Under the pieces are notes generated by a model. The model made no database searches, had not been told where the DNA came from, and was given only the letters and a program-made list of their open reading frames with translations. Shown in pieces: positions 1 through 64,000 of a stretch of DNA of 64,000 bases. This DNA comes from Ceratodon purpureus (Eukaryota; Streptophyta; Bryopsida; Pseudoditrichales; Ditrichaceae), in NCBI GenBank assembly GCA_014871385.1, contig CM026431.1, forward strand, positions 3,946,604 through 4,010,603, written 5' to 3'. A program made the translations under genes and the position numbers. Within the stretch, counting starts at the first letter, position 1; the number at the start of each line of letters is the position of its first letter.

Positions 1-2041
1 AGCACACTCTCTCATGCCGATGGGTGGGAACCTCCTCTGACCCAGTTACATCTCTGGTGGGATTATCATTCTCCTCCACTTCATGACCATCAAGTTCCTT
101 GACAACAGCGTTCTGCATACTAGTGCTAAGTAGCTTGTCAGGATTTTCAATGTCCGCTTGTGGATAAAAGTCATGCTCGAAGTACTTGTGACGCTGATCT
201 ATGGAACCATTTGACACTGCAGCTCCTGAGATTGGGGCTTCAGCTCCACCTTCGTGGCGCTGTACATTCTCCGAAGGATATTTAGCAGTCTCTAACCCGT
301 CGATGGTAAATCGGATGGATTCTAGGTAAGGCTCATTTAGTTTGCTAGCAGCAAGCTGGTTGACGACACTAACTCCAGGGTCAACAACGTCGTGTAATGT
401 CTCTAATGGCCCGTCAGAAGAAATCGGGGTTTTCCCACCGACTGGCGTACACCGCAGTACCACATCATCTACGTCACCTCTGGTTGGATCGTTATTAGAC
501 TTGGTTTTACCAGGAGTACGATGAAAGTCACTGCTCTGCATGGAAGGCTCAGTCACAAATCCTAAATCAGCGGCGGACTTCGCTGTGGATTTACCTATGC
601 TTGCAAGATCATGCTTAAGATGTGTGAACTTGCTTGAAGTTCGAAAGTTTGAGCCAGCCGGAACAAAACTTCCATTGCTTGCAGGTACTTGAGCTTGATG
701 AAGGGCCGGACACACAATTCCGCCCAAGTTTTTCTCACCCTCGTCTACTTCCTGCCTCAGCGAGAGCCGCCTGCTTTGCAGTGACTCAGAGAATGTCAGT
801 GAAAAAAACGAAAATTGTATGATACAATTCATTGCTAAAAAGATCAAGGTGTGTATTGACGAGAACGGATGCTATGTAATTCATACAACGTAGACACACG
901 CTTTTGCCTCTCAGAAGCAATAGAGGCATTCAGCTTGCCGAATCAACTATGCGCTTCTACACAAAAAAATTCTCTATGATACATGCCATTCGAGCGAGTA
1001 TATTATGATAGGTGCAAAATGAACAGAACCGAAGTTACTGACCAGGGAATGAATGGCAGGGAATTATGACAGACATGCGTTTCACCGGCGACTCAGAATC
1101 TGAAAACGGGCAGGAGCGCTTTGCGCCGACAGCCTTCCTACCCGACCGAACAGCTTCCTGATGCATTCTAGCGCCCTGCTGCAAAGAGACACTGTGAACG
1201 TTTGTTTTGCATTGCATCTGACTTCCATTACAACACTTTGAGAATTTACATAGCGGTAACATCCATATTGCCATAGCGAGTCAGAAGCATCTAATACAGC
1301 ATCCCCACCATCATAGCAAAGAATAAGCACAATCCCTACAAAAGAAAGCTTAGCAGCTCTTACAGTGTCTTGCATGTAAGGTAAGAATGTCAAAGGGTGT
1401 CCTTCTTCGGCAGATGCAAATATTTCAGGAACTGGAGATCCCTTAAGCCCGAGTCGTGCAAAAATCTCCCGGATGGCCAAACCGTGAGATTCCGAGCCTC
1501 CATCTTGCTCATCCTCACCCTTCCTTTTACTGACTGAGCTCAAGTGCATGAAATGCGCATGCTTGGCTAAAATGTATGGTCTTCTTCCAACCCGAGCAAT
1601 CTGGGCTCGCCGAACCATTGCAGAGGGAAGTGCTGAAGCTGGAGGGATACCAAGAACTTCGCGGTATTTCTCATCTTCACGAACGTATAAACATCAGTCA
1701 GATGTGATACAGAAAAGAACTAAACAGGGGCTTCAAAAAGTAAAGCAGAATTGCAACCATCGACATGCATATTCTTGAGAAGCAAACGTGCTTTCCTTTC
1801 AAGCGACTAAATGCCGTCGTTTGAACTACCGAAACCAAGCACACAGCTCTATTTCAAGGCAAAGATGACACCAGCAAATAAGTGAAGCCAGTTCACCTAA
1901 TGGATTGACAACTCCACAGCTACGACAGGTCTTGAATAGAGGGTCATCCACTTGAGGCAGAGGTAAAGGACTTGCGCAAACCAGACAAGGAGTGATGGGT
2001 AGCCCACACGCTTGGCAGCCTAATGCCTCCGCTGCCGTCAT
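1..2041 (-). CDS. Zinc-ribbon protein of unknown function, 3' end cut by window edge
   Basis: Three exons join in phase: 2041-1897, 1674-1364 and 784 to the left edge. The first exon starts at ATG and encodes a Cys-rich segment with CxxC pairs (CQACG, CLVC, CRSCG), which looks like a double zinc ribbon. Its donor (TAG/GTGAAC, phase 1) joins the acceptor at 1675, giving a helical stretch that begins DEKYREVLGIPP. The second exon ends at ACT/GTAAGA (phase 0). The third opens after CTCTGAG and stays open for about 260 codons without a stop; it is hydrophilic, Ser/Asp rich and probably disordered. An in-frame stop lies seven codons upstream of the ATG, so this is the start unless an acceptor lies just downstream. 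I do not recognise the family. The exon joins are inferred from phase; the open frames are seen directly. Confidence 0.5.
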
Positions 2042-4667
2042 AATGCTGCATCTATCTCTTCACCATGCTCACTACGAACTTTCCCGAAATATATGCGCTC
2101 CATTCGCCAACGTAACTGATCCTCCTCAAGAATAATAACCGCCTCCCGTATCATGCCATCGCGAGCTTCTGAGGATTCTTACACAAAAAAGATGTAAGCC
2201 AACAGCACCTTCTTATCAATGAAGAATACCAAGCTCATGAGGATTTCTCCAGAGTATGCCTCCCAAAAAATACTTCAACTCCCATCAACACCCTCTGTTC
2301 CGAACAATAACCTCGACATGTTGGAAGCTCTAGAAACGCACATTGGTCTACAAACCTAGAACTAGACTTCAATCCCCGCGTTCTTTGACAGCCGAGAGGT
2401 GAAAACAGAGTACATTGAAGTACGAAACCAAGCTCCAGAAGATGAACGCAAAGGAAAGAAAGTACTACACAACGCCCGTCGAAACTTGCCAGCTTCCCAA
2501 GTCAAATCATAACATCAACTCCGCCCCATTCCAGGCCCAAACCTGTTGCTCCACATCCACAACGCGCCGGTCAACAACCACGGCCTCCGCTTCCTACCCA
2601 CTATTCTCAAAAACGAAACAAAACACAAGGAAAAGCCTCCAGCATGCTACTCTAAATTGCAACACAAAAACTCAACACATGTCCTAACTCAGCAAGGAAA
2701 CAACCAAAACCGCAACTCAACTTCCTGAAAACGCAACCCCAGTCGACATTGCAGCAAACAAACGGCGATGATGAACAGAAACAAACCACATCCCACCAAC
2801 ATTCTCAACCACCAAGCCTAACAAACACTGCTTCGTATGACGCGATCAAAGAGACTCGGAACCGCGAAAGAAAGTGGGTACCTGAGATTTTGGCGACGGT
2901 TCGACAGAACGAATGCTTGCAACCACGCCCCAAATGGTTTACAAATGAAAGTGCATGGTTTGAACTTTGTGCATCAAAGACCCGGCATCACCTTGGCCGG
3001 AAGCTTTCCGGAGAAGCCACTCCGTCCGGATGACGTGGGAATAGATCTGAACTGACGTTAAGTGGGCCGATGGCTGTCACGATTCTGGCGTGCTCTTCGG
3101 GGTTCCGGCTTTGGGTTTGATTCTGCAATCTGCTGGATGAGTCGTTTCTGGTCTTATGCATGCATCATCTCGCAACGCTAGGATGTCTGCTCATGTGAAC
3201 ATCTCCACCTCGACCCACTAGTCATGTCCCCGACTTTGGAAGAGAATTCTCAGCATGGGCATTCGCACATCATCATCTGGAAATCGCTAGAGCTCGTCGC
3301 TGTGGAGTTCGTAGAGCAGCTGGGAGGTTCTGGAAGTGGTTGAGCTACGGGGGTAGTTTGGAGACGCTGCGATGAGCTTGGAGTGCAACTTTGGGGGAAG
3401 GTGGGGATGAAAGAGGCGATGTATAGGGCAGTGTTGTTGAATGAACTGGTAGTTTAGAATTCGAGTCGTCGTGTGATGTCGCTTGTGGATTGCGCCGTGG
3501 CCACTGCAAGCCATGCTTTAGCTGTGAGGGTTTGGAGCTTCTTCACTACTTTTTTTGAGTTCACCGGCTAGGGAATGTGGTTATGATGGTGTACATGTTG
3601 TTCTTTAGTGAAGTGAATCGTCGGTTGCTTTCTGAACGGTCTCTGGAGGATTTTAGAATTTGGAGTGTTGTTGTGGAGCCTCTTGCATGTGGCCTCGAGA
3701 GTTCAATGTTGGCAACATTTGTTTAGGAAGTGTAGCGGGTTGTTTCATGGAAGGTTTTTATTGGCAATGTGGTCGTTGATTCTTCAGTTAGAATAATCTT
3801 CTGTGGGTTTAGTGATAGTTCAAGGCAGTTTATCGGATTTTGTTGCCGACAGGTGAGTTTTAATTGCGAAGTAAGGAGTATTTGAAATCTACAGCTTGTG
3901 CTGCTTGAGATTCAGGATTGAGGAAATTAAGTAGGGAGTTATGGGATTATGTGATCTATTGTAATAGTGAGTTTGAAGGTTGTAGGGGTATTTTCTGAAG
4001 CTTGGAGGGTTGAAGCAATTGCTGACATATTTTTACTTAGGGCGTGATCTTAACCCTACCGTGTGGCTGTCGTCTCCTTTCACAGTTTCAAGGGCCGTAT
4101 TGTGGAGAATTCTACTCCAGAGATGCTGGAGTTGGGCAGCAGTTTAGGAGGAAAAGTTAGGGTCTGATTTGCCCATGACAGCAACTGAGTACCAACATTC
4201 TCCAGGTGAGATGCAGATATTGCAGGCATGTGGGAATGAAACGCCTTTACAAGCGAGGGTGATAGTTTTTATGTCCTTCGTGATAGGCCATCTAATGCAG
4301 CCACTCCGCATTGTGTGCGGTTGCTCCAAAAGCATCATCGTGGCTCGTCTTAATAATCCCACCGTTTGCTTGCCTTCCGCCATAGCCTGCTTCCTTGCTG
4401 CGATTTAATTCGCTGTCTTCACTCCAACATCTCTTGATCGCCGTGTGCACACCGGCCTCTTCATGATCATCATCGATTTTATGGAACCTTAATATGTTCT
4501 TATACGACTATTGCAGGAGCCTGCGTTACCACGAAGTCTAAAGTATGATCTGAAGCGTCGGAGAAGGTACGATTCAGGTCTCATCAGAACGAGGAACTGA
4601 TGTTGATCCGATGTTACTTAACATGAAGTACAGCTCATTGAATCATGGTCAGAAAGGATGCGGTTGA
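2042..4667. other. Intergenic stretch, no supported gene
   Basis: I see no convincing reading frame on either strand. The short ORFs at 2415-3055, 3287-3514 and 4144-4408 have no protein-like composition I recognise, and some overlap on opposite strands. The stretch presumably holds the promoter and 5' leader of the gene to its left and the 3' UTR of the gene to its right, both on the minus strand. Confidence 0.4.
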
Positions 4668-7023
4668 TTATTTCATACTCTCAAAAGTCTGCACAAGTTG
4701 GCGGACTCGTCCACTGTCACGTGATATGTCAGGTAAGTTTTCTGTTACTCTCGCAAACGCTGTTTTTGGCAGCCAATCTCGAGCTTCGTTTCTGTCAATA
4801 GTTGTCTTCGTAATTGGCATCTCTTCACGTGACGGATGGTCCTTCAATCCCAATTGCAAAGCCTTGGCAGTGTATGCAATCTTTTCCAGTTTATGTCGAG
4901 CTAGCTCTAGTTCCTTTGAACTGAAGACGTCACTTGCCGCCTGTTGATGTTCTTTCATAATACTAGTTGGCTGTTCATCTCCTACTAATTTTATTGCAGT
5001 TTCATCGGTTATGTGATCATTCCCTTGCTGAATACATTCCCTTGCAGGTAATGACACCTTGGAATCCATGTTCATATCAATCTCTGACACTTGATGTCTA
5101 TCCAAGAAAGGTTTATCTTGTCTCTCCCTGCTGTCAACTGCCTCATCATAGATACTAAAGCAGTTTCTGTTTAGTCCTTTGAGACGGCACATCCTGGTAT
5201 ACTGTGAGGCATAAGTCTCTCGGCACTTGTTGTCAGAATCTTTGGATAATTCACGCTTTTGTCTATTGTTGCTGTACTCTTGCGCAGGAGCTGTGCAATG
5301 AGCAGATACATTCTTTTCTCTCCGGGGAGAGGTTACCATTTCCACTGAAGATATAGAAGTTACCCCATTGCCAGCTAAATCCTGACTTCGCAACTTATCT
5401 GTCAGCGCCATGTTCGAAGAACATCTACATGTTGGAGATACCGAATCAAATTCGTTCAGTAAGTCTGAAACCGGTAAGCATTTCTTCTCAAGGTCCAAAT
5501 CCGGCAACGGTGTTCCCCATTTCACCTCCATCTCTATGGACTTATTCGTAACACTCATCTGATCGACATTACATTCCAAAGATCCACCTTCACGAACGCA
5601 TTGCTCTTCTCTGATCAACTGCGTCTCCAGCTTCGATTCGGCTGACTTTTTTTTGTATGACTGTCCTCCAGCGATAAAATTCTGCTTCTGGTTGTGCATT
5701 GAGAGAATATTGTGTTGCTTTTGGGACAATATCGGTGCTACATTTGCGCCGGGCACAGCGAGTTGTTTCAACTCGCTAGGTTCAACATTCTCGCCTTTGC
5801 GTCTCTTAAGAGCAGAGATTGCCACTCTTGTTGGCTTCTCGACGACGTCCTTGTCCAGCATATGCAAATAAAATTTATCAAGTGGTTTCCAGAAGTCAGA
5901 AGAGATTGACCTGCCGGCTCCTTCTGCAGCAAAGGAAAACCTCTGCCTTAAAATACAACTAAATAGGAGCTCCAACTAACACTTGCATTGTTTACCAGAT
6001 TCATGAATTAATAATGAGAACAACACTGAGTCATCTTAGCATAATTGCGAGAAGTCCCATGAATTTTTTTCTTGCATGTTTGTCATATGATTAGAAGTGC
6101 TAGTAAGGTGATACAGGTTGTGAGAACTTACCTCTTTTTGACTCGCATTTTCCCTGCCTACTGCAATCCTTACTTTCTCTTGCTTTTGGAACAATTTGTT
6201 GTCGAGGTCCAACTTTCACTTCGGCCGACTTCGTCCTTCGCTTTCGAAGCCATGCTGCTCGACTGTATTTTCCGTGCCTCGGACAGGTGGGATCAATACT
6301 GACCATATCATATTCCTCCACAACCTCAGGAAGCGTGCTCAGAGACTGATGGAGTTGATGACGTGAGGCTGGGATAGGCTCAATGAACGAAACCGCCTTC
6401 AAGTAAGCGAAACATGAAAACCCTTTTTATTCAAGAGCACCGACAGTGGGAACAAAATGTTCTCACATTAAAGATTAGCAGAGACAGAAGTTATAAACAA
6501 GAGTTCACTACGAATGTCGAAGTTAAATTCAGGGAAGCTGCTTTAATTTTACAGCTCTTATCCCAGTCCCAAATTTATAGAAATTTATAGAATCCTTAGA
6601 TTTATAGAAATTTATTACACAGTATCACACAATGCAAAACCATCGGCATATATCAGTTGAGGATAACTACTTAGGGGATAAACCAACCCTTGCCTGTGGA
6701 GTGAACGCGCTCTCAGAATAGCAATCTTCTGCACTGATGCGCCATTGCTCGCTGGCAGAAGCGAGACCTTTGAATATTAAATTTTTGCCATTCGGCAGCA
6801 TCTGTACTCTCGGGAGGAGAGAGACCGGAAACTCGTCAGCTGCTGCGCTGCAATTCGGGCAGGACTTCAGTTGGTTGAGCAGTGTTCGGACGTATTCTCT
6901 CGAGGAGGCATAACGAGGGAGGGAAACTGTAAAAGGATAAACCTTCGTATGATCCATCTTTTTCACAGGATAGATGCTCCTGTCCTCAGGATAGTTCGGC
7001 AATCCACAACGAGCAAACTTCAT
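4668..7023 (-). CDS. Uncharacterised plant protein, about 618 aa, with C-terminal RVRQLVQTFE motif
   Basis: The model has three exons: 7023-6688, 6396-6132 and 5923-4668, total 1,857 nt. The join 6132/5923 is strong: donor AGAG/GTAAGT in phase 1 meets GCTGCAG/AAG and restores an open frame of 419 codons. The first join (AGG/GTTGGT to TTGAAG/GCG, phase 0) is less certain, and the first Met (MKFARCGLPN) could be replaced by an upstream exon. The protein is charged and mostly low in predicted structure, with a basic patch (WLRKRR) near residue 145. It ends SGRVRQLVQTFESMK. A short GxVRxLVxxFE signature is common at the C-terminus of plant calmodulin-binding-domain type proteins, but assigning that function here would be guesswork. 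I do not recognise the gene. Confidence 0.5.
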
Positions 7024-7585
7024 AGCTGCTCCTGGCCGTTGCTCACAAAAATTGAGTCTCAGACATGCTTTAGAGAAGTTCCATGGCCACCTCTCCCCAA
7101 TCACAAGTAGAACTGAGCAAAGAGCTCCTCAAGAACCTTTTCACGCCTCTCAGAACATCATGTCCTAAAATTCTGATTCAATTGCTCAAGCAGTTCCAGA
7201 GTGCTCTAATTAGCAAGATAGCCACGCATCAAATATGTGTACACAAAAATCGTCACCACAATCGAAATTCATGCTTCACTGTGGAAGAAAAGGGTTCACT
7301 AGGGAAGAAAAAAATACCTTCTGCGTTCAAGCATCGCTTCACTGCTTGAGCAGGCAGGAAGAGATGGATAACTCTTGAAAATCAACACAGAAAAGTATGG
7401 GTTAGAAGAGACTTCTTCTGTGATCTGTAAGTGCACCCTGTTAACCTTGCCATTAACCATGATGCTTACAGTCTTCACCAGCCACATCAAAGCGGAACAC
7501 ACAAGACTGGGTCCCTATATGCAGAGACTAGTCATCTGAATCCAACGATGAGTTCGACACCAAGCTCAACCGCTAGCGAAACAGC

Positions 7586-7756
7586 TCACTGAGATGTGAT
7601 CGACGATCCAGCAGGTCTTCCGAAACGGGACACAGAGCGCAATTGGACCCAGTACTTGAGCAAGGCGTAGCAGTCGTATTCCTCACAGTAGATGGACGTC
7701 GCTGGGATCAGGAAGCGCAAGAGCTGGAGCAGCGTCAGTGTCGATCGCCATCGCCA
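7586..7756 (-). pseudogene. Fragment resembling the N-terminus of a DnaJ (DNAJC25/DnaJ-50 type) protein
   Basis: An open minus-strand frame encodes a hydrophobic leader (TLLQLLRFLIP) followed by SIYCEEYDCYALL. The signal peptide plus YCE-DDCY-LLGV start of the J domain is typical of ER membrane DnaJ proteins of the DNAJC25/plant DnaJ-50 type. After ALL the similarity stops, with no HPD motif, and the frame ends at a stop at 7586. The nearest ATG (7757) is in another frame and reaches a stop after 24 codons. I read it as a relic of a duplicated first exon or a frameshifted, truncated gene. A first exon with an unseen intron is possible, since GT occurs just after ALL, but no J-domain continuation was found in the next kilobase. 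Confidence 0.35.
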
Positions 7757-8580
7757 TCTCGATCGAGTTTCAGACTCGACTTGGCAATGGTGTTCGTTTA
7801 AGGATAGTAGAGCTGTTATCTATATTGGCTTTAGATGATGTTATTTTCATGTACGCATTTCGTAGATAAAGTTCGTTTTGGGCGTAGTATTGAGGGTTTA
7901 TAGTATTGTGAACTGTACTTACTTGTGGCCAGTTATGGTTATGGTTACTTGTGGTCCACTTTTGAATATAGACATCCTTCAACCAACATTCATCTACGAG
8001 CTATTATGACAAACAAAAATTTTACCCATCATAGTGATAATTCATTCAAAAAACTCGCTTTCCATTTTTAAATTATAAATTGGCTCCAAAAGGCTCTATA
8101 AACTTATAAAGGTGAATCAATATATTTGTTTAGATTTTGCTTATAATATTACTTTTATGGTATGAATTTTACATGTGGATTTTGAAATTGGTCATGGGTG
8201 AATGTTTGTTTAGAATTCATATTGATTATGCTAATTAGATTATTGTTGTCGTTTTACTTTAATGAAAATCTATACCTTATTACATCTAATAAGTTGCAAA
8301 GTGTCCATTAAAATAATTTGTTTATCTCCATTAGTCAATTGTAATGTTTTATATTGTATTATAAAATTACAAAAATAAAAATTAATGATGTATTGAATTT
8401 AGATAATATACTTCAAAATTGACACTGAAAAATAAGTTAAATTATAAATTAAAATTAAAATAATATATTTGATAAAATGATGTTAAACAACTACAATAAT
8501 TTGAATAAGTGTTAAATAAATAATAAAAATATTTATTGAAATCATAGATTTTTTTTCAACAATGAATTGATATAATTTAT
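7757..8580. other. AT-rich spacer
   Basis: This stretch becomes very A+T rich after about 7,980, with no sustained reading frame. It lies downstream of the glycine-rich protein gene, whose stop is at 8581-8583, so the first part of the AT-rich sequence likely includes that gene's 3' UTR and poly(A) region. Confidence 0.4.
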
Positions 8581-10980
8581 TTAATGTCCGCCACCACCAC
8601 CGCCACCACCACCACTTCCAACACCTGGACAAAATCCTATACAAATTCCACTACCGCCACCACCTCCACCTCCGCCTCCTCCCCCTCTATTTCTTCTACC
8701 TCCTCCGCCTCCACCACCACCTCCTCCTCCACCACCACCTCCACCTCCTCCACCTCCTCCACCTCCTCCACCTCCTCCACCACCACCACCACCTCCACCG
8801 CCTCCACCGCCTCCACCGCCACCACCTGACGGAGGATTATTAGATCCTCCGGGACCTTGAGGACCACCACCCCAAGGCACACCTGGCCCCTGAGGACCTC
8901 CACCCCAAGGTCCACCTGGCCCTTGAGGTCCTCCACCCCAAGGCCCACCCGGCCCTTGAGGACCTCCTCCCCATGGTCCCCCTCCGTATGGTCCTCCTCC
9001 ATAAGGACCACCACCATATGGACGTCCATCTCTTGGACCATTCTCCCATCGACCATTTGATTTATTTCTATACTCTCTTGGATGATCATCATCTCGATTA
9101 CGAGGATGACTATCATTGGATCTACTTGCCTCATCCTTACTCTTGCGATTGTCATCTTTTGTTTGTCCCGAAACTCTTTTCCATCCCTTATCCTCATACC
9201 CCCATGGGGTTCCATCTTGTGTCTTCCAATTGACATTATGACCATATAGGTCGTCATGATCATCTGTAAATTTCAAATTGAAACAACACAATTCAATGTG
9301 GATTGCACTTCTTTATATCAATTGAGATTTCTTCAAACATTTTAGATATATAATTTTATGTAATAAAGAGTGACTGTGCTACAGTGAAAGAATAAATCCT
9401 TCACTATTATTGTGATCCATTATATTTGCATCTTTACAACATACTATGATTTTTACATATAATGAAAATTGCATCTTTACAACAACATTACCACAAAAAT
9501 TTCAAGCAGAACATCCAACTTGTTCTTGCGGACACAGAACCGGAAGAAATTATACAGAAAGTTTTGTAGATTTTCTATTCAGAGGATGTGATTGTAGACA
9601 AAAGTTGATGGACAAAGAGACAATCTTTACCATGATAGTAACTGGTTTCCAAAAACTTTGATGCTGATGATGTTGTTTGTGCATTAGAAGAGCTACTATC
9701 TTCTAAAGCTGCAGGTTGGTGGTTGTTATGGATCAAATCATAGACTACTGTTTTCTCCTTGTCTATGACTTGGGTTGTTTCTTTTCTTACATCTCCTCCA
9801 TCGCCACCTCCACCTCCACCTCCACCACCTCCTCCTATACAGTAGACATACATTGCTACAACTTAGTATGCAAAAAATATAGCAAGCTCATCAATGGTGG
9901 TTATTTAACAGAGTATGATTATGAACTTCTTGTAAGTTGTTGCTCAAGTCGGTTGAATCTTGAGGACAAGGAAGTGTAGCTTTATAAGGAGAGGAGGTTT
10001 CGCAATTTAACAGCGAAGAATTGTACCTCCACCACCGCCTCCATCCCCACCGTTTCCACCATCATCTCCACCACCTTCCCCACCTTCCCCACCTCCACCG
10101 CCACCTCGACCACCTCGGCCACCTCCACATCCACCTCCGTTGCCTCCATTGCCTCCCGAATATCGCCCTCCTGGTTGACCATCACCACCCCGGCCTGGAC
10201 ATGGCTTGTGATTTCCCCGGGGTTTGTTAGTCAAGGCCGTCACCTGTAAACAGAGCAACCCAGAGTCTGTTGTGTAAGAGTTGAAGTTAGACACACTTAC
10301 TGATATACCAAAGCTTAAGTGTTCACCAAAAACAATGAACTACAAGCACGGTACCGAAGGTGAGATCACTCTCTAGATACATCAGGGCTTCGCTTATTTG
10401 TGGTAAATTGCAGTTGTAGACATGAGAATGTTGAATCTCACACATTCAACAACATTTCAAAGTTTCAAAGGCCAAAACAAATGTCCAAAACCAGATTTGC
10501 ACTCGCTAGTTAACCCCGTTCAATGGATTCCAATTCAACGAAGCACTTTCTAGAACAATTGTGACCATGATTCCGATCGCCAGACTGTTTCCCAGGATCA
10601 TTCCATCGCAAGAAAGATCCTTGAAATGGAAACAGACTTTTAATAACATGCTAGCTTTAAGTGCCATCATAGAGAATGCTCACATTCATGTGTTTGTGAA
10701 CTTCATAAACAATTTCTGTACTGACCTCTCCATAAAGGTTTTCGCCAGGGATGTCCTTCAGACGACGCTCTGCACTCATAGCAACTGTCTCGTCCACTTG
10801 TAACAGCTTCTCGTGCTCCGGCTCCAACAAGCTTCGTCTCTCATGTTTAGCTCCATCTTCACGACCACCAGGTCCGGTAGAGTCACTGAATAATGCTACT
10901 CTTCCAGCCCCTGCTTGTGATAGAAAGCCGCTTGTTGCCACTGTTAAAATGGCCAGAAACCAGCATAGAGATGTCGCCAT
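8581..10980 (-). CDS. Secreted glycine-rich protein, four exons, about 452 aa
   Basis: Four exons join in phase: 10980-10726, 10243-10027, 9834-9631 and 9263-8581 (1,359 nt). Exon 1 gives a signal peptide (MATSLCWFLAILTVATS, with a likely cleavage near the AGAG that follows) and an acidic/basic linker. Exons 2 and 3 carry GGN and GG repeats. Exon 4 starts with DDHDDLYGHNVNWKTQDG, continues with a charged Arg/Asp segment, then PYGGG and PWGGGPQGPGG repeats, then an almost uninterrupted glycine run of roughly fifty residues, ending GGGGH. Donors GAG/GTCAGT, GGAG/GTACAA and CATG/GTAAAG and acceptors TTTACAG, TGTATAG and TTTACAG all fit. Glycine-rich secreted proteins are generally cell-wall structural proteins; that role is inferred. 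The GGN tract (8,644-8,825) is repeat DNA and is likely to vary in length. Confidence 0.75.
8644..8825. repeat. CCN/CCACCT triplet-type repeat encoding polyglycine
   Basis: Nearly pure CC(A/T/G) triplets on the plus strand encode the long glycine run of the minus-strand gene. Imperfect triplet and hexamer periodicity (CCACCT, CCTCCA) makes slippage likely. Similar short tracts occur in exons 2 and 3 (10,027-10,150 and 9,791-9,834). Confidence 0.8.
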
Positions 10981-12072
10981 AGTTGATCCCTCATGAGGAT
11001 CTCTCACCAAAAAATGGACGATAGAATTAGAAGCTGCGTCTTCGCAACATGCAAACCTGCATTATATCCTTCTGAACCTTGCAAGGTGCAGATGGTTCTG
11101 CTGATATGGCTAAGAGACGGCCTTTAGGCACAAGCATGTAGGATACTAAATGCTGTTGAGTCTCCACCTCCCTGTAGTACTATGCACTCGGGTAGGTGCA
11201 GTACTTTAAGTGGCCCTTCATGCCAGGTTCTTGTGCGCCTACACTATTCGTCGCAACTCTATCAACTGCACGACTGATGACTATGTGGTATAATCCACCA
11301 AGCAACAATAATTATTCTAGGTGGCGTACTGCTATCCACTGAGTTTCTAGATAATGTCTATCTGTACAATTCAGGTTCTAAGCAGACATCATTTGTCATT
11401 CTTTCAGTCCCTATTTCTGATTTGCAGAAACTACCCCAACAGGAGAAACTGTAGCGGCTTCAAAACCGTTGATGACTAACATTTATTTATTCCAGATCAT
11501 CTTTGGATCGTATCATTAAAAAACGGGTTTGAGCTGCTTATTTTCTTCACGAATTTCACCTCGTCTTACACAATCCACAGATTCAGAGACGAAGATAAAC
11601 CAACATCTATGTTGAGACAGCCACATTCCTCATGACACAGTAGAGAATGTTCACGACGTTACAGATATAAACCAGATGCATAACAACAAATTGGTCGAGT
11701 TCTACTCCATCTTAGGCTTGTGTACAGTACAGAACAAATCTCAGCAGCTGTATGCATATACCACAAATCTCAACAGCTGTATGCATATACCACAAATCTC
11801 AACAGCTGTATGCATACACCACAATACATACACACAGCTGCTAAATGTGTTGAAGCATCCATCTCGGGTGTCAACTGTATTTCCAGTGTTGAAAGAACTA
11901 TGATACACAACTCAAATGTTCCAGAGTGAAAAACATCTCACAAACAGACGAACAAACTAAAATGTGTATGAATGACGTCGGCCAAAAGCCAACATAAATA
12001 GGAATCACTTGGTAAACTCTTTCCATATCCTAAAACTAAACTAACGCTAACCTGAGAGATCATTGCAAAGGC
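10981..12072. other. Spacer with a 29-bp tandem repeat
   Basis: No gene was found. Positions 11735-11822 hold three head-to-tail copies of a unit of about 29 bp with the core CAACAGCTGTATGCATA. The right part is probably the 3' UTR of the PORR gene. The left part contains the promoter of the glycine-rich protein gene. Confidence 0.5.
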
Positions 12073-13554
12073 TTACCAGATCTCCCTAGGAGCACTCGGC
12101 ACCTTCACTCTCTGCATCTGAGCACGCACTTGTGAAACACTCTCATCGTCATCTTCCTCATCACCCCACTCGTCATCGTCCTCATCTTCCTCCCCATCGT
12201 CGTCATCTTCCTCCCCATCATCCTCATAATCGTCGTCATCGCTAATGTCGTCCAGGTTCTCGTCTAGACTTCCCTGCGCAACCAGATCAGCCATGCGCTC
12301 CTTCAACAGCACCAGGGGATCTTTCTCCTTGAGCTCCGTATCCTCATATGCTTCCCTCAAGAACACACTGTCGCGAACTCCCTTCAAGGAAACGTAGAAG
12401 TACTCCGGGTGCCGGATGAGCATCGACCTGATTCGCTGCGAGAATTTGAAGTCACGCCGGAAATGGGTAAGATGATCGACAAGTATCCTCTTCTCGGATG
12501 TCAAGCTCAAGAGCTCGTGCACCACCAAGACGGATGCCTTCTCAGCTTCTTGGGATCCCGGGTCTAACTTAGACTTATCCCCGTATGGAGAGATTGCAGG
12601 TACCTCCTGAAATTTGAGCAGCTTCTCTCGGTCCTTCTTCTTAACCTGCTGCCCCTTCGGCAAGTTGAGGTTCTTCTTCGGAAACCTTGGAGTTCGGTTG
12701 AGGACGGACTCTTCTTCTTCGACCTCCTCGCCTAAGCTTCGTGAGAGCTCCGCCTCTAGCTCTTGTCGAGCTTTCAATTTCTCCTCAGCGGCTTTCTCCA
12801 GAGCTGTGACTGCGAGCGTTGCATCCCACTCCTCGAGGATTAGAAGCGGCCCGAGGGCGCAGGTGCCAATTTTGAAGTACTGGCGATGTCTAGGCAAGAA
12901 GTCCGATGTTGCGAAGTCGTCTGGCAAGCCTAGGTCGCGTCTGATATGTCTAATCTTCTGGAGCGCGATGCTGTTGTCAATCGACATCATTAGGAGCTTC
13001 CTCAATTTCGTCACAGTTACATCCTCCATCTCCTTTTTCAGCTTCAGTTCCTCCCGGAACTGCTTCTTAGCTTGTGGGGTGAACCTAAAATACATCATAT
13101 TTGTTCCTTCTTCATAGACTTGGAACACAGACGGGTACTTGTTCAGTAATGCGATGATTCTCTTCTTCCCCGTCAACCCTAAGTATCGCCTATGTTTGCC
13201 TAACTCTCGTAGAGACATTACCTGGCCGGGTTGCTTCACGAGAATCTCTTTGATCTTCAGCACGCGCTTCAGCTTCTTCTCTCTCTGAATCACAGAATCC
13301 AGTTTGTAATCCTTCTTCCGCTTTATCACAGCCGTCGTCATCAGACGCTTGGTCCTCCGCACGGGAGTGAAACCCGAAGCAAACGAGCATTGCAGACTCT
13401 GCGTGCATCCTAGAAACGATTGCCGCCCCAACGCAACAGACTCCGCTACTGCTCCATGAGGAGCAACGAGAGAAGATGTGAGCGAGTGACCATCCCTCTG
13501 CCGCGCTCCACAAGAGGCTGCTAACCGTCCGCTCACCGACGCCTGCAGAGCCAT
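12073..13554 (-). CDS. PORR-domain organelle RNA-binding protein, intronless, 493 aa
   Basis: The protein matches the plant organelle RNA recognition (PORR) family, including the hallmark segments VIQREKKLKRVLKIKEIL, LGLTGKKRIIALLNKYPSVF, LRKLLMMSIDNSIALQKI, HIRRDLGLPDDF and FLPRHRQYFKIG. Family members such as WTF1 bind organelle group II introns and act in their splicing with RNase III-domain partners. The domain spans roughly residues 75-410. The N-terminus is Ser/Arg/Ala rich without acidic residues at first, consistent with a plastid or mitochondrial transit peptide; the destination is not decided by sequence. The C-terminus carries a long Asp/Glu tract (about residues 425-475) that ends in a short basic tail, RVKVPSAPREIW. 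The start was set at MALQAS, because the frame extends upstream only through GTG. An intact single exon is usual for this family. Confidence 0.9.
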   Translation of the reverse strand: MALQASVSGRLAASCGARQRDGHSLTSSLVAPHGAVAESVALGRQSFLGCTQSLQCSFASGFTPVRRTKRLMTTAVIKRKKDYKLDSVIQREKKLKRVLKIKEILVKQPGQVMSLRELGKHRRYLGLTGKKRIIALLNKYPSVFQVYEEGTNMMYFRFTPQAKKQFREELKLKKEMEDVTVTKLRKLLMMSIDNSIALQKIRHIRRDLGLPDDFATSDFLPRHRQYFKIGTCALGPLLILEEWDATLAVTALEKAAEEKLKARQELEAELSRSLGEEVEEEESVLNRTPRFPKKNLNLPKGQQVKKKDREKLLKFQEVPAISPYGDKSKLDPGSQEAEKASVLVVHELLSLTSEKRILVDHLTHFRRDFKFSQRIRSMLIRHPEYFYVSLKGVRDSVFLREAYEDTELKEKDPLVLLKERMADLVAQGSLDENLDDISDDDDYEDDGEEDDDDGEEDEDDDEWGDEEDDDESVSQVRAQMQRVKVPSAPREIW

Positions 13555-14693
13555 CCCTCCAAGCACCCAACTGCAACCCTAAACCCTGCTCCTACTCACT
13601 AAACCCTCCGAAACACAGCATCACCACAACAAAACCAAGCGATGGCCCAAGCCCAATTCACAACGCTGCCGGAATCCCCTCAAACTCCTCTGCTACACTC
13701 TCCTACAATTCACCAAATGGATAATCCTAACACGCATTATCACAAAACTGAAGCTCTGAACTCCTGCACAGAATTGAAAGACACAAGGAAGTCTGGATTC
13801 TAGAACTCTCGGTGGGATGGCTTAAACCCTATCCTTTAAAGTTCCAGAAGGTTGGACAAAGTGGCATTATGGTGGCCTCATAAAGGCAGCCTATGAATGA
13901 ATGTGGCAATGTGGAAGCAGACTGAGTTTGGAGTAGTGTATGTTCGTTAGCTCAGAGCGTGAAATGCAGTTCTGTGTTCTCTTACATTTCATCAGCAAGG
14001 TGTGTCTGAAGTCTGTTACAACTTTGTGAATATGCGTGTAATGTTGATACTCTCAAGTTGAAGTATCGGCATAGCGAGCGTTTTCTGTGAAGAATAGAAC
14101 TCGTTCAATTTGCTGTTGACGAGGACTTTAGTAAGCAGATATTGAACTGTTTGAAAGGCGGTTTGGAGGTAAGAGAGGTCGGGGTTGTCGAAAGATCAGG
14201 ACTAGCATGATGAGTTCGCTGGCATCATGACAAAATTTGAGGAATACTCGCACAAGTATGGTCTGGTGTGTGTTAGCCGGTCTCTCAGAAAGGACCGGAG
14301 TTCTTCTTGCTTTTGGTCTGTGACCAGACAAGTACTCTATATGAATAAGGTCACGCTCTCTATTTCAACGATCCACTAGAACAGTCAATGAACTATTCCT
14401 CTTCTAATCAATCAATCAATCCTGGTTCTGAAAGCATCGGAAGTTCAAAAGACTGTTTTGGGTGAAAAGAAAACGAGACATAGGTGTGGCTCAAATTTGT
14501 ATTAAACTCCTGCCAAATGAAGGTCAACAGGCTAGAGTCACAATATCTTCCTCAAAACATGCTGAATAATACAGTGTTACAAACTAGTGTAAGGTCGACA
14601 AATTGATACAAAACTCCCTTTCCTAAGGTCGAGATTGTTTGAACTGTACATTAATCTATACTGCTGAATGGGAGTGTATTGCCAATGGCGTGC
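13555..14693. other. Intergenic, no supported gene
   Basis: The first 250 bases are the likely promoter and leader of the PORR gene. The remainder lies past the stop of the thioredoxin gene and has only short random frames, such as 14128-14331 on the minus strand. Confidence 0.4.
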
Positions 14694-16075
14694 CTACACT
14701 TTGATAGGTTGTCCGTAATGTTCAGCGAATCGGGTCTTTAGCTCCTCTAGCTTGGCTCCAGTGTGAGAGTGAACCTGTTCGCCATTTTTAAAGAACCTAA
14801 AGCTGGGCACAGCTCGCACTCCCCACTTTCGCATAAGAGACTGCACGCCACCCCCTCCAAATAAGAAAATAGAAACTCCGGTATTCCCAATAGCAAGAAA
14901 CTATAAGCTAAGATCAAATAAAAGAATGAGTATACACTGCATGGATAAACATTGTGCTTTTCTGTAGCGACCAAAGCATAAGAGCAAAGGATTGCAAGAC
15001 TTGCCCGAGTGTCGTTATTGATATCGCCATTGATCTTCAAGAAGACGGCATCAGGATACTGGAGGCTCATCTCTACCAACTTAGGGAAGATCATCTTGCA
15101 AGGCCCGCACGTAGTTGTGGAGATATCGAGGACAATCTGCACATACCATCACAACTTGCACATCAGAAAATACTTCCATTAAAATCAACTATACGTACAC
15201 CTATCTCTGAGCATCCAGAGCACCACAACCTGTTCCATACAATCGCTGCAGTTGGGCATCTTCTATACATTGCACTAAAGGGAGAATATAGGCAATCAAC
15301 TCTCAACTCAAATATTCCTTTCCCTCGTCAAAATCGGAGTGAGAGTTTTTTCATATACCAGAATCACAGACAACATCAGTCTCTCATACAAAAATAAACC
15401 CTAAGAAGATACACACCCATAATTCAACCCAGTTCTTTGAAACATAAAGTCCTCTAACTCCGAACCATACACCATTTTCCAACACCACATGTAGAGTTAA
15501 AACCGAGCATCAAGGCCCAAAACAACCTACCAATTTATCTCCAGCATCCTTAAGAATCGTGTTAAACTCCTCCTCTGCAAGGATCACACTCCAGACAAAC
15601 CACCGTAAAATTAGGGCTCCCCCCAAACAAAACCAAACCTGACTGCCTCACCACAACCCATATATCGTCCAAGCATAAACCCAAACAGAAAAAAAACCAA
15701 TCCAACTAAACCAAACCAAAAACCTCATCTACAACCTTCCAGTCCACAACCATCCCCAAACCTCCCCTTCACTCCCCACTCCTACAACAACCCACACACA
15801 TGACAAACAGGATCACACTCACCAGACTGAAACTCCACCACATTGCCATTGGACTCCCCCAACGGCTTCATGGAGCTCCTGCACACCAACCCAGCTCCCC
15901 GCCCTCCACGAATCCGCCCCACCTCCACCCCGATAGCCACACCCCGACTTCCCTCCCGCCGACACCCCATCACCGCAACAGCTCGAGGAGCTCGCCATGT
16001 ACCCACATGCACACCACGCACCGACGCCATGGCACATGCACTGGTGCCAATCCTCTCCACACCCAGAGCCACCAT
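14694..16075 (-). CDS. Plastid-type thioredoxin with TCGPC active site, four exons, 191 aa
   Basis: Exons 16075-15823, 15574-15531, 15136-15005 and 14840-14694 sum to 576 nt in one frame. Residues 1 to about 80 are Arg/Gly/Ser rich with few acidic residues, typical of a chloroplast transit peptide. The thioredoxin fold follows: EEEFNTILKDAGDKL, then IVLDIST, the redox motif CGPC at 109-112, the FPKLVE helix, the cis-Pro loop VRAVPSFRFFKNG and the GAKLEELKTRF helix. Thioredoxins reduce disulfides of target enzymes; a light-linked plastid role is likely from the f-like features but not proven. Two oddities are seen: the Trp usually just before CGPC is Thr108, and intron 3 begins GC (CTCGG/GCAAGT), the only donor that keeps phase with the acceptor GTGCAG. 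Gene family is certain, subtype is not. Confidence 0.88.
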
Positions 16076-17980
16076 GATGATATGAACTCCAATACTTCAA
16101 AACTCCAATAAACTTCAACACTCCACTAAACTCGAATACTCCACTAAACTTGGATACTCCACAACAAGTTGGATAGTCCACAACAAGTTGGATGTTCCAC
16201 TGAACTTGGAGGATAGTCTACAACTTGGATATTGCACAAAGTGGAGCTCACAGTTTGCTTGCAAATGGTGTTGTGCTTGCAGACTGGGGCTTGTTTGGGA
16301 GGAAGGGGAGGAATTGATGTGCCCGAGGAGAGGGAGATTGATGTGAGACGTGCTTGAGTTGTGGACTGAGGAGATCAGCGGGCTTTCCATTGGTGCAGGA
16401 TGCTTTTGGGTGATAGTTGTAGATTTTGGTTTTTCTGGCGTGAATCGTATCCGTCTGAGTTTTGGCTTTTGCCTGCACACGTTACCGGGTCTGGAAGGGT
16501 GATATTTTTGCATTGGATTGTTTGTTTGTTAGGAGTTCGCTTTTGGTTGGGGGTGAAGTTTGTTTGGGTGTGTTTTCTGAGGGAGTGGGGTAGTGTGAAT
16601 AGAGAGTGTTTTTGGGAGGTTTTACATTGGTGTGTGATGGAGGTGAGTGGTTGTCTCCGAGTGATTTCATGGGGAGGGTTAGTTTTTATTCTACACAATA
16701 AAAAGGTGTGTTGTCTTAATTTTTTGATAGAATGTATGGATCATTCAAAGTTAATGGATAATTGAGTGGGATGTCTTTCTCAATGAATTGAGAATAAAAA
16801 AAAAAAAAAGATTTAGAAAATAAATACATTTGGAAATATTGATGTGAGTGCATATTCATATAAAAAGTCCTTAGAAGGTACATTGTTTTTGTTTTTGTTT
16901 TTGACACGGGCATTGTTTCTATGATGGATTTGGATTTTCAATAAATATTTGAAATACAAAACCATTGTTTTATTTTCTCCCTTTATACTAGACCTTAGAC
17001 CATGCTTTTAAAACTGTATGTGAGATTATAAACAATTCTTACACTCTTCAAAGAACATGTTATAAAAACATAGTGACTACTATTTTTCAACCTCGGTTAG
17101 GAGGGTGAATAACTCTGAAAAAATTTAAAGTGACAATTTTTTACTCCAAATGGTTTGAGCCTCAAATTTGGTCCAAGTTTGGCTCAAAGTTTCAACTTTA
17201 TAACCAGGAAAACCTTACCACAATTGCATCAAATTAGCCCAAAAATTTGGGCTCCAAAATAATGCCACAAAAGACGTCTCGTAGGGTAAATTAAAGTTCT
17301 AGCATGCCTTTAATATAAAGCCTTTGGGCTAGATTTTAAAGAGATAAGATATCCTATTGATTGAATTTTAAAGAGCTTGGGCGAGCCATCATTACAATCC
17401 TATGTGTAGAGTGGCGCTAAGCATTTTTCATAAATATAAGTGAAATTACCAAATTATTGAATTTTCTTAAAAATAAATTTAAATAAAAATTGCATTACAA
17501 TTTTTTGAAAAAATTCTAGAATAGAAAAATCCTTGAAGAAAATTTCAAGTCTTTTTTATCTACTAATTTACCTTGACTATTTGTCACCAAAAACACTCTA
17601 AAAGTTTCCATTTCTAAAGCAAGAGTAAAAAAATACCAAAATTGAAGTTTTCTTTGCATCTTCAACAATAAACTTTACTTAAGACTTCATGCATATTTTA
17701 TTTTTTTGATAAATTTGACTACACAAAATAGAAGATTATAAAGTTTTAAATAAAGAATGTTGTTTCTTATATCCTATCTAAACACAATTTGGAGATTTTG
17801 ACTTTTCCTTAAGACAAACCTTTGTACTACATAAATCGAAGATCTTATACTATGGTGGTGTACATGGTGTTGGTTACTTATGCACCAAATTTTAGAGGTT
17901 ACAATTGATCAAAGCATTGTTAAAAAAATTGTCTAAGGGTCATGTTGATTTCAAAATCTTTTTTTAAGTATTGAATAAAT
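16076..17980. other. Spacer upstream of the thioredoxin gene
   Basis: 16,080-16,250 holds short near-repeats of the type AACTTGGATA/TCCACTAAACT. From about 16,750 the sequence becomes AT-rich with no gene. ORFs at 16115-16765 overlap on both strands and look random. Confidence 0.4.
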
Positions 17981-18569
17981 ATATCCAAGTAAGACTTGGC
18001 TTTGCAACGTAGGAGATTGACAGCAACAAAGAAGCATAAAATGAGCATATATAGGCTTATCATTGCTTATGTAGGTGCATAGATTAACATCATATTGGCA
18101 GACTCCAAAAAGTGGTTACGAAATTGTTGAATTTTTATTCCATATTCAAGACCTTTGCTTTAATCCATGTAAACTTTTCTTTAGACAACATACCTTCTCT
18201 TCATGCATGACAACTTCAAGACCAAAGTTTGTCGGATGTATAAGTTCACCCTAAAAAAGGCTCCCTTGACATCAAACTCAATGATTACCAAGTCTTCCGT
18301 TGCAAATGTAGCTAGGATAGCCTTTATGAGTCATATTTGACCAATGGCCAAAAAGTCTTCTTATAGTAGACTCTATACGATTGACAGAATTCCTTCGCTA
18401 TCAATCTTGCTTTGTAATGGTGCACCTTCTCAATTGCATTTGTGTTGATGCGGAACATCCATTGATGCATTGAGGGTGCATCAATGTATGCATCAAGGTT
18501 GACTACCCGATAAGGCGGTGCAAGACACATGTGAAAACTATATTTGCATAAAAAGTGGTGTACTTCCAA
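17981..18569 (-). pseudogene. Decayed copia-type (Ty1) reverse transcriptase
   Basis: The minus-strand translation contains the opening of the RVT_2 domain (KVHHYKARLIAKEFCQSY, KKTFWPLVKYDS) and, downstream in other frames, AILATFATEDLVIIEFDVKG and CCLKKSLHGLKQ. These match in order the family blocks KYKARLVAKGF, FSPVVRYDS, DVKTAFLNG and LKKSLYGLKQ. The reading frame is broken by several frameshifts and stops, and the catalytic YVDD block was not found intact. No long terminal repeats were recognised. The copy is old; sequence on both sides (17,000-20,600) may belong to the same relic. Confidence 0.8.
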
Positions 18570-19206
18570 GAAACCCTAAGGCATGCCTGTTTTTAGGAAG
18601 TAACAAAGTCTTCTTTTGAATTGTGTATGTTTGTGGAGGGGTTTGCTTTACAAGAATTAAGTTTGCAAGTAGTGTCTAGCTATCTATTGTTCACGACCCG
18701 AAGTTGGCTTTCTTATATATTTTTCTTATGAAATTCGATTTAGAGTGTATCTTTATTTAAAAAAGTTGGTTGTATAGCATTTTAAAATGGTATTTCAGTG
18801 TTTTTTTTGAAAGTTGAGACTGTACATTTATTACGAGTTTTGTTTTGAATCATGGAGAAACTATTGAGGGATTTTATACATGGTTAAATTGACAAAAAGT
18901 ACATGCAAGGTGTGCAAATATTATATGAAAGTTGACTTTGATGATGCGAGTGCCTATGTAGGTATGCGGATGCAATAAATGTATGATACATGCGGCAATC
19001 TACATCACTGTAAGCTCCTATGTCAATATGTCTGCATGAGCAATAGCTCAAGATGTGACCAAGACATTAAATCTTGTAGTTTACTCTTTATAGTACATTT
19101 TAAATCAACCTTGTGGGTTTTAGTTGATGTTTGATGTTTAAGTTGGGGCATTGATGTTGATGGTTCAAATGGAAACCCAACAACTTGCACGCAATCCTAT
19201 TAAACC

Positions 19207-19537
19207 GTCTTTAGAGGGATCTGTCTATTTACCCCCATCAAGCGGTGCTTGGGGGGTGGGTTGGATGCCAGGCTCGGGGGGTAGAGAGGGGAGGGGCAAA
19301 TATCTGCCCCTATTATTTGCCTTGAGTGGAGGTCCTAGTGATCTCATGAGGACCTTCCTAGTGTAATTTGGAGCCTACGTCCCCAATTTTATAAAAAAAA
19401 AACCAAAAAAAGACCCCAGGACTCCAAAACGGGGATGGGCAGCAAAATGGAACCCACCGAGGCTAGCAACCGAACCAACGGTTGTGGTTCGGTAGCACCT
19501 CTTGATGGGGGAAAATAAAGAGACCCCCTTTAGAGTG
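19207..19537. mobile_element. Short inverted-repeat element (MITE-like), about 330 bp
   Basis: Left end (about 19208-19250) and right end (about 19493-19536) are inverted copies sharing CCCCCATCAAG, GGTGCT and a CTCTAAAGGG/TTTAGAGGG block, about 40 bp with mismatches. The centre is GC-rich compared with the flanks and contains no coding frame of note. A clean target duplication was not resolved, so the superfamily is open. Confidence 0.5.
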
Positions 19538-20253
19538 TGGGGAGTTTGACTTTGACCTTACAAATCTTTATAGACAGATGACATGCCAAGTAGCAGTGGT
19601 GTGGACACCCTTTCTTACCTTTTCTTGTAAATATGTCAAAGGATAAATGTAGAACATGTTTGCTCTCATGTTCAATCCACATTTCAAAGAATTGGAGTTA
19701 TTCCTAGATTGCAAAGTGGTAAAGAAGGTGGTGGATGACTACGGCTTTAACATGTAGGTAGCACCCATATTGGTTATAGCGGTTGTAAATTTGTCTATTA
19801 CTATTGATGCATAACTACTTGATCTAATTGACACGCAAATTTTCAAACTTCTATGTTTGTTGCCCAAACTTTGACGGTAGAAGCAAATAAGTAGCTCTTA
19901 CTTGGTGACCTAGCTTAGCTTTTCTTAATGTCTTGTTGTTAAACCAACTACCATTGATTGTCTGGTACAATGGTGGAAGAATACAAATTGCATTTTTCAA
20001 CTGTTTTGTTTTTATTGCTCAATAGTTTCTTGGCATACTAGGTAGCCAAAATGACTGTGAGGGGATCTTTTCCATTGCCAACATTTTCACATTCCTTTGC
20101 CTTGTAGACTTGATACAAAGAATTTTGATACCTTTGTTATGATTAAAAAGAATTGGCCTTTTGATGCCTGTACAAGTACACTCATTCAAAGTGACGTTGC
20201 TCAGCTCTTCAATTATGAGGCGTAGCTGCTAGAAATTTAGAAAAAAGGAATTG

Positions 20254-20446
20254 ATTGCAACAAGTAGGTTTGAGTGAGATTTGGCTTATAGACATTGTTT
20301 GATTGTTTTATTCGGTTAATTCAACATCTTTTGATTGTTTAAGATTCAAAAAAAAAAAAAAAGTGAATGCAAGAAATAGGTTTTAGTGAGATTTAGCTTG
20401 AGGGCATTATTTGATTGTTTTATCTGATCAATTCAACATCTTGTGA
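20254..20446. repeat. Two-copy direct repeat of about 80 bp
   Basis: 20254-20333 and 20366-20446 share the order AGTAGGTTTGAGTGAGATT / TTTGATTGTTTTAT / AATTCAACATCTT with scattered differences. They are separated by an A-rich run. The repeat lies in gene-free spacer. Confidence 0.6.
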
Positions 20447-22323
20447 TTGAACTAATGTAAAACAAAGTAATCCATGTCCATACGATTCATTGCTTAGTCA
20501 AACATGACAATTTAATACCAATGAAACACTGATTTCAACACTATTAAGGCAGATAATTTTTTTGCTTCAAAGAACCCAATTATACTATTAGTCGAGTTAA
20601 GCTAGACAGATTAAGATCATGTGCGTCATCGTGAATTAAACGCACTTAGGCATTCCACCCTTGCGCGTTTGAACCAAAAGTTTGTCCACCCATTTTCGTT
20701 AAATGCTGAGGTTATCTTGGTGTTTTTATTTTCTTAGTAAAAAGAACTTGACTATTCCCCTGATTCGCAGAGAGTTCCGATGGAAGTGGAGCGCCCTCAC
20801 AAAAGATTAGGGTTGCAAATGATATCGAGTGTGTCCCCGCTTTGTATACCCGGACTCCCGATTTAATTCCCCACGGCGCAAGGGCTTAATCCTGTACAAG
20901 CTAGGTACTTCTACCTCAGGACCTGATGTGAGCAGGAAAAAAACGAACTCCACGTTGCCAACGTCGTGACAACGGAGCGGGACTTTGGAGGGAAATCAGC
21001 TGCGTCTATTGCCAAAAGCCTCGAGCACAACGCCTGACTGGCTAGTCCACCCTCACTCACTCCCTCACGCACTCCGTGCTGCCGCCGCCGAAGCTTCTCC
21101 TCCTCCATTAAGTTACATGACGATAAGTCTAATGCCCACTCCCTTGCCACTTTGTTCATGCTGCTGCATGCACTCGGAATCTGTCTAGCACCTCACCCAG
21201 TCTAGTGAGTTAGTACCGGGACCACCCGGGCGCAGTCGTCTAGCTAGCAACCAGTGCAGCATCGCTCAGGTTGCCATATTGCGTGCTAGCTGAATTGTAT
21301 CTCAGGGATTGATCAGTACTCGCTAGACTTTGAAGTTTGGATTACCAGTTGGTAGCTAGAGAGGAGCTGCTCTAGAAGCTGGACTGTGGAGATCAGTGGC
21401 AGCGAGGCGGATGAGGATTCTGGCTCGCTGTGGGTGTTGCAGGTGTGATAAGTATGTGTTTTGCGGATTTGCACGGTGTGGAGTACGTTCGTGAGCTGGG
21501 GGTGGGTTGGGGAATGGATGTGGGGGACGTTGTTGAAGCTCAATTGAGCTAGTTGGGCAATTGAGGGGCGTCATTGATGACTGAGGAGACGATTCTCGTG
21601 CAAGTTTGTTTGGTAATTTCTTCTTCGTGTCTAGTGTTTGTGAATCTTTAGGTTGCAGGATGTTAGATGATTGTGGTTGGATGAGGGTTCTTCTAGTCGA
21701 ATTATCAGTGAGTGCTTGCATTTGTGTTTGAGAGTAAACACTGAGAGTTGTTGGTAGAAAGGCTGAAGTCGACATTAAGTCAATGTTCCACATCTGGGGC
21801 TGACAGTGATTCTTGCACTTTGACCATGTTGGAGGTGACGTCGAATGTACTAAGCTCGCTAAATCTTTTGCAACAAGCAAACTTGTGAGTTGCGAATTTC
21901 TGTGGTTTTCTCTAAACTGGTGAGCTTTGTATCCAGTTACTTTAGATCTGACGAAGCATTTCAACGAAAGCTTAGCATTCGTGGTTGCAGTCCAATCGAA
22001 TCTCTCGGAAGACGGCCACTTGTCTGATATCGCAAATGTGGAATTTCGGTTTTGTGTTGCAGGTAAGTCACCTTTACCTGCAAACTTTAAGAGCAATGGG
22101 TCTCCTGTTTCTCATTTGTAAGGATTTGGATACTTTGAGTTTTGAGTCAGGCTCATGTTCTCTCATTAGGTATTATTTCTGAGAACCTTAACTTGGGAGT
22201 TTCTGTTTTCCTGTGTTGTAAAACCTAATCCTTGTTTGTGAGATGAATCTCTTTTCCTGAAAGCATCTTACATTTCTGATCTCTTTTTGGCTCCCAGGTG
22301 AGTAGAGATTGACACTGGAAAGC
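20447..22323. other. Upstream region of the BTB-TAZ gene
   Basis: No CDS is supported. The second half (about 20,800-22,300) is less AT-rich than the spacer to its left and precedes a plus-strand gene. An acceptor-like TTTTTGGCTCCCAG at about 22,284-22,297 and donor-like sites (AGGTAAGTC near 22,060) suggest at least one 5' UTR intron. The minus-strand ORF at 21356-22096 covers the same stretch but has no family features. Confidence 0.4.
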
Positions 22324-24807
22324 ATGATTCTCACCGCCAGAGGAAAAGAAGTGCAGTTCTGGATCCATCTTGGTAACCCTAATCTCCCAGGGTCGGATGT
22401 GATGGACAGCGCTTGTACTGGATTTGAATTACCCCCTCTACTACCACGATCACAAGCTCACGATACTCTACACCGAGCGGCATCAACATCCAAAGAAAAA
22501 TCTCCCACCATCTTCCCGAACTTGTCAGCTGATGAAACTCAAATTTACGGCTCAGTCAAACGTCCTCGAGAAGTGACTCACAGCTCCCAGCAATCTTCTC
22601 CTCTTTCGTCAGGTAGAATTCAGTGTCCGAAGTTGCTAAAATCCGCATCAACGACGTCCACAAGTGAGGTGAGAGCCAGAGTTCCAAAGCAGCTCCGCCC
22701 TAGTCACTATGATTCTTATCCCTCGTCCACATCTATGCAAAAACGGTCTCCTGTGAAGCTCTCTTTGCGTCGGTCGGCATCAGCTGTTGAGTCAAGACCT
22801 GTCACACAGGCCAGCTCAAATGTTGGCATCCCACCTGCTCCTCCGCTACCTCCTAGTCCCTTGAGAACAAGAATATCGTCTTTTACTCCGAAGAGGACTT
22901 CACTTGAAGAGTGTCACAGAAATGGCCTCAATTTGTTGCACAAGAAAATCATTGACTCGTGGGATAGGGTGTTCTTTAAAGGATCCAATACTGATGTTAC
23001 CGTCTACACCGATGACGGATATGAATTAGGCGCTCATTCCACAGTTTTGGTAAGCACATGAATCTTAGATGCTCTGTGTTTCATTGAACCGACGTAACTA
23101 GTATCGAATTTGCTCGTCATTTTAACGAAATTGGGCAGCTGACTGTGTATCTTTGCATCATGGTTTGTTTTGTAGATGTGCAGTTCCCCTGTACTTAAAT
23201 GTATACTGCAGGAGCAATTTCGAACAACAACAGGGCATGCTTTTCTCAATATACGCGGTGTTCCTTTCCAGGCAGTTCGATGTTTCGTTCGCTTCTTATA
23301 CTCCTGTCGGTATGTGGAAAACATTTGTGCTTTTCGTACATGTTTGTGGAACTCTGCTGCTCAGTTGGCTGCTGGAGCGATTAGCAGCTTGCGATTGCTG
23401 CAACATGATGTACGCTGAAATGGCATTTTAGCTGAACTCTAGCTAGCTGCGGATGTATTGCGAGAATTGGTTTGCAAGAAATGCAAGAAACGCAAGTTGC
23501 TCTGAAGAAATGGCGTTCATTGTGTGGTCATGTATTACGGAACAGGTGCGAGCAAGACGACATGGAAGAGTTCGCCCTCCACTTGTTAGTGCTTGCTCAT
23601 GCATACGTCGTCCCATCACTGAAGCGCGTCTGTACTGATAGTTATGAGAACGGACTGCTCAACTCTGACAACGTTGTGGATGTCTTGCAAGTAGCCAGGT
23701 ACTCTTACCTCACTTCACAATAAAATGTTGTATCTACTCTGTACGTTGTTCTGCTTCAAATCTGGTTTCTGCGCAGAAATAATCTTTGAAGCTTGAGTAA
23801 AGAACCGAGTTAGACCATCTAATTGCTAAAGTTACGAGTAGTCTAATCTCAAATTAGTGGCTCATAATTAGCCAAGGTCTGCACTTCCAGATTGTGTGAC
23901 GCGTCTCGGCTCCACCTCTTGTGTTTACGGCGAATCGTGTCCGACTTCAAGGCCGTTTCTCGGTCAGACGGCTGGAGGATCATGAAGGAATCTGACCCAA
24001 CGCTTGAACAGGAGCTTGTGGAGGCGGTGATCGAAGCAGAGACGGTAAGTTTCGATCACCGTTCATCTGTCAAGCTTCCTCAAAGTCCTAATCAATGCGC
24101 ATCAACCACAATGTAACTGACTCCACTCTTGATCGTTCGCCGTGTGCAGAAAAGGCGAGAAAAAGAGCGCAAACTAGACGATGACAAAGTGTATGCGCAA
24201 CTACATGATGCAATGGATGCACTGGTTCATATCTGCCAACATGGTTGCCGGTTTATGAGTCCTCACAAAACGGCCTCGAATTGCTCCTTCCCCGCCTGCA
24301 AAGGCTTGGAGTATCTTGTGCGTCATTTCGCTGCCTGCAAAATGAAGGTTTCTGGAGGATGTGTACATTGCAAGCGCATGTGGCAGCTTTTTGAGCTGCA
24401 CTCTCGGATGTGCACTTCGAAAGAGCCGTGCAAAGTGCCGCTCTGCCGGTATGTACCCAAAACATACTTTTTCTACCCCCAGGCCTACATCTGTGTGCCA
24501 AAAAACTACATTCTACACACACAGTACTGATGAAGTGTGCACATTGCATTCTTCAGTAGGTGATGCACCTCACTCTGGCTCCACAATATCTGGAAAATCA
24601 AACACAAGCTACTCCATTCAATACATATCATTTAATGCTTGTGTTCTGTATTTGTGCAGGCATTTCAAGGAACGGGTGGGGCAGCAGGTGAGCCGAAAAG
24701 AAGAGATGCGTTGGACGATGCTTGTTCGGAAAGTTCAAGCTGCAAGAGCAGCAACTGGTGCCATGTCTTTGGCTGCTATGTCTGCACGCTTCTCTCAAGT
24801 GCTTTGA
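22324..24807 (+). CDS. BTB/POZ and TAZ zinc-finger domain protein, six exons, 537 aa
   Basis: Exons 22324-23049, 23176-23309, 23546-23698, 23891-24044, 24150-24448 and 24660-24807 total 1,614 nt in one frame, all with GT-AG borders. Residues 1 to about 215 are Ser/Pro rich and likely disordered. The BTB fold starts at about SNTDVTVYTDDGYELGAHS, continues with SSPVLKCILQEQF and the LHLLVLAHAYVVPSLKRVC helices. A linker (FKAVSRSDGWRIMKES) follows, as in Arabidopsis BT1-BT5. The TAZ zinc finger occupies about residues 400-500, with CRFMSP, CSFPAC, HFAACK, CVHCKRMWQL and CKVPLC blocks holding the His/Cys ligands. Family members bind CUL3 through BTB and calmodulin and bromodomain proteins through the C-terminus, acting in nucleus and cytosol. 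The protein is longer than the roughly 370-aa angiosperm forms because of the N-terminal extension. The start is the first ATG of the open frame. Confidence 0.93.
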
Positions 24808-26557
24808 GCTTCCTTGAGCCAGACTTGAACAGTTTGGTTGTATTTTTCAATATAATCTGCCGAAAATTCTCTCCCTGCATAGTAAAGACAGCAAGGACCA
24901 CAGTTCAATCACATTGTACACACATAAGTTGTGGAACTTGTAGTCACCAAATGTTGAGAGTCTACAGCGTCCATGTGAAAACTTCTAATCTTTTATTCTA
25001 CTTTTTATTTCTTTCTTACATTTATTCATAATGCTAAATATGTACCGCATCATGTTTCACTTGGCTCTTTGTAAAATTTCTTGTCTGGCCTTGCCTTTGT
25101 ACTAATGAATGGTGTGTTTATAACATATCTCCATATCTAGTGACTAGTCTATCAAAAGTTAAAAACTTTTAAGTTCTTGAGGAAGGTTCTATAAAACACC
25201 TTAGAATTGCAATTTTTAGTTTAACCTCTAAAGGACAAAGGGGTATTTCCACAGTTTTCAGTACCTACAGTGCCATTCTTGCATCTTCCAAAGTGAGACA
25301 AATTTTAGAATCACCATAAGCAATTTATCCCTAAGATCTTTGAAAGTAGTGGGCTACCAAAATCCGCACCAAATTTTGGGTTTGGAAAAGCAACGGATTG
25401 GGAGATAATAACATGTGAAGTTTGGAAGATTAGTGAATTTCTGAATTACTAACAGTGAGTTTCCGAGTTTGAATGAAAATCGCTACTTCACAAATTTATA
25501 AAAACTTGGCAACTAAAGCTAATTCTCTTCTCTAGTATGTTAGGAACATGCACAATTTTTTTTAGATTTTTTCGAGATACCAATTTGGAGAAAATGGGTT
25601 TGACATAAGTGTCACTCTAAATTTTATTTTTTTCAACGTGGCACTTTTTGGCAAGTTCAAAGGGTTTCTGATAAATCCAAACAGTGAAGCCGTAAAGTAG
25701 TGGTCATACAAGCATTCTCAAAAAAAAAAATGTTAAAACAAAAGATCCACAAGCAGAGATCTTCATTTCAATGCACAATGTGCTCAAAGTACAGTTCAAA
25801 TATTTTCAATGTAGAAACACTAATTTCACTCTAGAAACATAGGACTGACTCATGTTCTTTCTTTTTTCTAAAATCAGGGTTTCACTTTTTTACTAAAATT
25901 TCAGCATATTCTTATCGCCAACTTGATTCTAAAGAGGTTAGGAACAAAAGACACTCAAATCCGACCCTTCTAGGGCATTTGACTAGGTTTTCAATTTCTA
26001 GCGCAATCCAAAAGTGGTTGCTTCGTCCTTTAGGGGTTAGGACTGTAAAATGAATATAAAATGACTTCTTGTAAAATTTAATATAGGATCTTTGCTTGAA
26101 TTACTAAAAATGCATGTTCTATTTTAAATAATATTTTGTTGTACAAATTAGAAGATCATAGAATATGTAGTTCAGTTTGATTTCCATATACTTAATAGGG
26201 TTAGCAAACTTTGAGCTCTTACAGAGTGAATATTTAACAAATTTATGAGCTAAATTTTCTTGAAATCTGAAAAGAAGATTCTATTACTCACTTGTGTACC
26301 AATTCTTAGGTGTAGTAGAAAAGTGTAGGTCATTCAAGAAAATCTTGCAAATGAAAATGATACATGGTCTCTATTAAAATGTTTAAGGATTTTAAAGTAT
26401 ACCTCGTAACTCTTATAAACTTTCAATCTATATGATGGACGCAATAATAACTTTTTCAAATTTGATTTCTTCCATAAAATCCAATTTTTTTTTAATTAAA
26501 AAATTTTGAAAATAAAAACTGGTATCGATATGGAAACCTTTAAAAACCAAAAAAATA
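24808..26557. other. AT-rich spacer between BTB-TAZ and MITE
   Basis: After the likely 3' UTR (to about 25,100) the sequence is AT-rich with no reading frame, RNA gene or inverted repeat that I could support. Confidence 0.45.
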
Positions 26558-26842
26558 CTCCCTCTGTTTCTGAAAGAAATGGTGTTTTCCATTTTAGGCC
26601 GGGATTATGTACAGTGACGCCGCCTTGACTCTGTAAATGCATCAGCTGCCAACCTGCTAAGCTGCCATTAAAATAAACTTTCTGAAATTCAATCAGCTGG
26701 TGTCACCTTGCTGATTTCAGGTTCATGGCAGGTTCTTCCTTTAAATTCTTGACGGTGGACTTCCTGGTAATGATGAAATCATTGTTTCTTTGTGAAACAA
26801 AGACTTTGTGGAAAACACCATTTCTTTCAGAAACAGAGGGAG
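26558..26842. mobile_element. Stowaway-like MITE, 285 bp
   Basis: Perfect 34-bp terminal inverted repeats start CTCCCTCTGTTTCTGAAAG and run to GTTTTCCA. They are flanked by the dinucleotide TA on both sides (26556-26557 and 26843-26844). CTCCCTC termini and a TA duplication are the hallmarks of Stowaway (Tc1/mariner-derived) MITEs. The interior has no ORF. Perfect repeats suggest recent insertion. Confidence 0.9.
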
Positions 26843-27552
26843 TACAAGTTTTGAAAGGGGCTAGCCAAGACTCTAGATTCCCTTGAGCACGATCCTAGAT
26901 TCGGAAGGAGCTTCGGTTTTGTTCGGAACTGTCAAAGAGCCAACTTTGACCTCGTTCAGTTCAACACAAGTGGATGTGTAGTGTAGGATCATTACAGAGG
27001 TCACCATAGAAGTTAAACTTGGGAATAGTAAGCATCTTTCCCAGGCGGTGCAAGGGAAACGTGCTTGAACCGGACAACGTCACAAACAAATCCGGAAGAA
27101 ACAGACGTCAGTCACTCAGCCACTCACACATCCCCAGGAAACACATACCATTTCGGATCAAAAAAGAAAAGCCCAGGTGTACTGTACGGGAATCAGCAAT
27201 CAGTGCAGAGATATTCTTCTTCCCTGAATCCCTCATACGTGAATTGCACTCCTCAAGCAAGTCTACGTCGTGACACTGATCACATGATCCGCGTCTTCTA
27301 ATCTAGATAGCATGTACAGAAGTTAGTATTCTCGTACACAGTGAAACCACTGATCGAGAATATTACTTACTTGCACGGTGTGCATCACGACTGGGGCTCA
27401 CCTGTGCAGGGTGCAGGGTCTTGTGGAGATCATGGTGATGGGAAGAGATGGATCAATATCGTCGGCGCTAGGCCCGTTTGCAAGCAGCACACGCGAACTC
27501 TGATTCGCACTGGAAGTTGAGGGCAAGTTAAGGTGTTCGAGGTTGCAACGGT

Positions 27553-30422
27553 ATGGGCAAGTGGAGGGCACATGTGGTGCTGGTGCCAGGCTTGGCACCA
27601 GGTCATGCGGTCCCCTTCTTCGACCTCGCAATTCGCATCGCTGCATCCCATGTCAAGGTGACGATTCTCGACTTTGGGTACCGGGTACCAAAGTTATGGA
27701 GTGATGCGATCTACTCGCGCTGGGCACTGAGGTTGCGAGCTGCGCATCCTGACATTGAGGTTGTGCCGGTGAAGGATAGCATTTACGATGGCACAAGGGA
27801 AGGGTTCTACAGCTGCATCACTCAGTTGGGAGAAGAGAGGCTCATTGCTGCGTTTGGGAGCAATTTGGCCCCGCTTATGGATAGTACTGGTGACGTCCCT
27901 CGTCCATGCTGCATCATTTCGGACATGCTTGTTGGATGGACGGCAGAGTTGTCTGCGAAGTTCAATATACCACGCTATTTGATGCACATCCAGCCAGCCA
28001 TCAATCTCTCGCTTATGCTTCATGTAACGCCTCACTCACGCTCCAATTGTTTCTCTTTTCTACAGTATGCACCACTAAAGCTGGCAAATGATTCTCTAAT
28101 TTTTTAGCGCGTTCTCTGTCACTTCGTGCAACAACAATTTTTGAAATAATTCAACCCGGTTAGTTTCGCCACTGATCACGTCGATCAACGAGTTTTAGAA
28201 ATTCTGTCAAATTACACTGAACTTAATTTACATGGTCACAGGTGCCGACTCTTACAGCAGAGGGAAGGTTGCCCCTCACCGAAGAGAATGCAACGAAGAC
28301 AATCGAGATCCCAGGAATAAGGTTCCCAGTACACCCTGCAGATTTACCGACGGACCTGAGCGATCCGATTTCCCTTAAATGGGGCTCATACGAGTTCTTC
28401 CTTCGCATGGCCAGAGGAGCCCGCGAGGCACCAATCGTACTGGTCAACACGTTCCGTGAGCTTGAAGAGGATGTTTTAGCAGCCTTAGATGAGCTTCATT
28501 CTCGAGCTGCTACAGACGGGCAGGTGAGGTGTGAGCTACTTGACTTCATTTAAACTTTCACATGCCGTTGATATTATATTTTGCAGCTCAAGCGTCGGCG
28601 AGCTTTCTGTTTCTAGCTCCGTTTATCTATATGATCGTGTTGTTTAGCCAATTATGGGACTCCAGATATTAATACCTCCTCACTCTCTACGCTTGCTCAT
28701 TCTTGAACTTCTTGCGACTTGTGATGGGAAAAAAATTGTGGTAAGAAATTCGGTCTTTAATTGTTCTTCAAAACTTCCAGGAGCTGTGATCCTGGAGGAA
28801 ATTATCCTGCACATTCATCTACAAGCATTAGTACTATCTCACGGAATTGTGAACCTGTGTAAATCATCCAGATATTCAAAGAAACCTGTACTAATTTGCA
28901 CTTGGAATTGATCGGTTTAAATCTTTTTTAATGTTGTGATTCAAGTTCACAATGATTATCATATCTTAATGGCGGTTTTTGAAATCACAAAAAAACTTCT
29001 AGCCACTTGATATTGACATGATTGAAACTTCTGAATCGTCTCTGGTTGTTCCAGGTCCGATTTGTTTTGGAGTTGCTCGCTATAAAGGAGCAACCGAATG
29101 ATGGAGATTAAATGACACTGAGATGTTGAATCCTGATGTGTCAGGCTTATCCCAAAGTGATCCCAATCGGGCCCCTGCTTCTGCCTTCTGACTTCCCTTC
29201 GTCGGATATTACAGTGTTTGATCAAGATTATGAAAGTGAAGAGATCGCGAGTCTCATGCAGTGGCTGGATATGCAACCCCCGCGCTCCGTGCTGTATATT
29301 GCATTTGGCACCCTTGTCAATAATGCCCGGGAGCAGACGGAGGAGATCGCTCACGGTCTGGAGGCAAGCGAACAATCCTTTCTTTGGTCAACAGGCAGTT
29401 TAATGAAGAGACCGAATGAGCCGCTGCCACCAACTCTGGCCGAATTGCTTCCTCCAGGTTAGGATTCTTCCGATATTCCCGAGTCCAATTGATTGATTGT
29501 TTGATGAGCCTCGACAAAAGCCACATGACCATAGCTGAGAATTTTAGAATGTTGGCAACATTAACAGCAGTGCAAGAACATTCCTTTGGAGGTGTGACTT
29601 GACGCCCTTGTGTTTAAAGCAAACTTCTTAGAGTTGGATCTCTGAATTGAGGTTCAATGATTTGATCTCTCACATGTAAAATCTCACACACGTTGATTGA
29701 CTTCACATGTACAAATGTTTTACTTGCGAGAACATCTCACCGTGGGGTGCACCAGGTTACTCATGGGTCCACAGCGCAGTATGATGATATAAATGGAGCT
29801 GTGGGTGTGACGGTGATGATTGTAGGATTCGAAGAACGCACAAAGGAAAGGGGCAAGATTGCCACGTTTGTTGTGCCTCAGCTTCGCGTCTTAAGACACC
29901 CAGCATGTGGGGCATTTCTAAACCATTGCGGGTGGAACACTGTGCTGGAGAGTCTCGCGGGTGGGGTACCGATCATTGCTTGGCCACGCCAGTTCGAGCA
30001 GAGGATGACTGCCAGGTTAACCCCTCTTCGACTCGTCCCCCAAAAAAAATTACCTAATGTCATTGCATCTGTGTTGAACTGTCTTCCTTTGTAGCAGTTG
30101 CACTGTACTTGAGCGTTGGAAGTCTGGTCTGATAAAGCATTCCAAGGAATGAATTGTGGCATGCAGATATCTAGTCGACATAGCCAAGGTGGCTGCAGAG
30201 CTTGTGGACACCAGAACGGGGTTCATGGGAAGAGGGGAGATAAAAAGGGTGGTGAGGCTGGTGATGCAGCAGGAGGAAGGTGAGGCGTTGAGGTCTAGAG
30301 CTGGGGAACTGAAGCAGTTAATTTCCGCAAGCTATGGACATACCAATCCTAATTTGGACACTTTTCTCGCTGACTTAATCAAGCAATCTAGCAACAGCAC
30401 ACATGATGGTGCCCCTCGATGA
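27553..30422 (+). CDS. Family 1 UDP-glycosyltransferase, five exons, 503 aa
   Basis: Exons 27553-28023, 28242-28523, 29145-29457, 29826-30015 and 30167-30422 total 1,512 nt in frame with GT-AG borders, the usual length for plant UGTs. The enzyme would transfer a sugar from a UDP-sugar to a small acceptor in the cytosol. Seen: GH at 17-18 (catalytic His18), the partner Asp124 in CIISDML, and a 44-residue PSPG box at 371-414 with VPQLRVL, FLNHCGWNTVLES, GGVPIIAWP and a terminal FEQ. The final Gln is the state associated with UDP-glucose use. Position 1 of the box, normally Trp, is Val. The middle of the protein has SVLYIAFGT, the usual start of the C-terminal domain (SVVYVSFGS). Acceptor cannot be predicted. 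Four introns is many for this family, whose seed-plant members mostly have none or one. Confidence 0.93.
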
Positions 30423-30530
30423 CCATGAAAATATCAAGTTCCTCTGGACCTTGTCTACTCTTGTCAATATCTTATCAACTGTTCCAGAAATCTGACATTT
30501 TTCCCTGCTAATAGTCATTTACTTCGAACA

Positions 30531-30603
30531 GTCCGCCATGAGGGAGGCTATGGCATGAGCGATGAGCCATGAGCAATGAGCCATGAGCGCTCATGGCTCA
30601 TGT
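30531..30603. repeat. Left target duplication and terminal inverted repeat of the 31-kb element
   Basis: The 9-mer GTCCGCCAT is followed by the terminal repeat. Within it, 30578-30603 is a perfect 26-bp palindrome with half-site ATGAGCCATGAGC, so the end can itself form a hairpin. Confidence 0.7.
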
Positions 30604-31177
30604 AATTTTTCTAATTTTAGTAAAATTTATGATTTTTTACAAGATGTAAAATGTGGATGAAATAAGACACAGTTTTTTTCATGGATGACATACATCCCAT
30701 ATTGGTGGAAGAAATTCATAGTACATAAAGCGCCAGGAAGTCATGATGAATATGGTACATAAATAATAGAATATATCAAACTTGAATCAAGAAATAAATA
30801 GAGGATGCTTATTGAATTTGCACAAATCCAATGAAAACCAAGCAATGAAAATTGCCAATATATACGAAAATGTTAAATAAAAGTAATCTAGAGATTCCAA
30901 TTTAACATCCCTAACCATAGTATTCTATAGCATACTAGTGCACCTTTGCACAAATATCTATGGGGACCCTCATAGCTGAAAGTCCTAAGTGTAACTAGAC
31001 CAATCAGCTTTGTTTAAAAACTTACAGACTTGGTTGAAAATTCAAGCATGTCAATGGATAAACTTATCCTCCACCGTACATTTCATGAATTATTTATTTA
31101 GACACAAATGAAGATGCTTGCAATGGATCCAATTCCGCTGGCCACGGCCAATAGCACTTGTCTTCATTGTGATAAAT

Positions 31178-32875
31178 TCAAGACAAGTACATGCTGAAAA
31201 AATCACCAATGGTCACTTTGTAAAGCTGATTTTTGGCAATAGATCCACGAGTGTGGATAGTGAAAACATATCCATAACTAGGATGAGGGACCTTCATTGC
31301 CTTGACGAGAAAACATTCAATTGTCTTGGATTTGTTAAACTTTGAAATACGCTCAAATGATAGCTCTGCAACATTCTTGAAATTCTTACATTCTCGCATT
31401 GATGGCATATAATCCCTAAATGACTTGAGAGGCCTAAGAACATTGTTCACATCGCTCTCACAGTATGTTGGATCACTCCATTGAAAGCGATCAAGTGAAA
31501 TACCTCCACGCATTGCCAATGTATGACCTTCATGTTTGAAACCATTGGTTTCCTTGACGTGGCTGACAAATCCTTTATCAAGCTCAAAACCAACAAACTC
31601 TAAGCCTTCAATTTCTATTTGGAATAAATTAGAACATGTCATTACTAGCCAGATCTCAGCCAAGTCAATATAATACATGATGTATTTTGAACGCGCATCC
31701 ATCACTTTCCAAATGAAGAACTCGTAAATTCAACTAGCATCAACCAAGATCTGACCAACTATATGAGTTACTTTCACCCCATTACCATTTCAAGTCGCTG
31801 CGCACAACTTCAGGACATATCTACACGGCCCTTTTTCCACTAAGGTATCCCTTGAAAAAGTTGTAGAATTGAGTCGACCGTAATGCCGCTCTACAGTAAT
31901 CGTCAAACATAGCGTCATAAACGTTTACCATATTATTGTCTAAAGCTTGGAGTCACTTGTTATGCACCGTCGTTGGCAGATTACAAGTCGGCATAGACGC
32001 TTCTCCTTGAAGAGAAAGGAACTGCAAGCAAAGAAAAATCATTAACATCTACTACAAGGAATAACGAAGAAAAATAATTAACATCTAGTACAAGGAATAG
32101 CGTCAATGTGACTATGAGAATCTTCAACTAAGTCTACAAAAATATTATCTACAAGAGTTGGTGTCTAATACATAAATAATATAAAAAATAAACACCATTG
32201 GAAAAAACATGGCTATAAAAGAGAGGCCATAAAATGCATTGCAACTTGCTAATTCCCATAAATATATGATTTTGTAAAGAACAACATGAAGCAGGGCAAA
32301 TGATGCTATGGAACCAGAAGACCTAAGTACAATTCAAGTAATGGAAGAGACACCGTTCTGTACAGAACTACCTAACTTGGCGCAATTCAAATCATAAGAT
32401 ATCAAACAATGCAATGAGAGACACCGTTCTGTACAGAACCACCTAACTTGGGGCAATTCAAATCCTAAGAAATTGAACAATGCAATAACAGGCGGGCGCA
32501 AAACCCAGCCGTTCTGTACCGAACTAACGAAATTAGGGCATAGAACATAGCCGTTCTGTAACGAACTAACAAAATTAGGGTTTGGATTATAGTCTTTTTG
32601 TAACGAACGACACAATTTTGGGAAAAATCCAAGAATAGGGAAGAAATCAATTAATTGGACAAGCAAAAGTATGCATACAAAAAAGATATCCAAGGTTTAG
32701 GATGATATACTACCTCATGAACTTTGAATGCCCCATCGGGCACCAGTCCGACTGATCTACGGGTATGATTGCTTTCCTTGTAGATCATGACATCCTTGAG
32801 ACACGGTTGTATGCGCGTGCATTGTCGACTGAAACAGTCGCCATCACACCACACATCATCAGTGTCACATATCAT
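31178..32875 (-). CDS. Possible multi-exon gene of unknown function inside the outer transposon
   Basis: Two open stretches are protein-like. 32875-32714 starts at ATG, encodes a Cys/Asp-rich segment (DDVWCDGDCFSRQC) and ends at a good donor, GAG/GTAGTA. 31702-31178 is a 174-codon frame with segments such as LEFVGFELDKGFVSHVKETN and YGYVFTIHTRGS, ending at a stop. I cannot link them with confidence, since intervening exons between 31,706 and 32,713 were not resolved, and I recognise no family. Position just inside the left end of the transposon suggests a transposon-encoded or captured gene. Confidence 0.3.
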
Positions 32876-34048
32876 TAGCGGTGATCATATTAGTGGGAGA
32901 GTTGAAGCTGTAGAACTTGCAGTTAGTGCTCCTTCCTCCTACATAGGATTGTCGTTCTTTCATCGTTGAGTGATCTCACGGCAGCAACAATATCTTGTTA
33001 CTGAGGGCCTTGATAGGGTTAGGTCGATTCTAATAAACTTCTGGTTCACAATCGACACATAATTGGAGTTGTTTCAAATGTTTTTAAGGGAATGTTCATA
33101 ATCAACCCCGACTGTACCTTCTACATTAGCACAGCTGAAATAGGACAAGCTTCCATTCTTGGAAAGGGTGTTTTGGATTCGATTGCATTGTTTGCCAGGT
33201 ATTTTGGGTCCGTCGTTTCTTTTCCGAACTGTCATATGGGCATCGCTCCCAGTCCCACACTTCACCTTGGAGACTGAACCATGTTACCACCCCAGAGATG
33301 GCCGAAAGACGCATTTAGGAGTCATTTACAAGTCATTTACAAGGACTGAAGATTGAACATGTTCAGTTGCGGCCAAACGACGGCAAGATATGATTCTGTG
33401 AAGTCTACGAGGGCTGCGATTCCAAGCTATAACTACATTCTACATCATGTAATTCCGCATTTTATAGAGAACATAAGTTTTGTTAATAAGAAGATGTATT
33501 TGACATGATTACGATCGTCTAGTTTAATTAGGGTATTTTGTGATCTTTCTATTTCACATTTCCTTGGCAAGCCAACAATCATAGATTATGTTCTTGTAAT
33601 ACTGAATAGTTCCTCTCAACGTCCGATCACCTAGATTATGATGGTATAAGAATAGTACCCCTTCAAATGGCTCAACGATGGCTGGAACACAGCGCGATGG
33701 TGCAAGAAAGGACGATTCTTCTTCCATGGGTGTGGAAAAGATGAAAGGGTTGTATGACTGCACTTTTCGAAATGTCAGAGACATATCCAACTCGCAATCG
33801 CTGCTGAAAGCTGAATCGAGCATTGACATGGTAACAGTTCAATCCAGTATTTTCAATCATACTTGGCTACACAGTCAGTTCTTGATCACGAAGGTTAAAG
33901 TTCAAGATAGAACCTCCAGCATATTAGATTAATCTGAGGATTGCAATCTCGTTTAACCTTTGGACTCGGCACAGTGCCAAACATATTCTCTTTGCAGTGA
34001 TTTTCTGAGCATGCTCTACAATCAGTTTTAAGAAAATTTTTTTAAGGG

Positions 34049-34357
34049 AATTCACTTCACTAGTGAATTTGGGGAAAATTTGGGCAAGGTCTTTGGGTCC
34101 ATTTGACATCAATGCAAGCGCTTCTCTACCCAATGACCTTCGGGACAATCTAAGAGACCAATTTGCTGCGGATAATGTGGCCAGTCCAAGAGTTAATATC
34201 GTCTCTCGGAGCAGATTAGCCACTACCTCTGGCCCTGCGGAGGATGCACACGCCTGATCAGGAAGCATTGACCACCAATGAAAGGAAGCATTGCTCCTCT
34301 GGATCTTAGTCTTAAGCTGCTGGCTCGTTTCTCTTCCCCAAATTCACTTCACTAGTG
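34049..34357. mobile_element. Small inverted-repeat element, about 300 bp
   Basis: GTGAATTTGGGGAA at 34063-34076 is inverted at 34334-34347 (TTCCCCAAATTCAC). The 17-mer AATTCACTTCACTAGTG is present directly at both borders (34049-34065 and 34341-34357), giving a likely 7-8 bp target duplication with TTCACTA. It is compatible with a hAT-type MITE; the overlap of repeat and duplication leaves the exact ends uncertain. Confidence 0.5.
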
Positions 34358-36061
34358 CGTTCACAGCCTGTATGATTCTAGGCACTGTTACTGCACTCGT
34401 CAATCAATCGTATACTAATTATGCCTATAGAAATAGCTTGACTCGGAACAAGTGCATGAAGGCATCCTATGCCTTCTCGTTGACTACCTTCTTCAAACCA
34501 TCTGCAGTGCTAGATCGAGACGGGTCCATAATATTTTGAGAAAATAGTGAAAATAATCTATGTCTTAAGAATTGCCCACTCTAAAATGAAACCATTCAAG
34601 TTTAGGATTTTATAAGATTAAAGCATACTTACGATGGTTTTCCTTTGAGGATCATTTTCTGAAATCAGTAATATCGAAGTCATAAAAAGGCATGAAGATC
34701 ACCCCTCTGTGTACCTGTTAGAGACCTGACATTTTTTTGATGTAGGTGTCATCTAGGCTGAGTTCAAATACACAATGTCATGGTGTCCAAGAATTCATTC
34801 AAGGACTTCAGGATCTGAATTGCAAAGTTCAGGGTGTTGGTATGCGAGCTAATCTATCTTATTTGATGTGGTGCTTTGGTGACTGTACATTTATAATCCT
34901 TGTGGCTGGTAGCATGTTAGATGCCACTTGCTTCAATCTTGCTGCAATTAATCATCCATTTCCACTTGAGAATTTCAAGTTGCTTCAGAGTTGGCGTATT
35001 TGGTGAGTTGCTGGTTTAAATCATTCGGGATTCTGTTGTGCTTGAGTGTTATTGGTGGTATGGAATTATGAGAAGTGCATTCAAATTTTACAAATTTCGT
35101 TCAGCTTTATCCCTTTCGTCTAGATAGATGCTGCTTGAAGTTGCTTATTTCAAACGTCAAAAGTATTGGTGAATAGAATGAGATGTTCGGAGCAGCTTCT
35201 CTTCTTGTTTTGAAATTCACTAGCAATAGGTGTTCTATAACGAACATGGTATTTAGTAGCAATTGTCTAGTTCATGGATTCTCTAAATCCAATTTGGAGC
35301 TACTTAGTTCGCTGCTCAAAAGTGAATGTTCGGCCTCAGTTCTGTGCCGAACGCCTAACATCTCTTTCTTTTTTCTTGATTCACAAGTTCTCGTATTCAC
35401 ATGCTTCTTGTCTAGATTATGAAGGGGTGACGCATTCTGTAACGAACACCATCATTGGATGCCATTCGTCCTTTCGTTATTGATAATAATTGATAGATAT
35501 GTTTGGAACTTTGGGTTTTGGGTTTTAGCTAGATTTACCTGTTCTGTACCGAACGCTGATTATTGGTCCATTGTTTGATGGATTAATTGTTTGGGTTGGA
35601 CTAAAACAAATGTGCTAACCATGTCTCAACCCTATTGCACTTTCCTCAAAGTGAGTGTTAGGGCCCTGTTCTGTACAGATCGCCTGTCATCATTCTAATT
35701 TTTGTTATGGCATGCTTCTTGAGTCCTTGTCTAGATGTTAAAGCCGCGACCCATTTTGTGACGAACAAAATCAATGGATGACATTGTTGCAGAGCATATT
35801 TACAATTTCTGTTACAGTTTTAGCATTGGATTGGATGTATATTGACTGGAATCACTTGTTCTGTACAGAATGTCCATTAAGGATCCAATTTGATCTGGAT
35901 TTGTTGATATTATTGTACTCAGTCAATGTAAATTGCTTGTCTAGCATGCGTTCTGTGACGAACTCCTTATTTTGTACAATATATTGTATACCACTGCCCA
36001 TGTTAATGACCATACATTGAACCGTGAGGGCAAGTAGTTAATAGATGATACCGTGTTCTGT

Positions 36062-36345
36062 ACCGAACACTAGTAACTTGGTGATTGATGTCTACATGGA
36101 ACTCAAGGATCAATTGTTCAAAATTAGTGGACTTATATGTGTTCGTCACCAAACGGGTGCAATTAAAGCAATTTGACGATAAAAATCTTGGTGTTTGTAC
36201 CGAACATTAGTAACTTGGTGAATGATATCTACATGGGACTCAAGGATCAATTGTTCAAAATTAGTGGACTTATATGTGTTCGTCACCAAACGGGTGCAAT
36301 CAAAGTAATTTGACGATAAAAATCTTGGTGTTTGTAGAGAACAAA
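36062..36345. repeat. Tandem duplication, period 136 bp
   Basis: Two adjacent near-identical copies start at AGTAACTTGGTGA (36072 and 36208) and share TCAAGGATCAATTGTTCAAA and GTGTTCGTCACCAAACGGG. Each copy ends with a motif copy, so the array unit itself has been duplicated. Confidence 0.85.
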
Positions 36346-36862
36346 TTTGATGGCGCAGCAAGAAGGATGAGGTGAGATGATGGATGCCTCTGCCTTGCAC
36401 GGTCAACCGAATTCAAACCATGGTAAGAGCTTTTGAGTTTAAAATTTGTATGCAGTCCTCTAATTTCTTGCCTCTACTAGCACAATTCAATTATGATATT
36501 TATCCACGTTTTGTAACAAACGACTGTCATGACTTTAACATTTACTCATTCTATACAGGTAATTGACCAACTGGACTTGGCCGTAGAAGACTACAACTGT
36601 GACAACAACTGTCCAATGACATAATGGGTAGGTTAGATATTTCAATGTTTGCATTCAAATGGCAACTTCCCATCTGTTTTGATGATTATGAACCTTATAT
36701 AAATGTGACGTATTGCAGGCTCGCAAGCTGATGATGAGCACTCCAATTATGGTGACTGTAATGAACATCAAGATATAAGTAATTTTCCTACTGGTATCCA
36801 AGGTGAACATCTACTTCAAACCTAAATGGATTCTACTCAAATTTATATGTTCTGTGACAAAC

Positions 36863-38850
36863 GCTGCATATCTGAGCATTTGGATCCACCTAAAATTTGT
36901 TACCTCCTATAGAATAAACTCTAAATGGTATCACCTGATGTGTTTATTCAGTGTCAAATGCGTAGGATGATTCAAATGAGGACTCAGGAATGGACCGGTC
37001 CCAGTTAAATGAGTAGGACAATGAACAAGACAATGGTTGCCAGAGCAATCTAGAAGTCCAAGAGTTGTAGGGAAATGTGCCTAAACCTGATGACAGAGAT
37101 GATGATGGAAATAGTGGCCCCACCCAACATGCGCACGTTGATTCCAAAGAAGAATATGAGATGATTGTGGCGCATCGCAAAACTCGTGTCAATACAAGAA
37201 GAGGCTTGAGATGTTCAAATTTGCATCTCGATACCTTCATGACAATAGATGAACATTGATTTTGATGCCCTCAAGTCTGAATTATGAGCTTATGCGGTGG
37301 CTTGAGAAACTCTTCATGTATCTTGATGGCGCAATAACAAGCTCGTCTTTTCCTATAACCTGGTTCACCTGAATTTATGAAGTAAACATTGGAATTTCAA
37401 CATTGAGTTTCCTTGGTTTTCAGCTTCGTCCATTGCACATTCAGCTGGTTAATGATATGCTTCTATGTTTGATATCACCATTCTGCAAGCCACCGTTTAA
37501 CCTTGTTATTCATCGCTCTTCTTCTCCTTGGATTCGTAGTACACATCGTCATCAAAATGATTGATACATATTCGATCCTTTGCAGGTCTTTATGCCTCAT
37601 TCAGACATTTTTATGCAAATCTGCACTTCTTGCAAAGTCCATCTCCAACGTACTCCCTTCATCTCCCAGTTGTGGCCATGGCTATTGTATTTGCTAAGCA
37701 AGAGTCACCCAAAGAAAAATTCCATGCAAGGGAACGGATTTGGTGAGGATATAATTATGTGGACAACGAAGCAGCCGAATCTAATACTAGAAGTAGAACA
37801 GTAGGCCTATTAAATCCTGAATCATCGCGAGATAGCATTATATCTTCCTAGGAAAAAAATTATAAAGTCAGTTGAATAATTCATATGCAAATGATAATAT
37901 TCTTGTGCCTTAGATCTTAGTTCTACAAATGGTTTCTCTACCTGCACACATTCATTCAAGATTCTACACGATTGAACAAACAACAAATTTAATAAACCTG
38001 GTTTTCAGCACCAAAACAGTAAAATTAAATTAGCAACCCATCACTTAGTCCAACAGCCACCAAGACTACCCTAACAACACAACATAGCTAAAACCTTAGA
38101 TTCTTCTCCACCAAACTACGAAGACAATGAATCATGCAAGGAACGACAAGTGCAGCATGGCATCTAAGGTTGACGTACCCATTACCACTACATAACACTT
38201 GGCCAAACTGTAGACTTTCCTTGCACCACCATTTGTTAGAACCCATCACCACCATTCCACTGTAGCACCCATGAAACAAGCAAAGCAATGGCAAGCCAAG
38301 GTTTGGAATAAATTTGTAGAATTTGGAATAAATTGTGTGGTGGTTTAATGTATTGACTGAAGCGGTTTCTAGCGAAACCTACAGGTGGATTACAGGAAAA
38401 CAACTACATTTCACTTTGAAAATTTGTATCTAATAATCTATGAGTACTTAAATTATAGAAAAATACGCGTTGTGTAAAAAAACTATCCTCCAATCCAAGA
38501 AAATTACTTCCCAAAAATAGAACTGCCACAAATATGCAAAAACCCTTATTTTGGTGGTTATGGGTGCTTCTACCTTATACCTTGAGCGGGATGGGCAAGT
38601 GCACTGATAGGTGCTGCAGCTGCAGCTGCACTTCAACCACGACGACCGAGTAGGAACTTCATAAGTGGATGACGATGCCCATGACGGAGGACGTTGCTAT
38701 TGTTGCTGATTGTGCTGCACCATCGCCATAACAGCTCCTGCTGCCGCCTTGATTCCACATCCCAATTGGCTTCCCTTCACTTGTAGCTTTGCTTCCTAAG
38801 AAGAACATGAACATCATAAGCTATATGACAACAGGATCTCCATCTCCATC
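36863..38850. other. Gene-free interior of the outer transposon
   Basis: Short acidic frames (for example 37077-37259, plus) lie next to splice-like sites at 36,719-36,801 and could be decayed exons, but stops interrupt them. Nothing else is supported. Confidence 0.35.
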
Positions 38851-38858
38851 TCTATGTA

Positions 38859-38880
38859 CGTGTGTGTGTGTGTGTGTGTT
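38859..38880. repeat. (TG)n microsatellite
   Basis: About 11 uninterrupted TG/GT dinucleotides in gene-free sequence. Confidence 0.95.
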
Positions 38881-39159
38881 TGTTTGAATTTCTGATTCTG
38901 TGTACATTTTTCTGTTTGTGATGTGTGGATGTGAAGGTGGTTCTGACGTTTCATGTTTTAGTGGTGATGATGTTGTTATTGACCTGTCTTATACTCGGAT
39001 GGTAATTGGCACACTGTTTGAATGGGTTTTTAATACATAGGCCACACCAAATATGTACATACAAATATCTATATGTATGTATTTATATATGTATGTATTT
39101 ATATACATATAAATACGTACATGTATGTATTTAGGTCTATATGTACATACGATCATATA

Positions 39160-39357
39160 TTCCCTCCGTCTCACAAAAAGACCATTGTTAGCTTTAAAAA
39201 TCTGTCTTGAGATAAGATCCTTGTTTCTAAATTTGGCCAACTTATTTTTAAATTTAGCCAACTTGTTTCTAAATTTGGCCATTTGTTTCTAAATTTAAAA
39301 ATATCCTTAAATCCGATATTATTAGCAAACTAAGGTCTTTTAGTGAGACGGAGGAAG
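39160..39357. mobile_element. Stowaway-like MITE, 198 bp
   Basis: Terminal repeats TTCCCTCCGTCTCAC and CTTCCTCCGTCTCAC (reverse complement of the right end) extend with AAAAGACC. TA flanks both ends (39158-39159, 39358-39359). The interior contains repeated AAATTTGGCCAACTT/AAATTTAGCCAACTT segments. It is a different family from the MITE at 26.6 kb. Confidence 0.85.
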
Positions 39358-39561
39358 TATCAAATATGAATAAATATACATCTCAAAGTATGGTATATCT
39401 CACCCTCCATGGAAAAACCAACCTGGTTAAAAATAGAAATTTGGGACCCTATCATCTAAATTATAATCTACTCGTAAAACTAAATTTCTGAATGATTTAG
39501 CAATAAAATTCAAAATTCTATTTTTAACCAGTTTGGTTTTTCTATGGAGGGTGAGATATGC

Positions 39562-39568
<7 letters not shown>

Positions 39569-39611
<43 letters not shown>
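39569..39611. repeat. (TA)n microsatellite
   Basis: About 21 uninterrupted TA repeats inside an AT-rich block that continues to about 41.7 kb. Confidence 0.95.
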
Positions 39612-39615
<4 letters not shown>

Positions 39616-40397
39616 ATACATATATATATTTATGAATAATATATATATATATATGTATTATATATATATTAAAAAAAATACATTTATATATTAAATCATT
39701 TGCATTTCATTATATATTATACTTATGATATCGAAAAATATATTTCATAATATCATTAAATTTATTTAATAACAATAATACATATGTGTAGATAAACAAA
39801 CACATATATTCAAATTTGTGCATTTATATATGATACGGTAACTTTTTAGATTTTAAAGACTTAGAAACATATATAAAATCCAATAATATAGGATTTAATA
39901 TTGTATGTAATAAATACTTGTTGTATTATCGTTGTCTTTAGAGAAAAAGGCTCTGTATAGCCTTCCAATGACAAAAACTCGGGTTGCACAAAGACAAAGA
40001 GTTCTCTTCTATATTACTACGTAATTGCATAAAAATCACTCCAAAAACGCTACCTAAAATCTCATGAGTTGAAAATTCAAATACTTTACATTGAGCCGAA
40101 AAGGCACTGATAATATTTTTGATGAACAGCCCTGCAAACAATGTAGAACATCAATGAACTTATTAATGAATATTTCTAAATTTATATATACATATATATA
40201 CATTTACATTTTTATTTATTTAGATAATTATATTTAGATTGTGTATGTACTTTTATTTGTATATACTAATATTTATATTTAAATACTAGATATACATGAT
40301 TACAAACATATTTATAATTAAATATATTAATTTATAAATTATTTAAATATAAATATCTAATTAAATCTATATATTTATATACATATGTATATGAATA

Positions 40398-40509
<112 letters not shown>

Positions 40510-40829
40510 CTCATAATATTCGTTAATTTACTACACATATTTATATAAAAAAATTTAAATCTATATATTTATATACATAAATCCTTAAAATTACGCAAAC
40601 ATTTAATATATATCTTCAAAATACATCTAAAACAATAATGCCACAAAAATTTGTAATATTCAAAAATTAAATTTTAAAAAAATTAATGAATATGGATGAG
40701 TACAATTTGTTAATGTATGATAGATATAATATTTTTATTGATGCCATAGTTTTTTATTTATGCAACTTATTTCTAATTATATATATCACATTTTGTTCTT
40801 GAGTAATGCATTCTTAAATCTAGATAGTA

Positions 40830-41006
40830 CTCCTTCTGTCTCACTAAAAAACCATTGTTTGCTAATAATAAAATATCTAAGGGTAATTCTAAATTTAGAA
40901 ACAATTTAGACAAATTTAGAAATAAGTTGCATAAATTAGAATCCACTCTCTTATTTTGAGATAGATTGTTTTACCAAACCAAGGTCTTTTAGTGAGATAG
41001 ATGGAG
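40830..41006. mobile_element. Degenerate Stowaway-like MITE, same family as 39.2 kb
   Basis: Ends CTCCTTCTGTCTCACTAAAA and, reversed, CTCCATCTATCTCACTAAAA, with interior AATTTAGAAACAA segments shared with the MITE at 39160-39357. The right TA has decayed. It is an older copy. Confidence 0.75.
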
Positions 41007-41734
41007 CATGATTTTAGGTCTTTTTTTCCATTACTCTAATTTATTATAAATGGATCATAATATTTTATTGTATTTAAATGTTCTAAATGTCAATGTTATG
41101 TTCTTCATCTATCAATTACAAAATAATATGAATATATGAGTTATATTTTATATGGTGTATATTAAATTAGCCGATAGTTTATCTATATTATAAAATTTTA
41201 AATTTGTCTTTAAATGTATCTTTTATATATTTTATTTAATATATCTTTATATAGATATGAATGTTACATATGAGTACATATTTAAATATAGACATATAGA
41301 TATATAATTTATACGCATTTATATATAGTTAAGTACATGAATGTCATATATGAAAATATATTAATATACATACATATAACATTTATATATACCCATGCAT
41401 ATGTATATATAGTTTTTAAAATATATATTTATATACATGAATATTATTATTTATACATATGCATTTGAATAAATTATTATATAATTTAATAATCACCTCG
41501 GTAATATTTGTATGTGATATTTTATTCATATCAATGTGTTATATAATTATATTACACGATACACTTTCTAAATTTATACCATTTTATATACTTAAATGCG
41601 GTGAAATTTTAAAAATGTCAAATAACAAAATGTTTGGCTATGGGAATAATTAGTCTTATAATTATTATATTCAAATACTCATCTATGTAAATTTAACTAT
41701 ATTTATCGCGGATAAATTACAGATTGTACAAGCT

Positions 41735-42475
41735 GTTCGGCAAGAACAGCTTGTGTATGGCTTAAATTATGTTGTAAATCATTTTGTCCAACATGACTGT
41801 TCGGTACAGACCATCACTTTCAGTGGTATGGCATGACCGTTTCAAAGCACCAAGAGTGACCCGTTCGGCACAGAACTGGTGAAGGTTTAGCAATACCAAG
41901 CGTTGATTATAACTATGATTGAACATAACCACAAGTTGAACATAACCACGGTAGCAACTTCAATATCTCCTATGTACTCTTTAATATCAAGGATCTGCAC
42001 CAAATTTTTGAACTTGTATTATTTAGAATTCTTGCCATATCAAGTAGTGGAAACTTAGTGCAAAAAATACCAGCCCATGAGTAGCTTTAATATACTGAAT
42101 GATACTATAATATAGTCGGCACAGAACAGGGTATTTTGATTACTCTGATCTCCCATGTTCGGTACAGACTATGCCTTCAAGTGCATTTTTATAAATTTCT
42201 CAAAGCCCCATGGAGGACCTGTTCGGCACAGAATAGGGTATTTTGAATTCTATGACGCCCCTGTTCGGTACAGACTATACCTTCAAGTGCATTTGCTTGA
42301 ATTTTTCAAAACCTTATGGAGGACCTGTTCGGCACAGAACGACGAATGTTGGGACCCACATATGGCCAATCCACGTAAGGTCAGACAGACGTTGATTATT
42401 GCAAACCTCCCATTACTTAACCGTTTGGAATTTACATTAGAGCCACGAATACCGTTCGTTACAGAATGCCACATT
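41735..42475. repeat. Array of GTTCGGTACAGAA-type motifs, reverse orientation
   Basis: About nine copies of GTTCGG(T/C)ACAGA(A/C)C occur here, for example near 41800, 41862, 42157, 42219, 42261, 42326 and 42454. This is the reverse complement of the motif at 32.4-36.9 kb. Alternating copies lie in repeats of about 100 bp (CCTTCAAGTGCATTT, CATGGAGGACC). With the CACTA removed, this array sits nearer the right end of the outer element than the left one does, mirroring it. Confidence 0.7.
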
Positions 42476-43469
42476 CCTCTACAATTCTTTTCTAAATATC
42501 TACTTGATCAACATTTAAGTTATTGTCAAGCAATATGTCTAGCAAACTCATTATGTTTAACACTGTACTTTGAAGAGTCTAATTGGTAGGACATGAAGTG
42601 CACTTTTCTAGGTAGGTACTTCCGAAGTTGTGATCTGCTGAATATGATCCAAATCCTAATGATATTTGTAAAGCTAATTAATCCTTGTTATATTGTCTAC
42701 TAATCCAAAATTTGAATTTACTATGTGCAACACAAGTTCACAAATAATAGCTGAAGGCCAAACAGAATCCAACACTAGGTGAAACAAAATTATACTAAAT
42801 GATCTGACTTAGACATAATCCAACATTTGGAGCGAAGCAAAATTATACTCCATGATCTGACGTATTTTTCACCTGCAGACACAATTGAACACTTTGTTAC
42901 ATAAGTGAATCTAATTTCTCATTGATTCATTGGCCGTGTTCAATTGCAATCGTAATATCTATACACTGTTGCATTTCTTTGAGTCCCTTATATCATATGT
43001 GATCTTCAGAACCTTTGATCTGCTCCAAAATCTTGAATTACTTTGGTAATTCTCAATTCAGGCCACATACACTCGTAGATTCAAATGACGGACATTAACA
43101 ATTAAACCAACATGCACAAGAGAAGCTTATATGTTATAAAATAATATGATAACATAGTCGTAGATACAATTTATTTCAACTACTGGTTAGTGTGAAATTG
43201 CACTTACTAATTCTAAACTTCGTGACAGTCTTAGATTTTGAGTTTGGAACAACTTAACTTGCGAAATTGAAAAATATTTTACCATGTCGTGTTGCATTTT
43301 AATATCTGAGTTGGTTTCAAGAATGGCTATCCTACTAAACAGACTCAATCTCAATCAGATGAATTTTTATATATACTCATCAGTAATTGGGATCCGGCTC
43401 ATCTAGTTTATTTTTTACTTATTCTTTCTTTTGGAAAAATTTACGCCTCCAATATCTGAGCTGAGATGC

Positions 43470-43499
43470 TTGCCACTATAAGAATCCCGCGTTTTAGGT
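43470..43499. repeat. CACTA left flank TTGC and terminal inverted repeat
   Basis: TTGC duplication at 43470-43473 followed by the 26-bp terminal repeat starting CACTATAAG. Confidence 0.9.
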
Positions 43500-45174
43500 A
43501 ACATCTCGAATGATGTCTAAAAAAACTAGCGAACGTCATATAGGATGTTGTGCAGACATGGGAACATCTAAGACGTGGGAAAAACAAATGAAGACATCCA
43601 AAAAAACATGCAGACATCCCCGTAGCACGCGCGTCTCCGGGTGATTTTGGGGGCCAGGAACGTGGACGCCACGTCATGACACATCAGCAAAGGAATTTTC
43701 CGGGCAGTGCCACATGGGCGGAGGATGTCACCGCTGCCATGGTGACGTGGCGGACGTCGTGGACCCGCCATTTTCTGACGTGGCGGCGCGAAAATCTGAC
43801 GTGTCATCCGCGAATCAGTGACGTGGCATGCCACGTAAGCACAGTTTTTGGAGGTTTTTGAACCGGAGTTGCGTTACGAAAGACGTCACCTGGGACATCA
43901 CTGTGGTTTATGAGACGTCTATGTGGTGACAGTGTGATGTCCACGCTTATGTCTTTGTGGGCGTGAACAGTGTCCAGAGTTTGTTTCAGTGGACATCCCC
44001 ATGCCCAAAATATTTGCCAGGCTTGACATGGCCATGTCAACTTGTATGTCGTTGCAACCATCTGGGATGACAAGTCTTTGTCTCTGTGTTTAGAGTAGGT
44101 GTTATTATGGACGTCAGAGCTCATGTTTGTGTGGACATATGCGTGACTGTATTGACATCCTATCATGCATGGTTTTGCTTGATGTGATGTTCAGGCGGAT
44201 GTTTCGAAGGACATGTGACATGTTATAGAAGACATTGCCAGGTTGTAGCATTCACATAGATTCTCGGGGCGAACGTGTTATATTAGATATCTCATTGTCA
44301 TGGAGAACGTCTTCGCAAACATTACGGGGAACGTATCCTCGCTATGGAAGACATCGAAGTTTAACATTGAGACGTGCTATAAAACATCGAAACGTCGTTG
44401 ATCACCTGTTCTAGAAGATGTCCGTCTATTCATCGAGACGTCGTAGGTGGTGAGTCCATCAAAACGTTAGCAGGTCCAGATGACAACGAATTCCACCAGC
44501 CATCGTAACAAATGTTCATGGGTTAGAGTCCTGGTATTCATGCAGGAAATCACAATGTACAATTGAAGGAGCAGATTAGAGTCTAGGAATGCAAAATAAT
44601 CATGTTGAAACCTGGCTCCATTTGCCCAAAGTATACATTGAATAATTTCATTGAAACCATATAGTCATGCACTATAGTCACAGACATAGATCGAAATAAT
44701 CTGTAGTAGATGAAGGGATCTGCCTTGCAATGGTGAAAGAGGTAACAAGCCATTGTGTCCGACATTACAGGTACTATGATCACGCAATGTTCTTCAAGCC
44801 TGCACGTATCAAACAAAGTAGAAATGCATTGAGTTAGAGAGGGAACAGCAATGAAAGAAAAATGCATTATCTTCAATCAGTTGCTTAATCTACGTATACA
44901 TGGTACAGTAATGACTGGGGTAATGTAGAACTCAAGGTACGCTCATAAAGATGGCATCTGCCCGGTGATCTCATGACGCACTTTGATGGGTATTGTCTCG
45001 TACAACGTCTCTGCAGACGTCATGACTATCATCACAGACGTTGTCAAAAACGTTCATGCACTACAGTAGACGTCTGCGGAGACGTCTTACGAGACATGAA
45101 ACTTGAAGAATTGCAAAAAATCTATCCATCTCTGGAGCACTGGCTAAGCGATTTTGGTTTTTATAGTCTACGAA

Positions 45175-45600
45175 TTACGTACCCTGCTTTGAGGTAGTCC
45201 AAGCATTTATTTCTTCCTGGCTGCCTCCGCCCTTGTCGAGGCGCCAACCTGTACACATGCAATCCCAGTGTGTTCGGTTCAGGGTGAAAGTCCGACCATG
45301 GCTACGTATAGGACCATCAATCACGTGGGAGGACATTTTGCGTACCTTCTCAACCGGTAATCTAGCCTTAGTCATGCCGATATTCTTCGATGAATCGGGC
45401 TTGGCCGAGTTAGAAGGAGGCGTTGCCTTTGGCGGCTTAGACAAACCAGCTGGCTTAGGTGTCTTCGGATGTGATTTTGTGACTGAGGTGGTCTTCAGAC
45501 TTCGGCGAATAGCGCCATGAGTGCAAGGTGTTCCCAATGCTCCAGGCCCCAAAGGTGTTCCCAAGGGATCCTGCAATTGCAATTCATCATTGCTGAACAC
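45175..45600 (-). CDS. Possible extra exon or small ORF in the CACTA left arm
   Basis: A 141-codon minus-strand frame, Pro/Lys/Ser rich (LSKPPKATPP), begins near an acceptor-like TTGCAATTGCAG and ends at a stop. It could be a downstream exon of the second CACTA gene or a separate small gene. The stop of the main second gene at 46223 argues against simple continuation. No family recognised. Confidence 0.2.
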   Translation of the reverse strand: MFSNDELQLQDPLGTPLGPGALGTPCTHGAIRRSLKTTSVTKSHPKTPKPAGLSKPPKATPPSNSAKPDSSKNIGMTKARLPVEKVRKMSSHVIDGPIRSHGRTFTLNRTHWDCMCTGWRLDKGGGSQEEINAWTTSKQGT

Positions 45601-45741
45601 ATTTGGGACTACATCGACAGCTCATACCTAGACTATTGCAAACAGTGGAGAGGGGAGTGAAATGAAGGGGGCTCTCAATATGTAATAGGAATATGAAGAC
45701 TCAATGACAGTCCTTTGACAACCAATGGGGTGGGGGGGGGG

Positions 45742-46216
45742 GAGAGAGAGAGAGAGAGAATTGAAGGGTGTCCGAAACAGATTGAACTACAAAATGTGAC
45801 CTCAGTTTCAGGGGGGGGAGTGACAGTGGATGTGGACGCTGCCTCAAACATAGCAGTGTTCTAGGATGTAATTCAAGATGTCTCTAGAAATGCAGAAATG
45901 TCTAGTACAACGTCTATGCGTTTCCTATATGTGATTGCAAACGGTATAGGGACGGTGGCTAGCGTGAGTCCTAGCAGATTGAAGGGGAGAGAGAGAGAGA
46001 ATTGAAGGGTGTCCGAAACAGATTGAACTACATAATGTGACCTCAGTTTCAGGGGGGGAGTGACAGTGGATGTGGACGCTGCCTCAAACATAGCAGTGTT
46101 CTAGGATGTAATTCAAGATGTCTCTAGAAATGCAGAAATGTCTAGTACAACGTCTATGCGTTTCCTACATGTGATTGCAAACGGTATAGGGACGGTGGCT
46201 AGCGTGAGTCCTAGCA
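45742..46216. repeat. Tandem duplication, period about 240 bp
   Basis: Two nearly identical copies, from ATTGAAGGGTGTCCGAAAC (45760 and 46001) to GCGTGAGTCCTAGCA, differ at only a few positions. Each begins with a (GA)n run. Few differences suggest a recent duplication. It lies just past the stop of the second CACTA gene. Confidence 0.9.
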
Positions 46217-46222
46217 ATTAGC

Positions 46223-48149
46223 CTAAGCTGCCTTTACCTGCCCGCTGTGGTCCGCTTGATCTGATTGCGCAGCAGGCAGTGGGGCATCGAGGAGGGCATA
46301 CACGTCGTCTTCTTGGACGTCCTCAACAGTAGCCGCAACGGGAGATTTCTCTGGAGCTCCGGTTCCCTCCTTTGAGCCCTCTTCTTCGGGGTGCTCCACG
46401 GATTGTCCCGCTACGACGTCCTCCGTGGTGCCAATGTCGGGATCATCTTGGCCGCTGCGGTTGGTGACGCCTGAGGCATCGGGGGTTGGTGACGTCTCCT
46501 TGTTCAGGTTAGTGTCAGCCACATCTACGGAACTGATTTGCACAGACACAGGTGGAGGAAGTTGCGAGGGTTCTACAGATGGGGGGGCTAAAGCCGCGAC
46601 GTTAGAAGTCTTTGTAGTGAGCAGCTCTCGGATCATGGCCTCGAGTTTCTTGTGGGATTCGTCCATCTTCGACTCTAGGCGCGTGTTGCATGCCTCTAGC
46701 CGTGCCTCAAGGTCATCCATCCTTGAGCCCAGCTCGTCCGTGTCGGTGTCATGATCTCCCTGAGCACTCTCCTGCAGCCGCTGGTACTGCTCCTCCACCT
46801 CTTCATTGATTTCAGTCTCGTATGGCTCTCGTTGCAGACGGATACTCTGCCATGGTTAAGCACAGTTAACACTATGAAAATTAAAAAAAAAAAAAGGAAA
46901 AAAAAAAAAACAAAACTACCGCAGCCAAGAGGCAGGAGACAATCAACATGACAAAAGTAAAACAATGCGAGAGACAAGGAGAGTCGAGACGTCTAAAGAG
47001 ACGTCCATCAAAACGATAGAAGATGTCCATCAAAACTATAGAAGACGTCATCGAAAAGGTAGTGACATAGAAGAGTAGAGAAGAGGAGGGAGGAGAGATA
47101 AGGAGAGAAGGAGAGATTGAGGGAACGTAAAGTGAGGGGGCGGGGGTGGGGGGAGGGGGACGATGGGAGGAGAAAATAAAAAAGAGAAATAATAATAAAT
47201 AAAAACAATAAAGCAACAGCAATGAACATGAACAGTGGAGAAGGGGAAGAGAGGGAAGGGGAGAGAAAAGGAGAGAAGGATAGATGGGGGAGACAAGGGT
47301 AAATGTGAGGGGGTGCAAGGTGACGGAAGAAGAAAATCAGCAAAAAAGAAAAGAAAAAAAAAAAAACAACCGAGAAGAGCAAGGACAGTGGAGAAGGGGA
47401 AGAGACGGGAGGGGGAGAAAAGAAGAGAAGGGTAGTGTGAGGGGGTGCGAGGGGGGTGAAGGAAGGAGAAAATCAACAAAGAAGCAAAAAGAAAAAAAAA
47501 TAAAAGCACAAAACACAAAACAAAAAAACCGAGAAGAGCAAGGACAGTGGAGAGGGGGAACGGAGAAGAGGGGGGAGAGATGCGGAGAGAATGGTGAGTG
47601 TGAGGGGGTGTGAGGGAAGGAGAAAATCCGCAAAGAAGCAAAAAGAAAAAAAAATAAAAAAAATAAAAACACAAAACACAAAACACAAAAACCGAGAAGA
47701 GCAAGGACAGTGGAGAGGGGGAAGGGAGAAGAGGGGGGGAGAGAAAAGGAGAGAATGGTGAGTGTGAGGGGGTGCGAGGGAAGGAGAAAATCAGCAAAGA
47801 AGCAAAAAGAAAAAAAAATAAAAAAAATAAAAGCACAAAACACAAAACAAAAAAACCGAGAAGAGCAAGGACAGTGGAGAGGGGGAAGGGAGAAGAGGGG
47901 GGAGAGATGCGGAGAGAATGGTGAGTGTGAGGGGGTGCGAGGGAAGGAGAAAATCAGCAAAGAAGCAAAAAGAAAAAAAAATAAAAAAAATAAAAACACA
48001 AAACACAAAACACAAAAACCGAGAAGAGCAAGGACAGTGGAGATTCGTTAAGGGGAAGAGACGGGAGTGGGAGAGAAAAGGAGAGATGGGAGAGAGAAGG
48101 GGAAGTGTGAGGGGGTACGAGGGGGGAGGGGGTTGGTGAGGGAAGGAAG

Positions 48150-48180
<31 letters not shown>

Positions 48181-48842
48181 AAACAAACAAACAAAAAACT
48201 GAGATGGGCAAGGACAGTGGAGAGGGGAAGGGGGACGAGTAAAACATAAAGAGGGAAAGGGGGATGAGAGTGGGAGAGAAAAAAAAAAAGAAAAAAAAGG
48301 CAAGCAGTGGCATCATGGTAAACAATGTCATATGCTCTTAAATCACGTCTGTGGTCATGTCTTAGGTGACGCAGAGGCGTTTAGAAAGACATGTTGAAGC
48401 TGAACACTGATAGTCCCTATCTTGCATCCTCATTTTAAAGGAGAGAAGGATAGATGGGGGAGACAAGGTTAAATGTGAGGGGGTGCAAGGTGACGGAAGA
48501 AGAAAATCAACAATGAAAAAAACTAAAAAAAAAAAAAAAAAGGAAAAAAAAACAACCGAGAAGAGCAAGGATAGTGGAGAAGGGGAAGAGACGGGAGGGG
48601 GAGAAAAGAAGAGAAGGGTAGTCTGAGGGGGTGCGAGAGGGGTGAGGGAAGGAGAAAATCAGCAAAGAAGCAAAAAGGAAAAATAATAAGAAAAATAAAA
48701 AAAAATATATATAAGATACAAAAACTGAAAAGAACAAGGACAGTGGAGAGGGGGAAGGGAGAGGAGGGGGGAGAGAAAAGGAGAGAAGGGTGAGTGTGAG
48801 GGGGTGCGAGGGAAGGAGAAAATCAGCAAAGAAGCAAAAAGG

Positions 48843-48879
<37 letters not shown>

Positions 48880-51625
48880 ACAAAACACAAAAACCGAGAA
48901 GAGCAAGGACAGTGGAGATTCGAGAAGGGGAAGAGACGGGAGGGGGAGAGAAAAGGAGAGAAGGAGAGATGGGGGAGAGAAGGGGAAGTGTGAGGGGGTG
49001 CGAGGGGGGTGAAGGGAGGAGAAAATCAGCAAAGAAGAAAAAAACAATAGGATTGAGATCGATAGGGACAGTGGAGAGGTGTGGGAGAGTGACAAGGAGA
49101 GAAGGACAGAATGAAGGAAAAGACAGAGATGTGGGGAGCAAGGTTTAGGGGCACTTCACTGTGCGCAACCTCTGTTAGTTTAGGAGTCATGATGGGAGGA
49201 CGTTGACATAGAGACGTCAATGGGGATGTCTTGGGGGATGAGCCTTGTCAGAATAAATGATCATTCAGAGAGCGCACCAAGAATCACAGGTCAGACATTG
49301 GAACATGGAAGTTTAACGACAAGATGTAGGTGGATGGCTATACGCACCAGCTTGACTATTGCTGCCTCTCGGAGTGCGGCCATCTGGGTGGATCGGGTGC
49401 CCTTGCCCCTGGCAACTTTTCGCATTTTGTCTGACTTCATCTTGGACTCCTCGGTCGCCCTCTTTGCCACCAGGCAGTTCCATTGCTGGTCGGTCACTTC
49501 CGGTGGCTTCCGTAGTTTCATGTCAATCATCCTATTTAGTCGAAATCGGGTGTTGATCAAGGTCTTGTTGATTCGTTTCACAATCCATGCCTGGTCGATG
49601 GTTTTGCGATTGCCTTCCCCCTTCACCTCCCAGGCTACAAAAGGCACATCCAATTAGCAAAAACTGTGTGTTAGTTCTACAATTCCCACATACAACTTAT
49701 CATACAAGACAACACAAACAACATAGACATGAATTTGGAGAAGAATGCTAACCTGCATACACGCGCTTGAAAAACCGATCCTGCACGTGCTCCTTCTGAT
49801 TTGGAAAGTTAGTACAGGGATCCAAGTCCTTGCCAATGAGGCGGAGGTCCTCTTCAAATGCTTTCACCAAGGCGCCGTACGGAATGCCTTTGGCATCCAC
49901 GGTCAGCGGCTTCTTCCCCTGCACCCGATCACGCTCCATTGCTCGACGCAACCCTGGGGGTGCTTCTTGCTCGTCAGACGTGTCGTTCTCTTCATCCTCC
50001 TCTGATTCTTCGTCATTGTCTTCCTCCTCCTCATACTCAGAGTGAGTGTGATATCCTTGGCTGTACAACACAGAGACATAATCACGTTAGTCAGGACATG
50101 CCCGTGTTGTAATATTTCCCTAGAGACTTCTATCTACACGCGCCGCTAACAAAGCAGGCTCTAAGAGAAAGAGAAGGGGATTGTACGTACCTGACAGACG
50201 ACCACGAACAACATGAGGAATGAAGGCCACGACGGGGTTTTTAGGGTAGACTGAAACTAAGCAGCGTCCCTTGTCTCCGAAGACATCTGCCGAGACATAT
50301 GGACGTCTTGAGAGACTTCTGGACATCCGCATGCCCTAATGGTTCCTGACCTCGACGCACCGCTAACAAGGCATACTCTAAGAAGAGACATTGTCAGCCT
50401 TACCTGACCCATCGCCAACTTCAGACGCCCCCAAGGAACGGCCACCATTAACTGCTCTAGGATTGGGACCGTCGATAATCGACGGTGTCTCGGCGCACAT
50501 CTCCGAACACATCCGCGTGAACATGCGGACGTCTCCACAGACAGAAGGACGTTTCCATTTGCATTTTCTAAGACGCCTCCAGCAATATGGATTTTGATGC
50601 AATGAGAGACTCTCACAGAAATAGTTCAAGGAAACGTGATGGGTGAGACAATTACTTGAAGTCTTGCTGAAACTCCGGAGATGGCTCACGCGCTCTGCTC
50701 CTCTCTCTTGCGGGTCTAGAGCCGCGCGCCTCTTGCTTGTGCTTTGTTCTGCGTTCCACCACTTGTTCCGCGACACCGCCGTCCCTTTCATTGAGCTCGT
50801 CGCCCCACCAAACACCTGGCGACCGCGGCCGCTTCTGCGAGCTCCGATGATGCTTCGGCATCCTATGCCGCCGGGATGGCCACTCCTCGAAGGCCTCACC
50901 CCTCTTCTGCGGTACAAATCCACCAAACACAATCAGATGGAGACTACGACAAAGCAACAACAACAAGGACGATTCTAAGCTAATACCAACAGAAAAAAAA
51001 AACACCTAGCCAGTCAATGTGGACTGTGGTGCGTAGACAGGTTGGAGCCCGGGGGGAGTTCATGGCCTCCGGCAATGGCTTACGACTTGTCTGCGTCCCG
51101 GATGAGTAGCTGCACCCCTCCGCAATCGCCCTGCAATGCCTGCACACGCTCCAACTACGAGTTGTGTCTACTGGAATTAGCCTCCCATGGAGACACAACC
51201 ATGTCGTAGGAAACAAGAGGACACGCCGCCGGTTTTAATGCGCATGGGGTGGCTATGACCGTGCAGAGTCGGGTGGCGTGCCGGGACCCTATACCGTGGA
51301 CGCAAGTGGCTACTGAGCGGGTGACAGCAATTACCTGTGGCGCACGGGGGTTTGGCGCAGGCGATGTAGGTGGCGCAGGTGCATCCAAGGTCTTCATCAA
51401 GCGCCCACTCCGTCGCAATTGAGTGGTGTTCTTTTCAGTCTTCTTCCTCATCGTTGCAACAGGAGGAGAAACCTTCGCAATCACCTCTACGAAATTGTTA
51501 AAAACCTGGAGGGCTGCCTGCGTCACCTCACACTCTTGTAGTGCTTCTGGTATAGTGCCTCTAAAACCTACAAGTCTATCGTGTTCTATGCATTCTGTGG
51601 TCACTCCCATGCTTGAATCACTCAT
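46223..51625 (-). CDS. Second CACTA gene, Ptta/En/Spm (Transposase_24)-type accessory protein
   Basis: Three exons are well supported by phase: 50060-49753 (acidic start, then GIPYGALVKAFEEDL), 49634-49348 (AWEVKGEGN, RFRLNR, KPPEVTDQQWNCLVAKRA, KSDKMRKVARGKGTRS) and 46839-46223 (RLQREPYETEINEEVEEQY, a coiled coil, an acidic tail, stop). The order matches the plant Ptta/En/Spm transposase family (W-L, S-NK-R blocks and a following E-rich helix). A likely first exon is 51625-51335 (ATG, 97 codons, donor CACAG/GTAATT). Exons between 51,334 and 50,061 are unresolved; an open Arg-rich stretch lies at 50,652-50,908. The last intron, about 2.5 kb, is filled by a polypurine array. By analogy with TNPA it may bind subterminal repeats, an inference. 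Confidence 0.7.
47050..49130. repeat. Polypurine (GA/A-rich) tandem array
   Basis: About nine copies of a 160-180 bp unit occur, each with GAGAAGAGCAAGGACAGTGG, a GAGGGGGAAGGG run, GTGTGAGGGGGTGCGAG, GAAAATCAGCAAAGAAGC and an A-rich tail (AAAAATAAAAAAAATAAA). The plus strand is almost pure purine for 2 kb. It is interrupted at about 48,300-48,440 by a mixed-sequence segment. It lies wholly inside the last intron of the minus-strand gene; long minus-strand Phe/Leu/Ser ORFs here are artefacts of the composition. Confidence 0.9.
47918..48439. repeat. Left arm of a 0.5-kb inverted duplication
   Basis: This segment includes one polypurine unit and the unique piece GGCATCATGGTAAACAATG ... CTTGCATCCTCATTTTAAA. 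The inverse is found at 53239-53752 with only scattered differences. Confidence 0.9.
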
Positions 51626-52227
51626 ATAAACTACACTACCTTAGGGTTTTAGACTCCCCCACCAAAATAATGTCGGCTCGGTACATGGGCGCGTTCCTTG
51701 TACCAAGTCCGTCATGCGGAACATTGAAGTGGTGGGACACGTGGATGAGGGATCATTGAAATTCCATCCCACAACTTTTCTGTCACAAAAGACATCCAGC
51801 GATGTCTTCTAAAACATCAATAGAGACATCTCCATGGACACACTTCTGTTCATAATGACATCCATCCAGACGTCTCTTTTGACACAGTTATGTCTGTAGG
51901 GACATCCCCTTAGACATCTCAATACACATGAAGACGTCATTGGTTACTTGTGAAACTCCAACGTGGGTCCGAGTCAAAGAAGTCGTATTCTCTGTCCTCG
52001 ACACTTCTTATCAGATATAGGCGTCTCTGTTGACATGACAATTCACATGTCAGTTGTCACAATCATGTCTATGTATATATCTGGGAATATGTCCCCTATA
52101 CAGGGCAATGTAAAGATATATATATTCTGCATTGAACTCTGCAGAACTTTAAAGCATGTGTGGTCTGATTAGGCCAATTAGTTCATGAACATACGTATTT
52201 GGCCTTACCCTGTTTCACAGCTAACGC

Positions 52228-52485
52228 ATGTTCAGCGTGTTGGATGAACAGATGCAGCCGGCGTGTCACGACACCAAGAAGGGGAAGTGTTTGTGTCCAT
52301 GTGCACGTTGTTGCATCCAGCGGTGGGGTAGTATAAGACCGCCGTGTATTTGTCCATTGCAGGTGAAGCGAACATTGGGGCTGGATTTTGCTATCCGCAA
52401 ACAACGCCTATATTGCAAGTGTCGGTGGGTGAAGGCGCGGGTCCTCCCAAGCTGGATGTGCAAGTGCAAAATCAAAACCGGTTAA
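52228..52485 (+). CDS. Small cysteine-rich ORF in the CACTA element
   Basis: The 85-codon frame starts at ATG and is rich in C-x-C pairs: KCLCPCARCC, CIC, YCKCRW and CKCKIK. Repeated CxC with basic residues suggests metal binding and perhaps DNA binding. It lies between the two main transposon genes, on the transposase strand. It could be the first exon of a spliced product, since donor-like GTTAATC or GTGAGT follow its end. Family not recognised. Confidence 0.35.
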   Translation: MFSVLDEQMQPACHDTKKGKCLCPCARCCIQRWGSIRPPCICPLQVKRTLGLDFAIRKQRLYCKCRWVKARVLPSWMCKCKIKTG

Positions 52486-52707
52486 TCTCTGGTGAGTTTC
52501 CATGACACCTATGGGTTACATGAAGTATACGTTTTGTGATGTCTTTGAAGATGTCCCTATGGACATCTTTCATGATGCTCAGACATGGTGGACAACGTGT
52601 CTTAGTCATCTTGCAAGTCCAAAGAGCGCTGACATTGAGGTAGCGATGATCTTCTTCAGCCATATCCCAACGTTACAGGGCCTGCAAGCTATTCCGCTAC
52701 TGTCAAC

Positions 52708-53049
52708 ATGGCATTGCGTGAGGAGGGCTTGTCCGATGCTGAATCGGTGGGAGAGTGCGCCGCACCGTACGAACATTATCCATTTGAAGAATACGATGTC
52801 CAGCTTGATGCGTATCTTGAGAAGCTAGCATCTCTTCATAGTGAACACATGTATTTCTACGAGCGTGGTTTATTGGATACGAAGGACTTCATGCCTGAGA
52901 CTATTGACGATGTGTACAACAAGAATATGTACAGCTTGTCTTGGTTCTATGACGGTGGTTACCCTTTTGATACATGGGAGGACAACTATGACCAGTGGCT
53001 CTATGACCAAGTTTGTATTGCCATGAGTGAGGGAAATAATGTGTTGTGA
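52708..53049 (+). CDS. Small acidic, aromatic-rich ORF in the CACTA element
   Basis: The 113-codon frame starts MALREEGLSDAESV. It is strongly acidic and rich in Tyr/Phe/Trp (EHYPFEEYDVQ, SLSWFYDGGYPFDTWEDNY). Composition is non-random, unlike the shadow frames around it. It follows the cysteine-rich ORF by about 220 bases, and the two may be exons of one gene. No family recognised. Confidence 0.4.
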   Translation: MALREEGLSDAESVGECAAPYEHYPFEEYDVQLDAYLEKLASLHSEHMYFYERGLLDTKDFMPETIDDVYNKNMYSLSWFYDGGYPFDTWEDNYDQWLYDQVCIAMSEGNNVL

Positions 53050-53238
53050 AGATATAGGTTTCTTACGTAGAGTACATGTTGAGGACTAGGGGGATTTTTG
53101 TTATTCATCCACATAGCCCATCATGTTATATTTCGATGAAGGGGAAGTGTTGGCAAATTCCAGCTGTAGTCCGCGTTTTTGTACCATGCATCTGTTTTAA
53201 ATATACAATACATTGATGTTTATAACACACATGAACAA

Positions 53239-53752
53239 TTTAAAATGAGGATGCAAGATAGGGACTATCAGTGTTCAGCTTCAACATGTCTTTCTAAACA
53301 CCTCTGCGTCACCTAAGACATGACCACAGATGTGACTTAAGAGCATATGACATTGTTTACCATGATGCCATTGCTTGCCTTTTTTTTTTTTTTTTTTTCT
53401 CTCCCACTCTCATCCCCCTTTCCCTCTTTATGTGTTACTCGTCCCCCTTCCCCTCTCCACTATCCTTGCCCATCTCAGTTTTTTGTTTGTTTGTTTTTTT
53501 TTTTTTTTTTTTTTTTTTTTTCTTCCTTCCCTCACCAACCCCCTCCCCCCTCGTACCCCCTCACACTTCCCCTTCTCTCTCCCATCTCTCCTTTTCTCTC
53601 CCACTCCCGTCTCTTCCCCTTAACGAATCTCCACTGTCCTTGCTCTTCTCGGTTTTTGTGTTTTGTGTTTTGTGTTTTTATTTTTTTTATTTTTTTTTCT
53701 TTTTGCTTCTTTGCTGATTTTCTCCTTCCCTCGCACCCCCTCACACTCACCC
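53239..53752. repeat. Right arm of the 0.5-kb inverted duplication (polypyrimidine)
   Basis: Reverse complement of 47918-48439, including the mixed segment TTTAAAATGAGGATGCAAG and a polypyrimidine stretch. After about 53,750 another shorter CT-rich stretch continues to 53,910. Together the arms can fold into a stem with a loop of about 4.8 kb. Confidence 0.9.
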
Positions 53753-54132
53753 TTCTCTCCTTTTCTCTCCCCCCTCCCGTCTCTTTCCCCTCTCGACTGT
53801 CCTTGCCCATCTCAGTTTTTGTCTCTTTGTTTGTTTTTTGTTTGTCACTCTCATTTCCGTAGAAACCCCCTCACACATCCCCCTTCTCTTCATCCTCCTC
53901 CATTTTTGCCAGATGTTGTCGCAGATAGAGATTGTGACTGAGAAGCATCAATATGCCTTCGGAAACGTCTATGTGTTTGCTAGGACATAGTAACTAACAT
54001 CACCTCAGACAACTCGACAGTGCTCACAGACACATCATTGCCTTGTCTTGCGGCTGGTATTCGTTGGGTTATTGGAGCTAATTTTGACATCTTTGCTTAC
54101 GTTGTGTCTGTGATGGTAGGAGTTCAAGTGCC

Positions 54133-57100
54133 ATGAGCGGAGACGTCCGTCAGCGCGGCGCAAGAATCCGGCATGATGCTCAGGGGCGGACATTGCGTCA
54201 CATCCCTCTCGGTGACCTCATTCTGCAAACAGAGCTACGAGTGGCAACGACGCAGAACATAACACAGTACCGATGCCCTTGCCGCAACTGTCACGGAGGT
54301 CGAAGGAGGCGAATCTCCGTCATCCGAGACCACCACGCAGCTGTGGGTAGGGACCCCTTCTTGACAAACTCCCTCATTGGCGGCGACCCACCAGAGGGCT
54401 ATCCACCGGATGGGATCTGGGTGGAAGACATTGCATACGACGACGATGTCGTTGACGATGCTCCCCAGGTTGGCAACAACGATGTTCTCCCAGACGTCGC
54501 TGAAGACGTCCCCGAACAGGATCATGTCGCTAATGACGGAACTTTGTTGGATGAGTACCACGATGTCCAGAGGCAAGTCATGGAGGCCCTCGGCCGTGGC
54601 GATGCTCTCCATAGGGATGCTGGAGTTGAGCCTAATCTTTTGGCCGAAGATGACCTCGATCATGACACTGTTGATGGACTGCGGCGTCTCTATGAGCAGG
54701 CTACAACTGCCCTGTATCGAGGATCAAAGACAAGCGTTGTGTCTGCAACCATTGTCATCATGAACATGTGTGTGGTCTTCGGTGTGAGCAACAGCTTTGC
54801 CACGGAATTGTTGCGGTACTTGGCGGAGGACCTTCTTCCAGCAGGCAATAAGCTCCCAAACAGTCATTATGCTGCTGCAAAGTCAATTCGCAAATTGGGG
54901 CTTGAGTACAACAACATCCATGCATGCCCTGATGGTTGTGTACTATATGAAGGTGAACACGCGGACTTGCACGCATGTCCAAAGTGTTCAAAATCCCGAT
55001 GGTTAGAGGGTACTGATTCTATCCCCTCAAAGGTGATCCGCCACTTCCCCCTTATACCCCGCTTGAAACGGATGTGGCGCTCACCAGAGATTGCTAGCAT
55101 GTTGACGGGTCACACGAAGCATGTCAGCGAAGACGGCATCATGCGGTCTGTAGTTGACAGCCCCGCATGGAAACACATCAACACAGAGGACGTCTTCGAC
55201 AACTTCGGAGCAGACACACGGAACATGCGTATGGCTTTAGCGACAGACGGTGTCAATCCTTTTAAGTTAAACAACACAAACTGGTCCACGTGGCCAGTGC
55301 TCATTTTGCTATACAATTTGGAGCCATGGTTTGTGACGAAGAAGTTCTTCATTTCGTTGTGCATATTGATCTCAGGGAAGCGATCACCAACTGCAGCAAA
55401 CATTGGCGTGTTCATTCGACCATTGTTGAATGAGTTGCATCAGCTCTGGCAAGGTGTCCCAGCACTTGATTTCACTCAGCCCATAGGGTCTCGACGCTTC
55501 AATCTCCGAGGTTTGCTCATGTGGACTATCTCAGATTTTCCGGCATATGGGCTCATCTCAGGTTTATGCTGTAAGGGATATAAGGGATGTCCTTCTTGCG
55601 GCCCAGAAACAGATGCTAGATCTGCAAAGACAGGAGATCTGCGTCCAGATCGTACGACTCGTGGCTCCAAGATTGTGTTTGGGGGTACACGTCGTTATCT
55701 TCCCCGTCACCATCCATATCGGCGAAACACGCGGTTCAATGGCAACCGCGAGACACGGACAGCGCCTACTATCATGTCAGGATTAGACGTCATTAGGTAT
55801 GCTGCGTGGCGGCAGTCATACCTAGACCTTGGTGGCAGGGAAGGAGGCCCAAGTGACCCTGTGCATAGCACGGGCGTTAAGCGGCTAAGCGTGTTCTTTG
55901 AACTCCCTTATTGGCAGGTCAGTGGAGAATGACTGCTCTACTTGAATGTTTTCCTAAGTACAACAACGTTGTTGCAGACAGTGTTTACATTGTCGCGTTT
56001 CCAGTAGATGTCTTTGTGGACATTCGGATGTCTCAGAGGACGTTTATTTTGACAAGCACTGAAGATGTGCTCACTGTCGACACTGGTTGGCAACATGTAG
56101 TCCTTCTATTGACTTTGGATGTGGTTGCTAACAAATGAAGTGGGCATCTTAACAGCATCTAAAGATTCGACACGTCCTAGACGTCATGCACTGCGAGAAG
56201 AACCTATGCGAGAACATTCTAAAGACTCTATTTGGAATGAATGATAGTCCTGGAAGTCGCCAAGATGTGGAGGACTTGAACATACGAGAAGAATTATGGT
56301 TGCAACCTCCACAACGCCGAGGAGACGAGTACTACATGCCGCAAGCCCCATACATCTTGAAGCCCGAGGAGAAGCGAGAATTTGTGAACATAGTGTCCAG
56401 TATCCGCACTCCAACCAATTACGTGGGGGCAATTCACAAACGATTGGCGGATGGGAAATTGCAATACATGAAGACTCACGACTATCATGTCCTCATGCAA
56501 CAGGTACGCTATTGATTTCTGCACATGTGGAAGTCTTGCTGGAGACAAGTTTGTAGACCAATTCTGTCAAGGACGTATTCCCAAACGTTGTCACGTTTAC
56601 TGAAGGACATCCTACAGAACGTCCTTCTGTATGCCTACACAGTGCTGTTGAGTACGACATTGTAATGTTCCGGTAGACATGGTTGATGTTCCTGAGGACA
56701 TATATAGCAGTAGGTGGCACACATACGTAGGACTGCTAGGTTTCAATTGTTCCTACTTCTTTCCTTGTAACAGTTTAACATGTGATGTTTCCATGTTGTC
56801 CATCTTGTAGATACTCCCTGTGGCTGTCCGTAACTTGTTGGGCGAAGAGGTGCGCATAGCCATCATCAAAATGTGCCGAGTATTTCAGCGTATTTGTGAG
56901 AAAGAGGTACGAGCAGACAGCAGTGACGCGCTCATGCGAGATGTGATCATGGCATCCTGCGTGCTGGAGAAGGAGTTTCCTCCCACATTTTTAAATGTGA
57001 TGACACATCTCCCCGTGCATCTCGTGGAGCAATTGTTCATATGTGGGCCAGTCCATTGCAGGTGGATGTATCCAATTGAGAGGTACATGAAGACGCTGAA

Positions 57101-58510
57101 AGATTATGTTAGGACACAGGCACATCCAGAGGGAAGCATCGCAGAAGGGTATCGTCTGGAAGACACACTTGGCTTTTGCACAGAGTACATGAAGCGACAT
57201 CGCGCAACAACACACCGTGTTTGGGACCCTGCTGAAGATGCCACCATGAATGACGAGATCTTGCGTGATAATGAAAACAGCAAGCGCAGATTGTCTGATG
57301 AGGTACGGGGCTATGCACATGCCTTCGTCATCGACAACGCTCCATGCTTAGAACCATGGCGAGAGTGAGCCCCGAAACCTATCACCCACCCATCTAAGAC
57401 GCCTTCATAACCGTGTTCAGGGCAGTGATTCAGTGAAATGTGTAGACGTTTGCATGTCCCCTAAAATGTCTTTTAAAACATCTCCCAAAACATCCTCTTG
57501 TTTTTTTTAAATTGGAATATGTCAATGCAGACGTCATTAGCTACAGCGCACGAGACTGTTAGATGTCCTCTTGGGCGTCAAATTTAACAAACATGTAGTT
57601 AGATGTGTTGTTTCTATTCATGCCGCCGTCTCATTGTTTGACAGCGGTGTCTTGTCTTGTTTACAGGGAGTATATGGCTGCAAAGGGACGTCGCTGGGAG
57701 GAGCGTGAGGCATTTCGAGTACAGTCAAGACGCCATCGTCCTTCGAGACCAGTCTCGTATCCACCCGAGCTGTCAGATCTGCCTCGTTTTTCAGAATGGC
57801 TGAGAGCACGGGTGGCGGAAGCTCAAGCGGCCGGTGATGAATTGCAGGAAGACGTGGTACAGTACTCCTCCCCCCCAGAGAGGTATGCTACCCCCCATCG
57901 GCTACTCAAGGCATTTGGAATGCGCTTGCGCCCTCGCACAGCAGAGGGAGGACTTGTCACTCGTGACTCGTGTGTAGTTGCAGCATATACGCAGCAACTT
58001 CGTTGGGGGATTCGCAACGCGAGGCCCATTGACCGCACCTCCGAGTATGTTGGGTATATCGAGGAGATTCTCGAATTGGATTACCGCAATCACTGCACCA
58101 CAGTGCTGCTTTGTGATTGGGTTAAAGCCTCCCGTGATGCGCGCGTCCCCAACGTTGAACGTGACAAGTACGGATTTAGCGTGGCGAACTTCAACCACAT
58201 GGACGGCAGAGTGCACGCGGACTCTTTTGCGTTTCCGTTGCATTGTCAACAAGTCTTTTTTGTTGATGACCCCACGAGGCGCGGGTGGAAGGTAATTTGT
58301 CGTACAGACGTTAGGGGTCGCCGTACAGCAATACAACATCAACATCCAGTCGCCAACTTAGTTGTTGTGGGCAATGACGACGACTTTGAGGGGTTGCAGC
58401 CGCCCCTCATGGAGACAGAGCCAACTCGCCACGCTGCCCCCGTGGGAGGGTCCTACGTTACAGCCGCAACAGACACAAACGGCGTTGCTGAAATTGAAGA
58501 GGAAGAATGA
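54133..58510 (+). CDS. CACTA transposase, TNP2/TNPD type, four exons, 1,176 aa
   Basis: Exons 54133-55917, 56156-56503, 56811-57364 and 57667-58510 total 3,531 nt in one uninterrupted frame. The N-terminal YRCPCRNC block resembles the transposase-associated zinc domain. The Transposase_21 core follows: LATDGVNPFKLNN, WSTWPVLILLYNLEPW, FNLRGLLMWTISDFPAYG, then LDVMHCEKNLCENILKTLFG across intron 1. DUF4218 comes next (HLPVHLVEQL, GPVHCRWMYPIERYMKTLK, PEGSIAEGY). DUF4216 (YVGYIEEILELDYRNH, QQVFFVDDPTRRGWKV) closes the protein, with an acidic tail. The acidic residues in ATDG, LDVMH and PIERYM are candidates for the DDE triad of this superfamily. Acts in the nucleus, cutting at the CACTA ends. 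Exon joins are by phase; domain order matches full-length family members. Confidence 0.92.
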
Positions 58511-60057
58511 CTACTAAATCTCTAGTTGCTAACATTGCTTGCATTAGCAGTGTCCCGAACTACATGTGTATGTCCTTGTTTTATGTCATAGGAGACATTG
58601 GCAATGTCCGCAGCATCTTCAAAAACATCCTCTGCCGCATCTGAGATGTAACGGTTGTTTTTTGCTTGCATATACATAGGGACATACGCAGACGTCTCCA
58701 AGGATGTCCATAGGGATGTCTTAGACGACATCCTCTTGTTCATGTGGGCCACGTTGAATCGGATGTTTGCGGTGACGCTTGCATGGACACAGTCTGTCAT
58801 GTTAGGCTGTCTAACGTGGATTTTTCTGTGTTATTTACAAAAATCGCTGCATATTAAAGAATGTATGTTACGTTCATGGATCATTGATGTTTTTACTTTA
58901 TAACATCATTTTTCTATATTTTTAAAACCCATTTTTGTCCAAACTTCACATTTTTGTCTAATTAACAACAATATTAAATTAATAATTACTAATTAGTTTT
59001 AAAAAAATATTTTTCAGTTTGTAGTATATACTTTTAGTCTGAACATATCTCTATTCTAGGAAATGATTTTCAAAATTTTATTGAAACAATCATTTAATAT
59101 GTCGTCATCAAATTCGTTTTAAAAACAAATCACACATGTCAAAAATTAGGATTTCACATTACAATGAACGTAGTAATTCATTTTCCATTGTAAATTAATA
59201 ATTATCAATTATTTTTAATAATCATGTGGACTATTCCATAATATTTAATCTCAGCATATTACATTTTCTATTTATAAAATCAATTCAAAGAAGTTCAGAG
59301 AAATAATCACACCATATTTGTAATATCTTGATATTAAAATTCAGTTTAAAAAATGAAGAACATAGATAAGAAATTCTAATACCACGATACAATGAACGTA
59401 ATTATAACCCTTTTTCTCATTGTAAACTGATATTTATCAACTATTTTTAATAATTATATTTTCAGTTCATAATAATTACTCTCAATATATTACATTTTCC
59501 ATATAAAATTTTAATTTAAAGAAATTTAGAAAAATAATCACACCACATTTATCATTTTATAATATAATAAGTTGCTTTAAAAACCAATCACATAGATCAA
59601 AAATATTGACATTATAATTAATTGAACGTAACAAGCCATTTGCCATCCCTAGTCATTTTTTAAATTTCATTTACAGAGAAAAAATAAAAACAAACCCTTT
59701 AATTCCTCTCGGCCTTTTTTGTGCTCCCTTTGCTGACCCTGCCCTTCTTCTGGTTTTCTTCACTGCGGGCAGGAAGTTACTCCACAGTCCAGTAACTTTG
59801 CGCCCAGTTTACCGTCCGTCAAAACGAGGATGTTGCTGACGTGGCTCTTTTGCGTCGACGAGGACGTCCTCTGCCATGTCTCCGTAGACACGGACGTTAA
59901 TGCAGACGTCTTCACGTTTTTAGGCTAGCGTGCCAATGTCTAACGATGATTAACCCAGTTTATCTCAAAAAACTAGTCAACGTCCAAACGTTACCCAAGA
60001 CATGAATGACAAACACAAAGACATGACAAAAACATGACTATGTTTTTCGAGAGCGTC
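58511..60057. other. CACTA right subterminal region
   Basis: 58,511-58,760 and 59,820-60,020 carry GACGTC/GACATCC-type motifs. Between them (about 58,900-59,650) is an AT-rich stretch with three diverged near-repeats of about 240 bp, each with ACAATGAACGTA or ATTGAACGTA, CCATTGTAAA-like and TTTTTAATAAT blocks. No gene. Confidence 0.5.
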
Positions 60058-60087
60058 ACCTAAAACGCGGGATTCTTATAGTGTTGC
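60058..60087. repeat. CACTA right terminal inverted repeat and flank TTGC
   Basis: The inverse of the left terminal repeat ends CTTATAGTG at 60083, followed by TTGC at 60084-60087. Confidence 0.9.
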
Positions 60088-60224
60088 GCTTCCTCTTGGG
60101 CAGTTGACCTTGAAATGGTTGCGTTTCAAAGTAATATTCTGAAGATTCAAAGATTCATATGTCTTGTTAAAGTTTCAGATGCAGTTAGAAGCAGTAGAGT
60201 TAATGCAAACGAAACAAATTGTGA

Positions 60225-61154
60225 TTATCTATATGATGTCATTAGATAGAAATTTAGATGGTTTTTTCTATATACCGACGTTTTGTCGAGGCCGAAACTC
60301 CTCATCCAATTATCTATGAACTTCTCCTGACATTCTCTATCGGCACATTGGTCTTCTAGTATGCTTTGCATGACCACGCACCACGGGTGGTATGTGCATT
60401 GGCATAGTGCAACTATAATGTCCATGTGAGGGAAATTGGAATTACACAATGCACATGGTTTAACTGTCACCAGGAATCTGCTCCAACTCAATTGATAATC
60501 TTCGGTATGTTGACTTGCGCGCAAGGTAAAGGGAATCTTGAGTCTCTTGGCCATCTTCACGAATTTTTCTCTCAATCGATCAGATTTTTCTTGAAGGTCA
60601 TGTATTACAGATTGAAGTCGCTGGAGCTCCTCCATTGCTTCAAATATCTCACCTTTCATATCAATCAAGGCTATCTCCTTTCTCTTAATCCTATACTTCA
60701 GATTCACAATTCTGCCTTCCTCCTTGATCCTTTCTTCCACATGTTGTCCACTCTCCACGATAGTTTTTAGATTAACCTCCGAACCCTGCAACTGTCCTCG
60801 CAGCCTAGATATCTATATCTTGATTTGCTCTTCCTTGACTCCACTGGCTGGATTCTTCGGCGATGACATCAGCTTACTAATAAAAACATGTCGATCGCTA
60901 TATTCGGCCTCATTCTTGTTGTATTGGAGTTCTGATTTTGCTAACTCTCCCTCAACTTTTGCCTTTACCAATTGATAGTAGGAAGTTTTGGACTCTTTAC
61001 CTCTATACTTTATCACTGACTCCTTCTTTTTTCCATTTCTTTTTACTCTCCATCTCTTCGAAGCATATTGGGCCCAATTCATTGGGTGGCCGTGGTAAAC
61101 CTTGGACACTATAGCTCTAGCTAAACTCTCTGAGATACACTCATTTTTTGGCAT
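60225..61154 (-). pseudogene. Coiled-coil protein with Cys/His (RING-like) C-terminus, one in-frame stop
   Basis: Two frames, 61154-60813 and 60812-60225, are the same reading frame split by a single TAG at 60815-60813 (KEEQIKI-stop-ISRLRGQLQGSE). Read through, the protein is about 309 aa. It has a basic Trp/Arg segment (MNWAQYASKRWRVKRNG), a long coiled coil over the middle, and a metal-binding-like end CALCNSNF, CQCTYHPWCVV, CADREC. It lies in the outer transposon between the CACTA insertion and the right terminal repeat. Upstream exons are likely, as the frame stays open past the first Met. I do not recognise the family. It could be the outer element's own protein, now damaged. Confidence 0.45.
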
Positions 61155-61717
61155 CTTATTACACTGGTAAATGGCAGGATACAATTCCTCTACACACTGT
61201 TAACTTTATCAGACTTAGCTCCTTGATAGTAATATCCTTTCTTCTTTTGTCTCTCACCGAACACCGAACATTCTTACCAACTCATCATTTTGCACATGGT
61301 TGCAATCTCTTGAAGGATCCAACTCCCAGTTGGGCAAAGAAACCTTTGATGCAAACCACCGCTCCTTCCCTCTCTCCACTTTACTTCTCTCCATCACTCA
61401 CAATCTATAGATTCACTTGCCTCACCTCAGATTTGGTATCTTAGACCACAAACTTTCCTAAACTCTAACTGACTGCCATTCAGAAATCCGTGTTTGAACC
61501 TAATCTCCCTGGCCATCGCTTGCAAGTAGTTTTGGAGGTTTCATTAGTCGTTTTTTTTAAACTTGAGCTTTCCAATCCTAATGATTTAATTTGACACGTT
61601 GGGGTACCAATCATCATTTCATTTGAAGTATGTTTTGTTCATTTGCAAATTATTCATTCGTTTAAGATGAGTTCATCTTCATTGATGGATGAAATGCACA
61701 TACTAAATAAAGTAAAT

Positions 61718-61801
61718 CATCCGCTCACGGCTCATGGAATCTCGCTCACGGCACATGGCTCATGGCTCATCGCTCATGTCCTAGCATTCCCCGTCCGCCA
61801 T
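61718..61801. repeat. Right terminal inverted repeat and target duplication of the 31-kb element
   Basis: Tandem GCTCAT(G/C)G-type repeats (GGCTCATGGCTCATCGCTCATG) end at CATTCCCC, followed by the second GTCCGCCAT copy at 61793-61801. In reverse complement they match the left end. Confidence 0.7.
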
Positions 61802-62888
61802 TGCTTAAAAGCGGAATGTTATAATGCAACTATTAAACAATTTAACCCCTAAAGCATGTTGCAGCCAGAAATGGTGCATCTGTATTTTGTGTATTCTGCA
61901 CCGTATTTAGGACACAGCTGCCAATTTTGCTACTCTACAGTGACATTTTTGAAGGTCTGATTTTTTATACACATTCTCTGTGAAGTCTGAAATAGTGCTG
62001 TGGAATTAGATTCTGAATTAAATTAGTCCATAATTTTAGAGAAAATTGCAAGTAAGAGGGGGTGTGAAACAGTAGAGAAATAGTATGCGTATGGGAGAAG
62101 GGGAATAAAGGGTATGTGACAGAGGACTGTAAAAGTAGGTGAACTGATTTTGGAATGTAGACTGACTGTTTGTAGAAGGTTTCATCCAGCAGTGGATGAC
62201 CTGTTCGACCGGTTCCGTGAAAGGTGGTTGTGGTTGCCAGAACCGGCTGCAAGTGAGGTGGTGCCACGGAGGAGGGGGGTGAAAGGAGATAGAAAGTCCC
62301 GGGACTGTGGCTTCCAAGTGCCACAAGTCCCGTGGCCCTGAACTCGCCCCCATACAGTTCGGTAAACAATCAATTGTGAAGGGAATCCGATGAAAGAGGG
62401 GGGGGGGGAGGGGGAGAGAAGTCTCTTACAACAGAGGTCCACATACAACACAAAGGCATAAATACTAATAATCAACCAAGACAGCCACGGTGATAATCAA
62501 ACAACACAGCCATCACATAAACAAGCAACACAAAGTCTGTGAAAAACAATACAAAGTCTGGTGATGAACCACCTTGTCAGTACAAACAGAAAACAATGGA
62601 GGGGTCTTTGGGCGGAGCATGTGAAAGTGCGAAAATTCAAAACTGCTGCATTGGTCTATCTATGCTGAACTGCTACAGTCACTCCATTCCCCACACCGCA
62701 GCCATAGCTCCAGAGCTCGCCCCCGGGACAAGTCTGCATATACAAGAAAGAAGGGGAGGCGACTTCCCATCACCATGGAGGTAGGGTGTGATGAGTCACA
62801 AATGCCGTAGTCACAGCTCCAGAGGTCTGCCACGGGACAAGTCTGAAAATCGGACAAAAACAGGGGAGGGGACTTCCTATCAACAAGG
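61802..62888. other. Spacer downstream of the outer transposon, with a short direct repeat
   Basis: No gene supported. 62,390-62,410 is a G-rich run. 62,690-62,885 holds two diverged direct copies of CTCCAGAG(C/G)TC..CGGGACAAGTCTG followed by GGGGAGG(C/G)GACTTCC. The same GGGGAGGCGACTT phrase recurs at 63,284-63,296 in the neighbouring gene's intron start. Confidence 0.45.
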
Positions 62889-63969
62889 CTAGGCTGGTAG
62901 CACTGTTACTTTGAATTCTGTAGGTCCAGTCTTCACAAAGAGGAGAGTGTCATGGAGCTTGAATTTGTTGAGCATATGGAACTCGTACCAGCCCTGTGTG
63001 AAGAAGCATTGCGTCTGCCTGTCGGTGATCTGTACTGCGGACATGGCGATCCCCCACCACAATGGCCCGGTCAAGGTGAACAGGTGGGCATCAAATTGTT
63101 CTTGGCCGTGAGCCCTCCAGTAGGGTGTGGGGATGTCCTGCAACAACATAAACAAGCCACAACTTCGGAAGGTTTAGGGTTTAGTGATAACAGGAGACAT
63201 TCACTTCGAATTCAGAGTGCAATTGACATACCTGTGACTGTAGAGGGTAAGAGTTGGAAAGAAATTCGGAATTGTACAAGGCAGGGGAGGCGACTTACCA
63301 GTCTAGCGGTTCGGTTGGGCTTCAGGTGCGATATGCGGAGGGTCTTCTGAAAGCGTGGGGACTCAAGAGGGGTGGCTGGGGCATCGCTGGAGGACGCAAC
63401 GACTGAGGGGGCCACGGCGGGGTTATTTGGTGTGGCCGGGGTCGTGGCAGTAGCAGATTTCCCTGGCCGAAGTCTTGGCTTCTTCTCTGGGCTGCGGGGG
63501 ATTCTCTTCACCGCCAAGCAGTCTCCCCCAACCCACTCATAGATGAGGAGGTCACCCAAAACGCAGCCGACATCTGCGACGAATTTTCGGAAGCCCCAGC
63601 CGATTGGACCCATTGTCTGCCATCGAGACGCTGGAGGTTCACGGGCCACTCCTCCTTGTTCGTGTTCGAGGTGATGAGAGTGCATTTGTGAGAGGTCGGG
63701 AAACCGCAGTGCGCTGTGAAAGACTTCGGCACCTTCTGCGCTCCACACAAAATCGAATTGGTGGGTTAGTCGAATTCGGAGGACGTATGGAAGACTATAA
63801 CAAGCAGCAATCGGGTCAGGGGCAGAGGGTTCCGGGAACTCACCAGCTCCAGCAGATCGCCGGGCGTTTTCACCGCGACAGAGAAGTAAAAGGCTCGGAC
63901 TGAATCCAGCTCACGGAGCGCCTCGCCCTGGAGATCATCTAGAACCTCCCCTGGATTTTCAGCGGCCAT
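62889..63969 (-). pseudogene. Two-B3-domain DNA-binding protein gene with a frameshift in the first B3 domain
   Basis: Exon 1 is 63969-63844 (ATG, ALRELDSVRAFYFSVAV), exon 2 63735-63299, exon 3 63137-62889. Exon 2 begins in phase with B3-like VPKSFTAHCGFPTSHKCTL and EEWPVNLQRLDGRQ. The rest of the domain, GPIGWGFRKFVADVGCVLGD and LLIYEWVGG, is in another frame one base away; the in-frame continuation meets a stop at 63508. Exon 3 encodes the end of a second B3-like domain: QGWYEFHMLNKFKLHDTLLF, then EFKVTVLPA. B3 proteins are plant transcription factors binding the major groove. Spacing between the W-V and GW blocks fits a B3 domain with no intron, so I infer a one-base indel, or a sequencing error. 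Confidence 0.6.
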
Positions 63970-64000
63970 GGCGTGAGAGACAACAATTGTGGATCAGCGA

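Follow-up and report, generated by a model that had tools for sequence, protein, structure and literature searches.

A giant DNA transposon family in a moss and a defective member that hosts a CACTA element

Mutator-like elements (MULEs) generate target-site duplications of 8-11 bp (PMC6446971). In the brown alga Ectocarpus, the giant 21.5-kb transposon Sola1-1_Ec32 has a gene combining ParB-like and N4/N6 DNA-methyltransferase parts that runs antisense to the transposase, and a role for such ParB-methyltransferase proteins in algal transposons is only suggested (PMC12477816). In Arabidopsis VANDAL21, introns and the non-coding stretches upstream contain a short, element-specific motif, some of it arranged in tandem, that is sparse elsewhere; a protein made by the element binds this motif and relieves silencing (PMC5735166). 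Here we document DNA transposons of about 27 kb with open copies in a probable land plant, a moss, together with defective relatives that appear to have been moved in trans.

In the window, by which we mean the whole 64,000-bp stretch of DNA that was analysed, the outer element spans positions 30540-61792 (31,253 bp; ends read directly and measured). It is bracketed by a perfect duplication of GTCCGCCAT, at 30531..30539 on the left and 61793..61801 on the right (features cited without a strand have none). The ends form imperfect inverted repeats of about 50 bp, with 42 of 50 positions identical between the first and last 50 bases. The left repeat, of the ATGAGC type, occupies 30540..30589 on the plus strand and has its start in common with the paired copies described below, while the right repeat, read and measured, occupies 61743..61792 on the minus strand. 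A preliminary description had proposed an outer transposon with a 9-bp duplication and inverted ends of about 49 bp, judged unlikely to arise by chance, and had suggested a genome-wide search with the terminal bases; the observation held up. Further copies were found, including three close copies and a series of paired ends, and they start and stop at exactly the same bases as the window element. Because other copies share exactly these terminal bases, the ends are not a product of chance. The outer element is confirmed as a real transposon and a single unit.

Three dispersed sister copies, on contigs C4, C13 and C5, are 92.5-99.7% identical to the window element by block (92.5-98.9% over 30540..43473, left of the CACTA insert, and 97.6-99.7% over 60084..61792, to its right). 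Their ends coincide with those of the window element. None contains the 16.6-kb CACTA insert, and each is bounded by its own target duplication (10, 10 and 11 bp). Pairing 30 left-end with 29 right-end loci (10 of the latter stayed unpaired, and L024 was excluded because its match stops short of the terminus) gave 19 end pairs, 15 of which have an exact duplication (8 of 9 bp, 6 of 10 bp and 1 of 11 bp), 2 a duplication with one mismatch, and 2 none. Eight end pairs are 26.5-28.1 kb in size.

The nested CACTA element, encoding Transposase_21, DUF4218 and DUF4216, occupies 43474..60083 on the plus strand (16,610 bp) and has TTGC on each side, at 43470..43473 and 60084..60087 (both read and measured). 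The insertion site is empty in the three close copies, which bears out the earlier view of the outer transposon as host and rules out the CACTA element as an integral piece of it. The length of about 14.6 kb predicted for the element without its insert is matched by the close copy on C4, at 14,655 bp. The duplication at the insert reads 4 bp; the usual CACTA target duplication is 3 bp.

The gene content of the giant members is taken from a single copy, read end to end. This copy carries a SWIM-like transposase, a coiled-coil/RING-like gene (an ORF of 381 aa) and, antisense to the transposase, ParB-like and N6/N4-methyltransferase ORFs. Exon 1 of the transposase gave 84 matches in the genome, grouped into 54 places with secondary matches merged by hand. 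The best stretch was stop-free at 31 of the 54 places, several of them partial, and 4 of the 31 have a stop in a second stretch among the matches listed. For the transposase 3' exon, dN/dS relative to the giant copy was 0.00-0.15 in the 11 other aligned stop-free copies. The sample was the 30 left-end loci minus 7 that were partial, one with no row (L052) and the giant copy itself (L065), leaving 21; stops are absent from 11 of these, including one that has a one-base gap, and present in the other 10. The accessory genes have a recurrent arrangement. At 48 of the 54 places the coiled-coil/RING-like gene lies upstream on the transposase strand within 75 kb, and at 41 of these within 30 kb (60 of 110 matches used). 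The methyltransferase exon lies on the opposite strand and the expected side within 60 kb, also at 48 of the 54 places, with none of the 58 matches examined (of 150) misplaced.

With its two exons joined, the methyltransferase matches positions 2-217 of the 221 in PF01555 (E = 6.7e-8). The motifs read DTPF and DLSASTG, in place of the usual DPPY and FxGxG, and the protein may therefore bind without catalysing. The ParB-like ORF lies on the methyltransferase strand about 4 kb upstream and is a candidate part of one gene with it; it has a sub-threshold match to DndB (E = 0.093) and, by eye, a DGNHR motif, and yielded nothing useful against NCBIfam, PHROGs or PDB. A search of viral contigs for the transposase gave six pattern matches and no relative. 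Among the open-access papers searched we found no description of the family, although one could exist elsewhere.

Several remnants of these genes were found in the window copy. A disrupted transposase 3' exon with the SWIM-like end lies at 30988..32045 on the minus strand (tblastn pieces 59-70% identical to the giant-copy exon); it is partial in the alignment. On the plus strand is a remnant of the ParB-like ORF at 36939..37211 (45% by tblastn against giant-copy positions 9669-10679, and present in the three sisters too), followed by one of the methyltransferase first exon (64% identical, 37214-37297) and one of an adjacent ORF (40-47%, 37561-37846). The coiled-coil/RING-like gene, at 60282..61397 on the minus strand, is 63% identical to the 381-aa ORF and is interrupted by two TGA, one TAG and three TAA codons. 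Exon 1 of the transposase, the catalytic one, gave no tblastn match at E≤1e-3 in the window copy or the three sisters, and one in-frame stop is common to all four defective copies and missing from the giant copy read. Since these copies lack the catalytic exon and have that stop in common, they were probably moved in trans. Pfam gave no match in the interior (30540-43472) for two of the three minus-strand frames with stops written as X. The remaining frames were covered by selected ORFs, among which the SWIM- and RING-like remnants gave no Pfam match.

The window copy is not a simple deletion of the giant copy read. From about 32.6 to 43.4 kb the interior is mostly without a blastn match to that copy beyond short and AT-rich pieces. 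Identity to it in the end blocks is no more than 73-76%, except for the last 300 bp (90%); because of this we assign the window copy to a related subfamily. We consider it very probable that the window element is a defective member, about 14 kb long, of a giant family of about 27 kb, and that it was moved in trans. The family would be of the cut-and-paste type, and the transposase of intact members would act on the shared ends of defective copies; one such non-autonomous member later received the 16.6-kb CACTA element. The suggestion of a non-autonomous or poorly described family is in keeping with the missing exon and with the absence of a description from the papers searched. No captured host gene was found among the window ORFs scanned; the remnants match the family's own genes, and a Pack-MULE reading is unsupported.

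A search of 362 Mb gave 345 occurrences of the palindrome GTTCKGTACMGAAC and 3 of the reversed control. Among the matches listed, 47 of 50 sites are in family element loci and 3 outside; this placement covers 50 of the 345 sites, with copies lacking both ends padded by 2-20 kb, and the widest pad (C2:9751436) and the fragment at C1:15541091 were chosen after the palindrome sites had been seen. In the giant copy all 22 sites lie outside ORFs. With up to one mismatch, the outer element in the window has 12 sites and the CACTA insert none. Four of the 12 (32355, 32426, 32511 and 32553) are instances of GTTCNGTACNGAAC, at up to one mismatch, in two short tandem arrays at 32346..32608. Five (35339, 35541, 35668, 35858 and 36055) lie at 35339..36332, and three (41799, 41863 and 42327) at 41799..42340, the last within a 106-bp tandem array. 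Site 36055 borders a 137-bp tandem duplication. The 29 right-end loci contain no site. Outside the 14 bp, the 34 sites of the window and giant copies show weak base preferences only. The palindrome is also present in loci of a second group, whose coiled-coil protein is about 50% identical. A feature resembling that of VANC, a short motif concentrated in the non-coding parts of the element, is present among the matches listed.

The preliminary description had itself raised the possibility that each ATGAGC-type end marks a different, unrelated small element; the 9-bp match would then be coincidental. The ends are made of a simple heptamer repeat, which could originate repeatedly. However, in 16 of the 18 end pairs other than that of the window both ends are correctly oriented and carry their own 9-11-bp duplication (14 exact, 2 with one mismatch), and the three close copies align across the entire window element. 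These paired copies elsewhere in the genome refute the reading, whose residual probability we regard as negligible; there is one transposon. As to its superfamily, the transposase is likely, although unproven, to be a divergent Mutator-type enzyme. The earlier assignment to Mutator had been made on duplication length, and here the 9-, 10- and 11-bp duplications do fit the range of MULEs. The C-terminus shows, on inspection by eye, a CxC...CxH pattern, a finger type frequent among the elements tabulated in PMC6446971; the Pfam SWIM model scores it below cut-off (E = 0.62). A match of residues 679-729 to the IS256 model, far below cut-off at E = 0.033, points weakly the same way. What the Mutator assignment does not have is a Pfam MULE match, as the remark that no MULE transposase was visible had anticipated: PF10551 gave none at E≤1 for exon 1 of the giant copy and, with at least 93 matches in the genome (best 150 of 384 candidates scored), none by eye at the 54 transposase places. 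NCBIfam, PHROGs and PDB likewise gave no convincing match for the transposase. These negative results favour a superfamily other than Mutator with duplications of about equal length, which we nevertheless consider unlikely.

The palindrome GTTCKGTACMGAAC is a candidate target of an element-encoded self-recognition system, an idea we put forward tentatively. The dispersed sites would be where an element-encoded protein recognises element DNA, the recogniser would most plausibly be the ParB-like/methyltransferase product, and recognition would serve to mark or un-silence the DNA of the element. Defective copies could still be recognised, because they keep about a dozen sites. The fuller proposal, that this protein binds a private 14-bp palindrome and marks or shields the whole family, defective members too, from silencing, is possible but falls well short of an even chance. 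Nearer to even, although still below it, is binding by the transposase or a host factor, unrelated to the ParB-like/methyltransferase protein: sites persist in defective copies with mere scraps of the methyltransferase gene, and several of those in the giant copy lie in or adjoin the transposase gene. Against the transposase, the sites are dispersed over the element and missing from all 29 right-end loci, unlike sites for an end-binding enzyme. For a host factor, sites would also be expected in other parts of the genome, whereas 47 of the 50 among the matches listed are in elements. The palindromes might instead be functionless, passive repeats spread by tandem duplication. Tandem arrays hold 6 of the 12 window sites and 6 of the 22 in the giant copy, by overlap of coordinates; however, the remaining sites have differing surroundings, with weak preferences beyond the 14 bp among the 34 sites, and the palindrome recurs in second-group loci despite the divergence of their coiled-coil protein. 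We regard the passive reading as improbable.

Among known systems, the moss family resembles MULEs (MuDR, Jittery and VANDAL) in its 9-11-bp duplications, its terminal inverted repeats of tens of bp and its putative SWIM-like finger (PMC6446971). It differs in its size of about 27 kb with accessory genes, and in a transposase that Pfam MULE does not recognise. Like Pack-MULEs, which are non-autonomous elements moved in trans (PMC12477816), the window copy would depend on a transposase supplied elsewhere; unlike them, it holds remnants of its own family's genes, with no captured host gene in the ORFs scanned. With Sola1-1_Ec32 the family shares an N6/N4-methyltransferase opposite the transposase (48 of 54 places; PF01555 E = 6.7e-8), although that element belongs to the Sola-1 superfamily and a brown alga, and the moss family to a probable land plant. 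In Sola1-1_Ec32 the ParB-like domain is within the methyltransferase gene; the moss ParB-like ORF (DndB E = 0.093, below cut-off) is a candidate part of one gene with the methyltransferase, about 4 kb upstream on its strand. The moss family adds the coiled-coil/RING-like gene and the palindrome, neither of which is mentioned in the section of PMC12477816 on Sola1-1_Ec32. A palindrome that spans two protein-divergent groups would offer a concrete target for the role only suggested in algae (PMC12477816). With VANDAL21/VANC the likeness is a short, element-specific motif concentrated in non-coding parts and partly in tandem; the VANDAL21 motif is the 9-base, non-palindromic YAGTATTAY, with VANC as its partner (PMC5735166), whereas that of the moss is a 14-bp palindrome with a candidate binding protein only. 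If the proposal is true, the giant transposons of the moss, with their own epigenetic self-recognition, would be a counterpart of VANC evolved from prokaryote-type parts.

The outer element was measured at window positions 30540–61792 (31,253 bp). Direct reading of its borders gave GTCCGCCAT followed by GAGGGAGGCTATGGCATGAGC on the left, and GCTCATGTCCTAGCATTCCCC followed by GTCCGCCAT on the right, and its first and last 50 bases form inverted repeats identical at 42 of 50 positions. This bears out the 31-kb transposon with inverted ends and identical flanks proposed in a preliminary description made from the window sequence alone. The nesting of a CACTA element within it (window 43474–60083, 16.6 kb), also proposed there, was confirmed, the site being empty in three dispersed close copies. 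The insert has CACTATAAGAATCCCGC ends, the outermost 17 bases of which are perfect inverted repeats, and codes for Transposase_21, DUF4218 and DUF4216. It is flanked on each side by TTGC, a 4-bp repeat; CACTA target duplications are usually 3 bp. Purine-rich tandem repeats with a period of ~163 lie inside it (window 47169–49134 and 53239–53855), with inverted partial copies ~5–6 kb away (longer arms 85–97%). Just left of the outer element is a UDP-glycosyltransferase fragment (window 29666–30094; PF00201, E 5.7e-11).

The search of the genome (362.5 Mb, 151 contigs) with the element's ends, which the preliminary description had asked for, revealed many further copies. The right 643 bases gave at least 46 matches (40 scored of 138 candidates), and the left 661 bases at least 68 (40 scored of 96 candidates), the last 27 of which are 26–27 bp long, on the opposite strand and confined to a part of the left end that is self-complementary. 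When the right-end query was extended by 100 outside bases, matches in other copies started at the terminus or within 7 bases of it; one fetched locus, L024, came without a terminus in this search. The outside flanks differ among right-end copies, except that loci L007 and L008, on different contigs, share an identical 40-bp flank and thus represent a duplicated segment, not separate insertions. Among 30 fetched left ends, partners were found for 19 of the 29 right-end loci. Exact target duplications flank 15 of these pairs (9 bp in eight, 10 bp in six and 11 bp in one); in two others the duplication has one mismatch, and the remaining two, in which the left match starts inside the element and the terminus was extrapolated, have none. 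The three close copies, on contigs C4, C13 and C5 (14,655, 13,784 and 14,053 bp), cover the whole of window 30540–61792 apart from the CACTA insert and are 92.5–99.7% identical to the window copy, block by block. A segment of ~0.9 kb (window 37843–38760) is common to the window and C4 copies and missing from the C13 copy.

Eight of the 19 end pairs span 26.5–28.1 kb. We read one giant copy in full (C4:7494669–7521496; target duplication TGTTTGATA). On its minus strand are an open transposase exon 1 of 837 aa, a 3' exon with a SWIM-like CxC...CxH pattern near its end (CTCLDF...ILCKHLYF, by eye) and, near the right end, a 381-aa coiled-coil/RING-like ORF, the coiled coil having weak SMC-type matches and the RING-like cysteines being seen by eye. 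The plus strand carries a ParB-like ORF, with a DGNHR motif seen by eye and a sub-threshold match to DndB (E 0.093), and a methyltransferase whose two joined exons match positions 2–217 of 221 of PF01555 N6_N4_Mtase (E 6.7e-8). Its motifs, DTPF and DLSASTG, depart from the canonical methyltransferase forms, so that catalysis appears uncertain.

Transposase exon 1 had at least 84 matches in the genome (54 scored of 2946 candidates), which were grouped by hand into 54 places. Most matches fall into two groups, at 85–100% and ~77–84% identity, with fragments at 67–95%. The best stretch is free of stops at 31 of the 54 places; four of these have a stop in a second listed stretch, and some are partial. 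For the 3' exon, dN/dS was 0.00–0.15 in 11 other stop-free aligned copies and 0.06–0.26 in 10 copies with stops, all non-independent comparisons with the giant copy as reference. At 48 of the 54 places the coiled-coil/RING-like gene is found upstream of the transposase, on its strand and no more than 75 kb away (no more than 30 kb at 41 places). The methyltransferase exon, too, is in its expected position at 48 places, on the opposite strand and no more than 60 kb away (no more than 16 kb at 43). None of the 58 methyltransferase exon matches used stood in the wrong place beside a transposase, and 10 were away from any; among the PF01555 matches listed (150 scored of 773 candidates), 29 of 32 were inside family loci. 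At least 90 more distant relatives of the exon (32–38% identity) lie mostly outside family loci, which shows that the methyltransferase family extends beyond the giant transposon lineage; some are in ORFs of 450–594 aa, and at least two are within family spans (C2:17197191 and C8:7151641). Distant relatives of the coiled-coil/RING-like gene (~35% identity) occur near contig ends (C9:41854, C4:6340, C3:216462, C32:8865 and others), possibly marking further giant families near chromosome ends.

The outer element is a defective member of this giant lineage. Using tblastn with the giant-copy genes, we found remnants in the giant copy's order: the transposase 3' exon (window 30988–32045), the ParB-like ORF (36939–37211), the first methyltransferase exon (37214–37297), a neighboring ORF (37561–37846) and the coiled-coil/RING-like gene (60282–61397). 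The three close copies hold the same remnants; tblastn gave no match to transposase exon 1 in any of the four, and all four carry, in the RING-like gene, a common in-frame stop that is missing from the giant copy. Most of the window copy's interior has no blastn match to the giant copy, and its end blocks are 73–76% identical (90% in the last 300 bp), which argues against its having arisen from that copy by deletion alone; judged from these alignments, it is a defective member of a related subfamily. That four defective copies occupy four sites, each with a duplication of its own, suggests that the enzyme was made elsewhere, and we infer that they were mobilized in trans.

The preliminary description saw no MULE transposase and suspected that the element could be non-autonomous; its observation and interpretation stand as a whole. 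Its suggestion of Mutator was based on duplication length. Mutator-like elements have target duplications of 8–11 bp, inverted repeats of 14–500 bp and, frequently, SWIM fingers (PMC6446971); the giant family resembles them in its 9–11-bp duplications and terminal inverted repeats. The pattern seen by eye in the 3' exon is a candidate SWIM finger, for which Pfam SWIM scored E 0.62, below cut-off. The Pfam MULE domain (PF10551) had no match in the giant-copy exon 1 and, among the genome matches listed (93 from 150 scored of 384 candidates), none by eye at the 54 transposase places; the best profile match was IS256 (E 0.033, below cut-off). We therefore treat the family as Mutator-like in its working, without classing it as Mutator. 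By analogy with known transposons of such anatomy, a DDE-type transposase would recognize and cut the ends.

Family members also share a 14-bp palindrome, GTTCNGTACNGAAC. Allowing one mismatch, the outer element has 12 sites, the giant copy 22 and each close copy 11–12; the left flank (30.5 kb) has a single one, and the CACTA insert and the other flanks examined have none. Among perfect palindromes of its layout in both elements, it ranks below only two alternating AT forms. The left-end loci, 30 in number, contain 35 sites inside the element and none outside; 29 right-end loci have none on either side of the terminus. Genome-wide, the count of exact matches to GTTCKGTACMGAAC is 345, versus 3 for the reversed control. 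Among the first 50 exact sites, which come from C1 and a portion of C2, 47 fall within element loci, with both groups represented and with the intervals of some loci padded for site placement, two of them after the sites were seen. The other three (C1:22352351, C1:25037701 and C1:25043057) perhaps mark unrecognized relatives. All 22 giant-copy sites are outside the listed ORFs, and by coordinate overlap 6 of these 22 and 6 of the 12 window sites are in tandem arrays.

What is new here is the gene set inside a Mutator-like element of a land plant, together with an element-associated palindrome. The layout of the palindrome resembles that of the VANC21 motif of Arabidopsis VANDAL21, which is short and element-specific and occurs in introns, upstream regions and tandem arrays (PMC5735166). 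The ParB-like and methyltransferase ORFs are reminiscent of the accessory gene carried by Ectocarpus Sola1-1, which was suggested to bind and mark its own transposon (PMC12477816). Joining these two parallels, we propose the palindrome as a putative target of the element-encoded protein.
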